Shown here one piece after another: positions 1-64,000 of a stretch of DNA of 64,000 nt. The stretch comes from Rusavskia elegans. Taxonomy: Eukaryota; Ascomycota; Lecanoromycetes; Teloschistales; Teloschistaceae. Position 1 is the first letter of the stretch, and each line of letters begins with the position of its first letter. Both the position numbers and the translations under genes were made by a program. The notes beneath the pieces were generated by a model. It worked only from the letters and a program-made list of their open reading frames with translations, searched no databases and was not told the origin of the DNA. Where the stretch lies: positions 1 to 64,000 of the forward strand of contig SAUG01000017.1 of assembly GCA_011316305.1 (NCBI GenBank), given 5' to 3'.

Positions 1-1054
1 CGCATAAGAATAAGGTGGGAGAAACCTCTCCTATCAGGATTGGCACTTTAAGCCAGCGGGCATCGTAAGCTTGACCTGCTCTAATTGTTTTGTACCGAAT
101 TGACAAAGGTGTTGTAGGGAATTCCGAAATAGCAAGGGCCTACTATCCTGGGACCGAGGTGAACCGAAACGCGAATCGTACTTGAGTAGCCTCCTGACCG
201 CCACTCAAAAGCAAAATAATACCACAAGAGGAGGAGCATCTTTTACGGCCGTCGAAAAGGCCAGGCTTATTCTAATAGGCCACGGCTCGCAGCCTAATCG
301 ATCTCGCAAAGCCGAAGGGGATGAAACCAGTGCCAAGAGAGCCGCGAAGTCTAAAGTATACAAGGAGAAGCTACTGAAGCAGGCCAAACTCGATGAAGAA
401 GGTCTGCGGAATCTAAGAGAAAGATTCTCCAGTGGCCCAACCGCGGAAATATCTACTATCCTTGGGGGCAATCAATCTGTGGCTGATAGATCTGCCGGTA
501 ATACATCCAAAGAGTTCGAAAGCAGCCACGAAAGTAGCGAGGAAGATAGTGAGGACAGTAGTGACGAGGAAAGTAGCGAAGAGGACAGCAGCGAAGGCGA
601 TAGCCACGAGGATGACCGCGCCGCTCCACCGTCCTTGACATATCCTCGGAGCCTCAATCAGTGGACAAGCCCACAATCGCGCGATGAAGCCCCCACTAAT
701 CGAGCACCAGAGGACACAGTCATGGAGAATAGCGAGCATCACAGTGACATCGACTTGCTCAACATCACACCACACACCATCGAAGACCGTTTCTACATAT
801 CGTCGGCAATCAATGTGACTGTGTGTGAATTCCACAAGCTTCTAGGTCTCAAAGGGCAAATGGTGGAGATTCCGAATGACAAATCTTCTTATCGAAAGCA
901 GTACGAGTACCTGCAGCGAAGATTCCAAGAACTATGGACCAGACAGCAGCTCCCTGGCCCGTGTCCAGCACTCTGTTATCGGAAACCATCTTTACAGACT
1001 TGGACACTTGAGGACATGCAATTTGCGGAGGTCGTCTATCCAAGGGATCGTTAA
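1..1054 (+). CDS. 3' exons of an RLN/RMP-family protein (5' end outside window)
   Basis: Partial gene cut by the window edge. I join 3-64 to 118-1054 across a 53-nt intron (gtaagc donor, ttgtag acceptor), giving about 332 residues in one frame. The joined part has the layout seen after the core in the other members: a linker, then FRNSKGLLSWD (compare FRKFGCCLTW at 36.0 kb and FRETTGMLSW at 22.8 kb), then NNTTRGGASFTAVE, equivalent to the N-[ST]-T-R...F-R-D-L-T-x-x-E block. A Ser/Glu/Asp-rich stretch follows, and the end carries the C-terminal domain (YEYLQRRFQELW...PCPAL...W). The core itself must lie upstream of base 1. No ATG opens the visible frame, so the start is not here. Two decayed relatives of this exon lie at 5.28 and 7.02 kb. 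Function unknown; family membership rests on aligned motifs and splice phase. Confidence 0.6.
65..117 (+). other. Intron of the partial gene
   Basis: The donor is gtaagc and the acceptor ttgtag, 53 nt long, with a ctctaat branch-like site. Joining keeps the frame (phase 2). An alternative acceptor at 108 also keeps frame. Confidence 0.5.
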
Positions 1055-2572
1055 GAAGGGACGGGCCCGATTGATATGGCTTTCCTACCTCGTGAGTGAT
1101 TGAATGTTAGCGCAAGCAGGGAGTTCGGTGGCTTGTTGCCAGAGGAGACGGCGATTCCTTTTCTCTGCACTTTCGTGCTTCATGGACGATTTTCTTTCGC
1201 TTCTTGAATGACTTTTTACGAAAGGCAGAACATAGACACTTTGCTAGCATGCACTCAAGCGTGCCACAAAGATACCTGAGAACAATGAACTCAAGCATGA
1301 ACGTTTGGATTCAGATTTGAGAAGGCTTCCATACATTTGAAAGCACTCAGTCAATCCTCTGTCCACATATCGATCTCGTGATAAGTAGCTCCACTTGTTT
1401 GAGACCCACTAAGCTCGCTGGTGACGAGTACTGCTGATACTTCCTACTCCCTTACATTCCCACGGCGACATGCTCTTTCAAGACCTTTTAGTGTCGTTGA
1501 CTCGCGTGCATACAATCAGTCCACGACTTTATACGCATCGAGGACTGGTGACAAGGACCCTGATCCCCTAAGACTCTCCTCTACGATTAGTAATCATAGT
1601 TATCATTGGTTTGGATTGCTCAGCACGCGCGCGTGCTCGCGTTAAAGTCACGTGAAACGTCCAAGCGGGCTTAGTGTCTACCTTGCTTGGCGCTCCTAGT
1701 CTGTAATTCAGGGTGGCCCTCGCAGCACACCACCTGGTGTGCGGATTAGACTTTCTCTTAGCATCAGTAACAGACCATATGAAATTGTCTAACAGCAAAT
1801 AAAGCATTCAATTATAGAAAGAAACACTCTAAATCGCTAGATCGACGCTCGAAGATAGGGACATCCTGGAAGTCAACGATCTACCCGTACCTTGATGCTA
1901 TCAATTGGGCACGGACCGAACGAAGCACCCCGAACGGCAACATCGTTATCTATCCTTATGCTGGAGTAGGGGGGGTTGATTTGGGAACCAATGAACTCGT
2001 TGATCCTGTATTCAGGAGATTTCCCCACCGAATCTTCAACACACCTGGCTATCAAAGTGACCTATGAGGTTACTGGACTCAAGCAACAACATCGTTGTGA
2101 CACCAGACTCATGCTCTGGTCGTTTAGAAGCGAATTTGGTGTTTCCCTTATAAGGAGGTCAGGGGCTAGCAGAACACCAACATTTTCTTGTTCTTTTCCT
2201 CGTCCAAAAGCACGCATAATTCATATAAAGCTTCACTATCGTCTAATAATCCTACTACTTCTCATCTCTACGTCACTTCAGCCCCGATGGAAAGATGAAG
2301 CATCTTCAGAGACGTCATATTCTAGTGGTCCTTCCCAATAATGTCAAGGTGTTGCCAATAATGGGTGCAGATATCAAGATTGCGTTCACTTTACGATGAA
2401 TAGTATCAAAGTCAACCTTTATTGAACCATCCCGCACAACTTGAAGAGTGAAGGCTCAGTGTATATCCAAAGCACGCCCTTAGTCCCCACTTTCATCACT
2501 GCTTGAATGAATGTCCTGTGGACTCCGACGAATACTTAAGCAGCGACCTCTCTCAGCTTTAACATCGACCTT
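1055..2572. other. Non-coding flank, no convincing gene
   Basis: Only short frames without ATG starts or recognisable domains are present. The piece around 1245-1300 (tagcatgcactcaag and neighbours) recurs, diverged, at about 9983-10045, so this 3' flank was copied together with family fragments. Confidence 0.5.
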
Positions 2573-2620
2573 CCATCTCCATCTCCATCTCCATCTCCAT
2601 CTCCATCTCCATCTCCATCT
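2573..2620 (+). repeat. (CCATCT)8 microsatellite
   Basis: Eight perfect tandem copies of the hexamer CCATCT occupy 48 bp in a pyrimidine-rich stretch. It lies just upstream of a decayed family fragment. Confidence 0.95.
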
Positions 2621-2837
2621 TCTGTTTTACTTTTATTTCTCCATGTTCAAGCGGCCTACTCTATATACATATCTCACCTATCATTCTCTATACATCTCGA
2701 AGTTCATTTCAGTCATATCACTCATTCCTAACTTTGACTTTCTTATAGTATTGTTTCTACCCTGTTAACATTCGGCTATCCCTTGTTTTCCTTTTCAAAT
2801 TTCAGAAGGCGAAATTCGCTCCGGATTATCTGCTCTT

Positions 2838-3322
2838 GATCAGGGCTGTTTACCACGACGGTCTCCGCCAACAGCTGCTAGTAGCTGCTGGAAAACCAGT
2901 CCACTACAGTCGGTCAAAAAACTCATCTGTGGTGCAACCCCTGCTAACACTGTCCATAGCGCATCCTCTCGAAGAGGCTTCAGTGCACCCGCCTCTGAAG
3001 TTGTCGCTCCATTTCTCGGTCTCGGGACTGATCTGGCGAGACCATCTGCGCCGGAAGGTGACGAACCCAAAAAGCAGGCGGTCCGCCCAAAGAAGGGAAA
3101 AGGATTGTCCCAGGATAGCAAAGCAATGAGCGGACGATGACAGTAAGGTAAGTGCTGAACCGAAAGATTCCCCAGACATCAAGTCAAGTACTTACAGTCT
3201 CCAGCTTCCGCAATCGAACTGGGGTCGACCCAAGAACCGAGTCGGGTCTCCCAAAGTGGAGAAGTCATTCTCCAAAAAGAGCACCACCGAGGAAAGTCTT
3301 ACTCCAGCCATTGCGGTTGGGG
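2838..3322 (+). pseudogene. Relic of an RLN/RMP-family gene (Y-H-x-x-I-R exon)
   Basis: After a gatcag acceptor-like site the frame reads AVYHDGLRQQLLVAAGKP, a clear match to AVYHQDIREQLIKDAA of the gene at 35.4 kb, and the DNA of the first codons is nearly identical. Downstream the reading shifts frame, passes through another open stretch (about 2923-3137) and hits stops in all frames near 3110-3146. A gtaagt donor at 3148, a ctccag acceptor near 3204 and a following open exon that ends in another gtaagt (about 3320) show that splice signals survive. The downstream blocks ii-iv cannot be found. I read this as a broken copy. Confidence 0.5.
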
Positions 3323-4029
3323 TAAGTAAAAAATTAAAATGAACCCCTTCCTTCAAGTCAAGCACGCAAAAACCTCAGCTGATGGTGGCGGATAACGAAT
3401 GCGTCCGGAGCTCACGACAGACCAAATACCGTCCTCCAGCCAGCTTTTATGAATATCACTATACTCACTGGTCGGGTCTGGCCTATGCCGTACAGCATCG
3501 GTCGCCGGATCACTACCCTTACGCTTCAAGCGGTCGACTATGAAGATCAAGGATCTCGACTGCTAATCATGAGAGGAACAACAAACCTGGACTTGGTGCT
3601 GATGATTTAATTGAAGCACTCGATGACCCATCTGGCGCTGAGAGATTTACATTGAATGGAAAAGCAGCTGCACAAGCTGGCTAACTGCTCGCTTCGTTAC
3701 GGACAACACGCATGTCGTCAAGGCTCGCAAATAAGCAGCCTCAGAATTGTGGTGAAACGACCGATCAGGATGCCGACCATCGCAGCTGGAATAGCCAATA
3801 GCTCCAACCAACGACTTCAGATGTGTCGGGACTAGACCTCGAGAATGACAAGATCACCCAGGCCCCCAAAGCTTCATTCGATACATTCGCCCACACCGAT
3901 TGCAATGCAGTCAAGATTGGGATCTTATCTAATATTGTCAATGTAGACTCTCATCTCCGGGTTCCGCATGAAGATTGTCCACATTCGACCAGCATCTACC
4001 ATCCTGACTGATCAAACTCTTCTCTCAAG
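3323..4029. other. Decayed coding-like sequence
   Basis: Short open stretches with coding-like composition (for example around 3390-3540 and 3580-3680) are broken by stops in every frame. It probably belongs to the relic at 2838-3322 or to a neighbouring dead gene. I see no domain. Confidence 0.3.
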
Positions 4030-4978
4030 ATGAGCAACGGTTCTTCCTTTTACCAGCTGGATCCGGTCAACGATATGTGGGACCTTGTCGACGAGGCCCC
4101 ATATCTCGCCCAGGAAGAAGGTACTTGTATCTAGGTGCGCGAGGAGACGTCCGGGATAGAAACTATCAATGACAAATTGAGACCCGTAAGTGCTGCGACT
4201 ACCGGCAACAGCTATCAACCCAACTGCTCACCTTCCACACAGAACTCTTGAAAGTATCGCTGGGCAAGAAGATCCAGAGTAGGTAAGTACTACACTCTGT
4301 GTAAATACCAAGACTTTTGTCAGACAGCTTTACTAATTCTTATAGACCACACAGAACGGTTCTCACTGGACGTCCGTTGAAGATGCAGATCACGTTCAAC
4401 GCAATCTTCATCGCTTCTCTAACAACGAATCGCCACTCCCAAGCGACTCCAGATTAGAGGCAGGTACTAGACACAGCGTTGTCACCACAGAGACGGCTTC
4501 CACCGGCCAATTCGCAAGCTGTCTCGGCACATCACATGCAGCTAGCAATCCGAGGTCCCAGACGCAGTCGAGTCGTCGCGCCGTTACAGCGACAAATTCT
4601 ATCAGCCCGTTGAGAAAAGTAGGCGACCCTAGGTCTCGGATCTCTACCTTGGAAACCAGCTATCACTCTGCGCCAAGGGCCCTTGAACGCGAACGCAGTA
4701 TCAGAACAACGCTCGATCGATGGGAACATCATGGCTATCTCCCTTTTAATTGGAAGAGACACGTCGTAATCCATCCGGATTGTGATCGTACGCCACAGGA
4801 TCTTGCCCTCCAATTGCTGGTCTATGAGAAGCACTCGCGTAATCGACAACAAATGAAAATCGAGACTTTCCAGATATATGGTACCCCGGAAAGATACGAC
4901 TACGATCTGCGCAAGTGTTGGGTTCACTTTCAGGTGTGGTCGATGTACGACGTCATGTGGCCTCCGGGATACATATAG
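4030..4978 (+). pseudogene. Unrecognised gene or gene remnant, duplicated at 9.1-9.6 kb
   Basis: A possible first exon starts with ATG at 4030 (MSNGSSFYQLDPVNDMWDLV). A gtaagt donor at about 4284 and a tatag acceptor at 4345 frame an intron whose 3' half is almost the same as that of the copy at about 9274-9347. The exon from 4346 stays open for 210 codons to the TAG at 4976-4978, rich in Ser, Thr and Arg. The first exon cannot be joined in frame without extra assumptions, and the homologous exon at 9.35 kb is read in a different frame, so at least one copy is broken. A long open frame also exists on the opposite strand (5098-4532) but shows no domain. I do not recognise the product. Confidence 0.3.
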
Positions 4979-5276
4979 GTACATCCACATGCTCAGAGAG
5001 CGGTTTTTGCATGATCCAGTGAGCACAGCGCCATACATGAGCGAACAGCTACGACGAAGCATGACATCGCTCCATAGTCCGGCCTTGAGAACCGACATGT
5101 CAATAACCGAAGACCTGATCTCCCAACATGATTAGCGCTTCAGAAACAAGTACTTTAGAAACGAATACTTCGGAAACTACCAAGCCTTCTATCACAGCTG
5201 AGGGTCCGTCATAGCGAGCGACCCACATCAAACCTATCTATAGTCCCAAGTGGGGGGATTGAAGCTAGTGTAGTGA

Positions 5277-5523
5277 GTTCCGAAATAGCAATGGCCTACT
5301 ATCCTGGGATAGAGGCGATGCAAAGCGCGAATCCTACTGGAGTGGCCTTCTTACCTCAGCTCAAAAAACCATCAATACTATCGAAGCAGACCGAATTTTA
5401 CAGAACATCAGAAACCAACCAAAAACCAAAAAAGACCCTGTAGTCGCCAGTTGGATTCAAGAGGAAGATGCGGAAGCGAAATGGAGGCAAAGTCGGCAAG
5501 ATAGTGAAGACAGCAACTGCTAG
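5277..5523 (+). pseudogene. Degenerate second copy of the exon at 118-1054
   Basis: The DNA from about 5277 (gttccgaaatagcaatggcc) matches 121 onward closely. Translated in the same frame it gives FRNSNGLLSWDRGDAKRES, as in the first gene (FRNSKGLLSWDRGEPKRES). The similarity fades after about 110 bp and the frame ends at a TAG near 5521. No upstream core is visible. This is a truncated duplicate. Confidence 0.55.
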
Positions 5524-7016
5524 AGTCCACGAGGCGTCCAAGATGTCAATTACCACAAGTTTAATACTGTCGAGAACGCAGACAAGCATGTCAAGATCTC
5601 CAAGCTGGAAATAGCATCAAGGTCCTCCGCTGAGACCGCTGAGAAGCTTGAGATGACGGTGCTGAAGATATTACAACTTGGTGACGAAGGCTCTTCTTGT
5701 ACTAATTAAGGCAAGCGAGACCATGGTCGGTCGAGCAACACAGGTCCTTCAGACGGCAAAAGCGAATAAAGACCGTACACAAGACGTAATGCAGAGGATA
5801 TTGGCCATGCAGCAAGCGGTACTGGATGAAGATGACGACAGCAAAAACGACGATGTCTCCGATTCGTCGGAACCCCAGACGATCCTGGGGGAGAGGAGAG
5901 ATGGTTTGTCCTCGCAAGCGCTGATGGCGTTCGTCCTTCTACGTCGCTTGGACTCGAGGATTACGGTAAAACACCTCATCTGAGACTCCGAGGCTATATC
6001 CCAGCAAGACATCGCGGAACCAGGCATTCTTACACATGGTGCTGGTCAAATGTTCAACATTGACGGAGCAGTACAACAGACACCGTTTCCAGATCTCACT
6101 GGATTAAGTTTCGCACCCTCCGGCAACGCCCTATCGGCCCCTGGCTCTCAAATTCAAACCCAAAACACCAATACCAACAATAGAGGGATGAGACCGTTCC
6201 CATCTAATGAAAATGGAACCGTCGACGACCTTCTCACGTCCGCCAATGCCCTTTAGGCCCCTAGCCACCAAACCCAGAACCCCCAAAACCGTCGACAACC
6301 TTCTTAAATCCGCTTTCAACAAAACATCCCCAAAACGCTCGCCGGAGAATATGAAACGAATTTCAAAGGGCGTGTTGGAGAAGAAGAATCCTTTACCCAA
6401 ATGCGTGGTACAACTTTGGCGGTCGGTAAGGGCATTTTCCATACTACTACACATACTATCTTTGCCGCAAGAAGTATCACTCGTGAGTGTATCTGCACAA
6501 ACAGCTCGAGATACCAAAAGATTCTCAAACGAACCCCAATCCGATTTTACTTGTTCCCATGGCCCCAGGCATGTTCACACCGCTATCTACAATGGAGGCT
6601 AAGACACAGGGCGCCGCTAGAAAGATCAGGGCCATCCCTTGTGAACCAACACCAAAAAATGGAAAGAAAAGCAGTGTGAGAATGTTATTTCATCCATCCC
6701 GAAAGGTGCATTCAGCCAGTCAAAGTACTCGGATCCCACACCTTCATCCCCTTCGCAAAAGCAGAAGAAAGGAAGGACATGTAGCAACAACTAAAGATCA
6801 GATCGGTGCAAATGACGAGAAAAATTCAATAAGCGATTGTGGGCAACAAACGCGAAATTACAAAAGAAACGAGATTTCACGGCGTTCTCGAACAATGTCG
6901 TTGTTGGTGCATGTTCACTGTGCAGTTGAAAGAGCAGCGAAGACAATTGGTTTTGAGACGGGTGATGCAACCCGTCAGAAATATCCGGACCGCCTCTTTT
7001 GCAAGGCGCGAATAGT
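5524..7016. other. Gene-poor, decayed sequence with short open frames
   Basis: Several short open frames (5678-5983, 6050-6256, 6207-6602, 6487-7056) overlap or abut in different frames, and none has a domain. The Lys/Pro-rich frame at 6207-6602 contains a stretch (about 6350-6420) that recurs diverged at about 9890-9960. I read this as remains of duplicated genes rather than as separate genes. Confidence 0.35.
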
Positions 7017-7440
7017 AATTGAGTGGCCTCCTTACCGCAACTCAAAAGAAAGCTAATACTATGAGAAAAAGGGTACCTTTTACAGAGGTCTTAGAGGTCG
7101 AACTTGCTCTGATTAGCTAGGGTTCGCGGCCCGATCGATCTCGCAAACGAGAGAGTTCCGAAGTCTTCAGAAAGCCAAAGGGAATGAGACCAACGACGAG
7201 AGAACCGCGAAGTCTGAAAAGTATAAAGAGAAGCTACTTATCAAGGCTGGACTCAATTTTGTAGGTCAGCAAAAGCTGAAAGAAAGATTCGCCAATAGGG
7301 CAACCAGGGAACCCTCTACATCGTTGGTGGCAATCCCAGGTCACAATTGGTGGTGGGCACGATGGCTGATCATGGATCGATTGGTGACAGGCCCACAAAC
7401 CCGGTGGAACGCCATGAAAAAGAAGCTCCAATGAAGAGCA
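7017..7440 (+). pseudogene. Third, broken copy of the exon at 118-1054
   Basis: From about 7017 the sequence aligns with 182-450: LSGLLTATQKKANTM, then FTEVLEVELALIS, a stop (TAG near 7119) and the conserved KYKEKLL...RFANRAT segment (compare VYKEKLLKQAK...RFSSGPT). The in-frame stop and the loss of the C-terminal domain mark it as a pseudogene. Confidence 0.6.
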
Positions 7441-8640
7441 CTCCAATGAAGCATGCTCATACGAAATTCATAAAAGAGGGAAGGGACGGCTAGCTTGGTG
7501 CTGTTCACGAACTGCGCCGAAAAATTTTCTGCGCCTCGCGGACCCTCAGTGGCGTATCCCTGCGTACCAACAAGCCTACTCAAAGGTTCTTGCGGACCAG
7601 TACGTTTATCATTACGTGGCCAACGAACTTAGGGTACTATACTTCCCTTGTACTCTTCACTAGCAGATGCTAATCTGGATGCGGGAATCAGGGTCTATGG
7701 TGGACACGAAAACAATTAATTATGCTCCCACCTTTACAAAGTTTCTTGGAGATATCATTCTCGACCAGTGAACAATTGCCATCCTGAGGAGTTCATCAAG
7801 CTTCTGGGGCTCCAAAATGACAAGCCAGATGCACAATTCAAACTCATAAAACCCAAATTCAAATTCAGCTTCCGCATACACGGTCTCCACCGCTGCATTT
7901 TCTCAGCAACTACGCCCAATGCAGACCCATCGAAGAGGGATCACTCAATGCGAAGTAAGTAGGGACTCTGCTCGTTGAACCAAAGGGATCCTCCAACATC
8001 TCAGCACGGAAAGCAGACCGCGAAGATTGGGGGCATTTCAATGACCAAGGAGGAGGCGGCCCAAATAGGAGGATTCAGATTCTGGTGATGCTTAGCAGGA
8101 CCGTACTCATCGATGATGAGTCATCGATTCCGAGGGGGTGTGTGAGCCTTCGTGAGCAGTTATTCTGACAATTTTAGTTTTTCACTGATATTCTCACGCA
8201 CCACCCATCTCAGATGGAATCTTACTGACACCAATGGCCTCTATTCAACTTCCAACTATCAAAAGAAGTACAGCGGTGACGAGACCTATACTTTCTACTC
8301 AACGAACAACTCAGAAATAGTCGTGACAAGCGGGATTCCTGCGGCCGTCCCTGAAGACCAACCTCAAGTTGATAAAGCATCCACGGCCGAGCTTTTCTTG
8401 ACAGTGACCCGGGTGGTAACCCAGAGGATGAGCTTCTTGACGTGGCTGGGCAAACCTCAGGGTCACACACAGCATGCCATCATTGCCCAGCACGGTACAT
8501 GGGCAGGTCGCTGCGGCTTGTCAAAAGATTGGTTGAGAGATTGGTACTGCGCTCGAAGGCCAGCAACGTGTCACGTTTGGGGAGCTTTGCGAGCTGGTTG
8601 AGAAGCAGGTAGAGGAAAGGATCCTAGAGGTTCCTGAAAC
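7441..8640 (+). other. Remnants without a supportable gene
   Basis: An open frame at 8152-8601 has no ATG start at its head and no domain. A second frame ends at 8644 after VTFGELCELVEKQVEERIL, but it is interrupted by a TGA near 8533. Both look like fragments of dead genes. I cannot name the family. Confidence 0.25.
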
Positions 8641-9084
8641 TTAACCGGGATCAGGGCTGACAGCGTTCTGGATATAGACACTTATAGTGCTTGCCGTGGT
8701 TCTCGTGGTTGTCCTAGAGCGGTGTCGAGTGCCTGTTATACGTTGCGAGATCGCATCTTACAGCAGTAATAGTGTAGGATTCGACCGTAGATCGCGCGAA
8801 CCCGACTGTACCTCTATAATACTGGAACAGCGGTCTCTAGCTACCTTTACAATAAATAGCTGACGACGCGACTATAGTTTCAGTAAAGGCGCCCGGCTAG
8901 TGCAGTACAAGACCTATTACCAGCCTTCCTACTGCTATATCTAGACGTCCAGCTCCAGGGGCTTTCGATGAGTAACTAATACCTCCTATAAAGTATTCTG
9001 ACTCGTCAGATGTATAGGACCCTTTTGGAGATCGTTCAAGCATATCACAACCGAATCCCCAGTATCATGCCAAACTTACACGCT
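8641..9084. other. Stop-rich intergenic sequence
   Basis: No open frame of note. The sequence is rich in ctata/tatag words, which would fit an old RIP-altered repeat, but I found no terminal repeats. Confidence 0.3.
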
Positions 9085-10045
9085 CCAGTACTGTTTCAGC
9101 GGCGATGCAGCTATGAAACCTTATTTGTCACAGCCTATCTGCACGAGAGACCTGGCACCAACAGCCAACGCCCACCAGACCAATCCAACTGTGAATGTTG
9201 CAGGCCTTCATCACCTTCCAAAGACTCCCACTTGTTTATAAGCTTTCTCCGACTTTAAGAACTGGCAAGATGTTCCAGAGTTGGGTAAGTATCCTAACCC
9301 TTGAAAGTCATGAGACTCCTGTCAGACAGCTTTACTGATTCTCATAGATTTTACAGAACGGCTCTTGCTCAGTGGTCCGGACCCGAGACCTGACGTCCTA
9401 TCGGAAGAGATGATCTTGCAGTTTGACCAGCTCTTCGACAATAACTGCTTCGGAAACGAACGACTCATCGACGACCAGATGCCTTTCGACAGCCAGACTC
9501 CCATCCATAAAGAACCATCCTTCGGGTACACACAACATGCCGTTTGAAGACAACTGCCAGTCCCAAGCCAGCAAGATCCCAGTACGCCTGTTCAATCTTA
9601 CTCTGGAGAGTGGCATTTGCAAACCCAAAGTTTCCAAAATCAGCGTCTCGACGCACAATCCTGTTAAGCTACCCAACTAGTGAGAGTTGCCGCTTCCTAC
9701 CATCTAGCGCCGCGATTTCCTACACACATAATCTCCCCCCCAACTCATCCAGTCATACCATCGAGAGGTCCGTTTGAACGAGCCCAGCACATTCAGCACA
9801 TCCCAACACTTTTTCACCAATTCCCTTCGACAGGTACGAGATGTTTGAATTCCGAAGATTGAGGGAAGGTTCAAAAGTTTGGCTCTGAGGAGATGGCGAT
9901 CATGGCCCTGTTTACCGGCGTGCTCAATAAGAAGAATCTCTTTCATTTTCGAAACACTTTGGCATTAGATGTTCAAATGCACGCTAGCATGCACTCAAGG
10001 GTACCACAAAGACGAAATTTAGAGAGAAGGAGCTCAAGCTTAGTC
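9085..10045 (+). pseudogene. Diverged copy of the 4.3-kb fragment plus a copied 3' flank
   Basis: The splice region here (gtaagt at about 9274, cagacagctttactgatt, acceptor near 9347) matches 4284-4345. Joined at phase 1 the frame reads GDFTERLLLSGPDPRPDVLS and stays open to TGA at 9547. The upstream exon in that frame has a TAA near 9238, so the copy is dead or its first exon differs. The segment 9890-9960 resembles 6350-6420, and 9983-10045 resembles the 3' flank of the first gene (1245-1300). The block is a mosaic of duplicated pieces. Confidence 0.4.
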
Positions 10046-10344
10046 ACGTTTGTATAATCTTTATGAACATTCTTCAATCTTGACAAGCTCATTTTAATCT
10101 CACTGCACATTTTGGTCTTGTAATAGTAATTCTACTTCCATAGTACTCACGAATTTCGCTGGGAATCGAAATGATCGATCAGCTGATACGTTGTTCCCTC
10201 TTCTTCTCCACTGGAAGTTACTCTTCGCCAAGATGAGCGGTACGATTGACTCACATTTCAAAGCTGGACTAGCTGAAACACTACGCCCCCTTCTCTTCCA
10301 CGGTGATCCCGATTTTTGGGACGTCTACAGGAAGCGAGCACGCA
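10046..10344. other. Short spacer with a 37-codon open frame
   Basis: An ATG near 10232 opens a 37-codon frame (MSGTIDSHFKAGLAETLRPL and on) whose TAA overlaps the target duplication of the next element. No domain is recognisable and I do not call it a gene. Confidence 0.25.
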
Positions 10345-10352
10345 TTTAATTA
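10345..10352 (+). repeat. Left target-site duplication TTTAATTA
   Basis: Identical to 10694-10701 on the other side of the TIR element. Confidence 0.8.
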
Positions 10353-10693
10353 GGGTCTTGCTATCCGCACAGGCATCGGTGTCTGCGCGCACAGGCACCC
10401 GAGTCCTACGCATACGCTGCCTTTAATAGCTGCTAGCAACTACAAAATAGCAGTTTATTAAGATATTTCTTGCAGATAATAACTGTATTATATTTAGATA
10501 TAAGAATCCCGATTTTTAGTATTAAAAGATAGCTCTAGGTACTGTTTTCGTAGGGTTTTAGTAGTAGTAGCCGGATTTTAATAGGGAATGCTAAGGCCTA
10601 CTTACTTTGCCGAGGCTATAGGCTATATAATTGGATCAATTGGCGCTTTGCCTGTGCGCGCAGCCTAGAGTGCCTGTGCGGATAGCAAGAGCC
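10353..10693. mobile_element. 341-bp non-autonomous TIR element (hAT-type MITE)
   Basis: The ends are inverted repeats: GGGTCTTGCTATCCGCACAG on the left, and the complement of the right end reads GGCTCTTGCTATCCGCACAG. The element is flanked by the identical 8-bp duplication TTTAATTA (10345-10352 and 10694-10701). An 8-bp duplication is typical of hAT transposons. The interior is AT-rich, has no open frame and carries many TA steps, consistent with RIP. Confidence 0.8.
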
Positions 10694-10701
10694 TTTAATT
10701 A

Positions 10702-12118
10702 GGACAAAGCTGTTCACAATTTTTTGTTGGGCATTTTCACCAGGCTTTCCGCCTTGAATTATGAACATTGTAGCTCACGTATATGCATACAAGTCCAAGG
10801 AGTCATACTACAAGCAGTGTATAGCAGAGATAAAGCAGTCAAACGTCTACCTATCTTTGAAGTGGACAACGCTGCTGGCCGGAATCTCCCCAGCCATATT
10901 GAGCGTTCTTTCTTTGCCAGCTGGCGTGCAAAGGGTTGGCAGCTTGGTGGCTCACCGGGGTGCGAGCGTTCGTTATCATTACTGGACGATCAGAATGGCA
11001 TACCAGCTTGCTGGACACAAGCAACGACAGTGGTCGTGCTTCCATACTCCGGCAAGATGACGTCACAACACGCGCCGCAAGCGCAGACCGTAAGCGCCCA
11101 ACGAGCGACGACGACGCGTGCCAGGCTGGACCTGACATCTTATCTCACAAGGTGGCATGTTGAGTTGTACGCCATGTCTTGATAACGAGACTGGCGTGTG
11201 ATACCTGTTAAGATGTGCTCTTTTATGGCGAGGCCTTGCTCCAGCAAAGCGTGCTGAACAATGCTCTAGAACCTACCAAAGGATTTTTCGTGTCGATTTG
11301 TGCTTCTGACCGATTATTGGACGACAACAGTTATTTGTTTGAGGCCTGAGTGGTGATTTTGCCTTGTGCCTATGGGCTGCAGATATCAACGGATGTTGCC
11401 TCGTTGTGAATCTCTCACGAGAGCATCACACATTTCCTACAGCCGATTGCGGAGCACGCCCCATGATGTAAATAGTCTGGCGAAACCAGATCACAGTCTC
11501 TTATCTTGTGAAGTTTATAGAGCATGTTTGTTAAGCTCCAATGTAATTCTTCAAAAGAACGTCATCTCTTGCATGGCATCAGATCTATACAAAGGCCTGT
11601 TGTATTTTCTTTGCCTAAGCAGTCAAAATTCTGCTGTCAAGGCTTTTGCGTCACATGATATTGTCTCTCGTCAACTCGGCATGGGACAATACAATGATGT
11701 AAGTATATAAACTCTTACTTTCAACAGATTAATTGTGTTTAATCTACGTGTCCGTCTTTTGTTGATACCAAACTTCTTCTCATTGGCTCGGCATCTCCTC
11801 TCGTATCTATTCACCCACTTTGGTTCGCTTTTGTGAAGAGTTTCTCCCCCTCGATTATCACTTTCTTGAGTGGCGCATCACGTCACTAGATGGAGGCAAC
11901 GTCACGCTACGCAGAGCTTGGACAACATAAAATTCTCTGTCCGTCTCCCTTCCACGGTTTCACACACAACTGCAACTTCTCGTGTTCTGCTTCATATTGC
12001 TTTCTCCACCCGGGTATCTCTCTCTGCACTCTGAAAATAAGCACACTTCCAAAAGCCAGATACTGCTACCACTCTTCTCCAAAATCCTTGGTCCTACTGA
12101 GGTCTTCGATTGCATAAA
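10702..12118. other. Intergenic with unsupported open frames
   Basis: Overlapping open frames (10724-11182, 10936-11163, 11366-11710, 11982-12314) lack recognisable domains and proper starts. The end of the 10936-11163 frame is Asp/Arg/Ser-rich and could be a gene fragment. The last 100 bases are pyrimidine-rich and serve as the leader of the gene starting at 12119. Confidence 0.35.
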
Positions 12119-14407
12119 ATGTCTGATCGAAAACCGCGAAGAAGTCCACCCAGGGCACCCGGCAGAAATGTGTCAGGTCAGTAGTATACCAAAATCCTCT
12201 CTGCATCAAGCGTTGACACTGATTATTGAAAGTGTTATCGCCGGGAACTTCCAGAAATGCGCCAACTTCCCAGTCGTCCACCTATACCACTTGGACATTT
12301 ACCCAACCTGCTGAGCAGCAGCAAGGCTCCGGCTCGACAGGCGACAATACGTCTGCGAACCAAGCTCGAGTGGCGAATAGGACCATCGCAGAGACAACCT
12401 TAAATAATTTCAGCGATGTCGAACTCCAAGGTGTTCTTTTTCGTTATTACCATCAACGTGATCCACGTAGTCGTCCCTCGATGGACGAAGTCCGTAATCG
12501 CCTCGCGACTTTGTTGGGTATTGTAGGACCCCGTGGCCTGCCTGCTCGGGACGCTGCCATACTCCTGGCTCAAGCGCGATGGGGTGCCACTGTGGCTCTG
12601 CGACAGTTCATCAATAACACTCGTCCCCAGCTTCAGCAAGAAGTTGGAAGAGTTCGAAACCCGCCTTCAGAAGGTTGGTGCTACCCAGCAATCTTCGAAA
12701 CTGTCAGTCCACTAACGGCGATCTAGACCATAAACCCGATCCTAAGGATGACGGCGACGATGGGCAGCCTATTCCTGCAGGAGTTGATATCATTGACATT
12801 GAAGATCCAACCCAGCCTCATCGCAGAGGTAGGCATCATTCATCAGAATGCTAGTTGAAACTTTTACTAATATGGTTTGACTGTAGCCAAGGCTGTCTAT
12901 CACCACCAGATCCGACGGTATCTGATTGAACGCGATCAACGTCGGTATGGCAACTACCGTAGGTCTTCCCCTAACAACAAACGGGCAAGACACTCACTAG
13001 CACAGGATATAAACGGACAAAAGGCAAGAAATTCGAAGATCAGACTGCACCCCATCCGAAACAGTTGCGCTGGGGTTTCGATAAGCGAGACAAGCAGAGA
13101 CACTTCCCAGCAGTAAGTCAATGCTCTCATGTACACAGGCTATCATCTGTTGATCTTCATTAGATTCTCTTCCGATACAAGAGAGCTGGATATGAAGACC
13201 CAGACGATGCCTTAGGTTTCATGCGGTGGCGTGGCCATTGGGTTGTTGATATCGATAGATTTCCACTCACAGACTTCACCCATATCCCAAGCACTCTCGC
13301 CGGCAATGTCGAAGGGGGGTTGCTCGAGGCGATCGAGCGACTCGATAGTCGGGTCAAGCATCAAGACCTCTCAGCGAGGCTGTTCAGCCCGAAAATCCGG
13401 GAACGTCCGACACCTGGACAATTGAAGGCGCGAGACAACAAGTTATCACAGGCGATGCGGTATGACTCGTGGCATAATTACTCTCTATATGGTCGGTCCA
13501 GCTAACGAGATGAAATAGTCGCTTCCGTGAGAGAAACGGCATGGTGACTTGGAAAAGTCCTCCAGGCGGCGGGGATGCTTACCAGAAATGGGTGGAAGAG
13601 AATCTACCGGCCCACCTGAAGGCCCAAAACACCACTCTTGGCTTCGGACCGCTTACACCTTTTCAGTTGGAAGAGATCAAAAGTAGCTCGATCGGGCAAT
13701 ACTCGAGCCGATCGAAGTCCGGGGACCCTGCCAAACGGGCAAAGTACCTCACCGAGCACAAGCTCAGACTGGAGCGTCTTCGGAAATCTGATATCAGAGA
13801 GCCCAAGAAATTTGATATCAAAAAGCTCAAGAAGTTTGATTTCAAAGGGCTCAAGACAGACTTGGCTGAGCCCATCTCCGATTCCGGGTCCGAGACCGCG
13901 ACCGACCACGACGGGCCAGACTCCCGTTACGACAACCCTCGGAATGCGGCGGAAGAGGCAGCACTCCACGACGCAATGCTTCCGACAATTCTGCAATTCC
14001 TCGACATCACTGGAGACCTGCCACTGATCGCTCACTGGCAAGCAAGTTATATGATAATCCTCCATGAAATCGACCGCCAGCTCCGCGATTGGGCGAAGCG
14101 CCAAGGTGTACCTCTTGTGGATCTTGTCGGGTATGGGTTTTGGACTGGGGGCATCATGAGCGTCCACTCTGCAAAGCTTGAGGCGACGCCGTTGGCGACA
14201 AAATTGGCCGAGATCGAGCAGGAGGAGGAGCAGAAGAAGAGACAGAGGGCGGCCGCACAGGGTGAGCTTGAAGAGGAGGACGAAGAAGACGACGATGTGG
14301 AGATGGGCGAAGATGATGAATCAGAAGAAGAGGAGGAGGGCGCGATGGATGAAGGAGACACCGATGACGAGGATGAGGCCGAGCACTCCGCCCAGTCGGA
14401 TGTCTGA
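12119..14407 (+). CDS. RLN/RMP-family protein, 654 aa, seven exons
   Basis: Exons 12119-12176, 12233-12673, 12727-12828, 12887-12958, 13006-13112, 13164-13459 and 13519-14407 join in frame to 654 residues. The introns are 47-59 nt with tactaat and gctaac branch sites. Block i is AVYHHQIRRYLIERD (about 203). Block ii is FPAILFRYKRAG (about 260). The core includes GHWVVDIDRF, GGLLEAIERLDSR and LSARL (283-333); its usual RMP is replaced by RLF. RFRERNGMVTWKSP follows at 360, then LKAQNTTLGFGPLTPFQLEE. The C-terminal domain (HWQASY...LRDW...FWTGG) is near 500-560. The last 90 residues are Glu/Asp-rich. Residues 75-165 (LPARDAAILLAQARWGATVA) look UBA-like, a weak inference. Function unknown; the acidic tail would suit a chromatin or adaptor role, but that is a guess. 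Confidence 0.75.
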
Positions 14408-15132
14408 CTTCCTTGGCTCCCGAGCCCTTGATCTCCTTTAGCCGAGTCGTAATGCTTGGAGTTATTTGGATAGACTCGCTGAGGTTTTGGTAGAAGACAT
14501 TACGAAGTCTGAATGCGAATTAATCTGATATCAGCCTTCTTGCCTGGCTTCCTTCTCTATTTGTGCGTTTGGACAAAGAGCAATTAGGCCTTTGTGATGT
14601 ATTTTCTGCGCTCTCACGTTCTTTTCCAGCTATACTAGGCTCTACACGATGGGGTTCATGGCCTCTTGGATGGGTAGTCGCTCTGCTTCTAAATCTATGA
14701 TCTCCAACTTTAGTGACCTGGCTCATGGCCCTCTTCATCATTTTCATTACATACTCGTCCACTTGCTCGTAAAGCTGCCGCCACATGACTAGGTTATTTG
14801 ATTTGGGATAATCAGGTGCTCACCCAATGTTGAGGAGCTCTTTCTACTCTAGGACATTCCCTGGGTGACATGACGTTGCAAGGAGTTGCGCGTCGCCATG
14901 CTTGGGATTCAACAGCATATCCCTTGTTCTACGCGACTTTCTGTCGATACCTTGGACTTCGACAACTTCCCCACCAACCAGTATATAACCACTGTTCCTC
15001 GTGTCTCTCATCAGTTATCAGCCCCCAAATTTCTTATAAATGCTGCCTTCGTGAACCCAGCCCATTTCTATTCTCATAAGTCCACCTTTTGGTTCCTTGC
15101 TCATCCAGCGGACTCTTGTTCCCACGACCACG
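14408..15132. other. Intergenic region
   Basis: Terminator and leader sequence between two + strand genes. No open frame here has a domain. The stretch before 15133 is pyrimidine-rich, as is usual for fungal leaders. Confidence 0.5.
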
Positions 15133-16665
15133 ATGGCGAAGAGTGCGAGAAAGCCACAAGCGAAGCATGTTCTGTCAGTCAAGAAGAAAAACACCGAACG
15201 CGTCAAAGAAAGCAGGGTCACAAAACCGGCTAGGAAATTGCCCACCAGAAACATACTTTCGACGCCTAGCAAACATGGCATGCGAACAAGAGCTAAGTCG
15301 ACGATGGGAAGCGATGAGCAAATTTCTTCTTATACACCTCCCAACAGAAAAAAGCCATCGGAAATCGATGAGGCGTATTACACGTCCTTGAGTCAAGAGA
15401 TCCAGAAAACGCCAAAAACACCCAAGTCGAGGAGAACGCCACGGACGAAGAGGGCTGTAGAGACTCCAGAGACACCCCCGAACCAATCGCCCGCCAACGA
15501 AAAGCGGATCAACATTACGTTTGTTTGGGATCTCCTCGCAACCGACCGGTCCTTTTGGGATACGATCCGAGAGACAAGTTCAAGCCAGGGATCTCCAGGT
15601 AGGAGCTTTGCCGACCAAGATATAAATCAAATCATGAAACGCCTCAACCGCCAAGTCGCCCATCGAATTGACAATTACAAGGTCGAGGACTACGGTTTCA
15701 TGTCGTCTTCTTCTTCTAGCGAGCATGACCCCCGTGAACAAAATCCGATCACAGAAGAAGAAAAGGGCGAACTTCAACTTGCACTATTCCCCTCGCTGCA
15801 GCACCTGGTTGAGTTGACTAAACGTCAGCCGCGCCGTATCGACACTAGTCTGTGCTATCTCGACCAATTTCGAGTACTTCACAAAGAGCTTCAGGACATC
15901 TGGCAATTCCAGGGACATGCCAAGGCCGTTCCTGCTCTCTTCCAACTCGAAGCTTGGAGTGGTGATATCATCGGCTGGCGTTCATCAAACTACACCAACG
16001 GCGACGAACGCTTTTCGGCCTCGGTCGTCGAGACGCGCTTTCAAAATTGGCGCGCCGAGATGCCGTCAACTTCTCCCATTATCGATTACAGCATGCCGGA
16101 CGTTGATGATTCCGATCTCGAAATGCAGTCGATCGATCCTCGCTACTACATCGACTCCTCAAGCCCACTTCACAGCCGTTCATCCCCTACTCCGCAAAAG
16201 GGCCACCGCCGCGTCATGTCCGCCCTCTACGACAAGGATCGCGACATCGGATTCCTCCCCACGCCACGAGAGATCCAATCCTACCAAGCTGGTGAAGTAC
16301 CATCCACTACACTGACTGGGCTTGGGATGTCAGACCCTGGCATCATTGATACAGATTCATCGGATCCCATTCAAGAAGCCTATCTCCGAGAGACTCCCGA
16401 TATTCGCATCTACGAAGAAGGGAACGCCACGCCGCTGCAGAGTAGTGACCCGCATGGTTACACGTCTAGTCAGGGAAGTGTGTCGAGTAACAAAGAAAAC
16501 AATCGGCGATTGATGGAACAAGTCATGGAAGAGCAACGACTAGAGGCGATGAGAGAACCTTCTCCGAGCAATAGCCAGGACAACATTGATCCGGCTGATG
16601 AGACCTGGGCTAGGAATGAGAGGCTGGGGGAGGTTTGGGAGATGGAGATGAGGAGCGATTTGTGA
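15133..16665 (+). CDS. Intronless 510-aa protein with the family C-terminal domain
   Basis: A single open frame from the ATG at 15133 (context ACCACGATGG) to TGA at 16665. An upstream in-frame extension to 15097 lacks an ATG. The first 120 residues are Lys/Arg/Thr/Pro-rich with repeated TPK/TPR words, a likely disordered, DNA- or nucleus-compatible tail. Residues 217-290 match the C-terminal domain of its neighbours: ELQLALFPSLQHLVEL, then LHKELQDIWQF, PALFQLEAWSGD and IIGW. Blocks i-iii of the family are absent, so it is a related but truncated architecture. The remainder is Ser/Asp/Pro-rich. It lies 725 bp downstream of a full member, in the same orientation. Function unknown. Confidence 0.75.
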   Translation: MAKSARKPQAKHVLSVKKKNTERVKESRVTKPARKLPTRNILSTPSKHGMRTRAKSTMGSDEQISSYTPPNRKKPSEIDEAYYTSLSQEIQKTPKTPKSRRTPRTKRAVETPETPPNQSPANEKRINITFVWDLLATDRSFWDTIRETSSSQGSPGRSFADQDINQIMKRLNRQVAHRIDNYKVEDYGFMSSSSSSEHDPREQNPITEEEKGELQLALFPSLQHLVELTKRQPRRIDTSLCYLDQFRVLHKELQDIWQFQGHAKAVPALFQLEAWSGDIIGWRSSNYTNGDERFSASVVETRFQNWRAEMPSTSPIIDYSMPDVDDSDLEMQSIDPRYYIDSSSPLHSRSSPTPQKGHRRVMSALYDKDRDIGFLPTPREIQSYQAGEVPSTTLTGLGMSDPGIIDTDSSDPIQEAYLRETPDIRIYEEGNATPLQSSDPHGYTSSQGSVSSNKENNRRLMEQVMEEQRLEAMREPSPSNSQDNIDPADETWARNERLGEVWEMEMRSDL

Positions 16666-17195
16666 AAGGGCTACGGTTCCTTACCTCCTCTGACAGTGGC
16701 TATGGTCTGGCAGACGGATGTCTACTTCTTCTCCTGACCGGGCGTGTCGACGTTGTACGCTCTGTACTTGCTGGATCTTTCTTGTCTGTTCAGAGGGTCA
16801 TGCGGAGAGAGTGCTATGTGAGGCTCTGGCAGCGTGAAAGGCCTGTCGACCTCCTTTGATCATGATCTTTCATTTTATGATTTGAGGGCAGTGATGTTGA
16901 GAGCAAGTGTATGAAGGGAATCTGGCTGAGCTCCTCACAATATATGATTGGAGTGGAGACATTGATATGTGATAGCAGGCTTAGGGATACTATGGATATA
17001 ATTATGATTGAGAATCCTAAATCGCCCTACAAGGAAAGTGAGTTGCACGATCGGGTGCTGACGTTACAGAGGAGCGCTTGTCGGTTAGAGGGATAAGCGC
17101 TTTTCTTACGACACAGCACTAGCTAATCTAGGCTGGTACCTAACTTAAGCCTGGCACTATGTACCTTGGTCTCAATTACTCCGTATTTTCCTTTG
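16666..17195. other. Intergenic region
   Basis: The 3' flank of the preceding gene. Two open frames (16635-16859, 16911-17096) are short and featureless. Confidence 0.4.
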
Positions 17196-17590
17196 TGTGA
17201 GCCTACAAATAACCTACTAATATCCTGACCGTATAGGGCCCCCGTTTTTAGTATAGTTAGTTATAAGCCCGGCTTTATCCGCTTTAAGCCTCCGTATTAG
17301 AGGCGAGTTTAAAAGGTCGGCGACGCTAAGATTTACGTTATAAGACCCTAGCGGTTATATAACCCGCTATACCGTATTATAGATACTATAGGAGCCGGTA
17401 AAAGTACCGCGTTATAATACTCTAGTAGTTATAAAACCGGAGTTAGTAACGACCAGTTATAAATTACCTAAGGGTACTCCAGCTTAATATCCAGCATTAC
17501 CCTCGGCTGTTAAGCTAAGGGGGTGTATGAGCCTACAAGTAACCCACCAACATCCTGACCGTGTGGGGCCCCCGTTTTTAGTGCAGTCAC
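17196..17590. mobile_element. RIP-altered repeat remnant with flanking direct repeats
   Basis: About 65 bp starting at 17196 (gtgtgagcctacaaataacc) recur at about 17523 (gtatgagcctacaagtaacc). Differences are mostly C/T or G/A: aacctactaatatcc against aacccaccaacatcc, and gtatagggcc against gtgtggggcc. The left copy carries the T/A forms. Between the copies lie stop-rich ctata/ttataa words. It could be a tiny solo or truncated terminal-repeat element; no open frame. Confidence 0.5.
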
Positions 17591-18001
17591 TTTGTTCCCT
17601 TCAAGTCAGTCCTCCTAGAACGAGAAAAAATTTCAATAAATCTACTACTCTGTAATACTGCGCTTCGATCGCAGTAAGGTTCCTTGCAACACGTCCCATC
17701 AGGACGTCCTGCTATGCCTTGATTGAAGACGGCATAGTGCCCTAATTGACGAGTCTCCGGATGATGCGGCTGTCCATTCGGAAAAGTCCACAAGAGGGAA
17801 CTTCAAATCCGCTTTCGGAGGATTTATAATAGCAGCAACTGTGGTCTCAATAATAATGATCGTACATGGCTCTGAGGGAGAAGCTTACTCCGCTATGCGC
17901 CCTCCTCGCGACTTGCGCCTCCCTTCAGGGATCCCTAAGCCCGGGATACATGACTGTTGGTTTCGCATTCCTCTAGTCTTGGAGACTGTGAGTGTCCCAA
18001 G
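17591..18001. other. Intergenic, leader of the secreted-protein gene
   Basis: No gene seen. Only a short unsupported minus-strand frame is present. Confidence 0.4.
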
Positions 18002-19057
18002 ATGAAGATCCTTCGATTTCTCATCCCCGTTGTATTCCTCCGCTGTACAGTTCTAGCATCGCCTGTCTCGTTGTTACTTCCAGAATCCAACAATCACTCT
18101 CTTCCAGAAGTCTCGGCCAAGTGAGTACCACATCGCTGTCGTACGTGCGCGAAACTCACATGGAGGTGCAGTCATCAATCCCGTGTTGGCGCGCCACCAT
18201 TTCCCCCAGGTTTCACCGTTAGCTTCGAATTGGACGAAGAAAGGGAGGTTGATGATGAAGAAGTATTCGACGTTGCGATCACAGCCATATCGCATTTATC
18301 TCGTCAGGTATGGTACGACAGAGTAAGAATGGTTGGAATGGGCCTCACCGTAAGGTCGAAAGGGACTCGGAGATCGCCAGCAGTCTTCCTCCGCATGAGT
18401 TCATGGCATTCGTCAGATCTGCAGCCAAGTCATCTAATCCTTGCTATCCACCAAGTAATTTTTATTTTGACAGCTCGACAGAGGGGGTTCTTTGCGTTTC
18501 GTGCAAAGCTTTGGCTGGGAACCGACCTGATCGCACTCGTGTCATTGAACACGGTTCCGCCGCGTCAACCAAGCGGCATCGAAAACATATCGAGTGCTTT
18601 TAGTAGCGAGGGCATGCTGTTACCACCGGTTCATAATTTGGCTTCTCCTTCAGGCGAATTCATCGACCCGAAAGACCCTCACTACAAGATATGTTGGAAA
18701 TACGATGGACTACCTGTCAAAAACGTGTTATTTGAAACAGCACTGATTGACACATTGACTACCCTTGCATCGCAAAATCATAGAGTGCCATTTGGAGATG
18801 TGACAGGGTACAGCGTTGACGACGGTATCAACTCTGTCGTGTTGTCAATCGTTCGGAGGTCAGGTCAGACCGTGGACCATGATACAGTCATTCGAGCGTT
18901 TGTGGATCTTATATCGCAAGCCGTCTATGGTAGGGAATCTCTCACAGAGATGGATTTTCAACTCTTGCATGACAACGTTGAAGTTGCCTCGGGCGTTTTG
19001 TTCAGACCTAAACGCCCTGGAAACGCCAATCTTCCGGCAGGATCTACAAGCACGTGA
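18002..19057 (+). CDS. Putative secreted two-repeat fungal protein, 334 aa
   Basis: Exon 1 (18002-18120) encodes MKILRFLIPVVFLRCTVLAS, a good signal peptide. A 51-nt intron (18121-18171, gtgagt...gtgcag) joins in frame to exon 2 (18172-19057). The later acceptor at 18209 would break the frame, which decided the choice. The mature part appears to hold two related segments: FTVSFELDEE...EEVFDVAITAISHLS (about 55-85) with a hydrophobic helix-rich tail to 150, and YKICWKYDG...LFETALIDTLTTLA (about 200-240) followed by VIRAFVDL and MDFQLLHDNVEVASGVLF. This resembles a large fungal group of small secreted hypothetical proteins; I infer the resemblance from pattern memory only. No catalytic motif is seen. 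Possible effector or wall-associated protein, unproven. Confidence 0.6.
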
Positions 19058-20027
19058 GGAATCGTCGCCCGGAAATACATGGTCAGTCTATTGTGGTAGC
19101 AGTTTGTGGGGTGCTGGAATCTAAGGAAACCATTGTACTTATACAGACTGTCCCTTTCGTTATGCAGCACTCCGATTAGGAGTGACCCCGGTTGACTGGC
19201 ATAGACGATACGGCTAGAATCATATGCCTTCCCGCGTTTACTTCCTTTTATGTCATAGCGCTGAAGAAAGCTCGAATTTCCATCGTTGTGCCCGCTCAGG
19301 CCCCTTTTCAGCACACATCTACTTTATGGTCGTGGGACTCTGGTATCAATGATATACAGTGCTGCAACTGATCAACGTCTGTCACACATGCACCTATCAC
19401 GCATACCGCATACCAAAGGGTGCCATATCTTTCGCCAAGGTCTTGCCGTATCCGAGCAGTGACTACACAGATACCATTGCGTGCAAGAGTAATAACATCT
19501 TCGTCAGAGTCGGCATATATACATTGCCATATGGTGGATATTCTCTGGAAGACCCCGTCCACCGAAAGCATCATGTCTATCAGACTGCGGAAATGATATC
19601 TAAGGCCGAAAAGCGAACAAATACTGACTTAGCGAGGGATTAAGCTGTGGGACGAGCTGCGCAACAATCAGCAGACGTCTCTTGTGAGATCTGGCTCACA
19701 ATGCTTTACATCACAACTCGCAGACCAGTCGTTGAAGATTTCGCCCCTCTTCCTGACCCCTGATACGCCAGACCGACAAGTACGAACGCTTTGACCACGC
19801 TTTCTAAAGCCTGCTGCTTGCTGTCCATGCTTATAACACAGCACGATCAACCGCCAAGAGATCCATCAGCATGCTGCTTCTCATTAGCGACGACATTAGC
19901 GACGGTAAAGCCGCGTTGGAAACGTGATGACTGCTATACATATATCCATTCATCTGGTAGCAACCATGACACCACTTCTGTTCGGTAGCTCACTCTCACC
20001 CATCTAGAATCCTACATCTGATACAAT
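19058..20027. other. Intergenic region
   Basis: Only short overlapping frames on both strands, without domains. Confidence 0.4.
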
Positions 20028-20400
20028 ATGTCTCCCTCAACCTTCAATTCCCTGATCCTCCTCTTCACCCCCCTAACCCTCTCGCCAGCAGTGACTCCTC
20101 CTACCCCTCTCTCGCCCCTCGGCTCTCCTCTCTGCATCCCCTTCACCATAACCACCCCTACCGGCCCCCTCCCCATCCTCTAAAGCATCAAAATCCCAAA
20201 CTTCGGCATCACAAACGTCTGGCCCAATGGCGGTCGCCCACCCACCTGGCTCCGCCCCGTCGATCTCGCCAGCACGAATCTCCTATTGGATATCACGATC
20301 GCAACATACGCTACGAGACCCTCCGATGAGATGGCGGGTATGGGACTATTGGACCTGAAAGTAGTAGGTTGTTGGAGATAATAAAGGAGAGGGTGGTGGT
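20028..20400 (+). pseudogene. Broken small secreted-protein gene
   Basis: ATG at 20028 opens a frame with a hydrophobic N-terminus (SLILLFTPLTLSPAV) and Pro/Thr-rich sequence, and stops at TAA 20181-20183 after 51 codons. The same frame stays open beyond the stop (IKIPNFGITNVWPNGGRPP and on) to about 20380. A signal-peptide start followed by an early stop and a continuing coding-like frame suggests a pseudogene of a secreted protein. It could instead be a 51-residue peptide gene. Confidence 0.35.
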
Positions 20401-21926
20401 GAAGCAGTCGGTGAAGCCGAGTGTGAATGGGAGTCGGGTGCTGGCGGCGCCGATGAGGAACAAGGATATTGCGTATGCGGCGGAAGGGTAAGTTCTATCT
20501 TACAGTAAAGCGTCTTTTATTGGCTATTTTCTTTCTTTTTCTCTAATTTTTTTTTTTTTTTGTTCCTCTTTCTCGTGGTTCGATTTTGTTATCACGGAGA
20601 TAATATACCTAGTTCTTTCTTCCGCTTCTCTTTTTCCGGCCTTGCGTATGGTTGCTAGGCACGACGACTTGAGTGCAGCCGAAAAATAAAACCCGGAGGA
20701 AAGCTCTACAGCAGACACTACAACCCTCTTCTGCCTTTTCGTTTTTCTTTTGGCTAACCCCCTTACGCTTGAAATCCCATCCCATCAACCACTACGAATA
20801 CCAAGGTCTAACGAACGCCTTACACGATGTTCTGGAATCGAACGCAACTGCAACACACCGGGTTGGGTCCCGTTAGGGAAAAGAATGGGGTTGGAAAATG
20901 GCATACCTGACTGAGCCTGACCAGGAGCCTCCCCATCGTCGTCGGCTGTCCCATTTCACGGGCGTGCTGTTGGTGCAGAGGGATCTTTAATTTCCTGAGG
21001 AACTGCGGGTTCAGTGAGTTATGATAGGGTGATGTTCGGTTGGGTTCGGTGGAGGAAGGGTGGTGATCAAGGGACTTGGATGATATGATGAGTTATCTGA
21101 AGTGCTGTTTGATGATCTGGCGTCGGAGTATGGAAGAGTGGGCTTTCATGACTTTGGTAGCTGCCGCTGGGTTCTAATGTGATATTCTTTTTCTATGATG
21201 GAGTGTTGTCGAGATATCGTGACAACATGATTGATATCATCCCAGAATTTCATCTCGAATCGAATTTCCTTGTTCAGTATCGCCAACTAAACGCACTCAG
21301 CCTGAAGCATCAATGAGCTCTCCGAACTAGGGTGCGGTCCTCTGCCAATTTGCTCTTGCTCAAAGGTGGGAAATGTGTGCGACACTTGCGCTTGACCATG
21401 AAGGTGCTCATGTCCATTCGAAAGGGCTGTTTGTCTCCTGCAGATGACAGAAGCTGAACACCCCTGTGAATGGCGTCCGTCCTCGTGGCCTTGGAAACCC
21501 GCGATTGGCAAACATCTCCTTGATTTCACTTGTGAGCTGCGCTTATAAAACGGCCTCCTAATGGGCATCTCTCGCTTCCTCGCGTCGCCCGATGATGTAT
21601 ACATTCTCACGCGCGTCTTTTTCGCCTTTCACCCATTGTCATGCTGTTGTGTGGATTGAGAAAATGTCGACGGATGGCGGACGCGCCCTCTGCTCGTCAC
21701 AAAAGGCTGGGTGGAGATCTGTCATTGTTATGACATGAATGGTTAGGATGTGGTATTTCTTTGAAGGTGCGGGCCTTGTTTCTTACCGTGTTTACGTCTT
21801 TCTCCACATCCCACCCTGCGTACTGCACCTTACTTGGTAACTGTACAGCAACAATTCTATACATCCTCGCCAAGTTGCCAATTCCCAAGTACCATTATAA
21901 AATTGGAGGAAGTGCAAGACCTTGAT
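20401..21926. other. Long intergenic region
   Basis: Contains a T-tract (about 20549-20562) and short frames on both strands without domains (for example 21610-21287 minus). Nothing I can support as a gene. Confidence 0.4.
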
Positions 21927-23965
21927 ATGTCAGACATAGATAAGGAGGACAGTGATTCTATGCAAGAGCACGATACGACAATCTCTGAGGGTTCTCAAAT
22001 CGAGAACGAGGAAGACTACATCTTACCTGACGGTGCGGTCGTCAAAGCAATTCGACATGAACATATACGTGCCGAGCTACTCCAAGCAGCAGAAGCTAGC
22101 TATGAGTGGACCCATCCGCAGCCTCACGGAGAGGCGCCAGACGACCGTACAGCGCCGGTGGCTTTCCCTGCTGATCAATTAGACGTGAGTAATGTTCTGC
22201 ATGTTTCTCAGACCTACATTCTTGGCATGTTGAGCATTTGGTGCATCCACGAAAATAACGATCAGATGCCCTGCGGATGGATTGCATGGTACATGATGAA
22301 TAGTGAACGGATGACCGCACCCCAGCAATACAGATTCATAATTTGACGTGATCCTGTGCAAAACTTAATACTGACATTGGGAACAATACAGTGGGGATGG
22401 ACAAGACAATTATACCCACCCATCAACTTCGTTCTGGAGAAGGGGGAATACAAGCACCCGGATTATGAAGTGCAAGACTGGTACCACAAGGGGAGACTTG
22501 TTCTTGACCTTGATGGCAGACGCATGAGATATTTCCATCATTTGCCGGTTGTCTGCTCGACGAACATCCCAGGCGGCCATATTGAGGCTCTAATGCGTCT
22601 CGACGATCGAACTACCTATGCAGATATCAGAGGGAGAATGCCACCCAAGATGGTCGTCAAATGCAAGGGTGTTTTGAAGGAAAAGCCGCAGTGAGTGTTC
22701 GAAACTCCTTCTTGGTGACCCGTTGGGAAGTCCCCTCTTCATACGCTGTACATATGAAATTCAAGATGGAGCAGGTGTTAACACATACTAGAAAAGGAAC
22801 AAATGCTTTGAGCGCCGCAGCCAGAGTATTTCGCGAAACTACGGGAATGCTCAGCTGGAGTCTTCGAGCAGGCAGCGATACATTCAACAACTACATCCTA
22901 GAAAATTTGCCTGCAGACTTATAGGCGAGGAATACCACTCGTGGGTGGCGCGACATTGTAAGCAGAGCTCAGAGATAATTTTTTCCTTAGCTTTGCTGAC
23001 ATCAGGATCAACTCTAGTCGAAAGCTGAGATCGCAACCATCCGAGAACCGACTATAGGCAGCAGACCGGAACAAGCCCGGAAGCGGTCTTCTTCAGGTAA
23101 GGCGCGAGCATTGCGAGAAAAGAACATCAAAAAGCGAAAGGCGGCGGCCAGTGCCGAACGGGAAAAGGCTGTCGCAAATGATGGAAGTGACGATGACCTT
23201 ACTATAGGCGATGCAGATGGTTTAGATGAGAGCGACTTCTCAGAGATTGACGAGCTCATGGACGAAGCTACCGCAGATTCCAGCACCATGTTCACCGACG
23301 TTCCAGATATCAGATTGAAGATACCCTCTTCGGCCGAGGAAGTTATTGCGCTCCGCGACGCCCTCATCGGCACCATACACCAGGCGAGGACTGTACTTGG
23401 GGAGTTCGCGCCGGTTATTTACGAGCCGCATTCATACGCCTGGCAGGTCGAAAGTATCCAAAAACAATTCGGAGAGAAGTATGAAATTTCGAAACCTGGT
23501 CAAGGGAAAGCACCTACGTTGATACACCTGACTTTTTGGCCGGGTGGCATCCAAGACTGGCGATTAGCCAGATTCTGGGACGGCTCGGCTGAATACTTAG
23601 TTGAGGAGGATGGTACGGTTGGCTCACGGTATTCCCTGGGAAGCACAACAGAGGAGACCTCGGATGACGATTCAGCTGGAGAGTATCTTGTGGATGCTGG
23701 AGGAAATTGCAGTGAGGCACAGCCGGGCAGTGGTGAGACTTCAGAGCACACAGTTGCGCCGGCGATCTTCGAAGATGGAAATGCCATGGTGGATCAACGC
23801 TCCCATGATGGGGAAATGCGTTACGGTCCGGGAGGGTTGCTCGACTGGAGAGGGGTCGCAGATCAGGAGAACGAACAGGCTGGAGGAACCAGACAGGTCG
23901 GGATGTCAGAGACATCGGAAAGCAACAATCGTGACTTGGATGGGGACATTCTCGAGGAATCATAA
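21927..23965 (+). pseudogene. RLN/RMP-family gene with an internal TAG stop
   Basis: Exons 21927-22184, 22392-22690, 22792-22957 and 23018-23965 join to 557 codons, with a TAG at 22922-22924 (codon 230). The frame is otherwise consistent. Block i is degenerate (AVVKAIRHEHIRAELLQAA). The core is strong: GRLVLDLDGRRMRYFHHLP, then EALMRLDDR, YADIRGRMP. FRETTGMLSWSLRAGSD and NTTRGWRDI follow, and the stop falls just before this block, where the 12-kb gene has LKAQNTT. The C-terminal domain (PHSYAWQVESIQKQF...PTLIHL...FWPGGIQDW) is near 360-410. Intron 1 is 207 nt, unusually long, and may hide a lost exon for block ii. A shortened protein of 229 residues could be made; I judge it a recent pseudogene or an allele with a nonsense change. 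Confidence 0.6.
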
Positions 23966-24290
23966 GTGCGGTAGTGCCTGGTCTGGAATAGATCTAAGCA
24001 TTTAATGAACGAACGATTTCAGTTGGGTTGTTCGATAGGATGTGACGGGTGCATACGTCTGATATTGAGACCCTGAGTCTCGACAGTCGTCAGTATTTGG
24101 GCCATTGACATCGACAAATATCTTCACTGGGTGACATATCCCATGATGATGCGAAAACGCTTGATCGACTGTGAGGCTGGACGTGCATCCCCACACTCGT
24201 AACCCCACGCAAGAAAGGTACCTAGGAAGCTAGGTAAGGTAGTGAGCGCGATCAAGCCTTACACATTTGGGACTAGACCAAGTAGATGTA
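23966..24290. other. Intergenic region
   Basis: The 3' flank of the preceding gene; no open frame of interest. Confidence 0.4.
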
Positions 24291-24479
24291 TCGAGTTCAT
24301 CCACCTTCGCCGCACGCTAAAACGCTTAGCAGCCCTATATTGGTTTAGCGGTGTATCTAGCTCGATCTGGTTATCCTAGGGTACCCCCCGCCCAATCAGA
24401 GTCTGCCAAGACAAGAGCTTACCTAGCGTAGCCTAGCGTGCGGCGAAGGTGGATGTGCGGCGAAGGTGGATGAACTCGA
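24291..24479. mobile_element. 189-bp TIR mini-element
   Basis: The left end TCGAGTTCATCCACCTTCGC (24291 on) is the inverted complement of the right end near 24460-24479 (gaaggtggatgaactcga). Near the right end the segment gtgcggcgaaggtggat is duplicated in tandem. The repeat extends to the agcgtgcgg/ccgcacgct words on both sides. A clear target duplication is not visible. No coding capacity. Confidence 0.6.
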
Positions 24480-24681
24480 ATAGCCGTCGGCATGTGACGT
24501 CATTGCTTCGAAGCGCCCACTGAAATTCCGAGTAACTAAGGTAATCATTACTCTGTACTGGGTTCAATTCCTAGCGACGTTGACACAGTGGACTAGCGGT
24601 GAACGGGTTTGTTCTTTCCAGGCTTCCAGCCCTCCGGACCACATAAAAAGTGAATATTGAGGGGACCTTGGCACAGGAACC

Positions 24682-25092
24682 TGTAACGTCCCTGTACGTC
24701 AAAGGGCGTTACGTTCGAGCCTAGCTACAGCCGTAGGCGTAGTCCGAGCTACTAAATAGTAAAAGAGTCCTAGTATAGATTATTATAACTAATCCCGCGT
24801 AGCTATAAAGATATAGTTACGATATTATAAAGCGTCTACGTTATAAAAATAATTAAAAAGAAAATAGTAGAGACGTATTTAATAATTATATTAATAACTA
24901 ATAAAAAAAGCTATCTAATAGGAGTAAAAAACGATATATATTATAAAAGTAGCTAATAGTACCGATAGATAACCGTCTACTAAAAGCCTCTATATAAAGG
25001 TCGGCTATAACAGCTATAAACGGCTATAGTAGATTAGACTCGTTTATATAACTAATCTTCTAGCGTATCTTTATAGAATTATAGACGTAATA
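24682..25092. repeat. Left LTR
   Basis: 411 bp, starting TGTAACGTCC and ending near acgtaata, where the final C has become T. Aligns over its whole length to 27636-28046. Confidence 0.85.
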
Positions 25093-27635
25093 CAGCCTCT
25101 TTTATATTATTTTCTCTCTAGTTTTTCTATCCGCGGGGTTTTTAAAGTTTAACTTTTCTTTATCTTCTTTCTTTTTTTCTTTAATATTATTATTATACGT
25201 TTTCGAAGAGATAATTATTTAAAGTCTTTCTATTAAATTTAGTTAAAAGATATTATAATATTTTTTTCTTATAGTCTTTATATTTATAATCTTTTAAAAG
25301 AATATAAAGTTAATATAAATAGTAATATTTACGGTAAATATATTCGGGTTTAAAAATTCTATAATTTTTTAATTTCTAATATAATTTATAAATCTGCTTT
25401 TTTCTTTTATATATTTCCTTTTTTATTTATTACTAATATATCTAGAGAAATATTTTAAAAATAAAACAAATAAACTTTATTCCGATATTAAAAATACTTT
25501 TAATAAATATACCGAAGCGTAATATTATATCGAGTCCTTTTTAGATTCCGAAAAGGAAATTCGTAATTAGCGTTTTATTTAAAAATCGGATCTCTGCTGT
25601 TTTTTTAGAAAATAAAAACGTTTTATTATTTATTATCGCGCTTTAGATAAATATAAAAGTAATTTTATTATTTAGAAGTAACGTATTCTGTCCCGTTTTA
25701 ACGAATTTAATAATTTAGTTATATTCTACTTCTCTATTAGTTTTATACTAACTATATAAAAGGTATCCGTTAAATTTATATCTAGTTTCGATTCGAATAA
25801 TTTAGATCGGTTTCTAAAAGAATTCGATTTTTCTTTACTTCTAGAAGTATTAGAATAATTAAAGAATATCTAGTTAAAAATTTCTTTATATTTCTTTTTT
25901 AACTTTTAAATTATATTCCGATATTATAAATTATATTTAGGTCTTTTAATATTTCTATTAATTTTTATTTTTTAGCGATTATTTTATCCTAAAATAATAA
26001 AATTAAAAACTAATCGTCTTTTAATTATATATTTAATATAGGGTCTAGAGTTTTTTTTTCTAAATATTTTTCTAGTTCGGGTATAGAATTATATTCGATC
26101 TTTTCTATTTATTTAATAACGCTTTTATAGATTTTTTTAATATCTTCTATCTATAATTTTTAGATAATTTCCTAGATTTTATTATATTTAAGCGCCAGTT
26201 ATAAAAGCAGATAATAGTATTTCTTTCAGATTTTCGTTTTCTATACCTCGCCTCTCTTTTTAAAAAGAGCGTCGATTTCTTTAATTTAATTATAATCCGT
26301 ATTTAATATAATATCTAATTCTTTATATAGGAAGTTTTTATACGCTAGAAAATATATTATTTATAGTTCTATTTTCCTTCTAACTATACTTTTTTATACT
26401 AGTATTTTTAAAATAGACTCTTTCTATTTATTTCTAAATATAATATATTATCGGTTACTTTTAATTATCGTAAAATTTAAAGCTTCGATAAATCTATTTT
26501 TTATTTTAATTTCTATTTCTATAATTCGGTTATTTTATTATAGAAATATTTAGATATATCTTTAGATTTAATTATATAATCCTTTTATAATCTTATTTTC
26601 TTTTTTTCTATTTACTAAAGCTATAGTTTTATAATCTCCGAGTTTAATTTTAAACGCTGCTATAAAAGGTTTTTCGGTTTTATATAATTTAAATTCTAAA
26701 GTTAACCTCTTTTTTACTTTTTTTAGTTCTATAGGATACTATCCTATACTTTCTTTATCTAATAAATAGATAAGATAATTATTATTATAGCAGGCTATCT
26801 AACTTTTAGTTATATATTTTCTAGCTTTTTTTCCGGATAATTTTTCTATTATTTTAAACTAATATTCGGTTACTTCTATTATTTTTTTAGTTAGATAATT
26901 TCTTTTAAAGTATCTCGTCTTTCTATATAAATAATAAGCTTTAGTCCGCGATCTTTTATTTTCGGTAGTATTGAATTCTATTAGGTTTCCTTTAGATTAT
27001 CTTTTAGCAGGTCCTATTTTATTAAACGTCTATTTATCTAAATATATTTTATACTACCTAGTATTAATTCTAGTCGCTATTTTAATAAAAGAAGCTAGCG
27101 ATTCTAGTTTTTTAATTACTTTTATAGCTTCTTTAACTTTTATATAGAATCCTTTATAGAAATAGACTTTTAAAGTTTAATCTTCCTAGTCCGTCTTATA
27201 TATTAATATTCTAAACTAAATAGTATAAATTGCTACCGACTTTTACTACCTTAGAACTATTAGTCTCTTTTCTATTACTCTATCCTTATTATTATCTCTA
27301 AAGGTTTTTTTTATAGCTATAATTAGATTACCGAAGGTATAGAAGATTTATAATATTTTATCTTCTCTATAATTTTCCGGGTTATTAAAATAGTCTTCTA
27401 TATAGAACCGAGTCTAATTAAAGGCTGTCTTTCCTAGATATAATATTATAAATAGAATTTTAATTACTTTATTCGGAAACTGGTTTATATATAATATAAA
27501 GTAGACGTTTATCTAGATAAACTAAGGTTTTAAAAATCCTTTATCTTTTATATAAATATTAGATATAGCTATTTTAATAGTATCGCTTCGATCTATAGGG
27601 CGGGGTAATAAAACTAATATAGTAAGTTATTAAAA

Positions 27636-28046
27636 TATAATATCTTTATATATTAAAAGGCGTTATATTCGAGTTTAGCTATAGCTATAAATATAGTCCG
27701 AGCTACTAAATAGTAAATAAGTCCTAATATAAATTATTATAACTAATTCTATATAGCCGCGAAGATATAGTTATAATATTATAAAGCGTCTATATTATAA
27801 AGGTAATTAAAAAGAAAATAGTAGAAATATATTTAATAATTATATTAATAACTAACGAGAGAAGCTATTTAATAGAAGTAAAAAATAATATATTTAGTAA
27901 AAGTAGCCGATAGTACCGATAGGTAGCCGTTCGCTAAAAACTTCTATATAGAGGTCGGCTATAGCGGCTATAGGCGGCTATAGTAGATTGGACTCGCTTA
28001 TATAGCCAATCCTCCAGCGTGCCTCTGTGGAGTCACGGACGTAACA
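27636..28046. repeat. Right LTR
   Basis: 411 bp. Its first 50 bases are strongly C-to-T altered (tataatatctttatatatta against tgtaacgtccctgtacgtca), while its 3' end stays intact (ggacgtaaca). The two LTRs were therefore mutated independently. Confidence 0.85.
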
Positions 28047-28432
28047 GAACCCCATACAAATCTGTATATAAATATTGTATTATCTACTATAGAACTTTAT
28101 ATTTAGCCTAATTCGGATAGGATTTAAAGCTATACAGCAGTCTAATATACTGTTAACAGTCCTTCGAGTTTTAATACGTCTTTAAGGCATTTTGGCATCG
28201 AATAAATCAACGAATTAACCCCTAATACAAATAACGGTCCTATTTTTCTACTATAAAATATCTGACGTTATTATTTAAAGATCGACGGAGAAGATAGAGG
28301 GCGTTAAAGTACTATAGCTGCAAGAATTAGTGAGATAAATGGGAGAAAAGTGAGGATTTAGGTGTAAAAACAGGAGGTTCTGCCCCTAAATCTCCGCCAA
28401 GCGTTCGGCCCCACTATTCACTTTTTTTGTGG

Positions 28433-28972
28433 CGACCCAAGCCAGCTTGCTATGCTGTAACCCTCCTTTGTCGCTCATGGCCGTCATTGCTTGCTCAAGC
28501 GGGCCAGTCGCGAGATCCACTACCTTAGGGCACGGCATCTCGCATGGCACTAAAGTCATACGCGACGACCATCTCCGAACACCTCAGAACAACCTCATTC
28601 CTTTCTTGGACTTGAATGGGCGCCCGGACTACCATTGAGGTCGACGAAATCTGATGTTGTCTCCTACATCTTAACAGCGCCCCTGATTCGATATCGACGT
28701 CAAGCAGAGCGAACTGGACTCTCATGGGATACAGAAGTCTCCAATCATGTGCGAGCAATGTGTGCATCGCTATGACAAACTGACACGAATGGCGTCGTCC
28801 TTGCGGCAATAGCCAAATCCCACGCGGGCCTGTCCAGGAATGATCTGCAGGCGATACCGAGAATTCGGACGGAATGAGGTTCGCAGAGTTCCTGAAACAT
28901 CAAACGTGCTTGCGGGAAGAATGACCTCTACCTCCACCCCCCCACAATCTGCCGACAACGACATGTGCCGAC
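28433..28972. other. Intergenic, leader of the rhodopsin-domain gene
   Basis: Short frames on both strands without domains. A CT/CA-rich stretch (cctctacctccacccccc, about 28924-28941) lies just before the ATG at 28973. Confidence 0.4.
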
Positions 28973-30440
28973 ATGCACAACATCCTCTTGCCCCGCATGA
29001 AGCCAGAAACCTTCTACCCTTCGCCCAACGGTGACGAGGACAATGGCAAGAAATATCTCGGGGCAGCCTGGGCGCTTGTCATTTGCGCTACGCTGTCCAC
29101 CTGCGTCCGGGTCTGGGTTCGGGGTCGGCTGACAAGGAACATGGGAGTATGTCGAGCCTTCTCTCGAAGTATTGTCGCCCTGTGTTCGACTGATCCACCA
29201 TGTAGTGGGACGACTATAACATGATCATCGGACAAATCGTCAATCTGGTCGGCCTTGGCCTCGTCACGGCCGAGGTCTTCAATGGCTTGGGCAGACACAT
29301 GTACTACCTCCAACCTGACGAGCGGCGACGCTTCCATCTCATCGGCTGGCTCGATTGGATGCAGACTTTCACCGCCATCATGTTCACCAAGATCTCCATC
29401 TGCGTCTTCCTCCTGCGGATCAAGGACGACAGAACCAACAAAGTCTTTATGTATTCGCTCATCGGAGCAAACATACTCGTGACGGCAGTGTCATGCTCTT
29501 TGTTCTTGGGCTTCTGTCGACCTGTGCATGCGTATTGGGATGTTGGGGTCGAGGGGATATGTTTCTCGAAGCGTCAAATCATGGCTACCGTTGCTGCTCA
29601 AGGATGTAGTGTTGCTCCCTCAACGCTTCATAATGACCTACTGATCTCCCGTCTCCAGCGTTCTCCGTCCTTTCCGACCTTATCTTAGCAACAACCCCGC
29701 TTTTATTCCTCCGCAACCTCCAGATCTCCCTCCGCACCAAACTTCTCCTTTGCGTCCTTATGGGTGCGGGGTACATCACGGCCGGCTGTTCCCTGACCCG
29801 TACCATCCTCTCGGACCGTGTCCTCAATCCCGATATCACCTGGTCCGACCTCACGACCGCTGCTTGGCGCGCCACAGAAGTCAATCTGGGCATCATCTGT
29901 GCCAACGCTCCGATCGCTCGGCCGTTGTATCTTTGGAGCAAAGGCAGGCTGAGGATCTTGCAGCCTTCAGCTACTACGGAGCTCTCTGGAACGCCAACGC
30001 ATCAAGAGAAGGTCCGGAGCCGGAAAAGTGCACGGGGATTTTGGCCATGGAGTAAGGTTCAAGGGCATAGTCGATCTGGATTGCTACCACATCAAAATCT
30101 AAAGCAGTCCGAGCCATCAGATCAAGCCACAACGCTTAATTCTATGGAGATGGGCCTTCCACTTCAGGGGTACCTGCTGAAAGACGGCAAGAGGCACTCT
30201 CATTGGATTGATTTGCAAGAGGCGGAGCGAGAAGTTGATAGAGCGAGGGATGTTGCTGGCGGGGTGGAACGGGTTCCCCCTATCCCGCCAGAAGAAGCGG
30301 TGGTGAGATTGGAAAGGAATGATGTGGGAGGTGCAATGGAGCAGTGGCCGGGAGCTGAAAAGAGAAAATGGACAACTAGGGAGAGGCTGGAGAACGAAAG
30401 GGGGTTCAACGCAACGAGAAAAGGGAGAGGGGCTTTGTGA
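28973..30440 (+). CDS. Rhodopsin-domain integral membrane protein, 451 aa
   Basis: Exons 28973-29146, 29206-29605 and 29659-30440 join in frame to 451 residues; the introns are 59 and 53 nt. The protein starts MHNILLPRMKPETF and has about seven hydrophobic segments: AAWALVICATLSTCVRVWV, IIGQIVNLVGLGLVTA, FTAIMFTKISICVFLLRI, FMYSLIGANILVTAVSCSLF, VLSDLILATTPLFLL, LLLCVLMGAGYITAGC and TEVNLGIICANAPIARPL. Features typical of the fungal rhodopsin-domain family are the WDDYN motif after TM1, the Trp/Asp-rich loops, and a long charged cytoplasmic C-tail (from about 275). These are Pth11-like or uncharacterised plasma-membrane proteins, not retinal-binding opsins. An N-terminal CFEM domain is absent. 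It sits next to the LTR element but looks intact. Confidence 0.85.
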
Positions 30441-32127
30441 ACTTGTCACTGCGGAGACGGTATCCTTGACTTTTGGGTTTGCACATTTCAATGGCTCAAG
30501 GGCGTAAGGTAGGCAACATGGCCGCTTCCTGTTTCATTCGAGCTGTTACGAGAAAATCGCGTCAGCCTTGACAATGTCTCTCGTTACGACTACAATGTAC
30601 CAGAGATAGGGGCTGTCCGCATACTTAGGCTCTGAAATTGCTTGCATGCCGAAAGATGAAACCTTACTCGGATACTCTGACCATGGATGGGATGAAAGGC
30701 CGTTGGTTGCCCTTTCACTTATTATAATTTCTCTCTTTCGAACGCGGAGACCACCATGTAATCCCATGGCCACAGGAACCGCCTCTCGAATGAGCAGCCA
30801 AGCTACTCGCGGGATGGCGAGTCTGGCAAACTTCTTCTTAGGGCATTGACGAAGCCGACATTAGTCCAGTGGGGAGGCACAAGCGGCGGATCTCGAAGTT
30901 GGGGCAGTACTCATCATCGGACTTCGCACATCAGAGCATCTGAAGTTTCATATTCATATTTGAGTTGCCGATCAGTCTCCTTCAAGTGGTATCTTTTTTG
31001 CATGGTATCTCTATTATCTATGTACCATTCATCATCCATATTTGTTTCTCGAGTTGGTTGGTGGGAGGGAAGGAGAGCACCAAGACGCTGTCGAGGGAGT
31101 TGCTGGAGAGGATCATAAGTTGTGGGTAGCGGATGGGCTGGGAGGAAGATTACCCGTGAATGATTAGACCGCATGCAATCCCTTCTTTGTCCCCACGATG
31201 CTATACCCCATCTCTCGTTCTCATGCACTAATTAACAAAATCCATAACCTACTTTTGCGATCTATACGACGGTTGAAATGTCTCAAGACCGATACTGATC
31301 GAAATCCTGCTGCTTATTCCCGGGTGGGCTAAAATACATGCTCCCTCTCAGGTCCGAATCCTTTTTCATATCCTACCACCAGTCACAGCAAAGAGCATTG
31401 AATAGTCGATACCTCGACATATGAAATCGTCTCAACGACTACCGAATATCATACTGCGCCTCCTTGGAATGATACACACGACTTTGATTTCTAATACAAT
31501 AAGCTAAGATAATGAGAAACTTTAGCTATTATGGCCGAGAGAACACGCTGCCAGAAGAAGTGTCACCGGCAGCGAAAAGAAGACAAGGGCCTTTTGGGTG
31601 CTTTTTTCGCACGATAGCGTTGGGATACGAAAAATGAAGAGGATATGCGGCAAGTCATGGGATTGTTAGGATGGGGTCGTTGTTGGTGGAGATTTTTGGA
31701 AAAGTATCTAGGTCGTGTATCTGTGTGGTTTAATGTTTGTGAGTGCTTCTTTTACTTCGGAGAGGAGAGTTGGGATGGAGTTGGGGGTTTGGGGCTATGC
31801 TTGGGATGTTGAGGTTGTTCTTGAAGGGTAGGTTGCGTTAGCTGGGTAGGTCGTTGTGGTGGGTTTGTGAGAGGGTCTGTATGGTGAGATTGGAATGGAT
31901 TTGCTAGGCTTGAGTGCAGAATGATTGGGTGGGAGTGTGACAAGACGCGGGACTCGTCTCGACGGGTCAGTTTGTGTGGGTTCGGTTTCTTTTCGTACAT
32001 GTGTTAAGCCGAATCATGTTTTCTCTAATTACAGCGTGTGACAATGGAAGTCCAGAATTTCGTCATTAACTTGTTACTGTTCTGGCAGAAGCCTTCTCAC
32101 AGCGCGCTCGCAAATTATCACCCCAAG
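30441..32127. other. Long intergenic region
   Basis: No gene I can support. A minus-strand 82-codon frame (32000-31752) is Pro/Gln/Thr/His-rich, the product of a G/T-rich strand, and probably spurious. Short frames around 30646-31118 lack domains. Confidence 0.4.
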
Positions 32128-33167
32128 CTACTCAGCTAATTTAAATCTGCATTGTCGACATCTGACGACTAAAGGCCCATGCCAATCCGTGGTCGCTCCA
32201 TTGCTCACGGAAAGGTCCAGCGGCCTCGAGCAAGCAGGACAGGTAGTTCTTACTTCGATGAGGCTCTTGAACACTCGCTCCTGCGTCTTTGTCCACTCAA
32301 TCACTCTCTTGAGCTTTGCATCTGGTGCCTTGGCTCTAAGTCTATCGAACTCCCGCTCTTCACTCCTCATCTGGACTGCATCCAAGACATCAAAACACAT
32401 AGATGCATCCCCCTTCAGCATCGTTCGAAAATTCTTGTAGCACATCAGATGTTCCATGGAACGTAAGCACACGTCTTGCATGATTCGGCGCAGCCCGCGG
32501 TCTGAATCCGGTGTGGTGGTGTAGACCTTTGGTAGGATGCTGAGAATATCTTCGGTGGCCCATTCGTCCGCAGCACGGACTTCGAATTTAGTTTCGGCGA
32601 GGTCTTTGAGGAGGAGAAGATTGTACTTGTCCGCTAAGGCGTAGACGAGGGCGTTGTTGGCCAGAGCCGAGACCTTGACGTGGACCGGCGCTTTCGCTGC
32701 TTCGTCAAGAGCATCCGATGCGTTGCTCGAGGTGTCGAGTAACGAACTGACATCGACCGGGGCAATCAAAGGCAGCGGAATCTTCGTTTTTCCTGGACTG
32801 AGGCTACCGCCGTGTTGTTCCTGCGTCTTTTGATCGCCTTCATGATCGGTATCGTCGTAGTCCGCGGTGTAGAAGTACGTCAACATCCGATCGACAGCAT
32901 CTGGGTCGTCTTCCGGTAAATTGAGAGGACCGTTGGAACCTTCCTATCCGTTATTCAGCGCCATTGACTTGACATACTCTTGGGGTATAGATCTACCTGG
33001 AAATTACCACCACAAGCGGTTGCAAAGAATTCGGAAGCTGGGCATAGGACGCAACGGTGAACGTGGAATGTCCGTTCTCCGCAGGTAATGTTCAGATCAC
33101 TGTACTCCGCAGAGTTGAATAGTGAAGCAGTTCTCGTAGCTAGCGCTTGTTGGTGTATATCTGTCAT
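32128..33167 (-). CDS. BTB/POZ-domain protein, 328 aa
   Basis: On the minus strand, exon 1 (33167-32997) and exon 2 (32943-32128) join at phase 0 across a 53-nt intron (gtagat donor, ggatag acceptor). The BTB fold is at about 15-90: SLFNSAEYSDLNITCG, FHVHRCVLCPASEFFATAC, EGSNGPLNLPEDDPDAV, DRMLTYFYTADY. That is the usual S-D-hydrophobic, F-x-V-H-[KR]-x-[VI]-[LI]-C-x-x-S and Y-x-Y-T/S-x-x-Y pattern. An acidic/Gln insertion (about 92-125) precedes a helical region (LYALADKYNLLLLKDLAETK-like, about 150-170). Close to the C-terminus are C-P-x-C and C-R-x-C pairs (about 295-325), which may bind a metal. The start ATG was chosen over a longer upstream frame because the BTB domain begins right after it. 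Such proteins often act as Cullin-3 adaptors; the role here is not known. Confidence 0.85.
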
Positions 33168-34784
33168 TGTGCCCTTGGGTCGAAAAGTCTTAGCCGGCTG
33201 AAGAAGAGGATGAAGGAGAAAGAAGCACAGGGAAATGATCAATCACAGGCTGATGAGCAGTCAACACAATTGCCCCACCCCATCTTTGAACAACTGATCA
33301 CCATCTTGTATCTGTGATGAATGAGGCGGAGCGTGGCCAATGTATTGGCGGAAGTTTCGTGTTGTTTTAACTGTGAACGCAATTCAATTACAGCAACGAG
33401 AAAGGGAAGGTAAGCTACGACCCTCAGCTCTTCCTGTACGTCGACTTTGCTATCCCGAGATATCGAAGTATCGACTACATAGGTGATTGCATGACATCAT
33501 GGAGGAGAAGTCCTCCTGGATGTCTTCGTCCCGCGAAAAGTCGAGTAATTACTGAGATGGGGCCCGATCCTATGGCTCTTGCTACACGATAGAGTCTATG
33601 TACTTTTTTGTTCTGAAAGATGAGCATGACTTATCGGGGGAATTGCATGTTGAATGAGAGCTTAGGCTGTCAGCTTCACTTTTAGTTGCATGTCCTTGCA
33701 ATGAATGCGACGGGCCGAGCCGAGATTGGGTGCATCAGCTCAACCTCATGACGTGGTTGCAACCAGAAATGCTACGCTCCGTGAACCTCCTTGTTACTGT
33801 GGAGCTTGCTTCTTTGCAGAATCGATTCACCTCTCGCTCAGTTGCGAGTGTTTCAGGATGGGTGCTCGAGATTTGGATGGCGAGCTTTCTGTGAAGTGAA
33901 TTTTCGAAGCCAATGTCACGTCGTGCCTCTTCAGCAGTCTCATAGAGACAGATCTGACATCAAAGGCTTGCAATACGTTGCAAGCTTTTCTACGGTGACC
34001 TACCAGATTGTTGTCTTAATCTCCTCGATCAAAATTTGGGCCTTTCAATTGAGATCCCGGGTTTATCCGCAGAGGAGAGAAGCAAGATTTGCAAACCTGA
34101 TCCAAGGCCAAGGCTGATTCAATGGCCGTAGTACCTACCATGGGAGAAGACTGTGCAAAGCATGGTCGATGAAAGCTCTACGATACTTCCAGAACTTGAG
34201 CCCTTCAGGAAAGGATCATGAGGTTTTGGGTAAGAGGAGAGGACACCACATCTGATGACATCGAATGCAACTCTTGGAGGTGGGATTCACTCAAAATCCG
34301 ACATGCAAAGGCGATTCGCTCAACAAGTATAGGGGCAATGCCTGTGGACCCGGTTGTCCTAGGCTAGGCCAATGATTCAAACCTAACGCCCACATGTTGC
34401 CCAAACATATGAGCAAGCGGTTGATCAGTGAACTAGTCGGCGTCGTAGCATTCAAAGCAGCATGGTCCCGCCAGCAGCGATGCTCTGAGAGTGGCTGGGC
34501 CGGGTCTTGTCAACAGAATAGGATGAATATCAATGTTGTGTAGGCACCTTCAACAATCAACAAGACCGGAAATTAGCAGCAACGCTAAGACAGCCAGTTT
34601 TCCTATATTTTGGGTGCGTTCCTCCTACACAAATATCAACCTTCCTCCATCACAAGTACATGTCACCTTGTACCTTTATATCGCTCCTTGCTTGTGTTGG
34701 CTCTTTCATGGCTTAATCTTTCATTCGCTTGCTCTCAATTGCTTGTACGATAGTGTTGTATCACTAGTTGTAGCTGTCAACATA
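33168..34784. other. Divergent intergenic region
   Basis: The shared upstream region of the minus-strand BTB gene and the + strand family gene. Short frames at 33705-33899, 33791-34117 and 34533-34922 have no domain; the last one only overlaps exon 1 of the next gene. Confidence 0.4.
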
Positions 34785-36881
34785 ATGGCAAGACCTCGCG
34801 CCTCGGGTACTGAGGTTCCCGGAGCAAGCCCGAATACAACCTTCGAACGGACTCTGAAGAGTCTGGACAGCGAGCGTAGTAAGCCTGCGTCTTTCTTCCG
34901 TCACCCATACGTAAGGATCTGACCATTACAGTCCCACCAGAGTTCCAGAATGACTTTGAGGACTATGTTTCTTCTGACGATCATGGCTCGTCCACCCATC
35001 CGGACAAAGTCGGTCGATCTTCAGACCTTAGCCGCAGCGGATCCGACGGTAGCGGCTCAATAGACGATAGCGATGGTGAATATCAGCCCGAACACAAACA
35101 CTTCAACACCTACTATCATCATGGACTTGACCCGCAAGAGCTTAACCCTCGATTTATGCCTGATCATGCCGGGGTTTCCTTGCATGATATCAAGATGGAC
35201 GAAGGCCAAGGTGACTTTCCCGAGGACCAGGAAGATGTGAATGTGGAAGATGAAGACAGCAAGGGGTCAAAGAAGCATGGACAAGCCCGCGGTAAGAAGT
35301 TGACGGCCAAGCCTGTCGGGATTGTTCGGTATCATGAAGGAAGTGAGCTTGAGTGGTTCGACCCTAATCACAACGTCTGGAGTATGCAGCAAGTCCATAA
35401 ATACACATTGCTTCCGCTAACATTGTCAGGACCGGCTGTTTACCATCAAGACATACGGGAGCAATTGATCAAGGATGCAGCACGCCTAGGGCGCTACCGT
35501 AAGTTCAATGACTACAGCTCTCAGATACCCTGGTGCTAACGAATAGGCAGGTCATCACCTGGCCCGTGGAAAGGACAAGTTGGATATTGTAAGTCTCGTT
35601 TGCATCAATCCGTTAGCAGCAGCTCCTGACACTTAACAGACTGCCTTCCATCCTGCATACGCCGAGAACGGTCCCGACCGTCAACACTGGCCGAAAATAC
35701 TGTTTCAGTACGCTCCGACATTGTCAAATTTTCTACACACCAAACCTCCGATCTGGCAGTTACACGACGGCCGGGTGGTCATCGATTGCAACAACGACGC
35801 AATGAATGACTATCCGGAAATCCCTGTTACGCTGGCCCGCAATGCAGATTCCTGGCTCATGCTCACATGCATGCGCCTGAACAATCACATCACGATCCAG
35901 GACTTCCGTGGTCGTATGCCCGGCGATCGAAAAATGTCCATGGCTGATCCTCTAGGAAGAAATCGGATCAGCATGAATATGACCCGATTTCGCAAGTTCG
36001 GATGTTGCTTGACCTGGAACTCGATTAGGAACGTCGATACACAGCGGGAGTACCTGGACAAGAAGCTCCCGCGTCGGTGTATCCGACTCAACTCGACAGA
36101 ATCCTTCCGGAAACTCTTCCCTTGGGAAGTAGCGGAGTCAGAGTTGCAAGATGCCGGACGGTTCCTCAAGCGGACAAGAGCCAGACAGAAGGACGTCTCG
36201 CAAGCCAGGTCTCGCCAGGTGTACAAGAGAAAGCGCTCAGAATTCGAGCAGCTCAAGAAGACCTTCGACCGTCTGAACCCAGATGGGCTTGACGACTATG
36301 ATACTGAGGACGAGGAGTTTGCCACAAAACGCCAGTCAGCTCATCCCAGAGACGGCACCGAGAATGATGCCATAAAAGCCGAGGCTGCTGCGGACAGTAC
36401 AGAGCTACAACTTGTCAAGCCCGGGAAGCGCAGGCGCATTGGACAAGGATCTCTCACAAGCAAAGACACTCGCGTTCTTCCAGGCGACACGTCTCCTGAT
36501 AGCAAGTCAGAGAAAGACCCTCACCCGATGTGTCCCCGACGTCACAAGGAGTATGCTGGCTTTCTCTCTCGCGCACCCAGCAACACCAGAGAGGCCCAGC
36601 TACTCTATGATCTGCTGCGTCCGACTCGCGTTCATTACGAGAAGAACACGGAGCTGGTGGCCCCCGAAACGTATGGTGATGAGTGCTACAAATGTCAACT
36701 CAGCGACCTACAGAATGCAATGATCGACTGGCATGAGTCTTATGAGAGGTTCAAGAATATGGAACCAGCCAAACTCATCGGCCTGCAATACGTCGAAAAC
36801 GGAGAACTATATTGGAATACAAACTGGAAAGATGCGTGGTTTGGCCATCAGCCGATGGTGAGCCCCGACGAGATCTTCTGA
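34785..36881 (+). CDS. RLN/RMP-family protein, 630 aa, five exons
   Basis: Exons 34785-34878, 34932-35381, 35430-35498, 35551-35588 and 35640-36881 join in frame. The introns are 48-53 nt, with gctaac near the acceptor of intron 3. The N-terminal 150 residues are acidic and disordered (EDQEDVNVEDEDSKG). Block i is AVYHQDIREQLIKDAARLG (about 184). Block ii is TAFHPAYAENG...PKILFQYAP (218-245). The core is GRVVIDCNND, DYPEIPVTLA, MRLNNHITIQDFRGRMPG (260-312). TRFRKFGCCLTWNS and IRLNSTESFRKLFPWEVAE follow (330-375). A basic, NLS-like stretch is GKRRRIGQG (about 470). The C-terminal domain (LSDLQNAMIDW...EPAKLIGLQYVENGELYW) is at 560-625. This is the cleanest multi-intron member and a good reference for the family. 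No known domain recognised. Confidence 0.8.
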
Positions 36882-38008
36882 ACGTTACTCCGTCCTCTGG
36901 TTCCGACTGGCTTTTGAGAATGTCATTCCTTTCTGAAGGTTTCTATGTACTGTCTGCAACATTTTCAGTTCTGTCTGTTTGTTTGTTTCTTTCCGATGAA
37001 GTGGCTGACGGAGGGAATTATGGAAGATGTTAGTCAAGGTCTTAAGTCATAGGTGATGCGAGGAACGTGTGGCTATTGTAATCGGTGAGTGGCCGCCTGC
37101 CAAGGCCCTGCATCAGAGTTTCTGGCAGCGACAGAATGAGGGAAGGGGGGTAAAGTGTTACAGAGACTGTACAACAGCACCATCGTGTAGGCTTTTGCCA
37201 TTGTCATTCCTGAGGACAAAGGCGTGAAGTGTTATTAGAGTTTGATAGCGCCACGGCGAGAAGTCACGTGCTTCGTTGCCGCCTTGGCACCCCAGCCGTT
37301 GTGCGAGCGAACAAAATTTCTTTGTCGTTGTCCTCCAAGTCTACTGATCATGATCGAATATTCTGATATTCTGTGCATGCTTGAGCGCGTGATTGGATAC
37401 TCGACCGATGAAGCTGTAGTCTGCTTCTCAAAGCTATGTGACGCGAGGAATGAGGGTCCTCGCTTCCGCAGGGACGACATGTTGTTATCACCCTTTCCCA
37501 TGTTGTGGTGCTGTGAAGTGAGCGGGCAACTGGCAGGTCTGTCTTTTAGCCATCGACATTGTAAGCGTACCACTTCCGAGCCTTGCGATGACGTCAAGTA
37601 GGAATCGTCTGGAAAAAGACAGGTTCTGAAGTAGGCTATCGGATTGGAATTCATGACTTCGAGTCTCGAACAGTGATTAATCTCAAGGTAATCGAGAGGA
37701 TCAGAATCATCGACTCCGATTTTTCTACTCAACGGGCTGCCTCTGGTATGTAATATGACAGAAAATAGCTGTCACTGCCCTCTTTGACGCAGCATCCCTT
37801 TGTTCTGATAAATACTCTCTGTTACAGCACTAGTGTCGAGGAAGTGTGTGCGAAGTGGGGTGCTGTGGACATTCGCAACTGTTGTTTGCGTTATCGATTG
37901 CCGTCACAACTTCAAGATCAACGGTGGTAGACCTTCGTCAACCTGCTTGGTACACCATTTATTCGCTTTGCCCTGCCCAATTGTCGAGAAGTTAATGCTC
38001 TCCGGACG
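36882..38008. other. Intergenic region
   Basis: Overlapping 119- and 165-codon frames on opposite strands (37242-37601 plus, 37732-37235 minus) have no domain and are probably chance. An in-frame extension before 38009 (TAG-bounded, about 37931-38008) could be a further 5' exon of the next gene. Confidence 0.35.
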
Positions 38009-39228
38009 ATGGATATCATGGTAAGCGTAACAGAGTGCATCCGGCATGCACTGCAACGCTAATTTGACCCAAGGATCCTCAGCATCGCCTCCCAAAGTAT
38101 CTATTCAACGTAGGATCTGTTCTGTGCGCCAGAGACTCCCGTGGAAGTGCATGGTGGAGAGATTCGTCATCTGGTCCATGGCGGGAAGCCGTCTTTCACA
38201 GCACGATTCGACCAAGTCTTATCAACGAGGCGTCGAAGCAAGGACAATATCAATATTCACGAAAGGAAGGTCCGCATGGCGTCTCTGATATTACTTCATA
38301 CCATCCTACTCAAGACTGGGGAATCGACCGCGACAAGCGTTCGCCGAAGATCTTCCAATTCTATCGAACTTTGGATACGGAACCGTCCGACCCTCTGGAA
38401 TTGTTTATCTGGCACGGGAAAATTGTACTCGACTTTGAAGGGCGCCCTATGCGATATATTCCCGCACTTCCTGCCACAATCGGTAGCAAAGAAGATGGTT
38501 GCTTCTTGGAGTGCATGTTCCGAGAGGATCCAAGGATTACAATGCAGGACTTCCTCTCACGGATGCCTGTCACACACCCGCCAATGCATTACAAGCCTGC
38601 GGTGGGGGCTGTGACGATCAGCCACAGGCGTTACCACTTTCGTCTGCAAGCTGGCTGTATAAATTGGGCCCCTGGAGAGATCTCTAATGAACATCGGGTG
38701 CAGATGGAGAAACTGATACCATTAAGATGTCTTCGGGCTAATTCAACATACGACCATCGAGATCTGACGACAAAAGAGATGAGGGAATTGAAATTGGCTA
38801 CGAAGAAGGGAAAATCCAAGCGGGCAAGATCAAGTCAAGCCTCCCCCGGTGTTGGGGGGAGGTCCCAGGTCATGACCCAAAACAACGAGAACAAGCTCTT
38901 CACTGGGGACAAAGAGATTGACCAAGAATACGCAATGCCTGGTCGCTCTAATCATGTACCGTCCATCCTGCAAGATGTCGCAACTGGCGTCCAATGCCCT
39001 GGTACTGTGGCCACGACTTTCCGGAATCCTCAAACCATCATCGAACAACCAGTCGATGTAGTATCGGACACGTCAGATGAGATTTTCGAACGTGGTGGCA
39101 GATGGTATAGGTGCCGGGATTGGGAGCGAGATAGCCATCGATGGGACGATGATGAGTACGAGGACATGTACTTCGCAACTCTCTGCGCTGAGAAGGATGA
39201 TTCTCTCCTCGCTACGGTTGGACGCTAA
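38009..39228 (+). CDS. RLN/RMP-family protein, about 385 aa
   Basis: Exon 1 (38009-38020) encodes only MDIM; a 62-nt intron (gtaagc, gctaat branch, cctcag acceptor at 38082) leads to 38083-39228. The start is tentative because exon 1 is so short and more 5' sequence may belong. Block i is WREAVFHSTIRPSLINEA (about 38). Block ii is ITSYHPTQDWG...PKIFQFY (65-90). The core is GKIVLDFEGRPMRYIPALP, then FREDPRITMQDFLSRMPV (115-165). YHFRLQAGCINW and LRANSTYDHRDLTTKEM follow (190-230). The usual C-terminal domain is missing: the protein ends at a TAA (39226-39228) after an acidic/Trp segment, although the frame stays open for another 60 codons. It is one of two short, truncated-looking members and lies 1.1 kb downstream of the preceding member. 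Confidence 0.6.
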
Positions 39229-40331
39229 ATCCCCCCCGATGCTGACATGGAACCATTCCGGAGCTCAGTACAAGCTCGAAGGAGCAACAACGATCCACGC
39301 AAAAGATCTCATCCCAGCCAACCTGCTTCAACATTTTCTGAGAGTCTCCAAGCGCCTGAGGGTACTTCGACTCAAGGGTCTGACAATCGATACCCCGAGC
39401 CCAAGTGATTGAAGGTCCCATACATCGCAGCATACGTCCGGGAACTCCTAAGGCTAACTTCGCAAGTTCGGAACGGTTAAGCACTTTCAAGCAAACCCAT
39501 CCACTCCTTGACGGCCAAGAGAGGCAATGTACGACTAGAAGGACTATAAGAATCTCCCTTTCTCTCTTCCGTGACGGAAATTTGAGCAGGCCCGTCGATT
39601 GCCTGATTGTGAGGGTCGCTGTTCTAGTCACCCATTTATTTGCAAGATTTTCAAGGGCAAACTCAAAGCACACTGCTTTCCCCAATCGTCTCCCATATAC
39701 ATATCGGCTCTGTTACGCTTGTCAATTCGTTCTGCGATCCTATCCGCAAGTCCATCATTATGTCTCCCGTTTCGCCTGGGAGAGCGCTCTTTCGTATATG
39801 CATCATCAGGAAACCCTTTATAACACCTTTCCTACACGCATCTCATTGTTTACGAGTCTTCAAGCACTTTCATATCAACACTTGTTTTTGTCACAATGTT
39901 GCGCTCTGCATCTCCTATAACACATTCTCCCTAAGCTGCATATTGACTTCCCTTTTCCCCCTTTTCTGTCGTATCTTCTCTTTGTCCCTCCCCTTTCTCT
40001 GATGCGTCTTCGACATCACCGTCGTATGCACGTCCAAGCCTTTGTTTCCTGCCGTCTTTCGTACATCACTCGGATAGTGATGAGCTCCCTGCAGCATGTA
40101 TATCTTCGACGCTGGATGCCCTTTTCCTTTCTGTTCTTCAAGTCTCTCGAGTATCCAAAGCACCTCGAACTTGAAGTCTCATCATACCTATTTATTCTTT
40201 CGAGGACACGACAGGATACAGCCCTACAGCGACTGTCTCGAGGTCTGACGAGTGGCTCACCAAGAACAATTCCTTTGTTTGATGTTGGCGAAAAAGAAGC
40301 TTGCGAACAAAGCCATTGTAGACTGTCCACC
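39229..40331. other. Intergenic, upstream region of the 40.3-kb gene
   Basis: Frames such as 39405-39920 have no domain. The open frame of the next gene extends upstream to 40002, but I place the start at 40332 by comparison with its duplicate. Part of this region (about 40060-40230) resembles the upstream region of the duplicate at 44300-44470. Confidence 0.4.
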
Positions 40332-43300
40332 ATGTCGAGTCAGGATACTTCACCTCCACTAGAAGCAAAGAACGGGAACAATCTTCCTGGAGGTGCTCGT
40401 GGTAATTTTCATAACGGCCAACCAGGAGTTCACGGTCCTCAGGTCAACCCCGAGCGAAGTAAGTTGTTCCAATCTTCCATGGCCGGCGTTTATTACTTAC
40501 AACAAGACACAGTTGATCGTCCTGCACGAGTTCAGCGAGCTCTGAACCATGTTGCGATTCCCGGTCCAGACACAGCCCGTGTTCGACCTGCTTCAGGGGT
40601 CCACCTGGCTCCTGGACGAGACAACGCTTCCATTGAGATAACGGAAGACGAACATAAGGAGCTTGATGATCTTACGGAAGAGCGTGACGATGCACATAAA
40701 GCGCTTGAACGGGCGCAGCGTCGGCTTGACGATGCTCAGCAACGTGTCAGCCGACGTCTGCAGCGGGCACGGGTACTCTGCGACTCGAGCAATTTTCGGA
40801 CAAACCAACAGCTTCATTCAGTTACATCGGCGATGGATACTAACTCACGGTTCACTACAACTTCTTCTCTGGGCAAGCGAAGCAATGACGATCGTGGTGA
40901 AAACAAGGATGAGAACGGCTCGCTCCAAGCTGGTTCAAGAACGAGAAGACGACCTAACTCGGAACATACAACGGAATTCTCGGGCCCACCACATACATCT
41001 GCCGGCAATGCGCTACGGAGCTTGCACACTCTTGGAAGACGACGACATCTTCATCCTGCTCCCTCAATGAAACCACCAGGCCCACAGGCAGGAACATTTT
41101 ATGAGGCTTTCACACATGGCGGCGCGGCAAGTACATACGACGATTCGTATCTTCAAGACCATCTTCCAAATCCATTTTCGACTACCGTGCACACCCAGCA
41201 GCCAAAAGAAACCCCCGATTATCCCTTCAATGCAATTTCCGTCACTGGTAAACGCAGCAGAGATGACGGCGACACCACTGATGGAGCATCTGGGAATGGA
41301 GATGAAGGACCAAATGTAGCCCAAATTGAAGAGCCCCAAAAGGTGATGCCACTGACGAAGCGCCAAAAGAAACGACAAGGGATGGTCTCGGAAGGTAAGG
41401 ACATACCAAAAGATGACGAGAAAGTAAAGGGAGTTGTCAAGGTGGAAGACGGTAACCTCTTTCATCATCATAACGGCAAATGGGAGCCTGCAGCCTACCA
41501 CCATGAACGAAGACTTGGACTTTTCGCGCGCGAGGCTGTCAAGGGTATATACACTTATCCGCCCACTGCAGGAACGAAAGAGGAGGACAAGACGGCGTAT
41601 CACCCGCACTATGCCAACATCAATATGTCCGTGCGCGAGGGGAGACCACATCTTTTGTATCAATGGGATCCTCCCAAGGAGCAGGCACCATTTATCCACC
41701 CTGGCCTGATGCGTGATCCGGAGGATGGAATTTTGCTTTTGGACGCGAACAATCATCCTATATTCGACTGGCCTGAATTACCAAAAACAATCAGTGCTCA
41801 GGTCGAAGGCTTCTGGCTCGAATACTGGTGGCGATTGAATCGACACATCAGAATTGAGGACGTGCTCGCAAGGTGCCCAGAAATGACGCAAAGAAAAGAC
41901 TCGACGTTGTACCGCCCGATTGCTACCCGATCCGCGTACGGCAATAGCAGATCAAAAGACAGACTGGCAGCTGGGACCCGTTCGTGGGAACAAAAGGAGG
42001 GCAGTAAAGAGATCAAAGCTCAGTATGAGCGAATCATGCCGAACAAAGTCTTGGCTGAGATCGCCCATCGCGGCACAACCACCTTCTTCCGAGACCTCAC
42101 ACCGAAAGAGACGAGCGCGATCTGCCACATCAATAAAGGGAAAGGAACGGCGCCCTCGAGAGCTGGCAACAAAAAGCTGAATGAAGCCAAGAAGCAAGAA
42201 CGCAAGGCGAAGAGCGATCCTGAGCTGGAGGCAATATATCGGAGATTGCTTCGCGAAAAGCATGACGCGGATCGGCTGGACCCGCGTTGGGCACAAGAGG
42301 GAGGTCCTGATCCTGGATGGGCATTCCCAGATCCTGCTGCAGGCTCAGCTCGACTTGGTACTGCGACCACCACTGGATACGGGCAACCGGTCAACACGCA
42401 GATTCCAGGTCCAGCCAACAATACCGGCGATGATACCACCTTCCTCGAAGATGAAGGTGACACAACACTGGTAGAAAATGATCAGACCTCTTCAGCAAAC
42501 CATGGGTTCTACCAATACTACGCCCCTACTCAATCGAATAGCCAGTGCGGTGGTGCAGAAGGGTCGATTGCTCAGCAAGGCATCACCGGCAACACTACAT
42601 ACCCAGGACCTGGCTACCACTGGTTGGTGCCAAATACGCCCCAGGAGAAGTTAAGCATTACGAACGCACTCGAAAACGCTCGCCAGTCATGCCGTGTCAT
42701 GACTCGTGATGACCCACCGAAGACTAATGCGAACGACTGTTACATGAACCAATTTCATGAGCTAGAGGGGTGGCTGAAAAACAAGTTGTCTTCAACTGAT
42801 CCTGGGAAAGCCTTACCTGTACTGCACCCGTGGACTAATTGGTACGGTGGTTGGGATGCCTGGAATTCTATGGACTTGAATTATGATGATTTGCAATTGT
42901 TTGAGTATCAATCCCATGGAAAGTTCAATCAGGAAACGAACACCGGGAAGAAGCCTGAGCGTAAGCAGCACACCCTTGGACTCGACTTCGACTCTGCACA
43001 TATTAGAATACGGCATGACCAAGGGATCTTGGCTCCCAACAAAATCCGCGCTCTGAAGGATTCTCTCAAGGACGATCTGGCTACAGTCAGAAAGGACCCA
43101 ACCTCAAGTGCGAAGGCGGGTGCACCACCAGGTTACGCTGCAGCTAAGTCGCTGCAGCATGCTGCTGAGCCAGATCGGCCGCTCTGGGAGATGACCGTGA
43201 TACAACAACCCAACGAATTTGATGGTCCACTGTATCAAATGGAGGGAAACCCTACCTTTTCCCAGGACCAAAATGCCATCTTTGATTCAGCCGAATTCTT

Positions 43301-43535
43301 CGGTACTCCCGATCGAGATTTTGAGGACTTCATGTCCATTATGCCGAAGAAAGAATCGCCGCCGGGAGATGCTGCTGGACCTGATGACCATTTGAATGAG
43401 AACGCTTGGCAACAAGATCCTCGAGATTCGCCGGTTCATGATGGAGGAATCCACCAGCTTTTCGGTGATATGGAGGATAAGCCGCGAGGTAACGACGTCC
43501 TAGCGCAGCTACAAGTTTTCGATGAGGAACGCTGA
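40332..43535 (+). CDS. RLN/RMP-family protein, about 1049-1067 aa, core introns lost
   Basis: One open frame. ATG 40332 (MSSQDTSPPLEAK) was chosen over the in-frame ATG at 40002 because the duplicate at 44595 also begins MSS. A 54-nt piece at 40459-40512 has intron signals (gtaagt...acacag) and, being a multiple of three, leaves the frame open either way. A coiled coil spans about 95-150 (DDLTEERDDAHKALERAQRR). Block i is WEPAAYHHERRLGLFAREA (about 370). Block ii is TAYHPHYANINMSVREG...HLLYQWDPP. The core is GILLLDANNHPIFDWPELPK, EYWWRLNRHIRIEDVLARCP (455-505). Then come RIMPNKVLAEI and TTTFFRDLTPKE (about 560-575). The C-terminal domain (HELEGWLKNK...LPVLHPW...WYGGWDAW) is at 790-825. All five introns present in the core of the neighbour are absent here. 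Confidence 0.8.
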   Translation: MSSQDTSPPLEAKNGNNLPGGARGNFHNGQPGVHGPQVNPERSKLFQSSMAGVYYLQQDTVDRPARVQRALNHVAIPGPDTARVRPASGVHLAPGRDNASIEITEDEHKELDDLTEERDDAHKALERAQRRLDDAQQRVSRRLQRARVLCDSSNFRTNQQLHSVTSAMDTNSRFTTTSSLGKRSNDDRGENKDENGSLQAGSRTRRRPNSEHTTEFSGPPHTSAGNALRSLHTLGRRRHLHPAPSMKPPGPQAGTFYEAFTHGGAASTYDDSYLQDHLPNPFSTTVHTQQPKETPDYPFNAISVTGKRSRDDGDTTDGASGNGDEGPNVAQIEEPQKVMPLTKRQKKRQGMVSEGKDIPKDDEKVKGVVKVEDGNLFHHHNGKWEPAAYHHERRLGLFAREAVKGIYTYPPTAGTKEEDKTAYHPHYANINMSVREGRPHLLYQWDPPKEQAPFIHPGLMRDPEDGILLLDANNHPIFDWPELPKTISAQVEGFWLEYWWRLNRHIRIEDVLARCPEMTQRKDSTLYRPIATRSAYGNSRSKDRLAAGTRSWEQKEGSKEIKAQYERIMPNKVLAEIAHRGTTTFFRDLTPKETSAICHINKGKGTAPSRAGNKKLNEAKKQERKAKSDPELEAIYRRLLREKHDADRLDPRWAQEGGPDPGWAFPDPAAGSARLGTATTTGYGQPVNTQIPGPANNTGDDTTFLEDEGDTTLVENDQTSSANHGFYQYYAPTQSNSQCGGAEGSIAQQGITGNTTYPGPGYHWLVPNTPQEKLSITNALENARQSCRVMTRDDPPKTNANDCYMNQFHELEGWLKNKLSSTDPGKALPVLHPWTNWYGGWDAWNSMDLNYDDLQLFEYQSHGKFNQETNTGKKPERKQHTLGLDFDSAHIRIRHDQGILAPNKIRALKDSLKDDLATVRKDPTSSAKAGAPPGYAAAKSLQHAAEPDRPLWEMTVIQQPNEFDGPLYQMEGNPTFSQDQNAIFDSAEFFGTPDRDFEDFMSIMPKKESPPGDAAGPDDHLNENAWQQDPRDSPVHDGGIHQLFGDMEDKPRGNDVLAQLQVFDEER
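40459..40512 (+). other. Possible intron in the 5' part of the 40.3-kb gene
   Basis: It has a gtaagt donor and a gacacag acceptor at phase 1 after N-P-E-R. The same position and phase carries an intron in the gene at 34785 (after D-S-E-R). Its length (54 nt) keeps the frame. Confidence 0.6.
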
Positions 43536-44594
43536 CGAGGTTTCTCAGATGATGTCTCATGATGGATTGGAATCGATGATTCGAACGCTTTCAACGATAG
43601 CATGACAGGTGTAAAGACTACCCCTTGACGAAAAATTTCAGGTCTACGGATCATGAATTGGACGACGTGTACGAGTCTTATATTGACTGAGATTATGTAC
43701 TGCAATAACGATTTTTTTAGCGTGGAGATGTATGTTGGAAAGTTTTGCGGTGTAATGATTTATTGAAGGAATGCTTGGTAGAGTCCAAAGAACTACTCTC
43801 GCTGTGCGAGTTAGTATCCCGGGGACTGTCTAATATACCATTTGGTACGTTCTGAGTATGGATAGATACTCATCATGCTTGATAGTCATGATTTTCTTTT
43901 GGCAAGGACCAATATGAGGTTAAAGATACATAAGTATGAACTGGCAATTTCCATTCACCCCTTCTACTGCGATGTCTATTCTCTATCACCAGAGTCAGCG
44001 AAGTTACCCTTTCCATGCAGCTCTGTCTGTCTGATCCTTCCCTCAACGGTAACATCTATCACAGTTACCTAGACCCGAACACTTCTCGTACAGCACCCTA
44101 CCTATATCATCAACGCTTCCCTTGCCCACCGCCCTTCCATGTGGACCCCTCACTCTGAGACCTTTCTTGCTAGGACCAGCAAGCTTCTCCGCGACCTCGT
44201 AAATGTGGGCCATAATATAGGCCGGTCCGATGGACGTATCGTCGACCAGACGACTGTGGGTTAACAGATCATCAACATGCTGTGGAGGCGCGACGGATTT
44301 CCTGTCGTATACCGTACATCATTCTCGTAATAATGGATTCCTTGCAGGATGTATACGCTCGTTCATTTTCTGTTCTCCAAATGTGTCAAAGAGCCTCCTT
44401 TTTCGATTCTCCGAATCTGTCGAGTTGATCTCCTATTATGTCTATCTTTCCTTTCTCAGACGCGACACAGCATACTCTATCCCATCATACAACCATCTCA
44501 GTACGAGCCGAGTCTCTTTTCGAATGGTAGCATTTTTTGTGTGTTAGCATTGTACCAAGGAAGCTGATCACAAAGGCTTTGTGCATGGTACGGT
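43536..44594. other. Intergenic between tandem duplicates
   Basis: Short frames only. The segment about 44300-44470 resembles the upstream region of the preceding gene, and about 43810-43890 resembles the 3' flank of the next one (about 48520-48600), so the duplication unit includes both flanks. Confidence 0.5.
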
Positions 44595-47500
44595 ATGTCG
44601 AGTCACGGCAGACGTGGAGGCGTGAACACCCAGGGGACAGCCCCTGGAAACACGCAACGGAGACACATACCAGGTGATGTATATGGGTACTTCCAAGTTG
44701 ATCCCCAAGCCCCAGCAGGTATCCAGAGGCGTCCGACCGACGAGCGTTGCACGTGGGAAAATCTAGGTCTCAATGACCACACGGCAGTAAATCAGGATAA
44801 TTCAACGCAGGAACCATCTTCAGCTATAGAGTTAACGCAGAACAACCATCCTACATACGGTCAGCAGCCATCGAATCAACGAACAGTTCCAGACCGAGAT
44901 GCCACAGAAACAGAGCAGGACGAGTTGGAGCACCTTGAAGCCGAAGCAGCGGAAGCTCAACTTGCCTTGGACCAGGCACAACGCGTGGCTAAACAAGCAC
45001 AGAAGAGCTTGGACGATGCTTACCTACGTATCCAACGACGAATGCAAGCCACTCATAACCATCATGCATCAACGCGGCAGGCCAAAATGGTCTCTTACAC
45101 TGGCAACCCATCGGCGAGAGAAGTCACAGGGCTTCTGGCATCTGTACCTCCTTATCCTGCTCATAGCAGTTCGTGTCTCAATGGGACAACCGCTTTCGCA
45201 CCTACCCCGTCGAATAGGAAGAGATCGACAGACGAACGTGACGATGAAGCTCCCCTCGACGCAGATGGACAAGGGAGAAGAGTCAGATCAAAGATAGACA
45301 TGGGATATCCAGAAGCCCATGTTCAGTCAAACACAAGTGCCAGTAGACCCACCTATAGAACAGGTGGATTGGTACCTCGGAGACACGAGCATCCCTCACA
45401 ATACATACGAGCCAATCGTACGGCTAACCGTATCGGGTCTTCCCAGCCATTCATGGCCATCAACAATATGTTGGGGAGGATGCCAAGTATCAACACCACA
45501 ACTCAACCACAAGAAAGTAATTCTTTGCGGGATGAGCATCTCCTAAACCTCGACACCTCTGATTCCCATTTCAATTCTCCTCTGCAGACACATTCAGACA
45601 ACCTAGGAAATAACGTCCAGTCGTGGGCTGATAGGTCTTCATTTGCGGTCCAGCAGGCTTTCGGTAGCAATCTCACAGGATTCCGAAATACTCAAACACC
45701 AGCTCTTGTACCAACTCGGCGATACATACCTACTTACCATCGATCGGACTCCTCAGATCATCCAGACATGCCTCGAAAGTCAGCGACTGGCTCACAATTC
45801 GACACATCGAGACGTTCGATACAATCTACCCAGGATACGACCACCAGCAAATTCAATCCGAAGAAGCGTCCGCGAGCTACAAAGATTTCGACAAGAGACG
45901 AAACGGCGAACGAGGATGACGACAATTCTGAACCACCGCGGGAAAGTAAACGGCAAGTAAAACGCGTACGGTTGGAAGCACAAGGCGTCGAACTGCCCAA
46001 AGACACCGAAAAGGCTATGGGAAAAGTGTATCAAGACAGAGCTGGCAACATCTATGTCATTATTGACGGCAAAGCTGAGTATGCAGCCTTCCACAACCAG
46101 CGAAGGCTCTCCTTGCTCGCTCGTGAGGACGCCAAGGGTCGGTACAGTAAGTGGAAGCCCTTGTCGAGAAGCTAGAGCGTTGCGTGCTGACAGAAAACAG
46201 GATATCCTCTGGAGCATGGTTTGTACGAGGACGACAGAACGGCATTCCATCAGGATTATGCGAACATTAATCTGGCGAATCGGCATGCGAGGCCAGATTT
46301 GCTGTTTCAGGTACGTGAATCATGTCCTAACAGCATTATACTGTGTATCCTTGTTCGAGGGCCATGCCGTTGGCACGGTAATGCTGACTTGACAATGATC
46401 CTAGTGGAACGGCCCCAAAAAGGGTCGATTTGAACATCCTGGTTTCATGCGCGACCCCGACGACGGGAAGGTGCTGCTTTCCAAGGAGCGACACCCTATT
46501 CTAGATTGGCCTGAGCTGCCAAAGGTTCTAAGCAGCCAGGTCGAAGGTCTGCTCCTAGAATATTGGTGCCGCTTGAACCAGCACATAAAGATCGAAGACA
46601 GTAAGTGACTCAGACTATACTATCCTGGATCATACAGGCAGCAATACTGACTCAACCCGTTTCTAGTAGTCGCAAGATGCCCTGATAGAAGCCGGAAAAA
46701 CGGTAGTTGTAAAATACAGGCACTTCTCCAATCTGCGTACGGCAACCGTAAGCAGGAGGCACGCCTCCAAAATGGAACATGTGCCGTGAGTAAAGCGTGG
46801 ATCCCTTATTATGAACAGTATTGACGTGGGATATAGTGGCAGATGAAAGAGGGTAGTCGCGAAATTAGAGCCGCGATGGAAAGCGTCATGCCGCAGAGAG
46901 TGTTGGACGAAAAAGCACAGAGCAACACGACTCGCAGCTGTAAGTACAACACCATTGCACATTTCTCTGTCTTCTCCCTAAGTCAATGCGACAACGTGCT
47001 TTTTCCAAGGAGTGCTGGCTTACATTATTTGCAGGGCGCGACCTCACCAAAGATGAATCCGACGCCATCAAATTCGCGAACAAAGGGATCGGGAGTGCGA
47101 TGAAAAGAGCTGGTAATCGAGCATTGTCCGAAAAGGCAAAAAAGGAAGTCGACGCGATAAAGAACCCGAAGGCAGCTGCAAATCTCCAGCGCCTCCATCA
47201 AGAGAAGGCAGTTGACGATGCACGATATGCAAGAACGAGAGTCAATCCCGGTCTGCTACTTCCGAATCCACCAACAATCCATTCCCTTCATCAGCTACCC
47301 CTAGCTCCTTCCCAAGGAGCTCAGCAGCCGCCCTATCCTGCCCATCGAGTTCCCCAGGGTCTCCCACAAGGAATCCCCCAGGTGACCCGAGCAGCCCGAC
47401 GACCTTTCCGGAGTCATCCACACAGCCACGCACGAAACGGTGCAAAAACCACTAAGGCAGTCCAACAAGTGGCCGACGAGGGCGACACGACCCTGGTAGA

Positions 47501-48302
47501 TGATGACGGACAGTTGGACACAATTAATCCAGCAAAGATTATACGAGAGCCTGAAAAGAATCAGGACTACAATGCTGCTATTAGCTATATCAGTATGGCC
47601 CCTTACCAACCAGCTGATATCCGCTACTTGATTCCTTCGGTAGAGGAGCAAAGAGGCACCATCACAAAATCACTCGACATTACTCGAAAAGCGTACAAGA
47701 CGCTCACTGGCAAAGGAGCCCCGATGACCGACGTGTTCCAGAGTTATATGTATCAGTGGAACGAGATACAGCAGTCGGTCACTGATTTTTACGAGCGAAG
47801 TCGTCGCAATCAGAAGGTTCCAAGGCTCTTTCGGAGACCCGCGTGGTACTTTCGATGGGACGGCTGGACAGAGCAGAAAGTCACTGATCTGCCACCCATG
47901 GGGAATGGACCCGAGCTCCTCGAAGCAACGAAGGGTGTTTCCCCGCCCCCGGATTATGAGCCTGCATCACTGACAACAGAGGCTGCCGAAATTGCGGAAC
48001 CTGGCATGTTGGCACTCACAGATCTTATTCATCTCTCGCCACGTGGAAATTCCTCATCGTCGTCCGGAGTGGAGATCAATGGATCAGGATTCCCACCAGT
48101 GTCCTCAAAGTCGAACAACATTCTTAATTGGGATCCGATGGCGGATGATCCGAATGATGATGCCAAGATTGGCGAAACGGAGGAGAGCTCAGGCCTTAAC
48201 CCTTCGTTCTGGGATCAATACGATATAACCCTCCAAGGAGTCGACCTCGAGGGATTCGACTTCCAAGCGGCATTTGATGAGCTGGATCGCAATGCTTCTT
48301 GA
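44595..48302 (+). CDS. RLN/RMP-family protein, 1115 aa, six exons
   Basis: Exons 44595-46146, 46201-46310, 46405-46600, 46667-46785, 46837-46939 and 47035-48302 join in frame to 1115 residues (an optional 45-nt intron at 44674-44718 would also keep frame). The introns are 51-95 nt. A coiled coil is at about 95-140 (LEHLEAEAAEAQLALDQAQR). Block i is EYAAFHNQRRLSLLAREDA (about 497). Block ii is TAFHQDYANINLANRHA...DLLFQ. The core is GKVLLSKERHPILDWPELPK, EYWCRLNQHIKIEDIVARCP (565-625). MPQRVLDEKAQSNTTRSWRD, LTKDE follows (about 670-700). The C-terminal domain (QSYMYQWNEIQQSV...VPRLFRRPAWYFRWDGW) is at 920-970. It is the tandem duplicate of the gene at 40.3 kb and retains the ancestral introns. 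Confidence 0.8.
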
Positions 48303-48784
48303 ACGTTTCTGACAGTGAGCGTACGGCCCAATTTGTGATTGGAAACTTACTTCAGGGGATGAAGGATTGGAGGGTGACTTCTTTTGAGTATTTTGGCTGG
48401 ATGTTGCCATGGACTGCGTCTGCGAGTCGGAAAAGTTTTGCGATATGTTTTGGTTGTTTTGTGGATACTGTTGTCCAAGTCGGAGGTATATTATTCTTCT
48501 CTTGTGGGGTCCTTTTTGGCGGGGAGTCCCATAGTATCTGTACCAGGTGGTACGTTCCGAGCATAGGTGATACTCCATGAAGCTTGGGAAAAGCATGTAT
48601 TTGACTTACTCGAACTTTGGATTCTCCATATGAGAATAAACATAGTTCGCTATGCATTCATGCTGGACTTTTCCAGAATATCATGGGACTTGACCGGTGG
48701 GAGCACGGAAAGTCCAAAGATAAAGGACACTAAACCTGAGCCTTGGCATCACCAGATATGGCCTAGCTTTTGCGATGTCGGATA
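48303..48784. other. Intergenic between convergent genes
   Basis: No gene. Contains the 3' flank shared with the preceding family gene (taccaggtggtacgttccga at about 48541). Confidence 0.45.
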
Positions 48785-49196
48785 CTATGACCTTACACGT
48801 AGGTGTAGCCCCCTTCCTTTTATGCCGGCCTTCCTTTGAATGGTCCGAGAAATGGTGGACTTCCCCGTCCCCTCCCCACCGTTGAGCCAGAATGTATTTT
48901 TGCTATAGGTTTGTTGAGCCCAATTTCGAACCTGTTGCAGCAGATCGACTCTAGTACTCGGATGACAGGTCTCATGAGCATCCTGATAAGAGTTGAAAAT
49001 CGCACCTGCAACATATGGCAGTTTGGCTAGGTCGATCTTGGTCTCGATTCGATCAAGCGATCTTTGCATCTTATGGCACTGTTCAAGCCCTTTCAGTACC
49101 TTCGATAGCTCTTGTCTGCCCTGCGTGGTGTTTGCTCGATCTTGCGCGCTTAGGGTGCGGTCGCAATTACTTGCCTCAATCTCTCCCCGGTGTCCG
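48785..49196 (-). pseudogene. NACHT/STAND NLR fragment with Walker A
   Basis: On the minus strand an open frame runs from about 49196 (ATG available at 49069) to 48785. It reads RIETKIDLAKLPYVAGAIFN, then SYQDAHETCHPSTR, VDLLQQVRNWAQQ, FWLNGGEGTGKSTISRTIQ. The L-P-x-V-x-G-A-x-F-[ND]-S, H-E...C-x-P-x-T-R and F-W-L-N-G...G-T-G-K-S-T-I-S-R-T patterns are those at the start of fungal NACHT NTPases. Everything after the Walker A helix is missing: no Walker B, sensor or repeat domain follows. So it is a truncated remnant, or one exon of a gene I cannot extend. Full fungal NLRs are typically over 800 residues and act in non-self recognition. Confidence 0.65.
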
Positions 49197-50112
49197 GTTT
49201 TATTCGCAGTCTATCTCGAAATTCCGAATTTCGCTGGTGGTCTAGAAAGCTATGACCGCACGTCCGAAAATCAATAGCAAGGATGTCTTCAGTGCTATCA
49301 TCCAAGGTTCGATAATTGTTGCCCACGACGGCCGTTCAAGCCTTTCAGCTACCTTACCGCCATCAGTGCGTCAGGCCGTTGCACCTTGCATCTGCTTCCT
49401 GAAGGTTCAAGTGGTTTTGGGATTCTCTCCGGGGACTTTTTTGGATATGTTGTCAAAACTCGTCATTAGAACGTGGCGATTCCAGCAGGGGACATTCGAG
49501 TGGGACGTACTGAAGTCAACAAATTGTGTAACAACGATGAAAGGCGATTTATCTTGGCTGGGTCCACCTAGCTCCTCGGCTAGCGAGAATGTCACGACGG
49601 CGTGAGCGTGGAACGAGACGTCGAGAAAGTGCTGAGCCGTCGAGCCACTAGTTGATACACTGGATGGCCTCAAAGAAAGCTCCAAGCAAGTCATTGGGCA
49701 TTGCTGGAAACACCAGCGTGAGTAAACTCAGACACCCTGTAAAACCATGTCCGAGACAAACCTACTGGACTATCTATTGTTCAGCGTTACTGGCGGCACT
49801 TTCCGCGTGGTGGTAGCAGCACTACTGCAGATTATGGTCCTGCCGTGGCTGTAGCGACTTGGAATGGTGCTCCCATAGAGATAAAGAGGCTCCTTGTTTG
49901 TCCATCCGGCCTATTGATCTATGATTTATACGCGAGTCAATTCGTCATCGTCGGCCCGGACGTTTAGTAGGATTGGCGAAGAAGCTAGGAACAAGTAGAG
50001 TAATGTCCGAGAGATAGATTAGAAATCTGCGCCTGGCTTGGCAGTCGCCTCCTGCCACCCAAATGCCGTTCAGCACTAGCGTATCGACGGAGCGGGCGGA
50101 GCGATTCCCGGC
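49197..50112. other. Intergenic with unsupported frames
   Basis: Overlapping frames at 49252-49605 (plus) and 49694-49407 (minus) show no domain. They may be decayed N-terminal parts of the NACHT gene. No further gene seen. Confidence 0.35.
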
Positions 50113-50537
50113 CAGGGCTGCCAACGGCCCCGCCCGCCCCGCCCAGACAGGGTATCTAATAATTAGGGCTGGTGCGGGGCTAGTATTTCCGGTTTAAGCG
50201 ATGGGCTAGGCTAGCCTCGGACGGACTATAGACCTTGGCGTCAAGTATATTATATAGTTCCAGCTAGAACGAACTCTACCAGATTTCAGAATATTTTATT
50301 TCTATTTATTTTTATCTATATAGCAAAGCTTTCGAAACAGGTTAGAGATGATAGAAAACGATATTGAAGAAAAAAGGAGAGGTCAGATTCTAGTGAATTC
50401 TATTAGAGTCTATAGGCTGCCCGCCGGCTAGCCCGCTAAGACCCTCGGGCCGGGCGGGCTAGTACTCTTATTAGTAAGGTAGAGACTGGCTATTTTAAGG
50501 CTACAACAATAGACTCGTGCGGGCCGCTGGCAGCCTG
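50113..50537. mobile_element. 425-bp TIR element with GC-rich ends
   Basis: The left end is CAGGGCTGCCAACGGCCC; the right end, reverse-complemented, is CAGGCTGCCAGCGGCCC. The ends are GC-rich while the middle is AT-rich with no open frame. Ends starting CAGG and a possible imperfect target duplication suggest a hAT-type MITE, but the duplication is not exact. Confidence 0.5.
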
Positions 50538-50752
50538 GATCCCCCACGCTGCACTGCCCCACTCGGCGCTTAGCAAGGCTGTGATTGGAGTCAAGTACAA
50601 CAAAAACACTTTTCCATCTCTTCTTCTCTTATCTATAGTTTAGAGCAGTGTCGCATCTGGCATGGAGTACCAAGTGTCGTGAGGATGCAGTGGAAGCATC
50701 ATAACAGTGTATATTTGGATGTCTTAACCTCTATCAATGGCAGGTGGGCGTA

Positions 50753-53700
50753 ATGGATCCTAATGATGACTGGCCAGGTGGTCTACCAATTTACCACCGT
50801 CCAAGACCAGGACAAGCCCATCAGCCCAGCGCAGTTTCTTCATACCCCGGTGGTCAACCTGTGCCTCAGACGAATGTTCTTGCGCCGTACAATCATATCT
50901 ACCAGCCTTGGCAGAATCAATTCTCCCAACAGCCTCCACAATATTACTCTTCCCAACAGCCTACACAGTCTTACCCGTATCGATATCAGGATGAGCGGTA
51001 CAATCGGGACTCTGAGGATTCTCGGAAAAATACTTCGGCTCAGGACTTTTATCTCAGCAAGGAGAACGTCCGCGAGGTGGTCGATTTTCTTCAGCAAGAT
51101 TGTATTGAACCAATTCTCGATACTTTTTTGAGAATGGCGGACCCTCTTTCCATCGCGGCGTCCGTTCTTACCGTGGCAGGAGCTGGAATCAAATTGACGA
51201 CTGCCCTGTACACACTGGTGGATGCGATGAGAAATGCAAATGTGGAAATTGAGCTAATGACAAGTGAGATCACAGTCTTCTCCTGCACCCTTGATGAGGT
51301 GCACGACCACATGACAACATCCCGGTCACTGTATTCCACCAATCTCATGACAAATCTCAAGAAGTTATTGGAGACTTGCACGAGAGTCTATTCTGAGATA
51401 GAGAGGATACTGAAGCTCGGTAAAGCTGGGAAATCGTACAGGCTGACCAACCATTTGATGTGGGCCTTACGTCGCGAAAAGCTTAGGCCAATGCGCTTAA
51501 ATTTGGAGTCTCTGAAAACGACCTTGATGGTCATGCTTCAGACAATGAAGATTGTCAAATACAAGGCTAAGATCCAGGACCAGTGAGATCAGCTTGTCCC
51601 GCATCCATGATGCTTCTACTGACGACGGTAGGCAAAGTTTGGATCATAATGAGTCTGACCAACCAGACGGAGCGCCAAGGCGGACTCAAGAATTGCAGGC
51701 TTTACAGCAACGTGAGCGTCAAACTCGCCTACGCGCTGAGGCCTTGGTCATCGCAAATTACTGGGCAGTTTTACAATCTCAAGAAGCATCCCAAGCTGCA
51801 AGCCAGCAGGGACTCCTTACGCAAGGTCCCGATTCGGAGACGTCGAGTTCTATGGAGACAAACCTATGGCTCTGGCAAGTGGTTCCTTACAGGCCTCCAG
51901 ACCACGAGCATCGGATCCATGACCGACAAGCAATGGCATTTGGTAGCATCGAGACGGCTTCAACAAAGAGTCTCCGGACCAGTGCATCGAAGACAGTCCA
52001 CCAACTCGTGAAGACCTGGACAAATGATGTCTCAACGGGGCCGAACCAAAAAAGGTCGAGCTCCGGAGGCCAGCCAAATGCTGATATCTCGCAAGTTCCT
52101 CTCGGTAGGGTCCTGAGGCCTTTAGCAGGTCAGGAATTGGGAATTCCCCCTGAAAACCCCAGGCCTCAGACAATAAGCCAAAGTGAGGTAATAAACAAAG
52201 ATGATGGAGAAACGGTGCAAAAAGCCCACTCACCAGAACTAAATCCCACCAATGATCCGCAAGTACAGCATCCTACACGTCGTGATGAGTCTCAGCATGG
52301 ATCAGAACGTGTCAAAACAAAAACGGCAAGGGTGCAGAGCCCGGGTTTTTCTATAGCATCGGACCCACCGTACAAAATTACCATCGACCACACCTCGCGA
52401 GATTCGGACTCACCGTACAAAATTACCATCGACCACACCTCGCGAGATTCGGACTCCACAGTCGGCAGTGTCCATGATTCGCCTATCTCGCGGCGTACAT
52501 CATCCTCGTGGGAACAGGCGACTGGTGAAGATTCTGCATCAGAACGGCAAGGGAGACTCGAAGCGGCCGATAAGCTTGAAGACAGTGACTCCTCTAAGGA
52601 ATTTGACCGTCATCGTGACAGCACCCGACGGCATCGCCCTCCGAATCCATTTCCAATGGATCAAGCAAGAGCTGATCCCGTTCCATCTCTTCCGCAAGGG
52701 CCCAACACGCTGACGCATACATTCCCACCGCCGCCCTTATACCCTTATTACCCAGGCTTTCAAGCCACACCTTCGTTACTCCCAGTCCCAGCGCCAGGGC
52801 TGGTCCAATCTGGAGTACCAACAACCAACGGTCCGGACGACGATAAGAAGTTCGCACGTCTTGAAAAGCTGATGATGGACTTCAAAGAGGAGCAAGCTGC
52901 AAGGGAAGCTGCAGAGATCAGGAGGAAAGAAGATGAGAGAGTTGCTGAGGCAGCTCACGCTCATGAAAAATCATTGCTGGAAAGGGAGCGAGCTGTTTCG
53001 GATATCGAGAAAGCGGCGAAGAAAACGTCCGGGGTAAAGCAAGTAATCAAACTCAAAGACCCGCTGGGTCGTAATCACAGATTTCCATTCGCCAATTGTA
53101 GAACGTGGGAGGTAAGCTACCAGCTATTCAGCCATGCGATGATCCTACACCCATGCAATTTGTTCAGGGAATTCACTCTTTGATATGCGATGCCTTCTTA
53201 CACGTAGAAGGGCTTGGACCGCATGTCTCGGAAAGTCATTACGATCTGATGGACCCCTCCGGTAACATCATACTGCCGTCGATCTGGGAGGACGTCATCG
53301 AACCGGGGTGGACGATATCAATGCACATATGGCCAATAGGAGAGTCTCCAGGCCCGGCGCACGTCCCATCAATCCATGAAACAACGGAAGTGAGAGGAGT
53401 CCCTGTACCATCGCCTCCTGTATCACCTCCAGAAGCGTCGCCAACTCGCAATAAGAAAGATAGTATGGTTTACCGTCGAGAAGCTGTGGGCGTACTACCT
53501 CCGAACCCACCTTCCAAGGTATCCAAAAACACGAAGTGGAGAGATGCAGAATCTGAAGACGACTCTTGCAGCACGACTATATCAGAAGACTTGAAATCCG
53601 ACTTTATGCGAATGTTGGAAAAAGTAGAGCTCTCGGACCTTCAGCAGTGGTTAGAGCACAAGAAATTGGTACTAGAGGAAAGAGCAAAACAGGCAACAGC

Positions 53701-54193
53701 TCAAGCCTCCACGGTCGACTCGTACACCGGACCATCCGAGACTGTCCCACCACAGCAAGCCTTGCCAACACCGAATTATGCCTTCCAAGATATGGGAGGC
53801 AAACGAAGGATTGAGGAGGCTGTATCAAAAACCGACACTGAAGAGCAACTCGCTCGGCTCGAGCACTTACTACTCGAAAGCAAACGTGATCATGATGAGA
53901 AAGAAGCGGCCAAGCAACGAGCCGAAGAGCAAGCCTACATCGACAAGCTGAACAGCCAGATAGCACAAAAGCAAGCCGAACTTGATGCTCGGGATGCAGC
54001 AGCCCAAGCTCAAAAAGACGAAGAGAAATTTGCGAGGATTGAGAAATTGATTTTGGATCGAAATAATGGCCCATCAGCTACGATGTCGACGAGTCCGCTA
54101 CTTACGTCTCCGCCATCTGACGCGTCGAGGCCGGATTCATCCAAATCTGGGCATCGCTCGCTTCGAAATCGAATATTTAGTCGCGGATCGTAA
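50753..54193 (+). CDS. Helo-like N-terminal and ULD-like domain protein, 1111 aa
   Basis: Exons 50753-51582, 51632-53111 and 53168-54193 join in frame; the introns are 49 and 56 nt. Intron 1 (gtgaga...ggtag, ctgac branch) resolves an apparent frame change. The first 127 residues are Pro/Gln/Tyr-rich. MADPLSIAASVLTVAGAGIK (from 128; an ATG at 51134 is an alternative start) begins a helical domain like the Helo-like N-terminal domain of fungal STAND proteins, to about 277. A charged linker follows, with RLRAEALVIANYWAVLQSQE. At about 745-828 is an ubiquitin-like (ULD) module: LKDPLGRNHRFPFANCRTWE, ICDAFLHVEGLGPHVSES, YDLMDPSGNIILPSIWE, VIEPGWTISMHIWP. A coiled coil follows near 900-1080. Such proteins are common in fungi; I infer a scaffold or regulated-assembly role. 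No NACHT domain is fused. Confidence 0.8.
52367..52456 (+). repeat. 45-bp perfect tandem duplication in coding sequence
   Basis: Two identical 45-bp units (52367-52411 and 52412-52456) encode a doubled PYKITIDHTSRDSDS in the linker of the Helo/ULD gene. The unit is a multiple of three, so the frame is kept. Confidence 0.9.
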
Positions 54194-55630
54194 GAGATAG
54201 ATTAGGCTCCCAGAACAACTTCTTATAATTATCAAGATAACGATGTCAAATAATGTATACAGCTCCTGCCACGCTGACAATGATCGTCGCGATGGAAAGA
54301 GATGGAAAGAAAGTCCGCCAATTTCATAAGAGTATCGAGAATTGGTTCAATACAAACTTGATGAAGCAAATATGGGCGCCGCCATCCCAAGTCCTTCAGT
54401 ATGAGATGCCATACTACGTCTTGATCTAGATTCTGGTAGCAGTCCAGAATATCGCGAAAAACGGTCCTCAGTCCTCAATTTTCTTTATGGTAATCTCCTC
54501 TGCGACCTCATTCACAGGATAGTTGACAAAGGTGACATTATCTGGCCACGAGAATTTTGAACCGTATAGTATTTGTTCGCATCGGTCTGCGAATATATCG
54601 ACACTTTACATACCGGCCGCTTTAGCCCAATCGTACGTTCCGAGCCCGCGCGGGCCTATAATCAATTAGCGAGCCTACCCCAAAAGATGGAATTGGCGAT
54701 CTTTGCGTCAAGGGGAAGGAAAGGCAGGAGGAAAGTTCTATCAATCTTACCACAGAAACAGGGCGGATGCGTATAGTAAGCTTCTCTATAGCTATGGGTA
54801 CCATCTATATAGTCCCAATTCCAATCGGAGCTTATATACATCCTTTATCAGCGCTGTTCTCCTCAAGAACAAAACGGGGTTGACCCTTGAAGAACCAGGA
54901 TCTGAAAGGGATTGAAGTTCCAGAGTAGACTTACCCCCAGTCTTGAGTATCGCAAAACTGGTAAGGTCCAACTCCCCAGAAACCTTCCCACCGAGTCCGA
55001 GAGATCCGCACTACTCTTGCCAGATGCCCCTGGAGTAAAAGCTTGAGCAAGAAATTCAGAACCTATAGTACACTCCGTGAAATAGCTACCACACAACCTC
55101 AAAACACCCTTTTGGCCCGACCAAACCCTCTCTCAGCGCATCCAAACCCAACAATCTTGAGTCTGCCCAAGCCTTCACTCGTACGGAACTGCTCAATAAT
55201 AGGCTTGACCTAGTCACACCAACTCAGCGTACTAATCAATCAGCTTGCATGAGGACGTCGAACCGGGCACATACCACGAAGCCTGCATACCCCAGCTCCT
55301 TCCCAGTGAAATCGAGTGTCAAGTCGCTCAGGGCCAGAAGTCGGACAGCATGCCGAGAGCTACATGGATGGAAGAATGACCGCCATTCACGTACAGCTTT
55401 CTCCCGTTTCTATTCTAAGCTGCTCGGAAAGCCGTTGTCGTCATCTACCCGGAAATGAATCTCGACATGTCGCGTCATTGTCAAGCGGCCGTGTGGACTA
55501 TTCTTGAGCCCAAAATACGTAGAGTCGGCGAAGATTTCGTCTTTATCGAGCAGACCGCCAATGCAGTGTGTGTGCGCTAAGCAAAGCAATCAGTCAGCCC
55601 CGTGATTCATTACCACGACCGCCGTCATCG
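54194..55630. other. Intergenic region
   Basis: Short frames only (for example 54573-54776, 55249-55458), without domains. Confidence 0.4.
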
Positions 55631-56065
55631 TTACCACGAGGCCCTGGACAACCGTTCCCGGAATAACTGACCCGCGGCAAGTCCCTCGGATTGGAATGCT
55701 TTCAAGCAGTCGGACTTTTGGAAAGCAAACACATTTTCGCGGTGTAGTACAGGTAAAGCCTCTGTGTAGATCTGCCGAGAGGCACGTAGGATCCTAGCAT
55801 CCAACCCGGTAGTTCTTCGTTGATCTACGCCGATATAGATGGGCCGATTGACCAGTGATCCTGGCTCTCTGATCGCTTCTTTGGTTGTCAGTAGGTATCT
55901 GTATATTTCGAGACGAATCTCCCGAGGGAGGGTAGTTAGGGTGGGGACAACACGCTTTTCCCGTCCTATTCTCCAAGGTGAGGTCAAGTATAGGAGTGAA
56001 CATGTAGTGATTATTGCCGTGCCTGCTGCAAGTAATTTGGATGATGATGCTTTCGAGTGGTCCAT
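55631..56065 (-). CDS. Short F-box/2EXR-like protein, 144 aa
   Basis: Minus-strand frame, ATG 56065 to TAA 55631. It begins MDHSKASSSKLLAAGTAIIT with one hydrophobic helix (about 11-27), then TLPREIRLEIYRYLLTTKEA at about 45-62. This L-P-x-E-I-R-x-x-I-Y-x-x-[LI]-L pattern is the hallmark of fungal F-box/2EXR-like proteins, and a following ARILRASRQIYTEALPVLHR segment (about 90-108) fits too. Family members are usually about 250-350 residues, so this one is short; the 3' part is absent or lost. It lies apart from the family genes and shows no sign of co-regulation. Confidence 0.6.
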   Translation of the reverse strand: MDHSKASSSKLLAAGTAIITTCSLLYLTSPWRIGREKRVVPTLTTLPREIRLEIYRYLLTTKEAIREPGSLVNRPIYIGVDQRRTTGLDARILRASRQIYTEALPVLHRENVFAFQKSDCLKAFQSEGLAAGQLFRERLSRASW

Positions 56066-56429
56066 TTTCTTGGAGGATCCGAAAGGCTTGAGGAGAAAGT
56101 GATAGTTGGGAAGTCAACGACAAGGCTTCGAAAGATTTATCGAAAAGAATCCGAGGAGAAAAGTACAGATCGGTCATTTAGGAAGCTTCAGCATTCTATA
56201 CATATCCGCTCATCTTGGTGAGCTGATGTGAGCAAGTTTTCCTCCACTATAAGCTCATGTAAACTCAAGACAACCAACTGTTGGTATACGGAACTCCACC
56301 TTCCGTGAAGATATATATCCTCGCTCGGGCTCTGGTCCTCATTTTTTTCCGATGTCTGTCTCTTTTGTAGACATTTACAACATATAGTATGCTCTCCCAT
56401 CACCTTCAGACTTTTCGCTCTGCAAGTTT

Positions 56430-57150
56430 TTCCTCTTGGGGTTTGACGTATCTTGTTTGCCTTCGCTTTCGCGTCCATGCTTCGTATTTCATGTTACGTG
56501 TCGATGACATGTCTTTGCCTTTTGCTGTCATCTTCGAGAGTGCGATTCATCTTTGCCTGTCGAATCTGTCTTGGCCCTCGTCCTCTTTACTTCGCCTTCG
56601 TTCCCGCCCTTCGTCTTTCCTCTTCTCCATCTTCATGCTTCGTTCTCGTCTCTGTACCCGTACTTCGTCTTTTATGCCCCTTAACATCGTGCCTGCTCTC
56701 CCTCGTGCTTCTTGTCCCTGCCTCGTCTCCGCCTTGTCCCTTGGCTTTTTTTTCATTCGCCTTTTCTCATTGCCTTTGCCTATCACTATCTCCTTCGCCA
56801 TTTCCCCTTCGCCGTGATCTTCATCAGTGCTTCGTATTGGTATTTCGTAAGCCGTCGCTCGTACGCCGTTGTTCGGGCTTCTTCGTCTTGGCCTTAGTGT
56901 CTGTACTTCATATTTCGTGATTCGTCCTCGCCTTCGCATTTTTCCTTCTCCTTCCTCCCCCTCCGTACCTCATTCCTGCGCTCTTCTCCTCATATTCCCT
57001 ATCTCTAGTGTCTCGTTTCTTGGATCTCGTTTTCCTCGCTAGGCTTCGTCTCTCATATCCTTCTCCTGCTTCTTCTTCTTCTTCTCCTTCTTTAACTTCT
57101 TCTTTTTCTCATCCCCCATCTTCCCTCTTCCACTGCCTTATTCTTCCATC
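56430..57150 (+). repeat. Strand-biased pyrimidine-rich tract
   Basis: For about 700 bp the + strand is dominated by C and T with imperfect repeats of cttcgt, tttcgt and tcttcg words. The open frames it contains (56389-56817, 56453-56920) are Cys/Ser/Phe/Leu-rich products of this bias, and the minus frames are Arg/Lys/Glu-rich. I treat the whole as a low-complexity tract, not a gene. Confidence 0.5.
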
Positions 57151-58682
57151 TATCTTACGCATCGTGCTCCGTCGCCGTCTGGTTCCTCTAGTGACACGCA
57201 GGAAGCAGAGGGGAGCTTCCTCTTCCGTCTTAGAGCTTTGATTGGACCTGGTATGGATCCCTAACGAGACGTGGTTCGTCAGCAGTGGAAAAGTCAAAAG
57301 GGATTCGATTCCCAACGAGACACTGAGCCTCACTCCAGAGGGGATGAGGAACCAAATTACACTGCGTCTCCACATCCTCAGCATCTTTAGCGTAGTTGAC
57401 TTCGCAAGCGCAGAGCCCATTCGATTTCTTCCTTCGTGACATCGATGTCCATGGCTGCAATACCGAGCTGATCCCTCTCACCCCGAAGACTAAGTCGCCT
57501 TTACTCTTTCTCTTTCGTCGTACGTTCATGGCAATCAGCTTGCGGAAGGAGGAGAGGGCCACGCTGATCGACTATACAGCGCTTTTGGGCGGTGATGCAT
57601 GGGCGAGAGAGGACGGCCTCGTCTAGGAGTTGAATATCTGGCTCGTACTTTGCAGAGTTGTCGACATATTCGAGCTGGCGATTTAGCAGATAGTTGCCGC
57701 TATAGAGCCATCGTTACTCTGTCTTTGACGTAAAAGTTATCGGACTCTTGCACTGTTCAACGACACAGAGTCCGGCGGTGCTATAGGCGTCTGCCGTACT
57801 CGCAACCTGGCTTGTAACGAGCTGCCCAGGATGCCACGTTTGCCATAGCTATAGCAACAACATCGGCATCCGCAAGGTCCGTACGATTTCTCCATTGTTC
57901 CATCCATCTTCCGTAAAGCGTCGGAAATTCGAGGAACAAAGGCAAGTGGGCACAGAGATATGCCAAAAAGTAGTCTTGCTTGTTCTGGGAGAGTTTAACG
58001 AGGGAAGGTGCTGGTGCTTGTCGCTTTAGATAACATGATCGACGTCGGGAGGTTTCTCAACGGCTTTTACTCTTTCTTGACTGTAAGCGATCGCTCTTGC
58101 CAAAAGCAGATGAGGACACAGTCGGCGGCTAACGCATTGCGGATGGAGGTCGAACAAAGAAGACTTTGAGACCACCTTCGGCCATCAACTCCAAGTCTTT
58201 GTTTCAAGTCCCTGCGACGCGAATGTGACACTTACCACGATCATCGGCACAATATGGCTGTCATATTGACAATGTTCCCTACAATACGGGAAAACTTGGT
58301 GGTGACAATGTAAGCATCAACCCAGGATTCGACGAGGCAGATCCCGAGGAGTGAGAGCGTAAACGGAAAATGCATTGCCAGATTTTGGAAGATCCATCTG
58401 CAGCGAGCGTTGAGAACGTTGGATGTTCAGGCCAGAGTCGTGCTCCCTTGATACCGAAACAGCCCTGCAACTTCCTCGCCACGCATGAGGCAAATCGAGC
58501 GACGAAGACGATGGTCCAAGTTTGAGCGCGGTTCGGAGCTGTGATATGAGGGAGGATGACTAGACTCGATCGCCTCCGCCTGGGTCTCGGGGTCAAAATC
58601 GGGTGAGAGGATGAGCCAAAGAGGCCTTTTGAGTTTGCTCTGTCGTTGGGTCAGCCAGTGTCTCTTCCCCTGAGTAAAGTGC
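57151..58682. other. Intergenic, no supportable gene
   Basis: Minus-strand frames (57562-57230, 57966-57781, 58596-58279) have no recognised domain. The 57966-57781 frame (AYLCAHLPLFLEFPTLYGRW and on) looks coding-like and may be a gene fragment. Confidence 0.3.
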
Positions 58683-58851
58683 ATCATCTGGTGGTAGACT
58701 GGTGAATAATCATGTCACTTGCCGAAGGAATGTTCATTCACCATAGCGTGCATGGTCTTAAGAAGCATCGTCTAGCGATAGACTTGTGATCGGTCCCGTC
58801 ACATATCATCAAGAACGACTGTTCATCACACCGTGTATGGTCAGAAGGACG
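58683..58851 (+). repeat. About 85-bp imperfect tandem repeat
   Basis: The unit beginning catcatctggtggtagact (58683) recurs from 58767 as catcgtctagcgatagact, each ending near gcatggtc or gtatggtc. Identity is moderate. Confidence 0.5.
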
Positions 58852-60031
58852 AGTCCTGCGCTCCTTTGTTCGCTACCTTTGGAATAAATCTTTGGAAAGC
58901 TCTATAAAAGCAGACACATTGGGACTTCTCTCCGCTGAGACTCATCGGCTCTTCTCCTCGTGGGATTCTCGCTGTCCGGAAGCGACTCTCGTCGTTCGTG
59001 TGACTGATCTGGCTACGGCTCGATCTCCTACATCTCGGCGTCGTCAAAAACCATGAATGATTTTCGGTATGGAGATCCTCTGACCCCCTAAGGTGCAACA
59101 TTGTCAATTCCCAAGGCACAATGCCTGCCGATGGTGATACCACCAGGGGTTCTGCAGCAAAAACATTGCGGGTATTCTGAATCGTATGGGCCCGAGGTCC
59201 ATCTAATAGACACGGGAAACGGAGACCTCCCAAGGATCGAAAAGGTGCAAGAGATGATGGACCGGCGATGTTTGACTGACAATGGCTGGCTGGCTTATGC
59301 GAGCTGCACCTTTCAAAAAGACATCAGCTGATCTTTGATGGGGGACTGTACCACGGGAGGGCTCTGATGGATGTGTCTGGCAGCAGGCTCGGCGAATAGC
59401 TGTCTGGCAGGCCCCGATGCGAGGCCTTTGGCAACCTTGGAGACTGGCAGAAGCTCTGGCAGGCCATCTCCTGCCGTACGTGGCTCCGAAACGGTAGTGA
59501 ATCTTCTATACACCTTTCTTGCCCTGAACCCATCGGTATATACGGTATCTTTTCGATTTCACAGTAGGCAATACTCAGGGGTTTGTATCTCTGTGGGTCT
59601 TGCCATATCATTTGTCTCAACTTCTCACTAATACCCCTATCTCGGAGGCCACTAGCGTCTCTGTGCCGATAGAGTGAATGATGGGGAACATACAACATTT
59701 CCCAGGCTCCTTTGTTGGGACAGGCTTGGCGAGTCCATCACGGGGATCCCTACAAGGTCTTTGTTGACGGTTACATTCTCTGTTGTCTCCACCCTTTGTT
59801 CTTCCATCATCATAACTTGAAATCTGTCATACGCTGGCGGATTGCTGCATATTCGAGGAGGTATTTCGTTGCAGACTTCTCTTGCCCACTTCTTGCCTCC
59901 TGGTCAATCTTCAGCGACCTCTTTCCTCGTACCTCCCTTGATTCCTCTTGAAAAGACGGACGCGACCTCAATTCCTCCCCATCCTTGACGTTCAGGATCA
60001 CTGTATTGAGATCCGTTGCCTCGAAGCAACA
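58852..60031. other. Intergenic, upstream of the last family gene
   Basis: Short frames on both strands without domains (such as 59101-59331). The last 250 bases before 60032 are pyrimidine-rich and serve as its leader. Confidence 0.4.
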
Positions 60032-62509
60032 ATGGTGCAAACTCGAAGCACCAAGATGGTGGAGGACCCTTTGGCCCCTAGTAATGAACGTCCGGCCGCT
60101 GTCAATTCACCGGCTCGATCCTCTGATAGCACGCAAGACGACCCATCGTTGAGCATCGGCGGCGAAGGTGAGACCCTTGAACGCCATGGCAACCCTTTAG
60201 TAGACAATCCTTCCGAAACAGCCCAAGGATCACGCTTGGGTAATCCATCAGATTCAGGTTTGTCTTCAGTCCCAATGCCCGAAGATGACTCTAACCACCT
60301 GACGTCCAAAGGAGAGTCAGACGATGAAGGTATGGCTCCTCAACACCATGGCAGCCCTCTAGCCAACAACTCCTCTGCACCGACCCGAAAACGACGCTTG
60401 CGTACCCCATCAGAGTCAGGGCTGTCTTCAGATGGAATGTACAAAAATGAAGACGAAGAAGAAGAATCTAACACAGGATCCTTCTCTGAAGACGACGACG
60501 AAACAATTTCCGAAGACACTCATCGCGGAGATCGTAGACGTGCGAAATCAGGGAAGCCTGCACCCAAGCGCCATCCCAACGCACCTCGCATCAGCAAGCT
60601 ACAGAAGAGGATCCAAGATGCGAAGGCCATGGGCGTTGATCTCGACGAGAACGGCGTACGGAAAGGTCGAGTCAGACATGCAACCAATGGCCTCGAGTAT
60701 TTCGGCGAAGGGGAATGGATACCAGCGTGCTATCACACCGATATCCGGAAGAAGCTGCTGGAATTGACCGATGATATGGGCAGCTACGTCAAGGAGCCTC
60801 ACCGAGGTTGGGATGAATTAGATCGCACTGCGTTCGAGGAGTCGCAAAAGGACTGGGTTTTCTCGGATCGTCGGCGACGCCCAGATGTTTTGTTCCTTTG
60901 GGAGGATCCTGGGTATTATCCGGATTACGATCCTGAATTTTGGTATGACTTGGGAAGAATTGTTCTTGATACCAAGAACCATCCTTTGAAACTTGTAAGT
61001 GACCCACTTCCCGTGACTTATCAAAACTGAAGCTCCATGATTTCATTACTGACTTCATTCACAGTGGAGAGAATTGCCCTTGACCATCTCGGGACAATGC
61101 GAGGGATATCGTATGGAAACCTGGCGACGGCTTAACACACGGATCACCATGTAGGTCCCTCGACACGCTTCCCCCCTTCCCTTTTGAAATCAATACTGAC
61201 CGCGTATCTGCTAAAGGAACGACCTGCGTGCACGTATGCCGTATCAGACCTGCAAAGGGGAAGGCAAGGTCTCCAAAATCATTAAAACGCCGATGCTAGC
61301 CAACCGTATGTCTCGAGACCGGATGATGTACGGACTCAAGGCTTGGGATCCAAAGCAAGGATCAGATATCAAGCAGTATCGCATGATGCAGACGATGCCC
61401 CAAGTGATCCAGCGATTGCTCATTCGCACCAACAGCACCAGAGGCGTAAGTAACCCCTCCCTATTCATCTCCCCATTCATCTCCCCATTTATCCCATCAT
61501 TCATCAACAATTCAATACTGAGTGAATATAGTATCGGGATCTCACCGAAGCAGAAGTGGACTACGTCGATCTCGGCAACAAAGGCACTGCAGCCAGCCTA
61601 GCCAAAGCTGGACCCAGACAGCTGGACGACACGACGCGCCAAGAGAACCAGCAGAAAAAATACAAAAGGTGGTCAAAGAAGATCGGTGCTTCTTCAGTCA
61701 AAATCCACGAGGTTATCGCGGAAGCCTTCGCGGAGGGACTCGACGAGCCTAAGAAGAAAAAGCAAAAGACTCGTGCTCGGTCTACAGCCAGCCCTGCTGC
61801 CCCTGCTTTAGTGTATCCAACGATGGACCCTGGGGAAGAGGAGGATCGGGTGGGCCATGGTGAGGAGATGATTGATGAACAGTCTGGTCGTAGAGGTGGG
61901 GAGATACCTGAAATGTTCGAAGAAGAAGAGGCATGGTACGAGCGGCCTGACCTTCTCCCTGCTGGACGGAGCACTGAGAACGACTACGCACACAACAACC
62001 GCCCTCGTGGTTTCTCCTCCAATACACCAGACTCCTACAACATGACTATGCAGCGCGTTGCAGAACGGAATTTTGATAACAATCCCTACAACAACACATA
62101 CAACAACAACCCTCAGGCTCCCTCCGATGCTCAACTGCAGCGCCTTGGATTCCAACGCGTCCATGGAGGGCATCTCGGCATCGATTTCCGCTACAGAAAA
62201 CCAGAGTCTGTCTCCGATGTGACCTTCATCCAGAACGCATTGCAGGTCAGCCGAGACGACTTCCAACGCATCCTTAAATTCGCTCCAGCCACTATCACAG
62301 AGCGTCTTCAGCCATACGCCTATCAGCTCAGCGAGCTGCAGGCCGAGTTCAGTCGGACCTATCCGGGACCGAATCCTCCGTTGCTGCGGTCGTGGGGCCA
62401 TATGAGTTCTTTTGAGAATTATATGGGCCGTCAAGGGGGTTCTGGTGCTGGGTATCGTGGGACTCGTGGTCATGGGTTGGGTGATTTCGATGGGAATACT
62501 TTGCTCTGA
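60032..62509 (+). CDS. RLN/RMP-family protein, 751 aa, four exons
   Basis: Exons 60032-60994, 61065-61150, 61217-61445 and 61532-62509 join in frame to 751 residues; introns are 66-86 nt. The N-terminal 215 residues are acidic and carry an internal duplication: HGNPLVDN...GNPSDSGLSS and HGSPLANN...RTPSESGLSS, the second preceded by a basic KRRLR. Block i is EWIPACYHTDIRKKLLELTD (about 230). Block ii is TAFEESQKD...PDVLFLWEDP. The core is GRIVLDTKNHPL, then WRELPLTISGQCEGYRMETW, RRLNTRITMNDLRARMP (305-357), interrupted by introns after K-L and inside I-T-M. IRTNSTRGYRDLTEAE follows at about 418. The C-terminal domain (YAYQLSELQAEF...PPLLRSWGHM) is at 675-720; the tail is Gly-rich (GRQGGSGAG). 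Function unknown. Confidence 0.8.
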
Positions 62510-64000
62510 AGAGCTAAAGGGGGACGATTAAACGACGGCGTGGATGACGATGGCGTTTCTTCGATGTGCAGTAGTATGGTGCAACGGGAAAGCAGAGTAC
62601 CCTTAATAAAGTGCTATATTCGAAAGAAGTTTGTTCACAACAATGAAGTTTCGATCATTAAAAAGCATACTTGATGCTCTGGTGAACGTAGTGTACTTTC
62701 CCGAAAATAGCATCAGCGAAAGATGCAGTGATCCCATCTCGGCTTGTGATGGATGTCTTGCCTGCTCTACAGGCCTTACATGCATGCTTGAACGCACGAG
62801 GTGGAAGACCACAACGGATATACATGCGAAGAATATCGCGAAGAGCTGAGCCCTGAAGCTGCATGCAACTGACGATCGTGATCCATGCTCCTGATGATGC
62901 AGCTACCCTGCTCGTTCTCTCTACCCAGGGTCCCAAGGCTATCCAGTCAATTGGACTGACTCAAATGCAGGATCCTAAATATCCCCAATGGCCCATGTAC
63001 AGTAACGAGGTAGCCACGACGGTGGTTGTCGCCTGCTTGTGTGGGAAAACAGAAGCGAGGTGGATGGTAATTGATATCACGCCCGCGAGGCGACTGAACG
63101 AAAGTGTGTGGTGACGATGGTACGGAAGAGCGAAGAAGAGCAAGAGCGATGATGGGTGGCCAAGTGGTTGTGGTCGTCAAGCGCCTCGACTGCCATGCGG
63201 ATCAGATCCTCTGCGAATTCCACTCCTGAACCGAATCTTACCAGTTGGCGAAATAAGCCCCCCAGCACTTTCTAAGGGTGCATAAATGAAGGTAGAGAAC
63301 CGACCCGTAGCTTGACCGCATGCTGATAGTCGATCTTGCGAAGAACGCGAACACTGAGGTACCTATGATCTCGGGTCCTCCAATCCTTCCTGCTTCTCTA
63401 AGCCTTGCTGAAACATCATGCCTTCATGAGAGGTCGGCGGAAAGTAGGTGCAGATCTTTCAATGAGCCTATTCACACGACTCCAAAAGGTTCCTGGCAAT
63501 CCACATCGTGTGCATTCGAGGCGAATGGGTGTTTCTGCACAATAAGCCCCAACGGTTAGAGATTTCGATGCTCCAATGGTGATATCAGGGATTGTCAAGG
63601 TCGGGGGGATGACACAAACTTTGAGGGTGTTGTCATGTTGTCTAACGGCGGCAAAGCGTAGGTATAGAGGTTCTGGACAATCACCCTACCTCGACTGGGT
63701 GCAAAGGGCGGGGTCAATGCCGTTGAGATGCATGAGAGGGACGAATCCCTAGGAGGTTCGGGAAGTGAGAGCAGCAGAAGGGCGATCGATGTGATGTGAA
63801 GGGTTTTGGTCCTGTCGGGTCTTTCGGCGGCGGGCCCTCTGCATCGTAGGGGATGAGAGGTACGCTGTTTGACTGGGAATGTTAACAAAGAGAAAGGAAG
63901 TAGTCGTATGGAATAGTACAGGAGATTCTTCGCTATGTCCTGCCCTGGAGAAAGGCCAGTTGGTAGTCATGCAGACCCGGGGCCGTGTACGGCGCGTGCA
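62510..64000. other. Intergenic to the window end
   Basis: Short frames on both strands without recognisable domains; nothing I can support as a gene. Confidence 0.4.

Follow-up and report, generated by a model that had tools for sequence, protein, structure and literature searches.

In one study of Neurospora, lineage-specific genes are described as clustering with HET genes and as aggregated beside telomeres (PMC10684091). Nearer in sequence to the genes analyzed here are hypothetical proteins of Teloschistaceae (L6R38_004613, XPA_007870 and Q9178_006734), which belong to the same family as relatives of its members at 40332, 64750 and 34785, often have adjacent locus tags, and carry no functional name or Pfam domain among the matches listed. 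In the Lecanorales, ACLMJK_007965 of Lecanora helva has the core of the family (28% identity to the 34785 member, E 7e-38 in a profile search); this protein is 324 aa long, and the Trp-rich C-terminal module is not apparent in it by eye. Our literature search returned no title describing the family, and XPA_007870 appeared in no paper searched.

The window, i.e., the whole stretch of DNA analyzed, covers 64,000 nucleotides of one contig (C71) in the 44-Mb genome assembly of the Teloschistaceae lichen fungus Rusavskia elegans. About ten related genes in a row form a tandem cluster of one protein family, and the features in the window are as follows:

1..1054, + strand: 3' part of M0 (exon to 64, intron 65-117, exon 118-1054); the 5' part is the end of contig C61
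2749..7431, + strand: fragmented relic of M0, identified from similarity to M0
12119..14407, + strand: M1, 7 exons, 648 aa; core 116 bits, splice candidates
15055..16665, + strand: stretch resembling the C-terminal module, lacking the core; C-terminal (ct) profile E 4e-5, BLASTP E 1e-4 to M5
21927..23965, + strand: M2, core in exons, probable pseudogene; exon matches, in-frame stop
24701..28044, strand not given: AT-rich RIP-like element, a neighbor and not a family member; LTR-like direct repeats 24701-25090 / 27655-28044, 81%
34785..36881, + strand: M3, 5 exons, 630 aa; 145 bits, relatives across Teloschistaceae
38009..39228, + strand: M4, 2 exons, 385 aa, core within one exon; 136 bits
40332..43535, + strand: M5, single exon, 1067 aa; 457 bits
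41334..42296, + strand: M5 core domain, residues 335-655; profile and AlphaFold model
42561..42884, + strand: M5 C-terminal Trp-rich module, residues 744-851; ct profile 124 bits (M5 itself is among its rows)
44595..48302, + strand: M6, 6 exons, 1115 aa; 348 bits, closest relative of M5 in the window
50705..54193, + strand: interspersed non-family frames with a PigL_N and then a ubiquitin-like ULD_2 domain; domain matches
60032..62509, + strand: M7, 4 exons, 751 aa; 263 bits

A preliminary description of this DNA had proposed, from shared sequence blocks, a family with members at 12119, 21927, 34785, 38009, 40332, 44595, 60032 and 1-1054, and our core profile recovers every one of them. The core common to these loci spans ~270 residues, and one profile scores the models of nine members at 116-457 bits; the nine omit M2 and the relics at 2.7 and 119 kb, and the rows of the profile include M5 and near relatives of 64750. 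M2 was found by the profile exon-wise only (e.g., 22347-22691: 39 bits, E 1e-10) and has an in-frame TAG at 22922-22924, inside the core. The locus at 1-1054 had been taken for a fragment; it belongs to a gene split between two contigs, of which it forms the 3' half: C61 stops mid-codon and C71:1 completes the codon in frame, giving a 488-aa model of uncertain start whose joined protein scores 128 bits. The family also extends beyond the window on C71, at 64750 (M8) and 115566 (M9, a partial frame).

The motifs of the blocks are looser than had been written: R-D-L-T is absent in M0, M1 and M3, and only M6 and M7 among the window models match N-[ST]-T-R-x-[YFW]-R-D-L-T-x-x-E exactly. Likewise, introns are only in part at the equivalent places that had been claimed, with positions common to two to four members (core position 73 phase 1 in four, 51-53 phase 1 in three, and 202 phase 2 in two), whereas the cores of M4, M5, M8 and the M9 frame have no intron. 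The exon joins are based on GT-AG sites and on one database protein, P0077, which matches the M3 join including a 38-base mini-exon and is itself an automatic prediction; the splice sites of the first M1 intron are ambiguous. We consider the family and most of its joins established. The Trp-rich C-terminal domain attributed to all members is clear in M5, M6, M7 and M8, weak in M0, M3 and the M2 exon, and doubtful in M1 (E 0.018), and the ct profile found no match in M4 or the partial M9 frame. The module occurs apart from the core at 15055-16665, a weak match whose protein has no further match across the genome, and on contig C106.

All 66 named relatives among 84 database matches are from Lecanoromycetes; 64 of them are from Teloschistaceae genera, the others being Letrouitia and Lecanora. 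Judged from word-limited searches, the family appears restricted to Lecanoromycetes, a range that could widen. Relatives of M3, M5 and M8 were found in many genera, and in the tree, built from 93 proteins minus 11 with a short core match, each of these three members has its own clade across Teloschistaceae and the paralogue branches are long. Alignments A2 and A4 held 35 of the 37 database proteins then known and 58 of 84, respectively. Core identity exceeded flank identity in 22 of 22 hand-chosen pairs, and we regard the constraint on the core as firm. Relatives of M3 and M5 are 1-2 locus tags apart in nine of the ten assemblies listing both, and those of M5 and M8 are 3-7 tags apart in five of six. 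Sequence comparison thus shows that the three followed members are old relative to Teloschistaceae; their neighborhood is mostly kept as far as locus-tag numbers alone can tell. In Xanthomendoza sp. 1 (Q9186) the relatives of M3 and M8 lie on different contigs and are uninformative on gene order. The rapid birth and death suggested earlier is not supported for these genes because of their own clades, long branches, tag order and the excess of core over flank identity, while some turnover is visible in relics at 2.7-7.4 kb and 119-120 kb, the stop in M2, dispersed pieces and the pairing of intronless M5 with its intron-bearing relative M6. The pieces of the M0 relic retain 73% and 52% protein identity to M0 (82% and 67% in DNA), and the piece at 2749-3126 is weak (profile E 0.57).

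In agreement with the preliminary description, which recognized no domain, Pfam, NCBIfam and PDB sequence searches gave no family: Pfam returned a single match in one of 36 members (E 0.032) and a best E of 0.1 for 11 members, NCBIfam matched 0 of 11, and no member matched in the PDB sequence searches. No zinc cluster, bZIP, HMG, APSES or homeodomain was among the Pfam matches listed. The structural check proposed earlier, AlphaFold with Foldseek, was run on two models (M5 and M4) and gave no significant match. The predicted core fold has three short strands followed by helices, in the same element order in both models; the M4 core has pLDDT 86.5 and pTM 0.80, and the M5 core blocks are mostly near or above pLDDT 90. 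Helix 168-182 of the M4 model is the most basic of 13 elements by mean net charge (+3.9; at least +2 in 92% of 60 rows). Arg139, Arg152 and Arg179 are found in 60/60 rows and Arg35 in 52/52 rows with a letter, and H31, R35, D61, T63, R75, D109, R139, D148, R152, R179, N212, T214, R218 and E224 are each kept in at least 88% of rows with a letter. On either side of the core lie disordered linkers that carry basic motifs, and K-[KR]-x-[KR] motifs, which could occur by chance, are found in 7/9 models. Several members have a small, tryptophan-rich C-terminal helical module, and a coiled-coil-like stretch is seen by eye in M5 and M6. In the nine models, no 19-residue window exceeded KD 1.4, i.e., there is no membrane-like stretch.

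Our leading explanation, with a probability of about 0.38, is that the tandem cluster consists of old paralogues, each retained in its own right, that act as nuclear nucleic-acid-binding regulators. We propose it because of the basic motifs, the strongly basic core helix and the invariant arginines, from which we infer nuclear location, nucleic-acid binding and a regulatory role. The proteins would probably be nuclear; the core would bind nucleic acid, DNA first, via an arginine-lined surface; the C-terminal module and the coiled coil may gather partners; and each paralogue might regulate its own target set. Against this reading, Foldseek gave no significant match of the core models to any solved nucleic-acid-binding fold, M0 and M4 start with a short, moderately hydrophobic stretch, and K-[KR]-x-[KR] is missing in M0 and the partial M9 frame. 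If it is right, lichen-forming fungi own a protein domain with a confident predicted fold and no detected relative of known structure, maintained as separate paralogues in an apparently kept neighborhood. A conserved family of Lecanoromycetes only would be a candidate for a role in lineage-specific regulation or in self-recognition.

The next reading, unlikely though still worth weighing, is an allorecognition (vegetative incompatibility) region in which at least one member, foremost M8, persists as old allelic lineages and the neighboring NACHT-ankyrin and PigL_N/ULD_2 genes are death-triggering partners. Its likelihood comes mainly from the divergent M8 gene, whose core is 60% identical to that of Xanthoria aureola, level with Gyalolechia (61%) and Squamulea (62%), in contrast to the M3 core, which is 95% identical to that of X. 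parietina. However, the two comparisons draw on separate species within the X. parietina group, and for M5 the core identity to X. mediterranea is intermediate (84%). Trans-species alleles at M8 were considered from these identities, but an AU test did not reject grouping the Xanthoria and Rusavskia relatives of M8 together (p 0.117); therefore, old alleles are not supported. Paralogue sorting as a cause of the divergence was checked with the M8-like relic on contig C101: between M8 and the protein of X. aureola, its pieces favor different partners. NACHT-type (NPHP3_N) and ankyrin frames lie at 92.5-97 kb of C71, DUF7708 and DUF7025-AAA genes lie near the cluster, and PigL_N and ULD_2 lie within it, but the other followed members appear constrained, and neither HET, NACHT nor NB-ARC domains, nor the NLR likeness raised earlier, were detected in members (Pfam, 36 + 11 sequences).

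Somewhat less probable is an enzyme family, e.g., of nuclease or nucleotidyl type, that would target nucleic acid of invading or mobile origin. The conserved His, Asp, Thr, Asn and Glu would, besides Arg, also fit an active site, and they are distributed over the core (H31 to E224), but they may merely stabilize the fold, and no enzyme-family sequence match or significant fold match was obtained.

Descent from a mobile-element protein that spread by transposition and has since been domesticated in part is improbable. Family fragments are scattered on contigs C101, C171, C181 and C75, and intronless M5 adjoins its intron-bearing relative M6, as such an origin would suggest. However, the fragments are DNA pieces from different genes, not entire copies, and one holds part of an intron; moreover, paralogues have intron positions in common, locus tags are adjacent across genera, and no recombinase or transposase domain, including the Starship captain DUF3435, was found in members (Pfam, 36 + 11). 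On C101, a 6-kb mosaic combines same-strand pieces of four cluster genes (M1, M6, M7 and M8). A 10-kb neighboring stretch showed no mosaic: of its 45 matches, 42 hit one ~300-base repeat (query about 1960-2266) and three fell in ABC transporter frames; this control is single and weak, and differs in length from the 13.7-kb query, which gave 5 matches. It would be quite a long shot that mosaic and cluster form one diversity- or silencing-generating lichen allorecognition system with a new domain, the mosaic serving as gene-conversion donors for M8 or as a transcribed small-RNA trap against cluster members.

Equally far-fetched is a birth-and-death array of secreted effectors that evolve fast, for which the tandem array with relics and a RIP-like element and the short, moderately hydrophobic starts of M0 and M4 (8-residue means 2.04 and 1.76) speak, since the effector-like secretion suggested earlier finds no support in a crude hydropathy scan (no hydrophobic start in 7/9 models), the proteins are large with basic motifs, and the followed members have conserved cores in old clades.

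The cluster of putative nuclear regulators resembles fungal HET/NLR allorecognition regions in its clustering, its relics and the NLR-type and PigL_N genes in its vicinity; it differs in that its members lack a HET, NACHT or NB-ARC match and the followed ones are old and constrained. With the lineage-specific genes described in Neurospora, it shares taxon-restricted genes close to self-recognition genes, whereas, compared with those telomere-adjacent genes, it consists of one domain family with neighboring locus tags across genera (PMC10684091).

A core profile derived from the aligned 40332 and 64750 groups (36 rows) scored nine joined gene models of the family at 116–457 bits; M5 is itself a row of this profile and close relatives of M8 are rows. 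In an all-against-all comparison of the window frames, those from most loci were linked to one another. Judged from sequence, the protein family announced in the preliminary description is real, and undescribed as far as the searches made reach.

Joined family members on contig C71, with core-profile scores
40332, M5, 457 bits
64750-67263, M8, 440 bits
44595, M6, 348 bits
60032, M7, 263 bits
115566, M9 (partial frame), 162 bits
34785, M3, 145 bits
38009, M4, 136 bits
1-1054 plus the end of contig C61, M0, 128 bits
12119, M1, 116 bits

Joined models outscored single exons (M7, 263 bits versus 106, 56, 28 and 27), and in M2 (21927), which contains an in-frame TAG, the core was matched exon by exon. 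The assembly comprises 44.16 Mb in 217 contigs, C71 being 153,249 bases long; the window covers C71:1-64000. C61 ends mid-codon at the C71 start, and because its last bases and the first bases of C71 together read through the R-M-P block in frame, positions 1-1054, previously taken for a fragment, are the 3’ half of a 488-aa gene split between the contigs; its family membership stands. The last 65 kb of C61 gave no core match with E < 1 in the profile search, M0’s own exons aside.

The preliminary description placed introns at equivalent positions, which holds for some members: a phase 1 intron at core position 73 is common to M0, M1, M3 and M6, another at 51-53 to M0, M1 and M3, and a phase 2 intron at 202 to M0 and M1. 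M6 and M7 both have an intron at position 247, in differing phases, and the cores of M4, M5, M8 and the M9 frame are intronless. The whole of M5 (40332-43535) lacks introns and adjoins the intron-bearing M6 (44595-48302), with which its group joins in the FastTree core tree (support 0.978); M5 therefore arose either by intron loss or as a retrocopy.

Three protein searches yielded 84 relatives (19, 18 and 47), 66 with a source name; in the first and third, scoring was confined to the ~8,000 candidates with the most words in common. The closest named relatives are Xanthoria and Rusavskia proteins (P0001, 93%; P0020, 95%; P0038, 93%; P0077, 99%, partial), which identifies the source as a lichen fungus of the Teloschistaceae. 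Within the reach of these searches, namely relatives sharing 5-residue words, 64 of the 66 belong to genera that we take to be Teloschistaceae, the others being P0081 from Letrouitia leprolyta (Teloschistales) and P0083 from Lecanora helva (Lecanorales). FastTree, which took in 82 of 93 cores, resolved the M3, M5+M6 and M8 groups as separate clades (support 0.844, 0.999 and 1.0) with long branches between them. Locus tags of M3 and M5 relatives lie 1-2 apart in nine of the ten assemblies listing both, and those of M5 and M8 relatives 3-7 apart in five of six; the exceptions, a Calogaya and Squamulea squamosa, respectively, have them on different contigs. Core identity exceeded flank identity in all 22 selected pairs (M3 versus Gyalolechia marmorata, 86% and 62%). 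Because of the separate clades, near locus tags and better-conserved cores, the three members followed (M3, M5 and M8) are, on sequence grounds, old and constrained rather than fast-turning, and the rapid birth and death suggested earlier is not supported for them. In two cases, Gyalolechia sp. 2 and Ikaeria, the M5 relative falls outside the M5+M6 clade and may be older than the M5/M6 split.

The M8 core is 96% identical to that of Rusavskia elegans and 60% to that of Xanthoria aureola, a distance as large as to Gyalolechia or Squamulea. Its divergence between close species is far above that of the 34785 gene (95% identity). The tree sets the X. aureola group apart; holding the Xanthoria and Rusavskia rows together was not rejected (AU p 0.117).

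The reported presence of relics was borne out by an M0 relic and a second relic. Relics on contigs beyond C61 and C71 appeared in four of nine protein-query genome searches and in one DNA search.

Relics and dispersed pieces (identities are of DNA)
C71:2.7-7.4 kb, M0 relic
C71:119.4-120.6 kb, minus strand, second relic (best piece E 4e-4, core profile)
C101:102.9-109.1 kb, one strand, mosaic of nine pieces from M1 (3), M8 (3), M6 (2) and M7 (1), 74-92% identical to the cluster genes, cluster order scrambled
C101:438.1 kb, strand opposite to the mosaic, M8 piece, 93%
C171:228.6-229.5 kb, M3 pieces, 82-85%
C181:245.1 kb, M1 piece, 87%
C75, M6 piece, 102 bases, 75%

One M1 piece extends into an intron and was therefore copied from DNA. 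Indices were 0.61 and 1.26 for the relic stretch versus 1.33 and 0.26 for the island at 24.4-28.1 kb, values we take to be RIP-like in the island and not in the relic stretch. At 24701-28044, LTR-like direct repeats (81%) enclose a very AT-rich, RIP-like stretch. A ~300-base repeat with inverted ends (L014:1960-2266) is dispersed in many copies across contigs. On C106, an open frame (L033:4059-4973) carries the C-terminal Trp-rich module without the core and is 31-46% identical to 64750-group proteins.

In the AlphaFold model of the 40332 core and C-terminus, core blocks lie mostly near or above pLDDT 90 (whole-model mean 72, pTM 0.58); the 38009 core model (pLDDT 86.5, pTM 0.80) has its elements in the same order, compared by order without superposition. 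The predicted core is modeled confidently and has no detected known relative: neither model matched significantly among the solved and viral structures searched. Among the 13 elements, helix 168-182 stands out as the most basic, with a mean net charge of +3.9 across 60 rows. Three arginines, at 139, 152 and 179, are invariant (60/60 rows), as is Arg 35 (52/52); Arg 218 occurs in 58/59 and Arg 75 in 55/56. Such a helix, together with the conserved arginines, suggests that the core may contact phosphate or nucleic acid. In a crude hydropathy scan, all models lacked a membrane-like stretch, and M0 and 38009 began with a short, moderately hydrophobic stretch. We tentatively infer, with a probability of about 0.38, that the family comprises nuclear nucleic-acid-binding regulators.

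Neighboring genes on C71
29637, fungal rhodopsin
50705-54193, PigL_N frame, then ubiquitin-like ULD_2 domain, inside the cluster
92501-97007, NACHT-type (NPHP3_N) and ankyrin frames, in the stretch separating M9 from the main cluster

To the right of the cluster lie Rit1, a reductase-type gene, a CDR-type ABC transporter, GT8, a sugar transporter, DUF7708 and DUF7025-AAA. The NLR-type neighbors hint faintly at a role in self-recognition.
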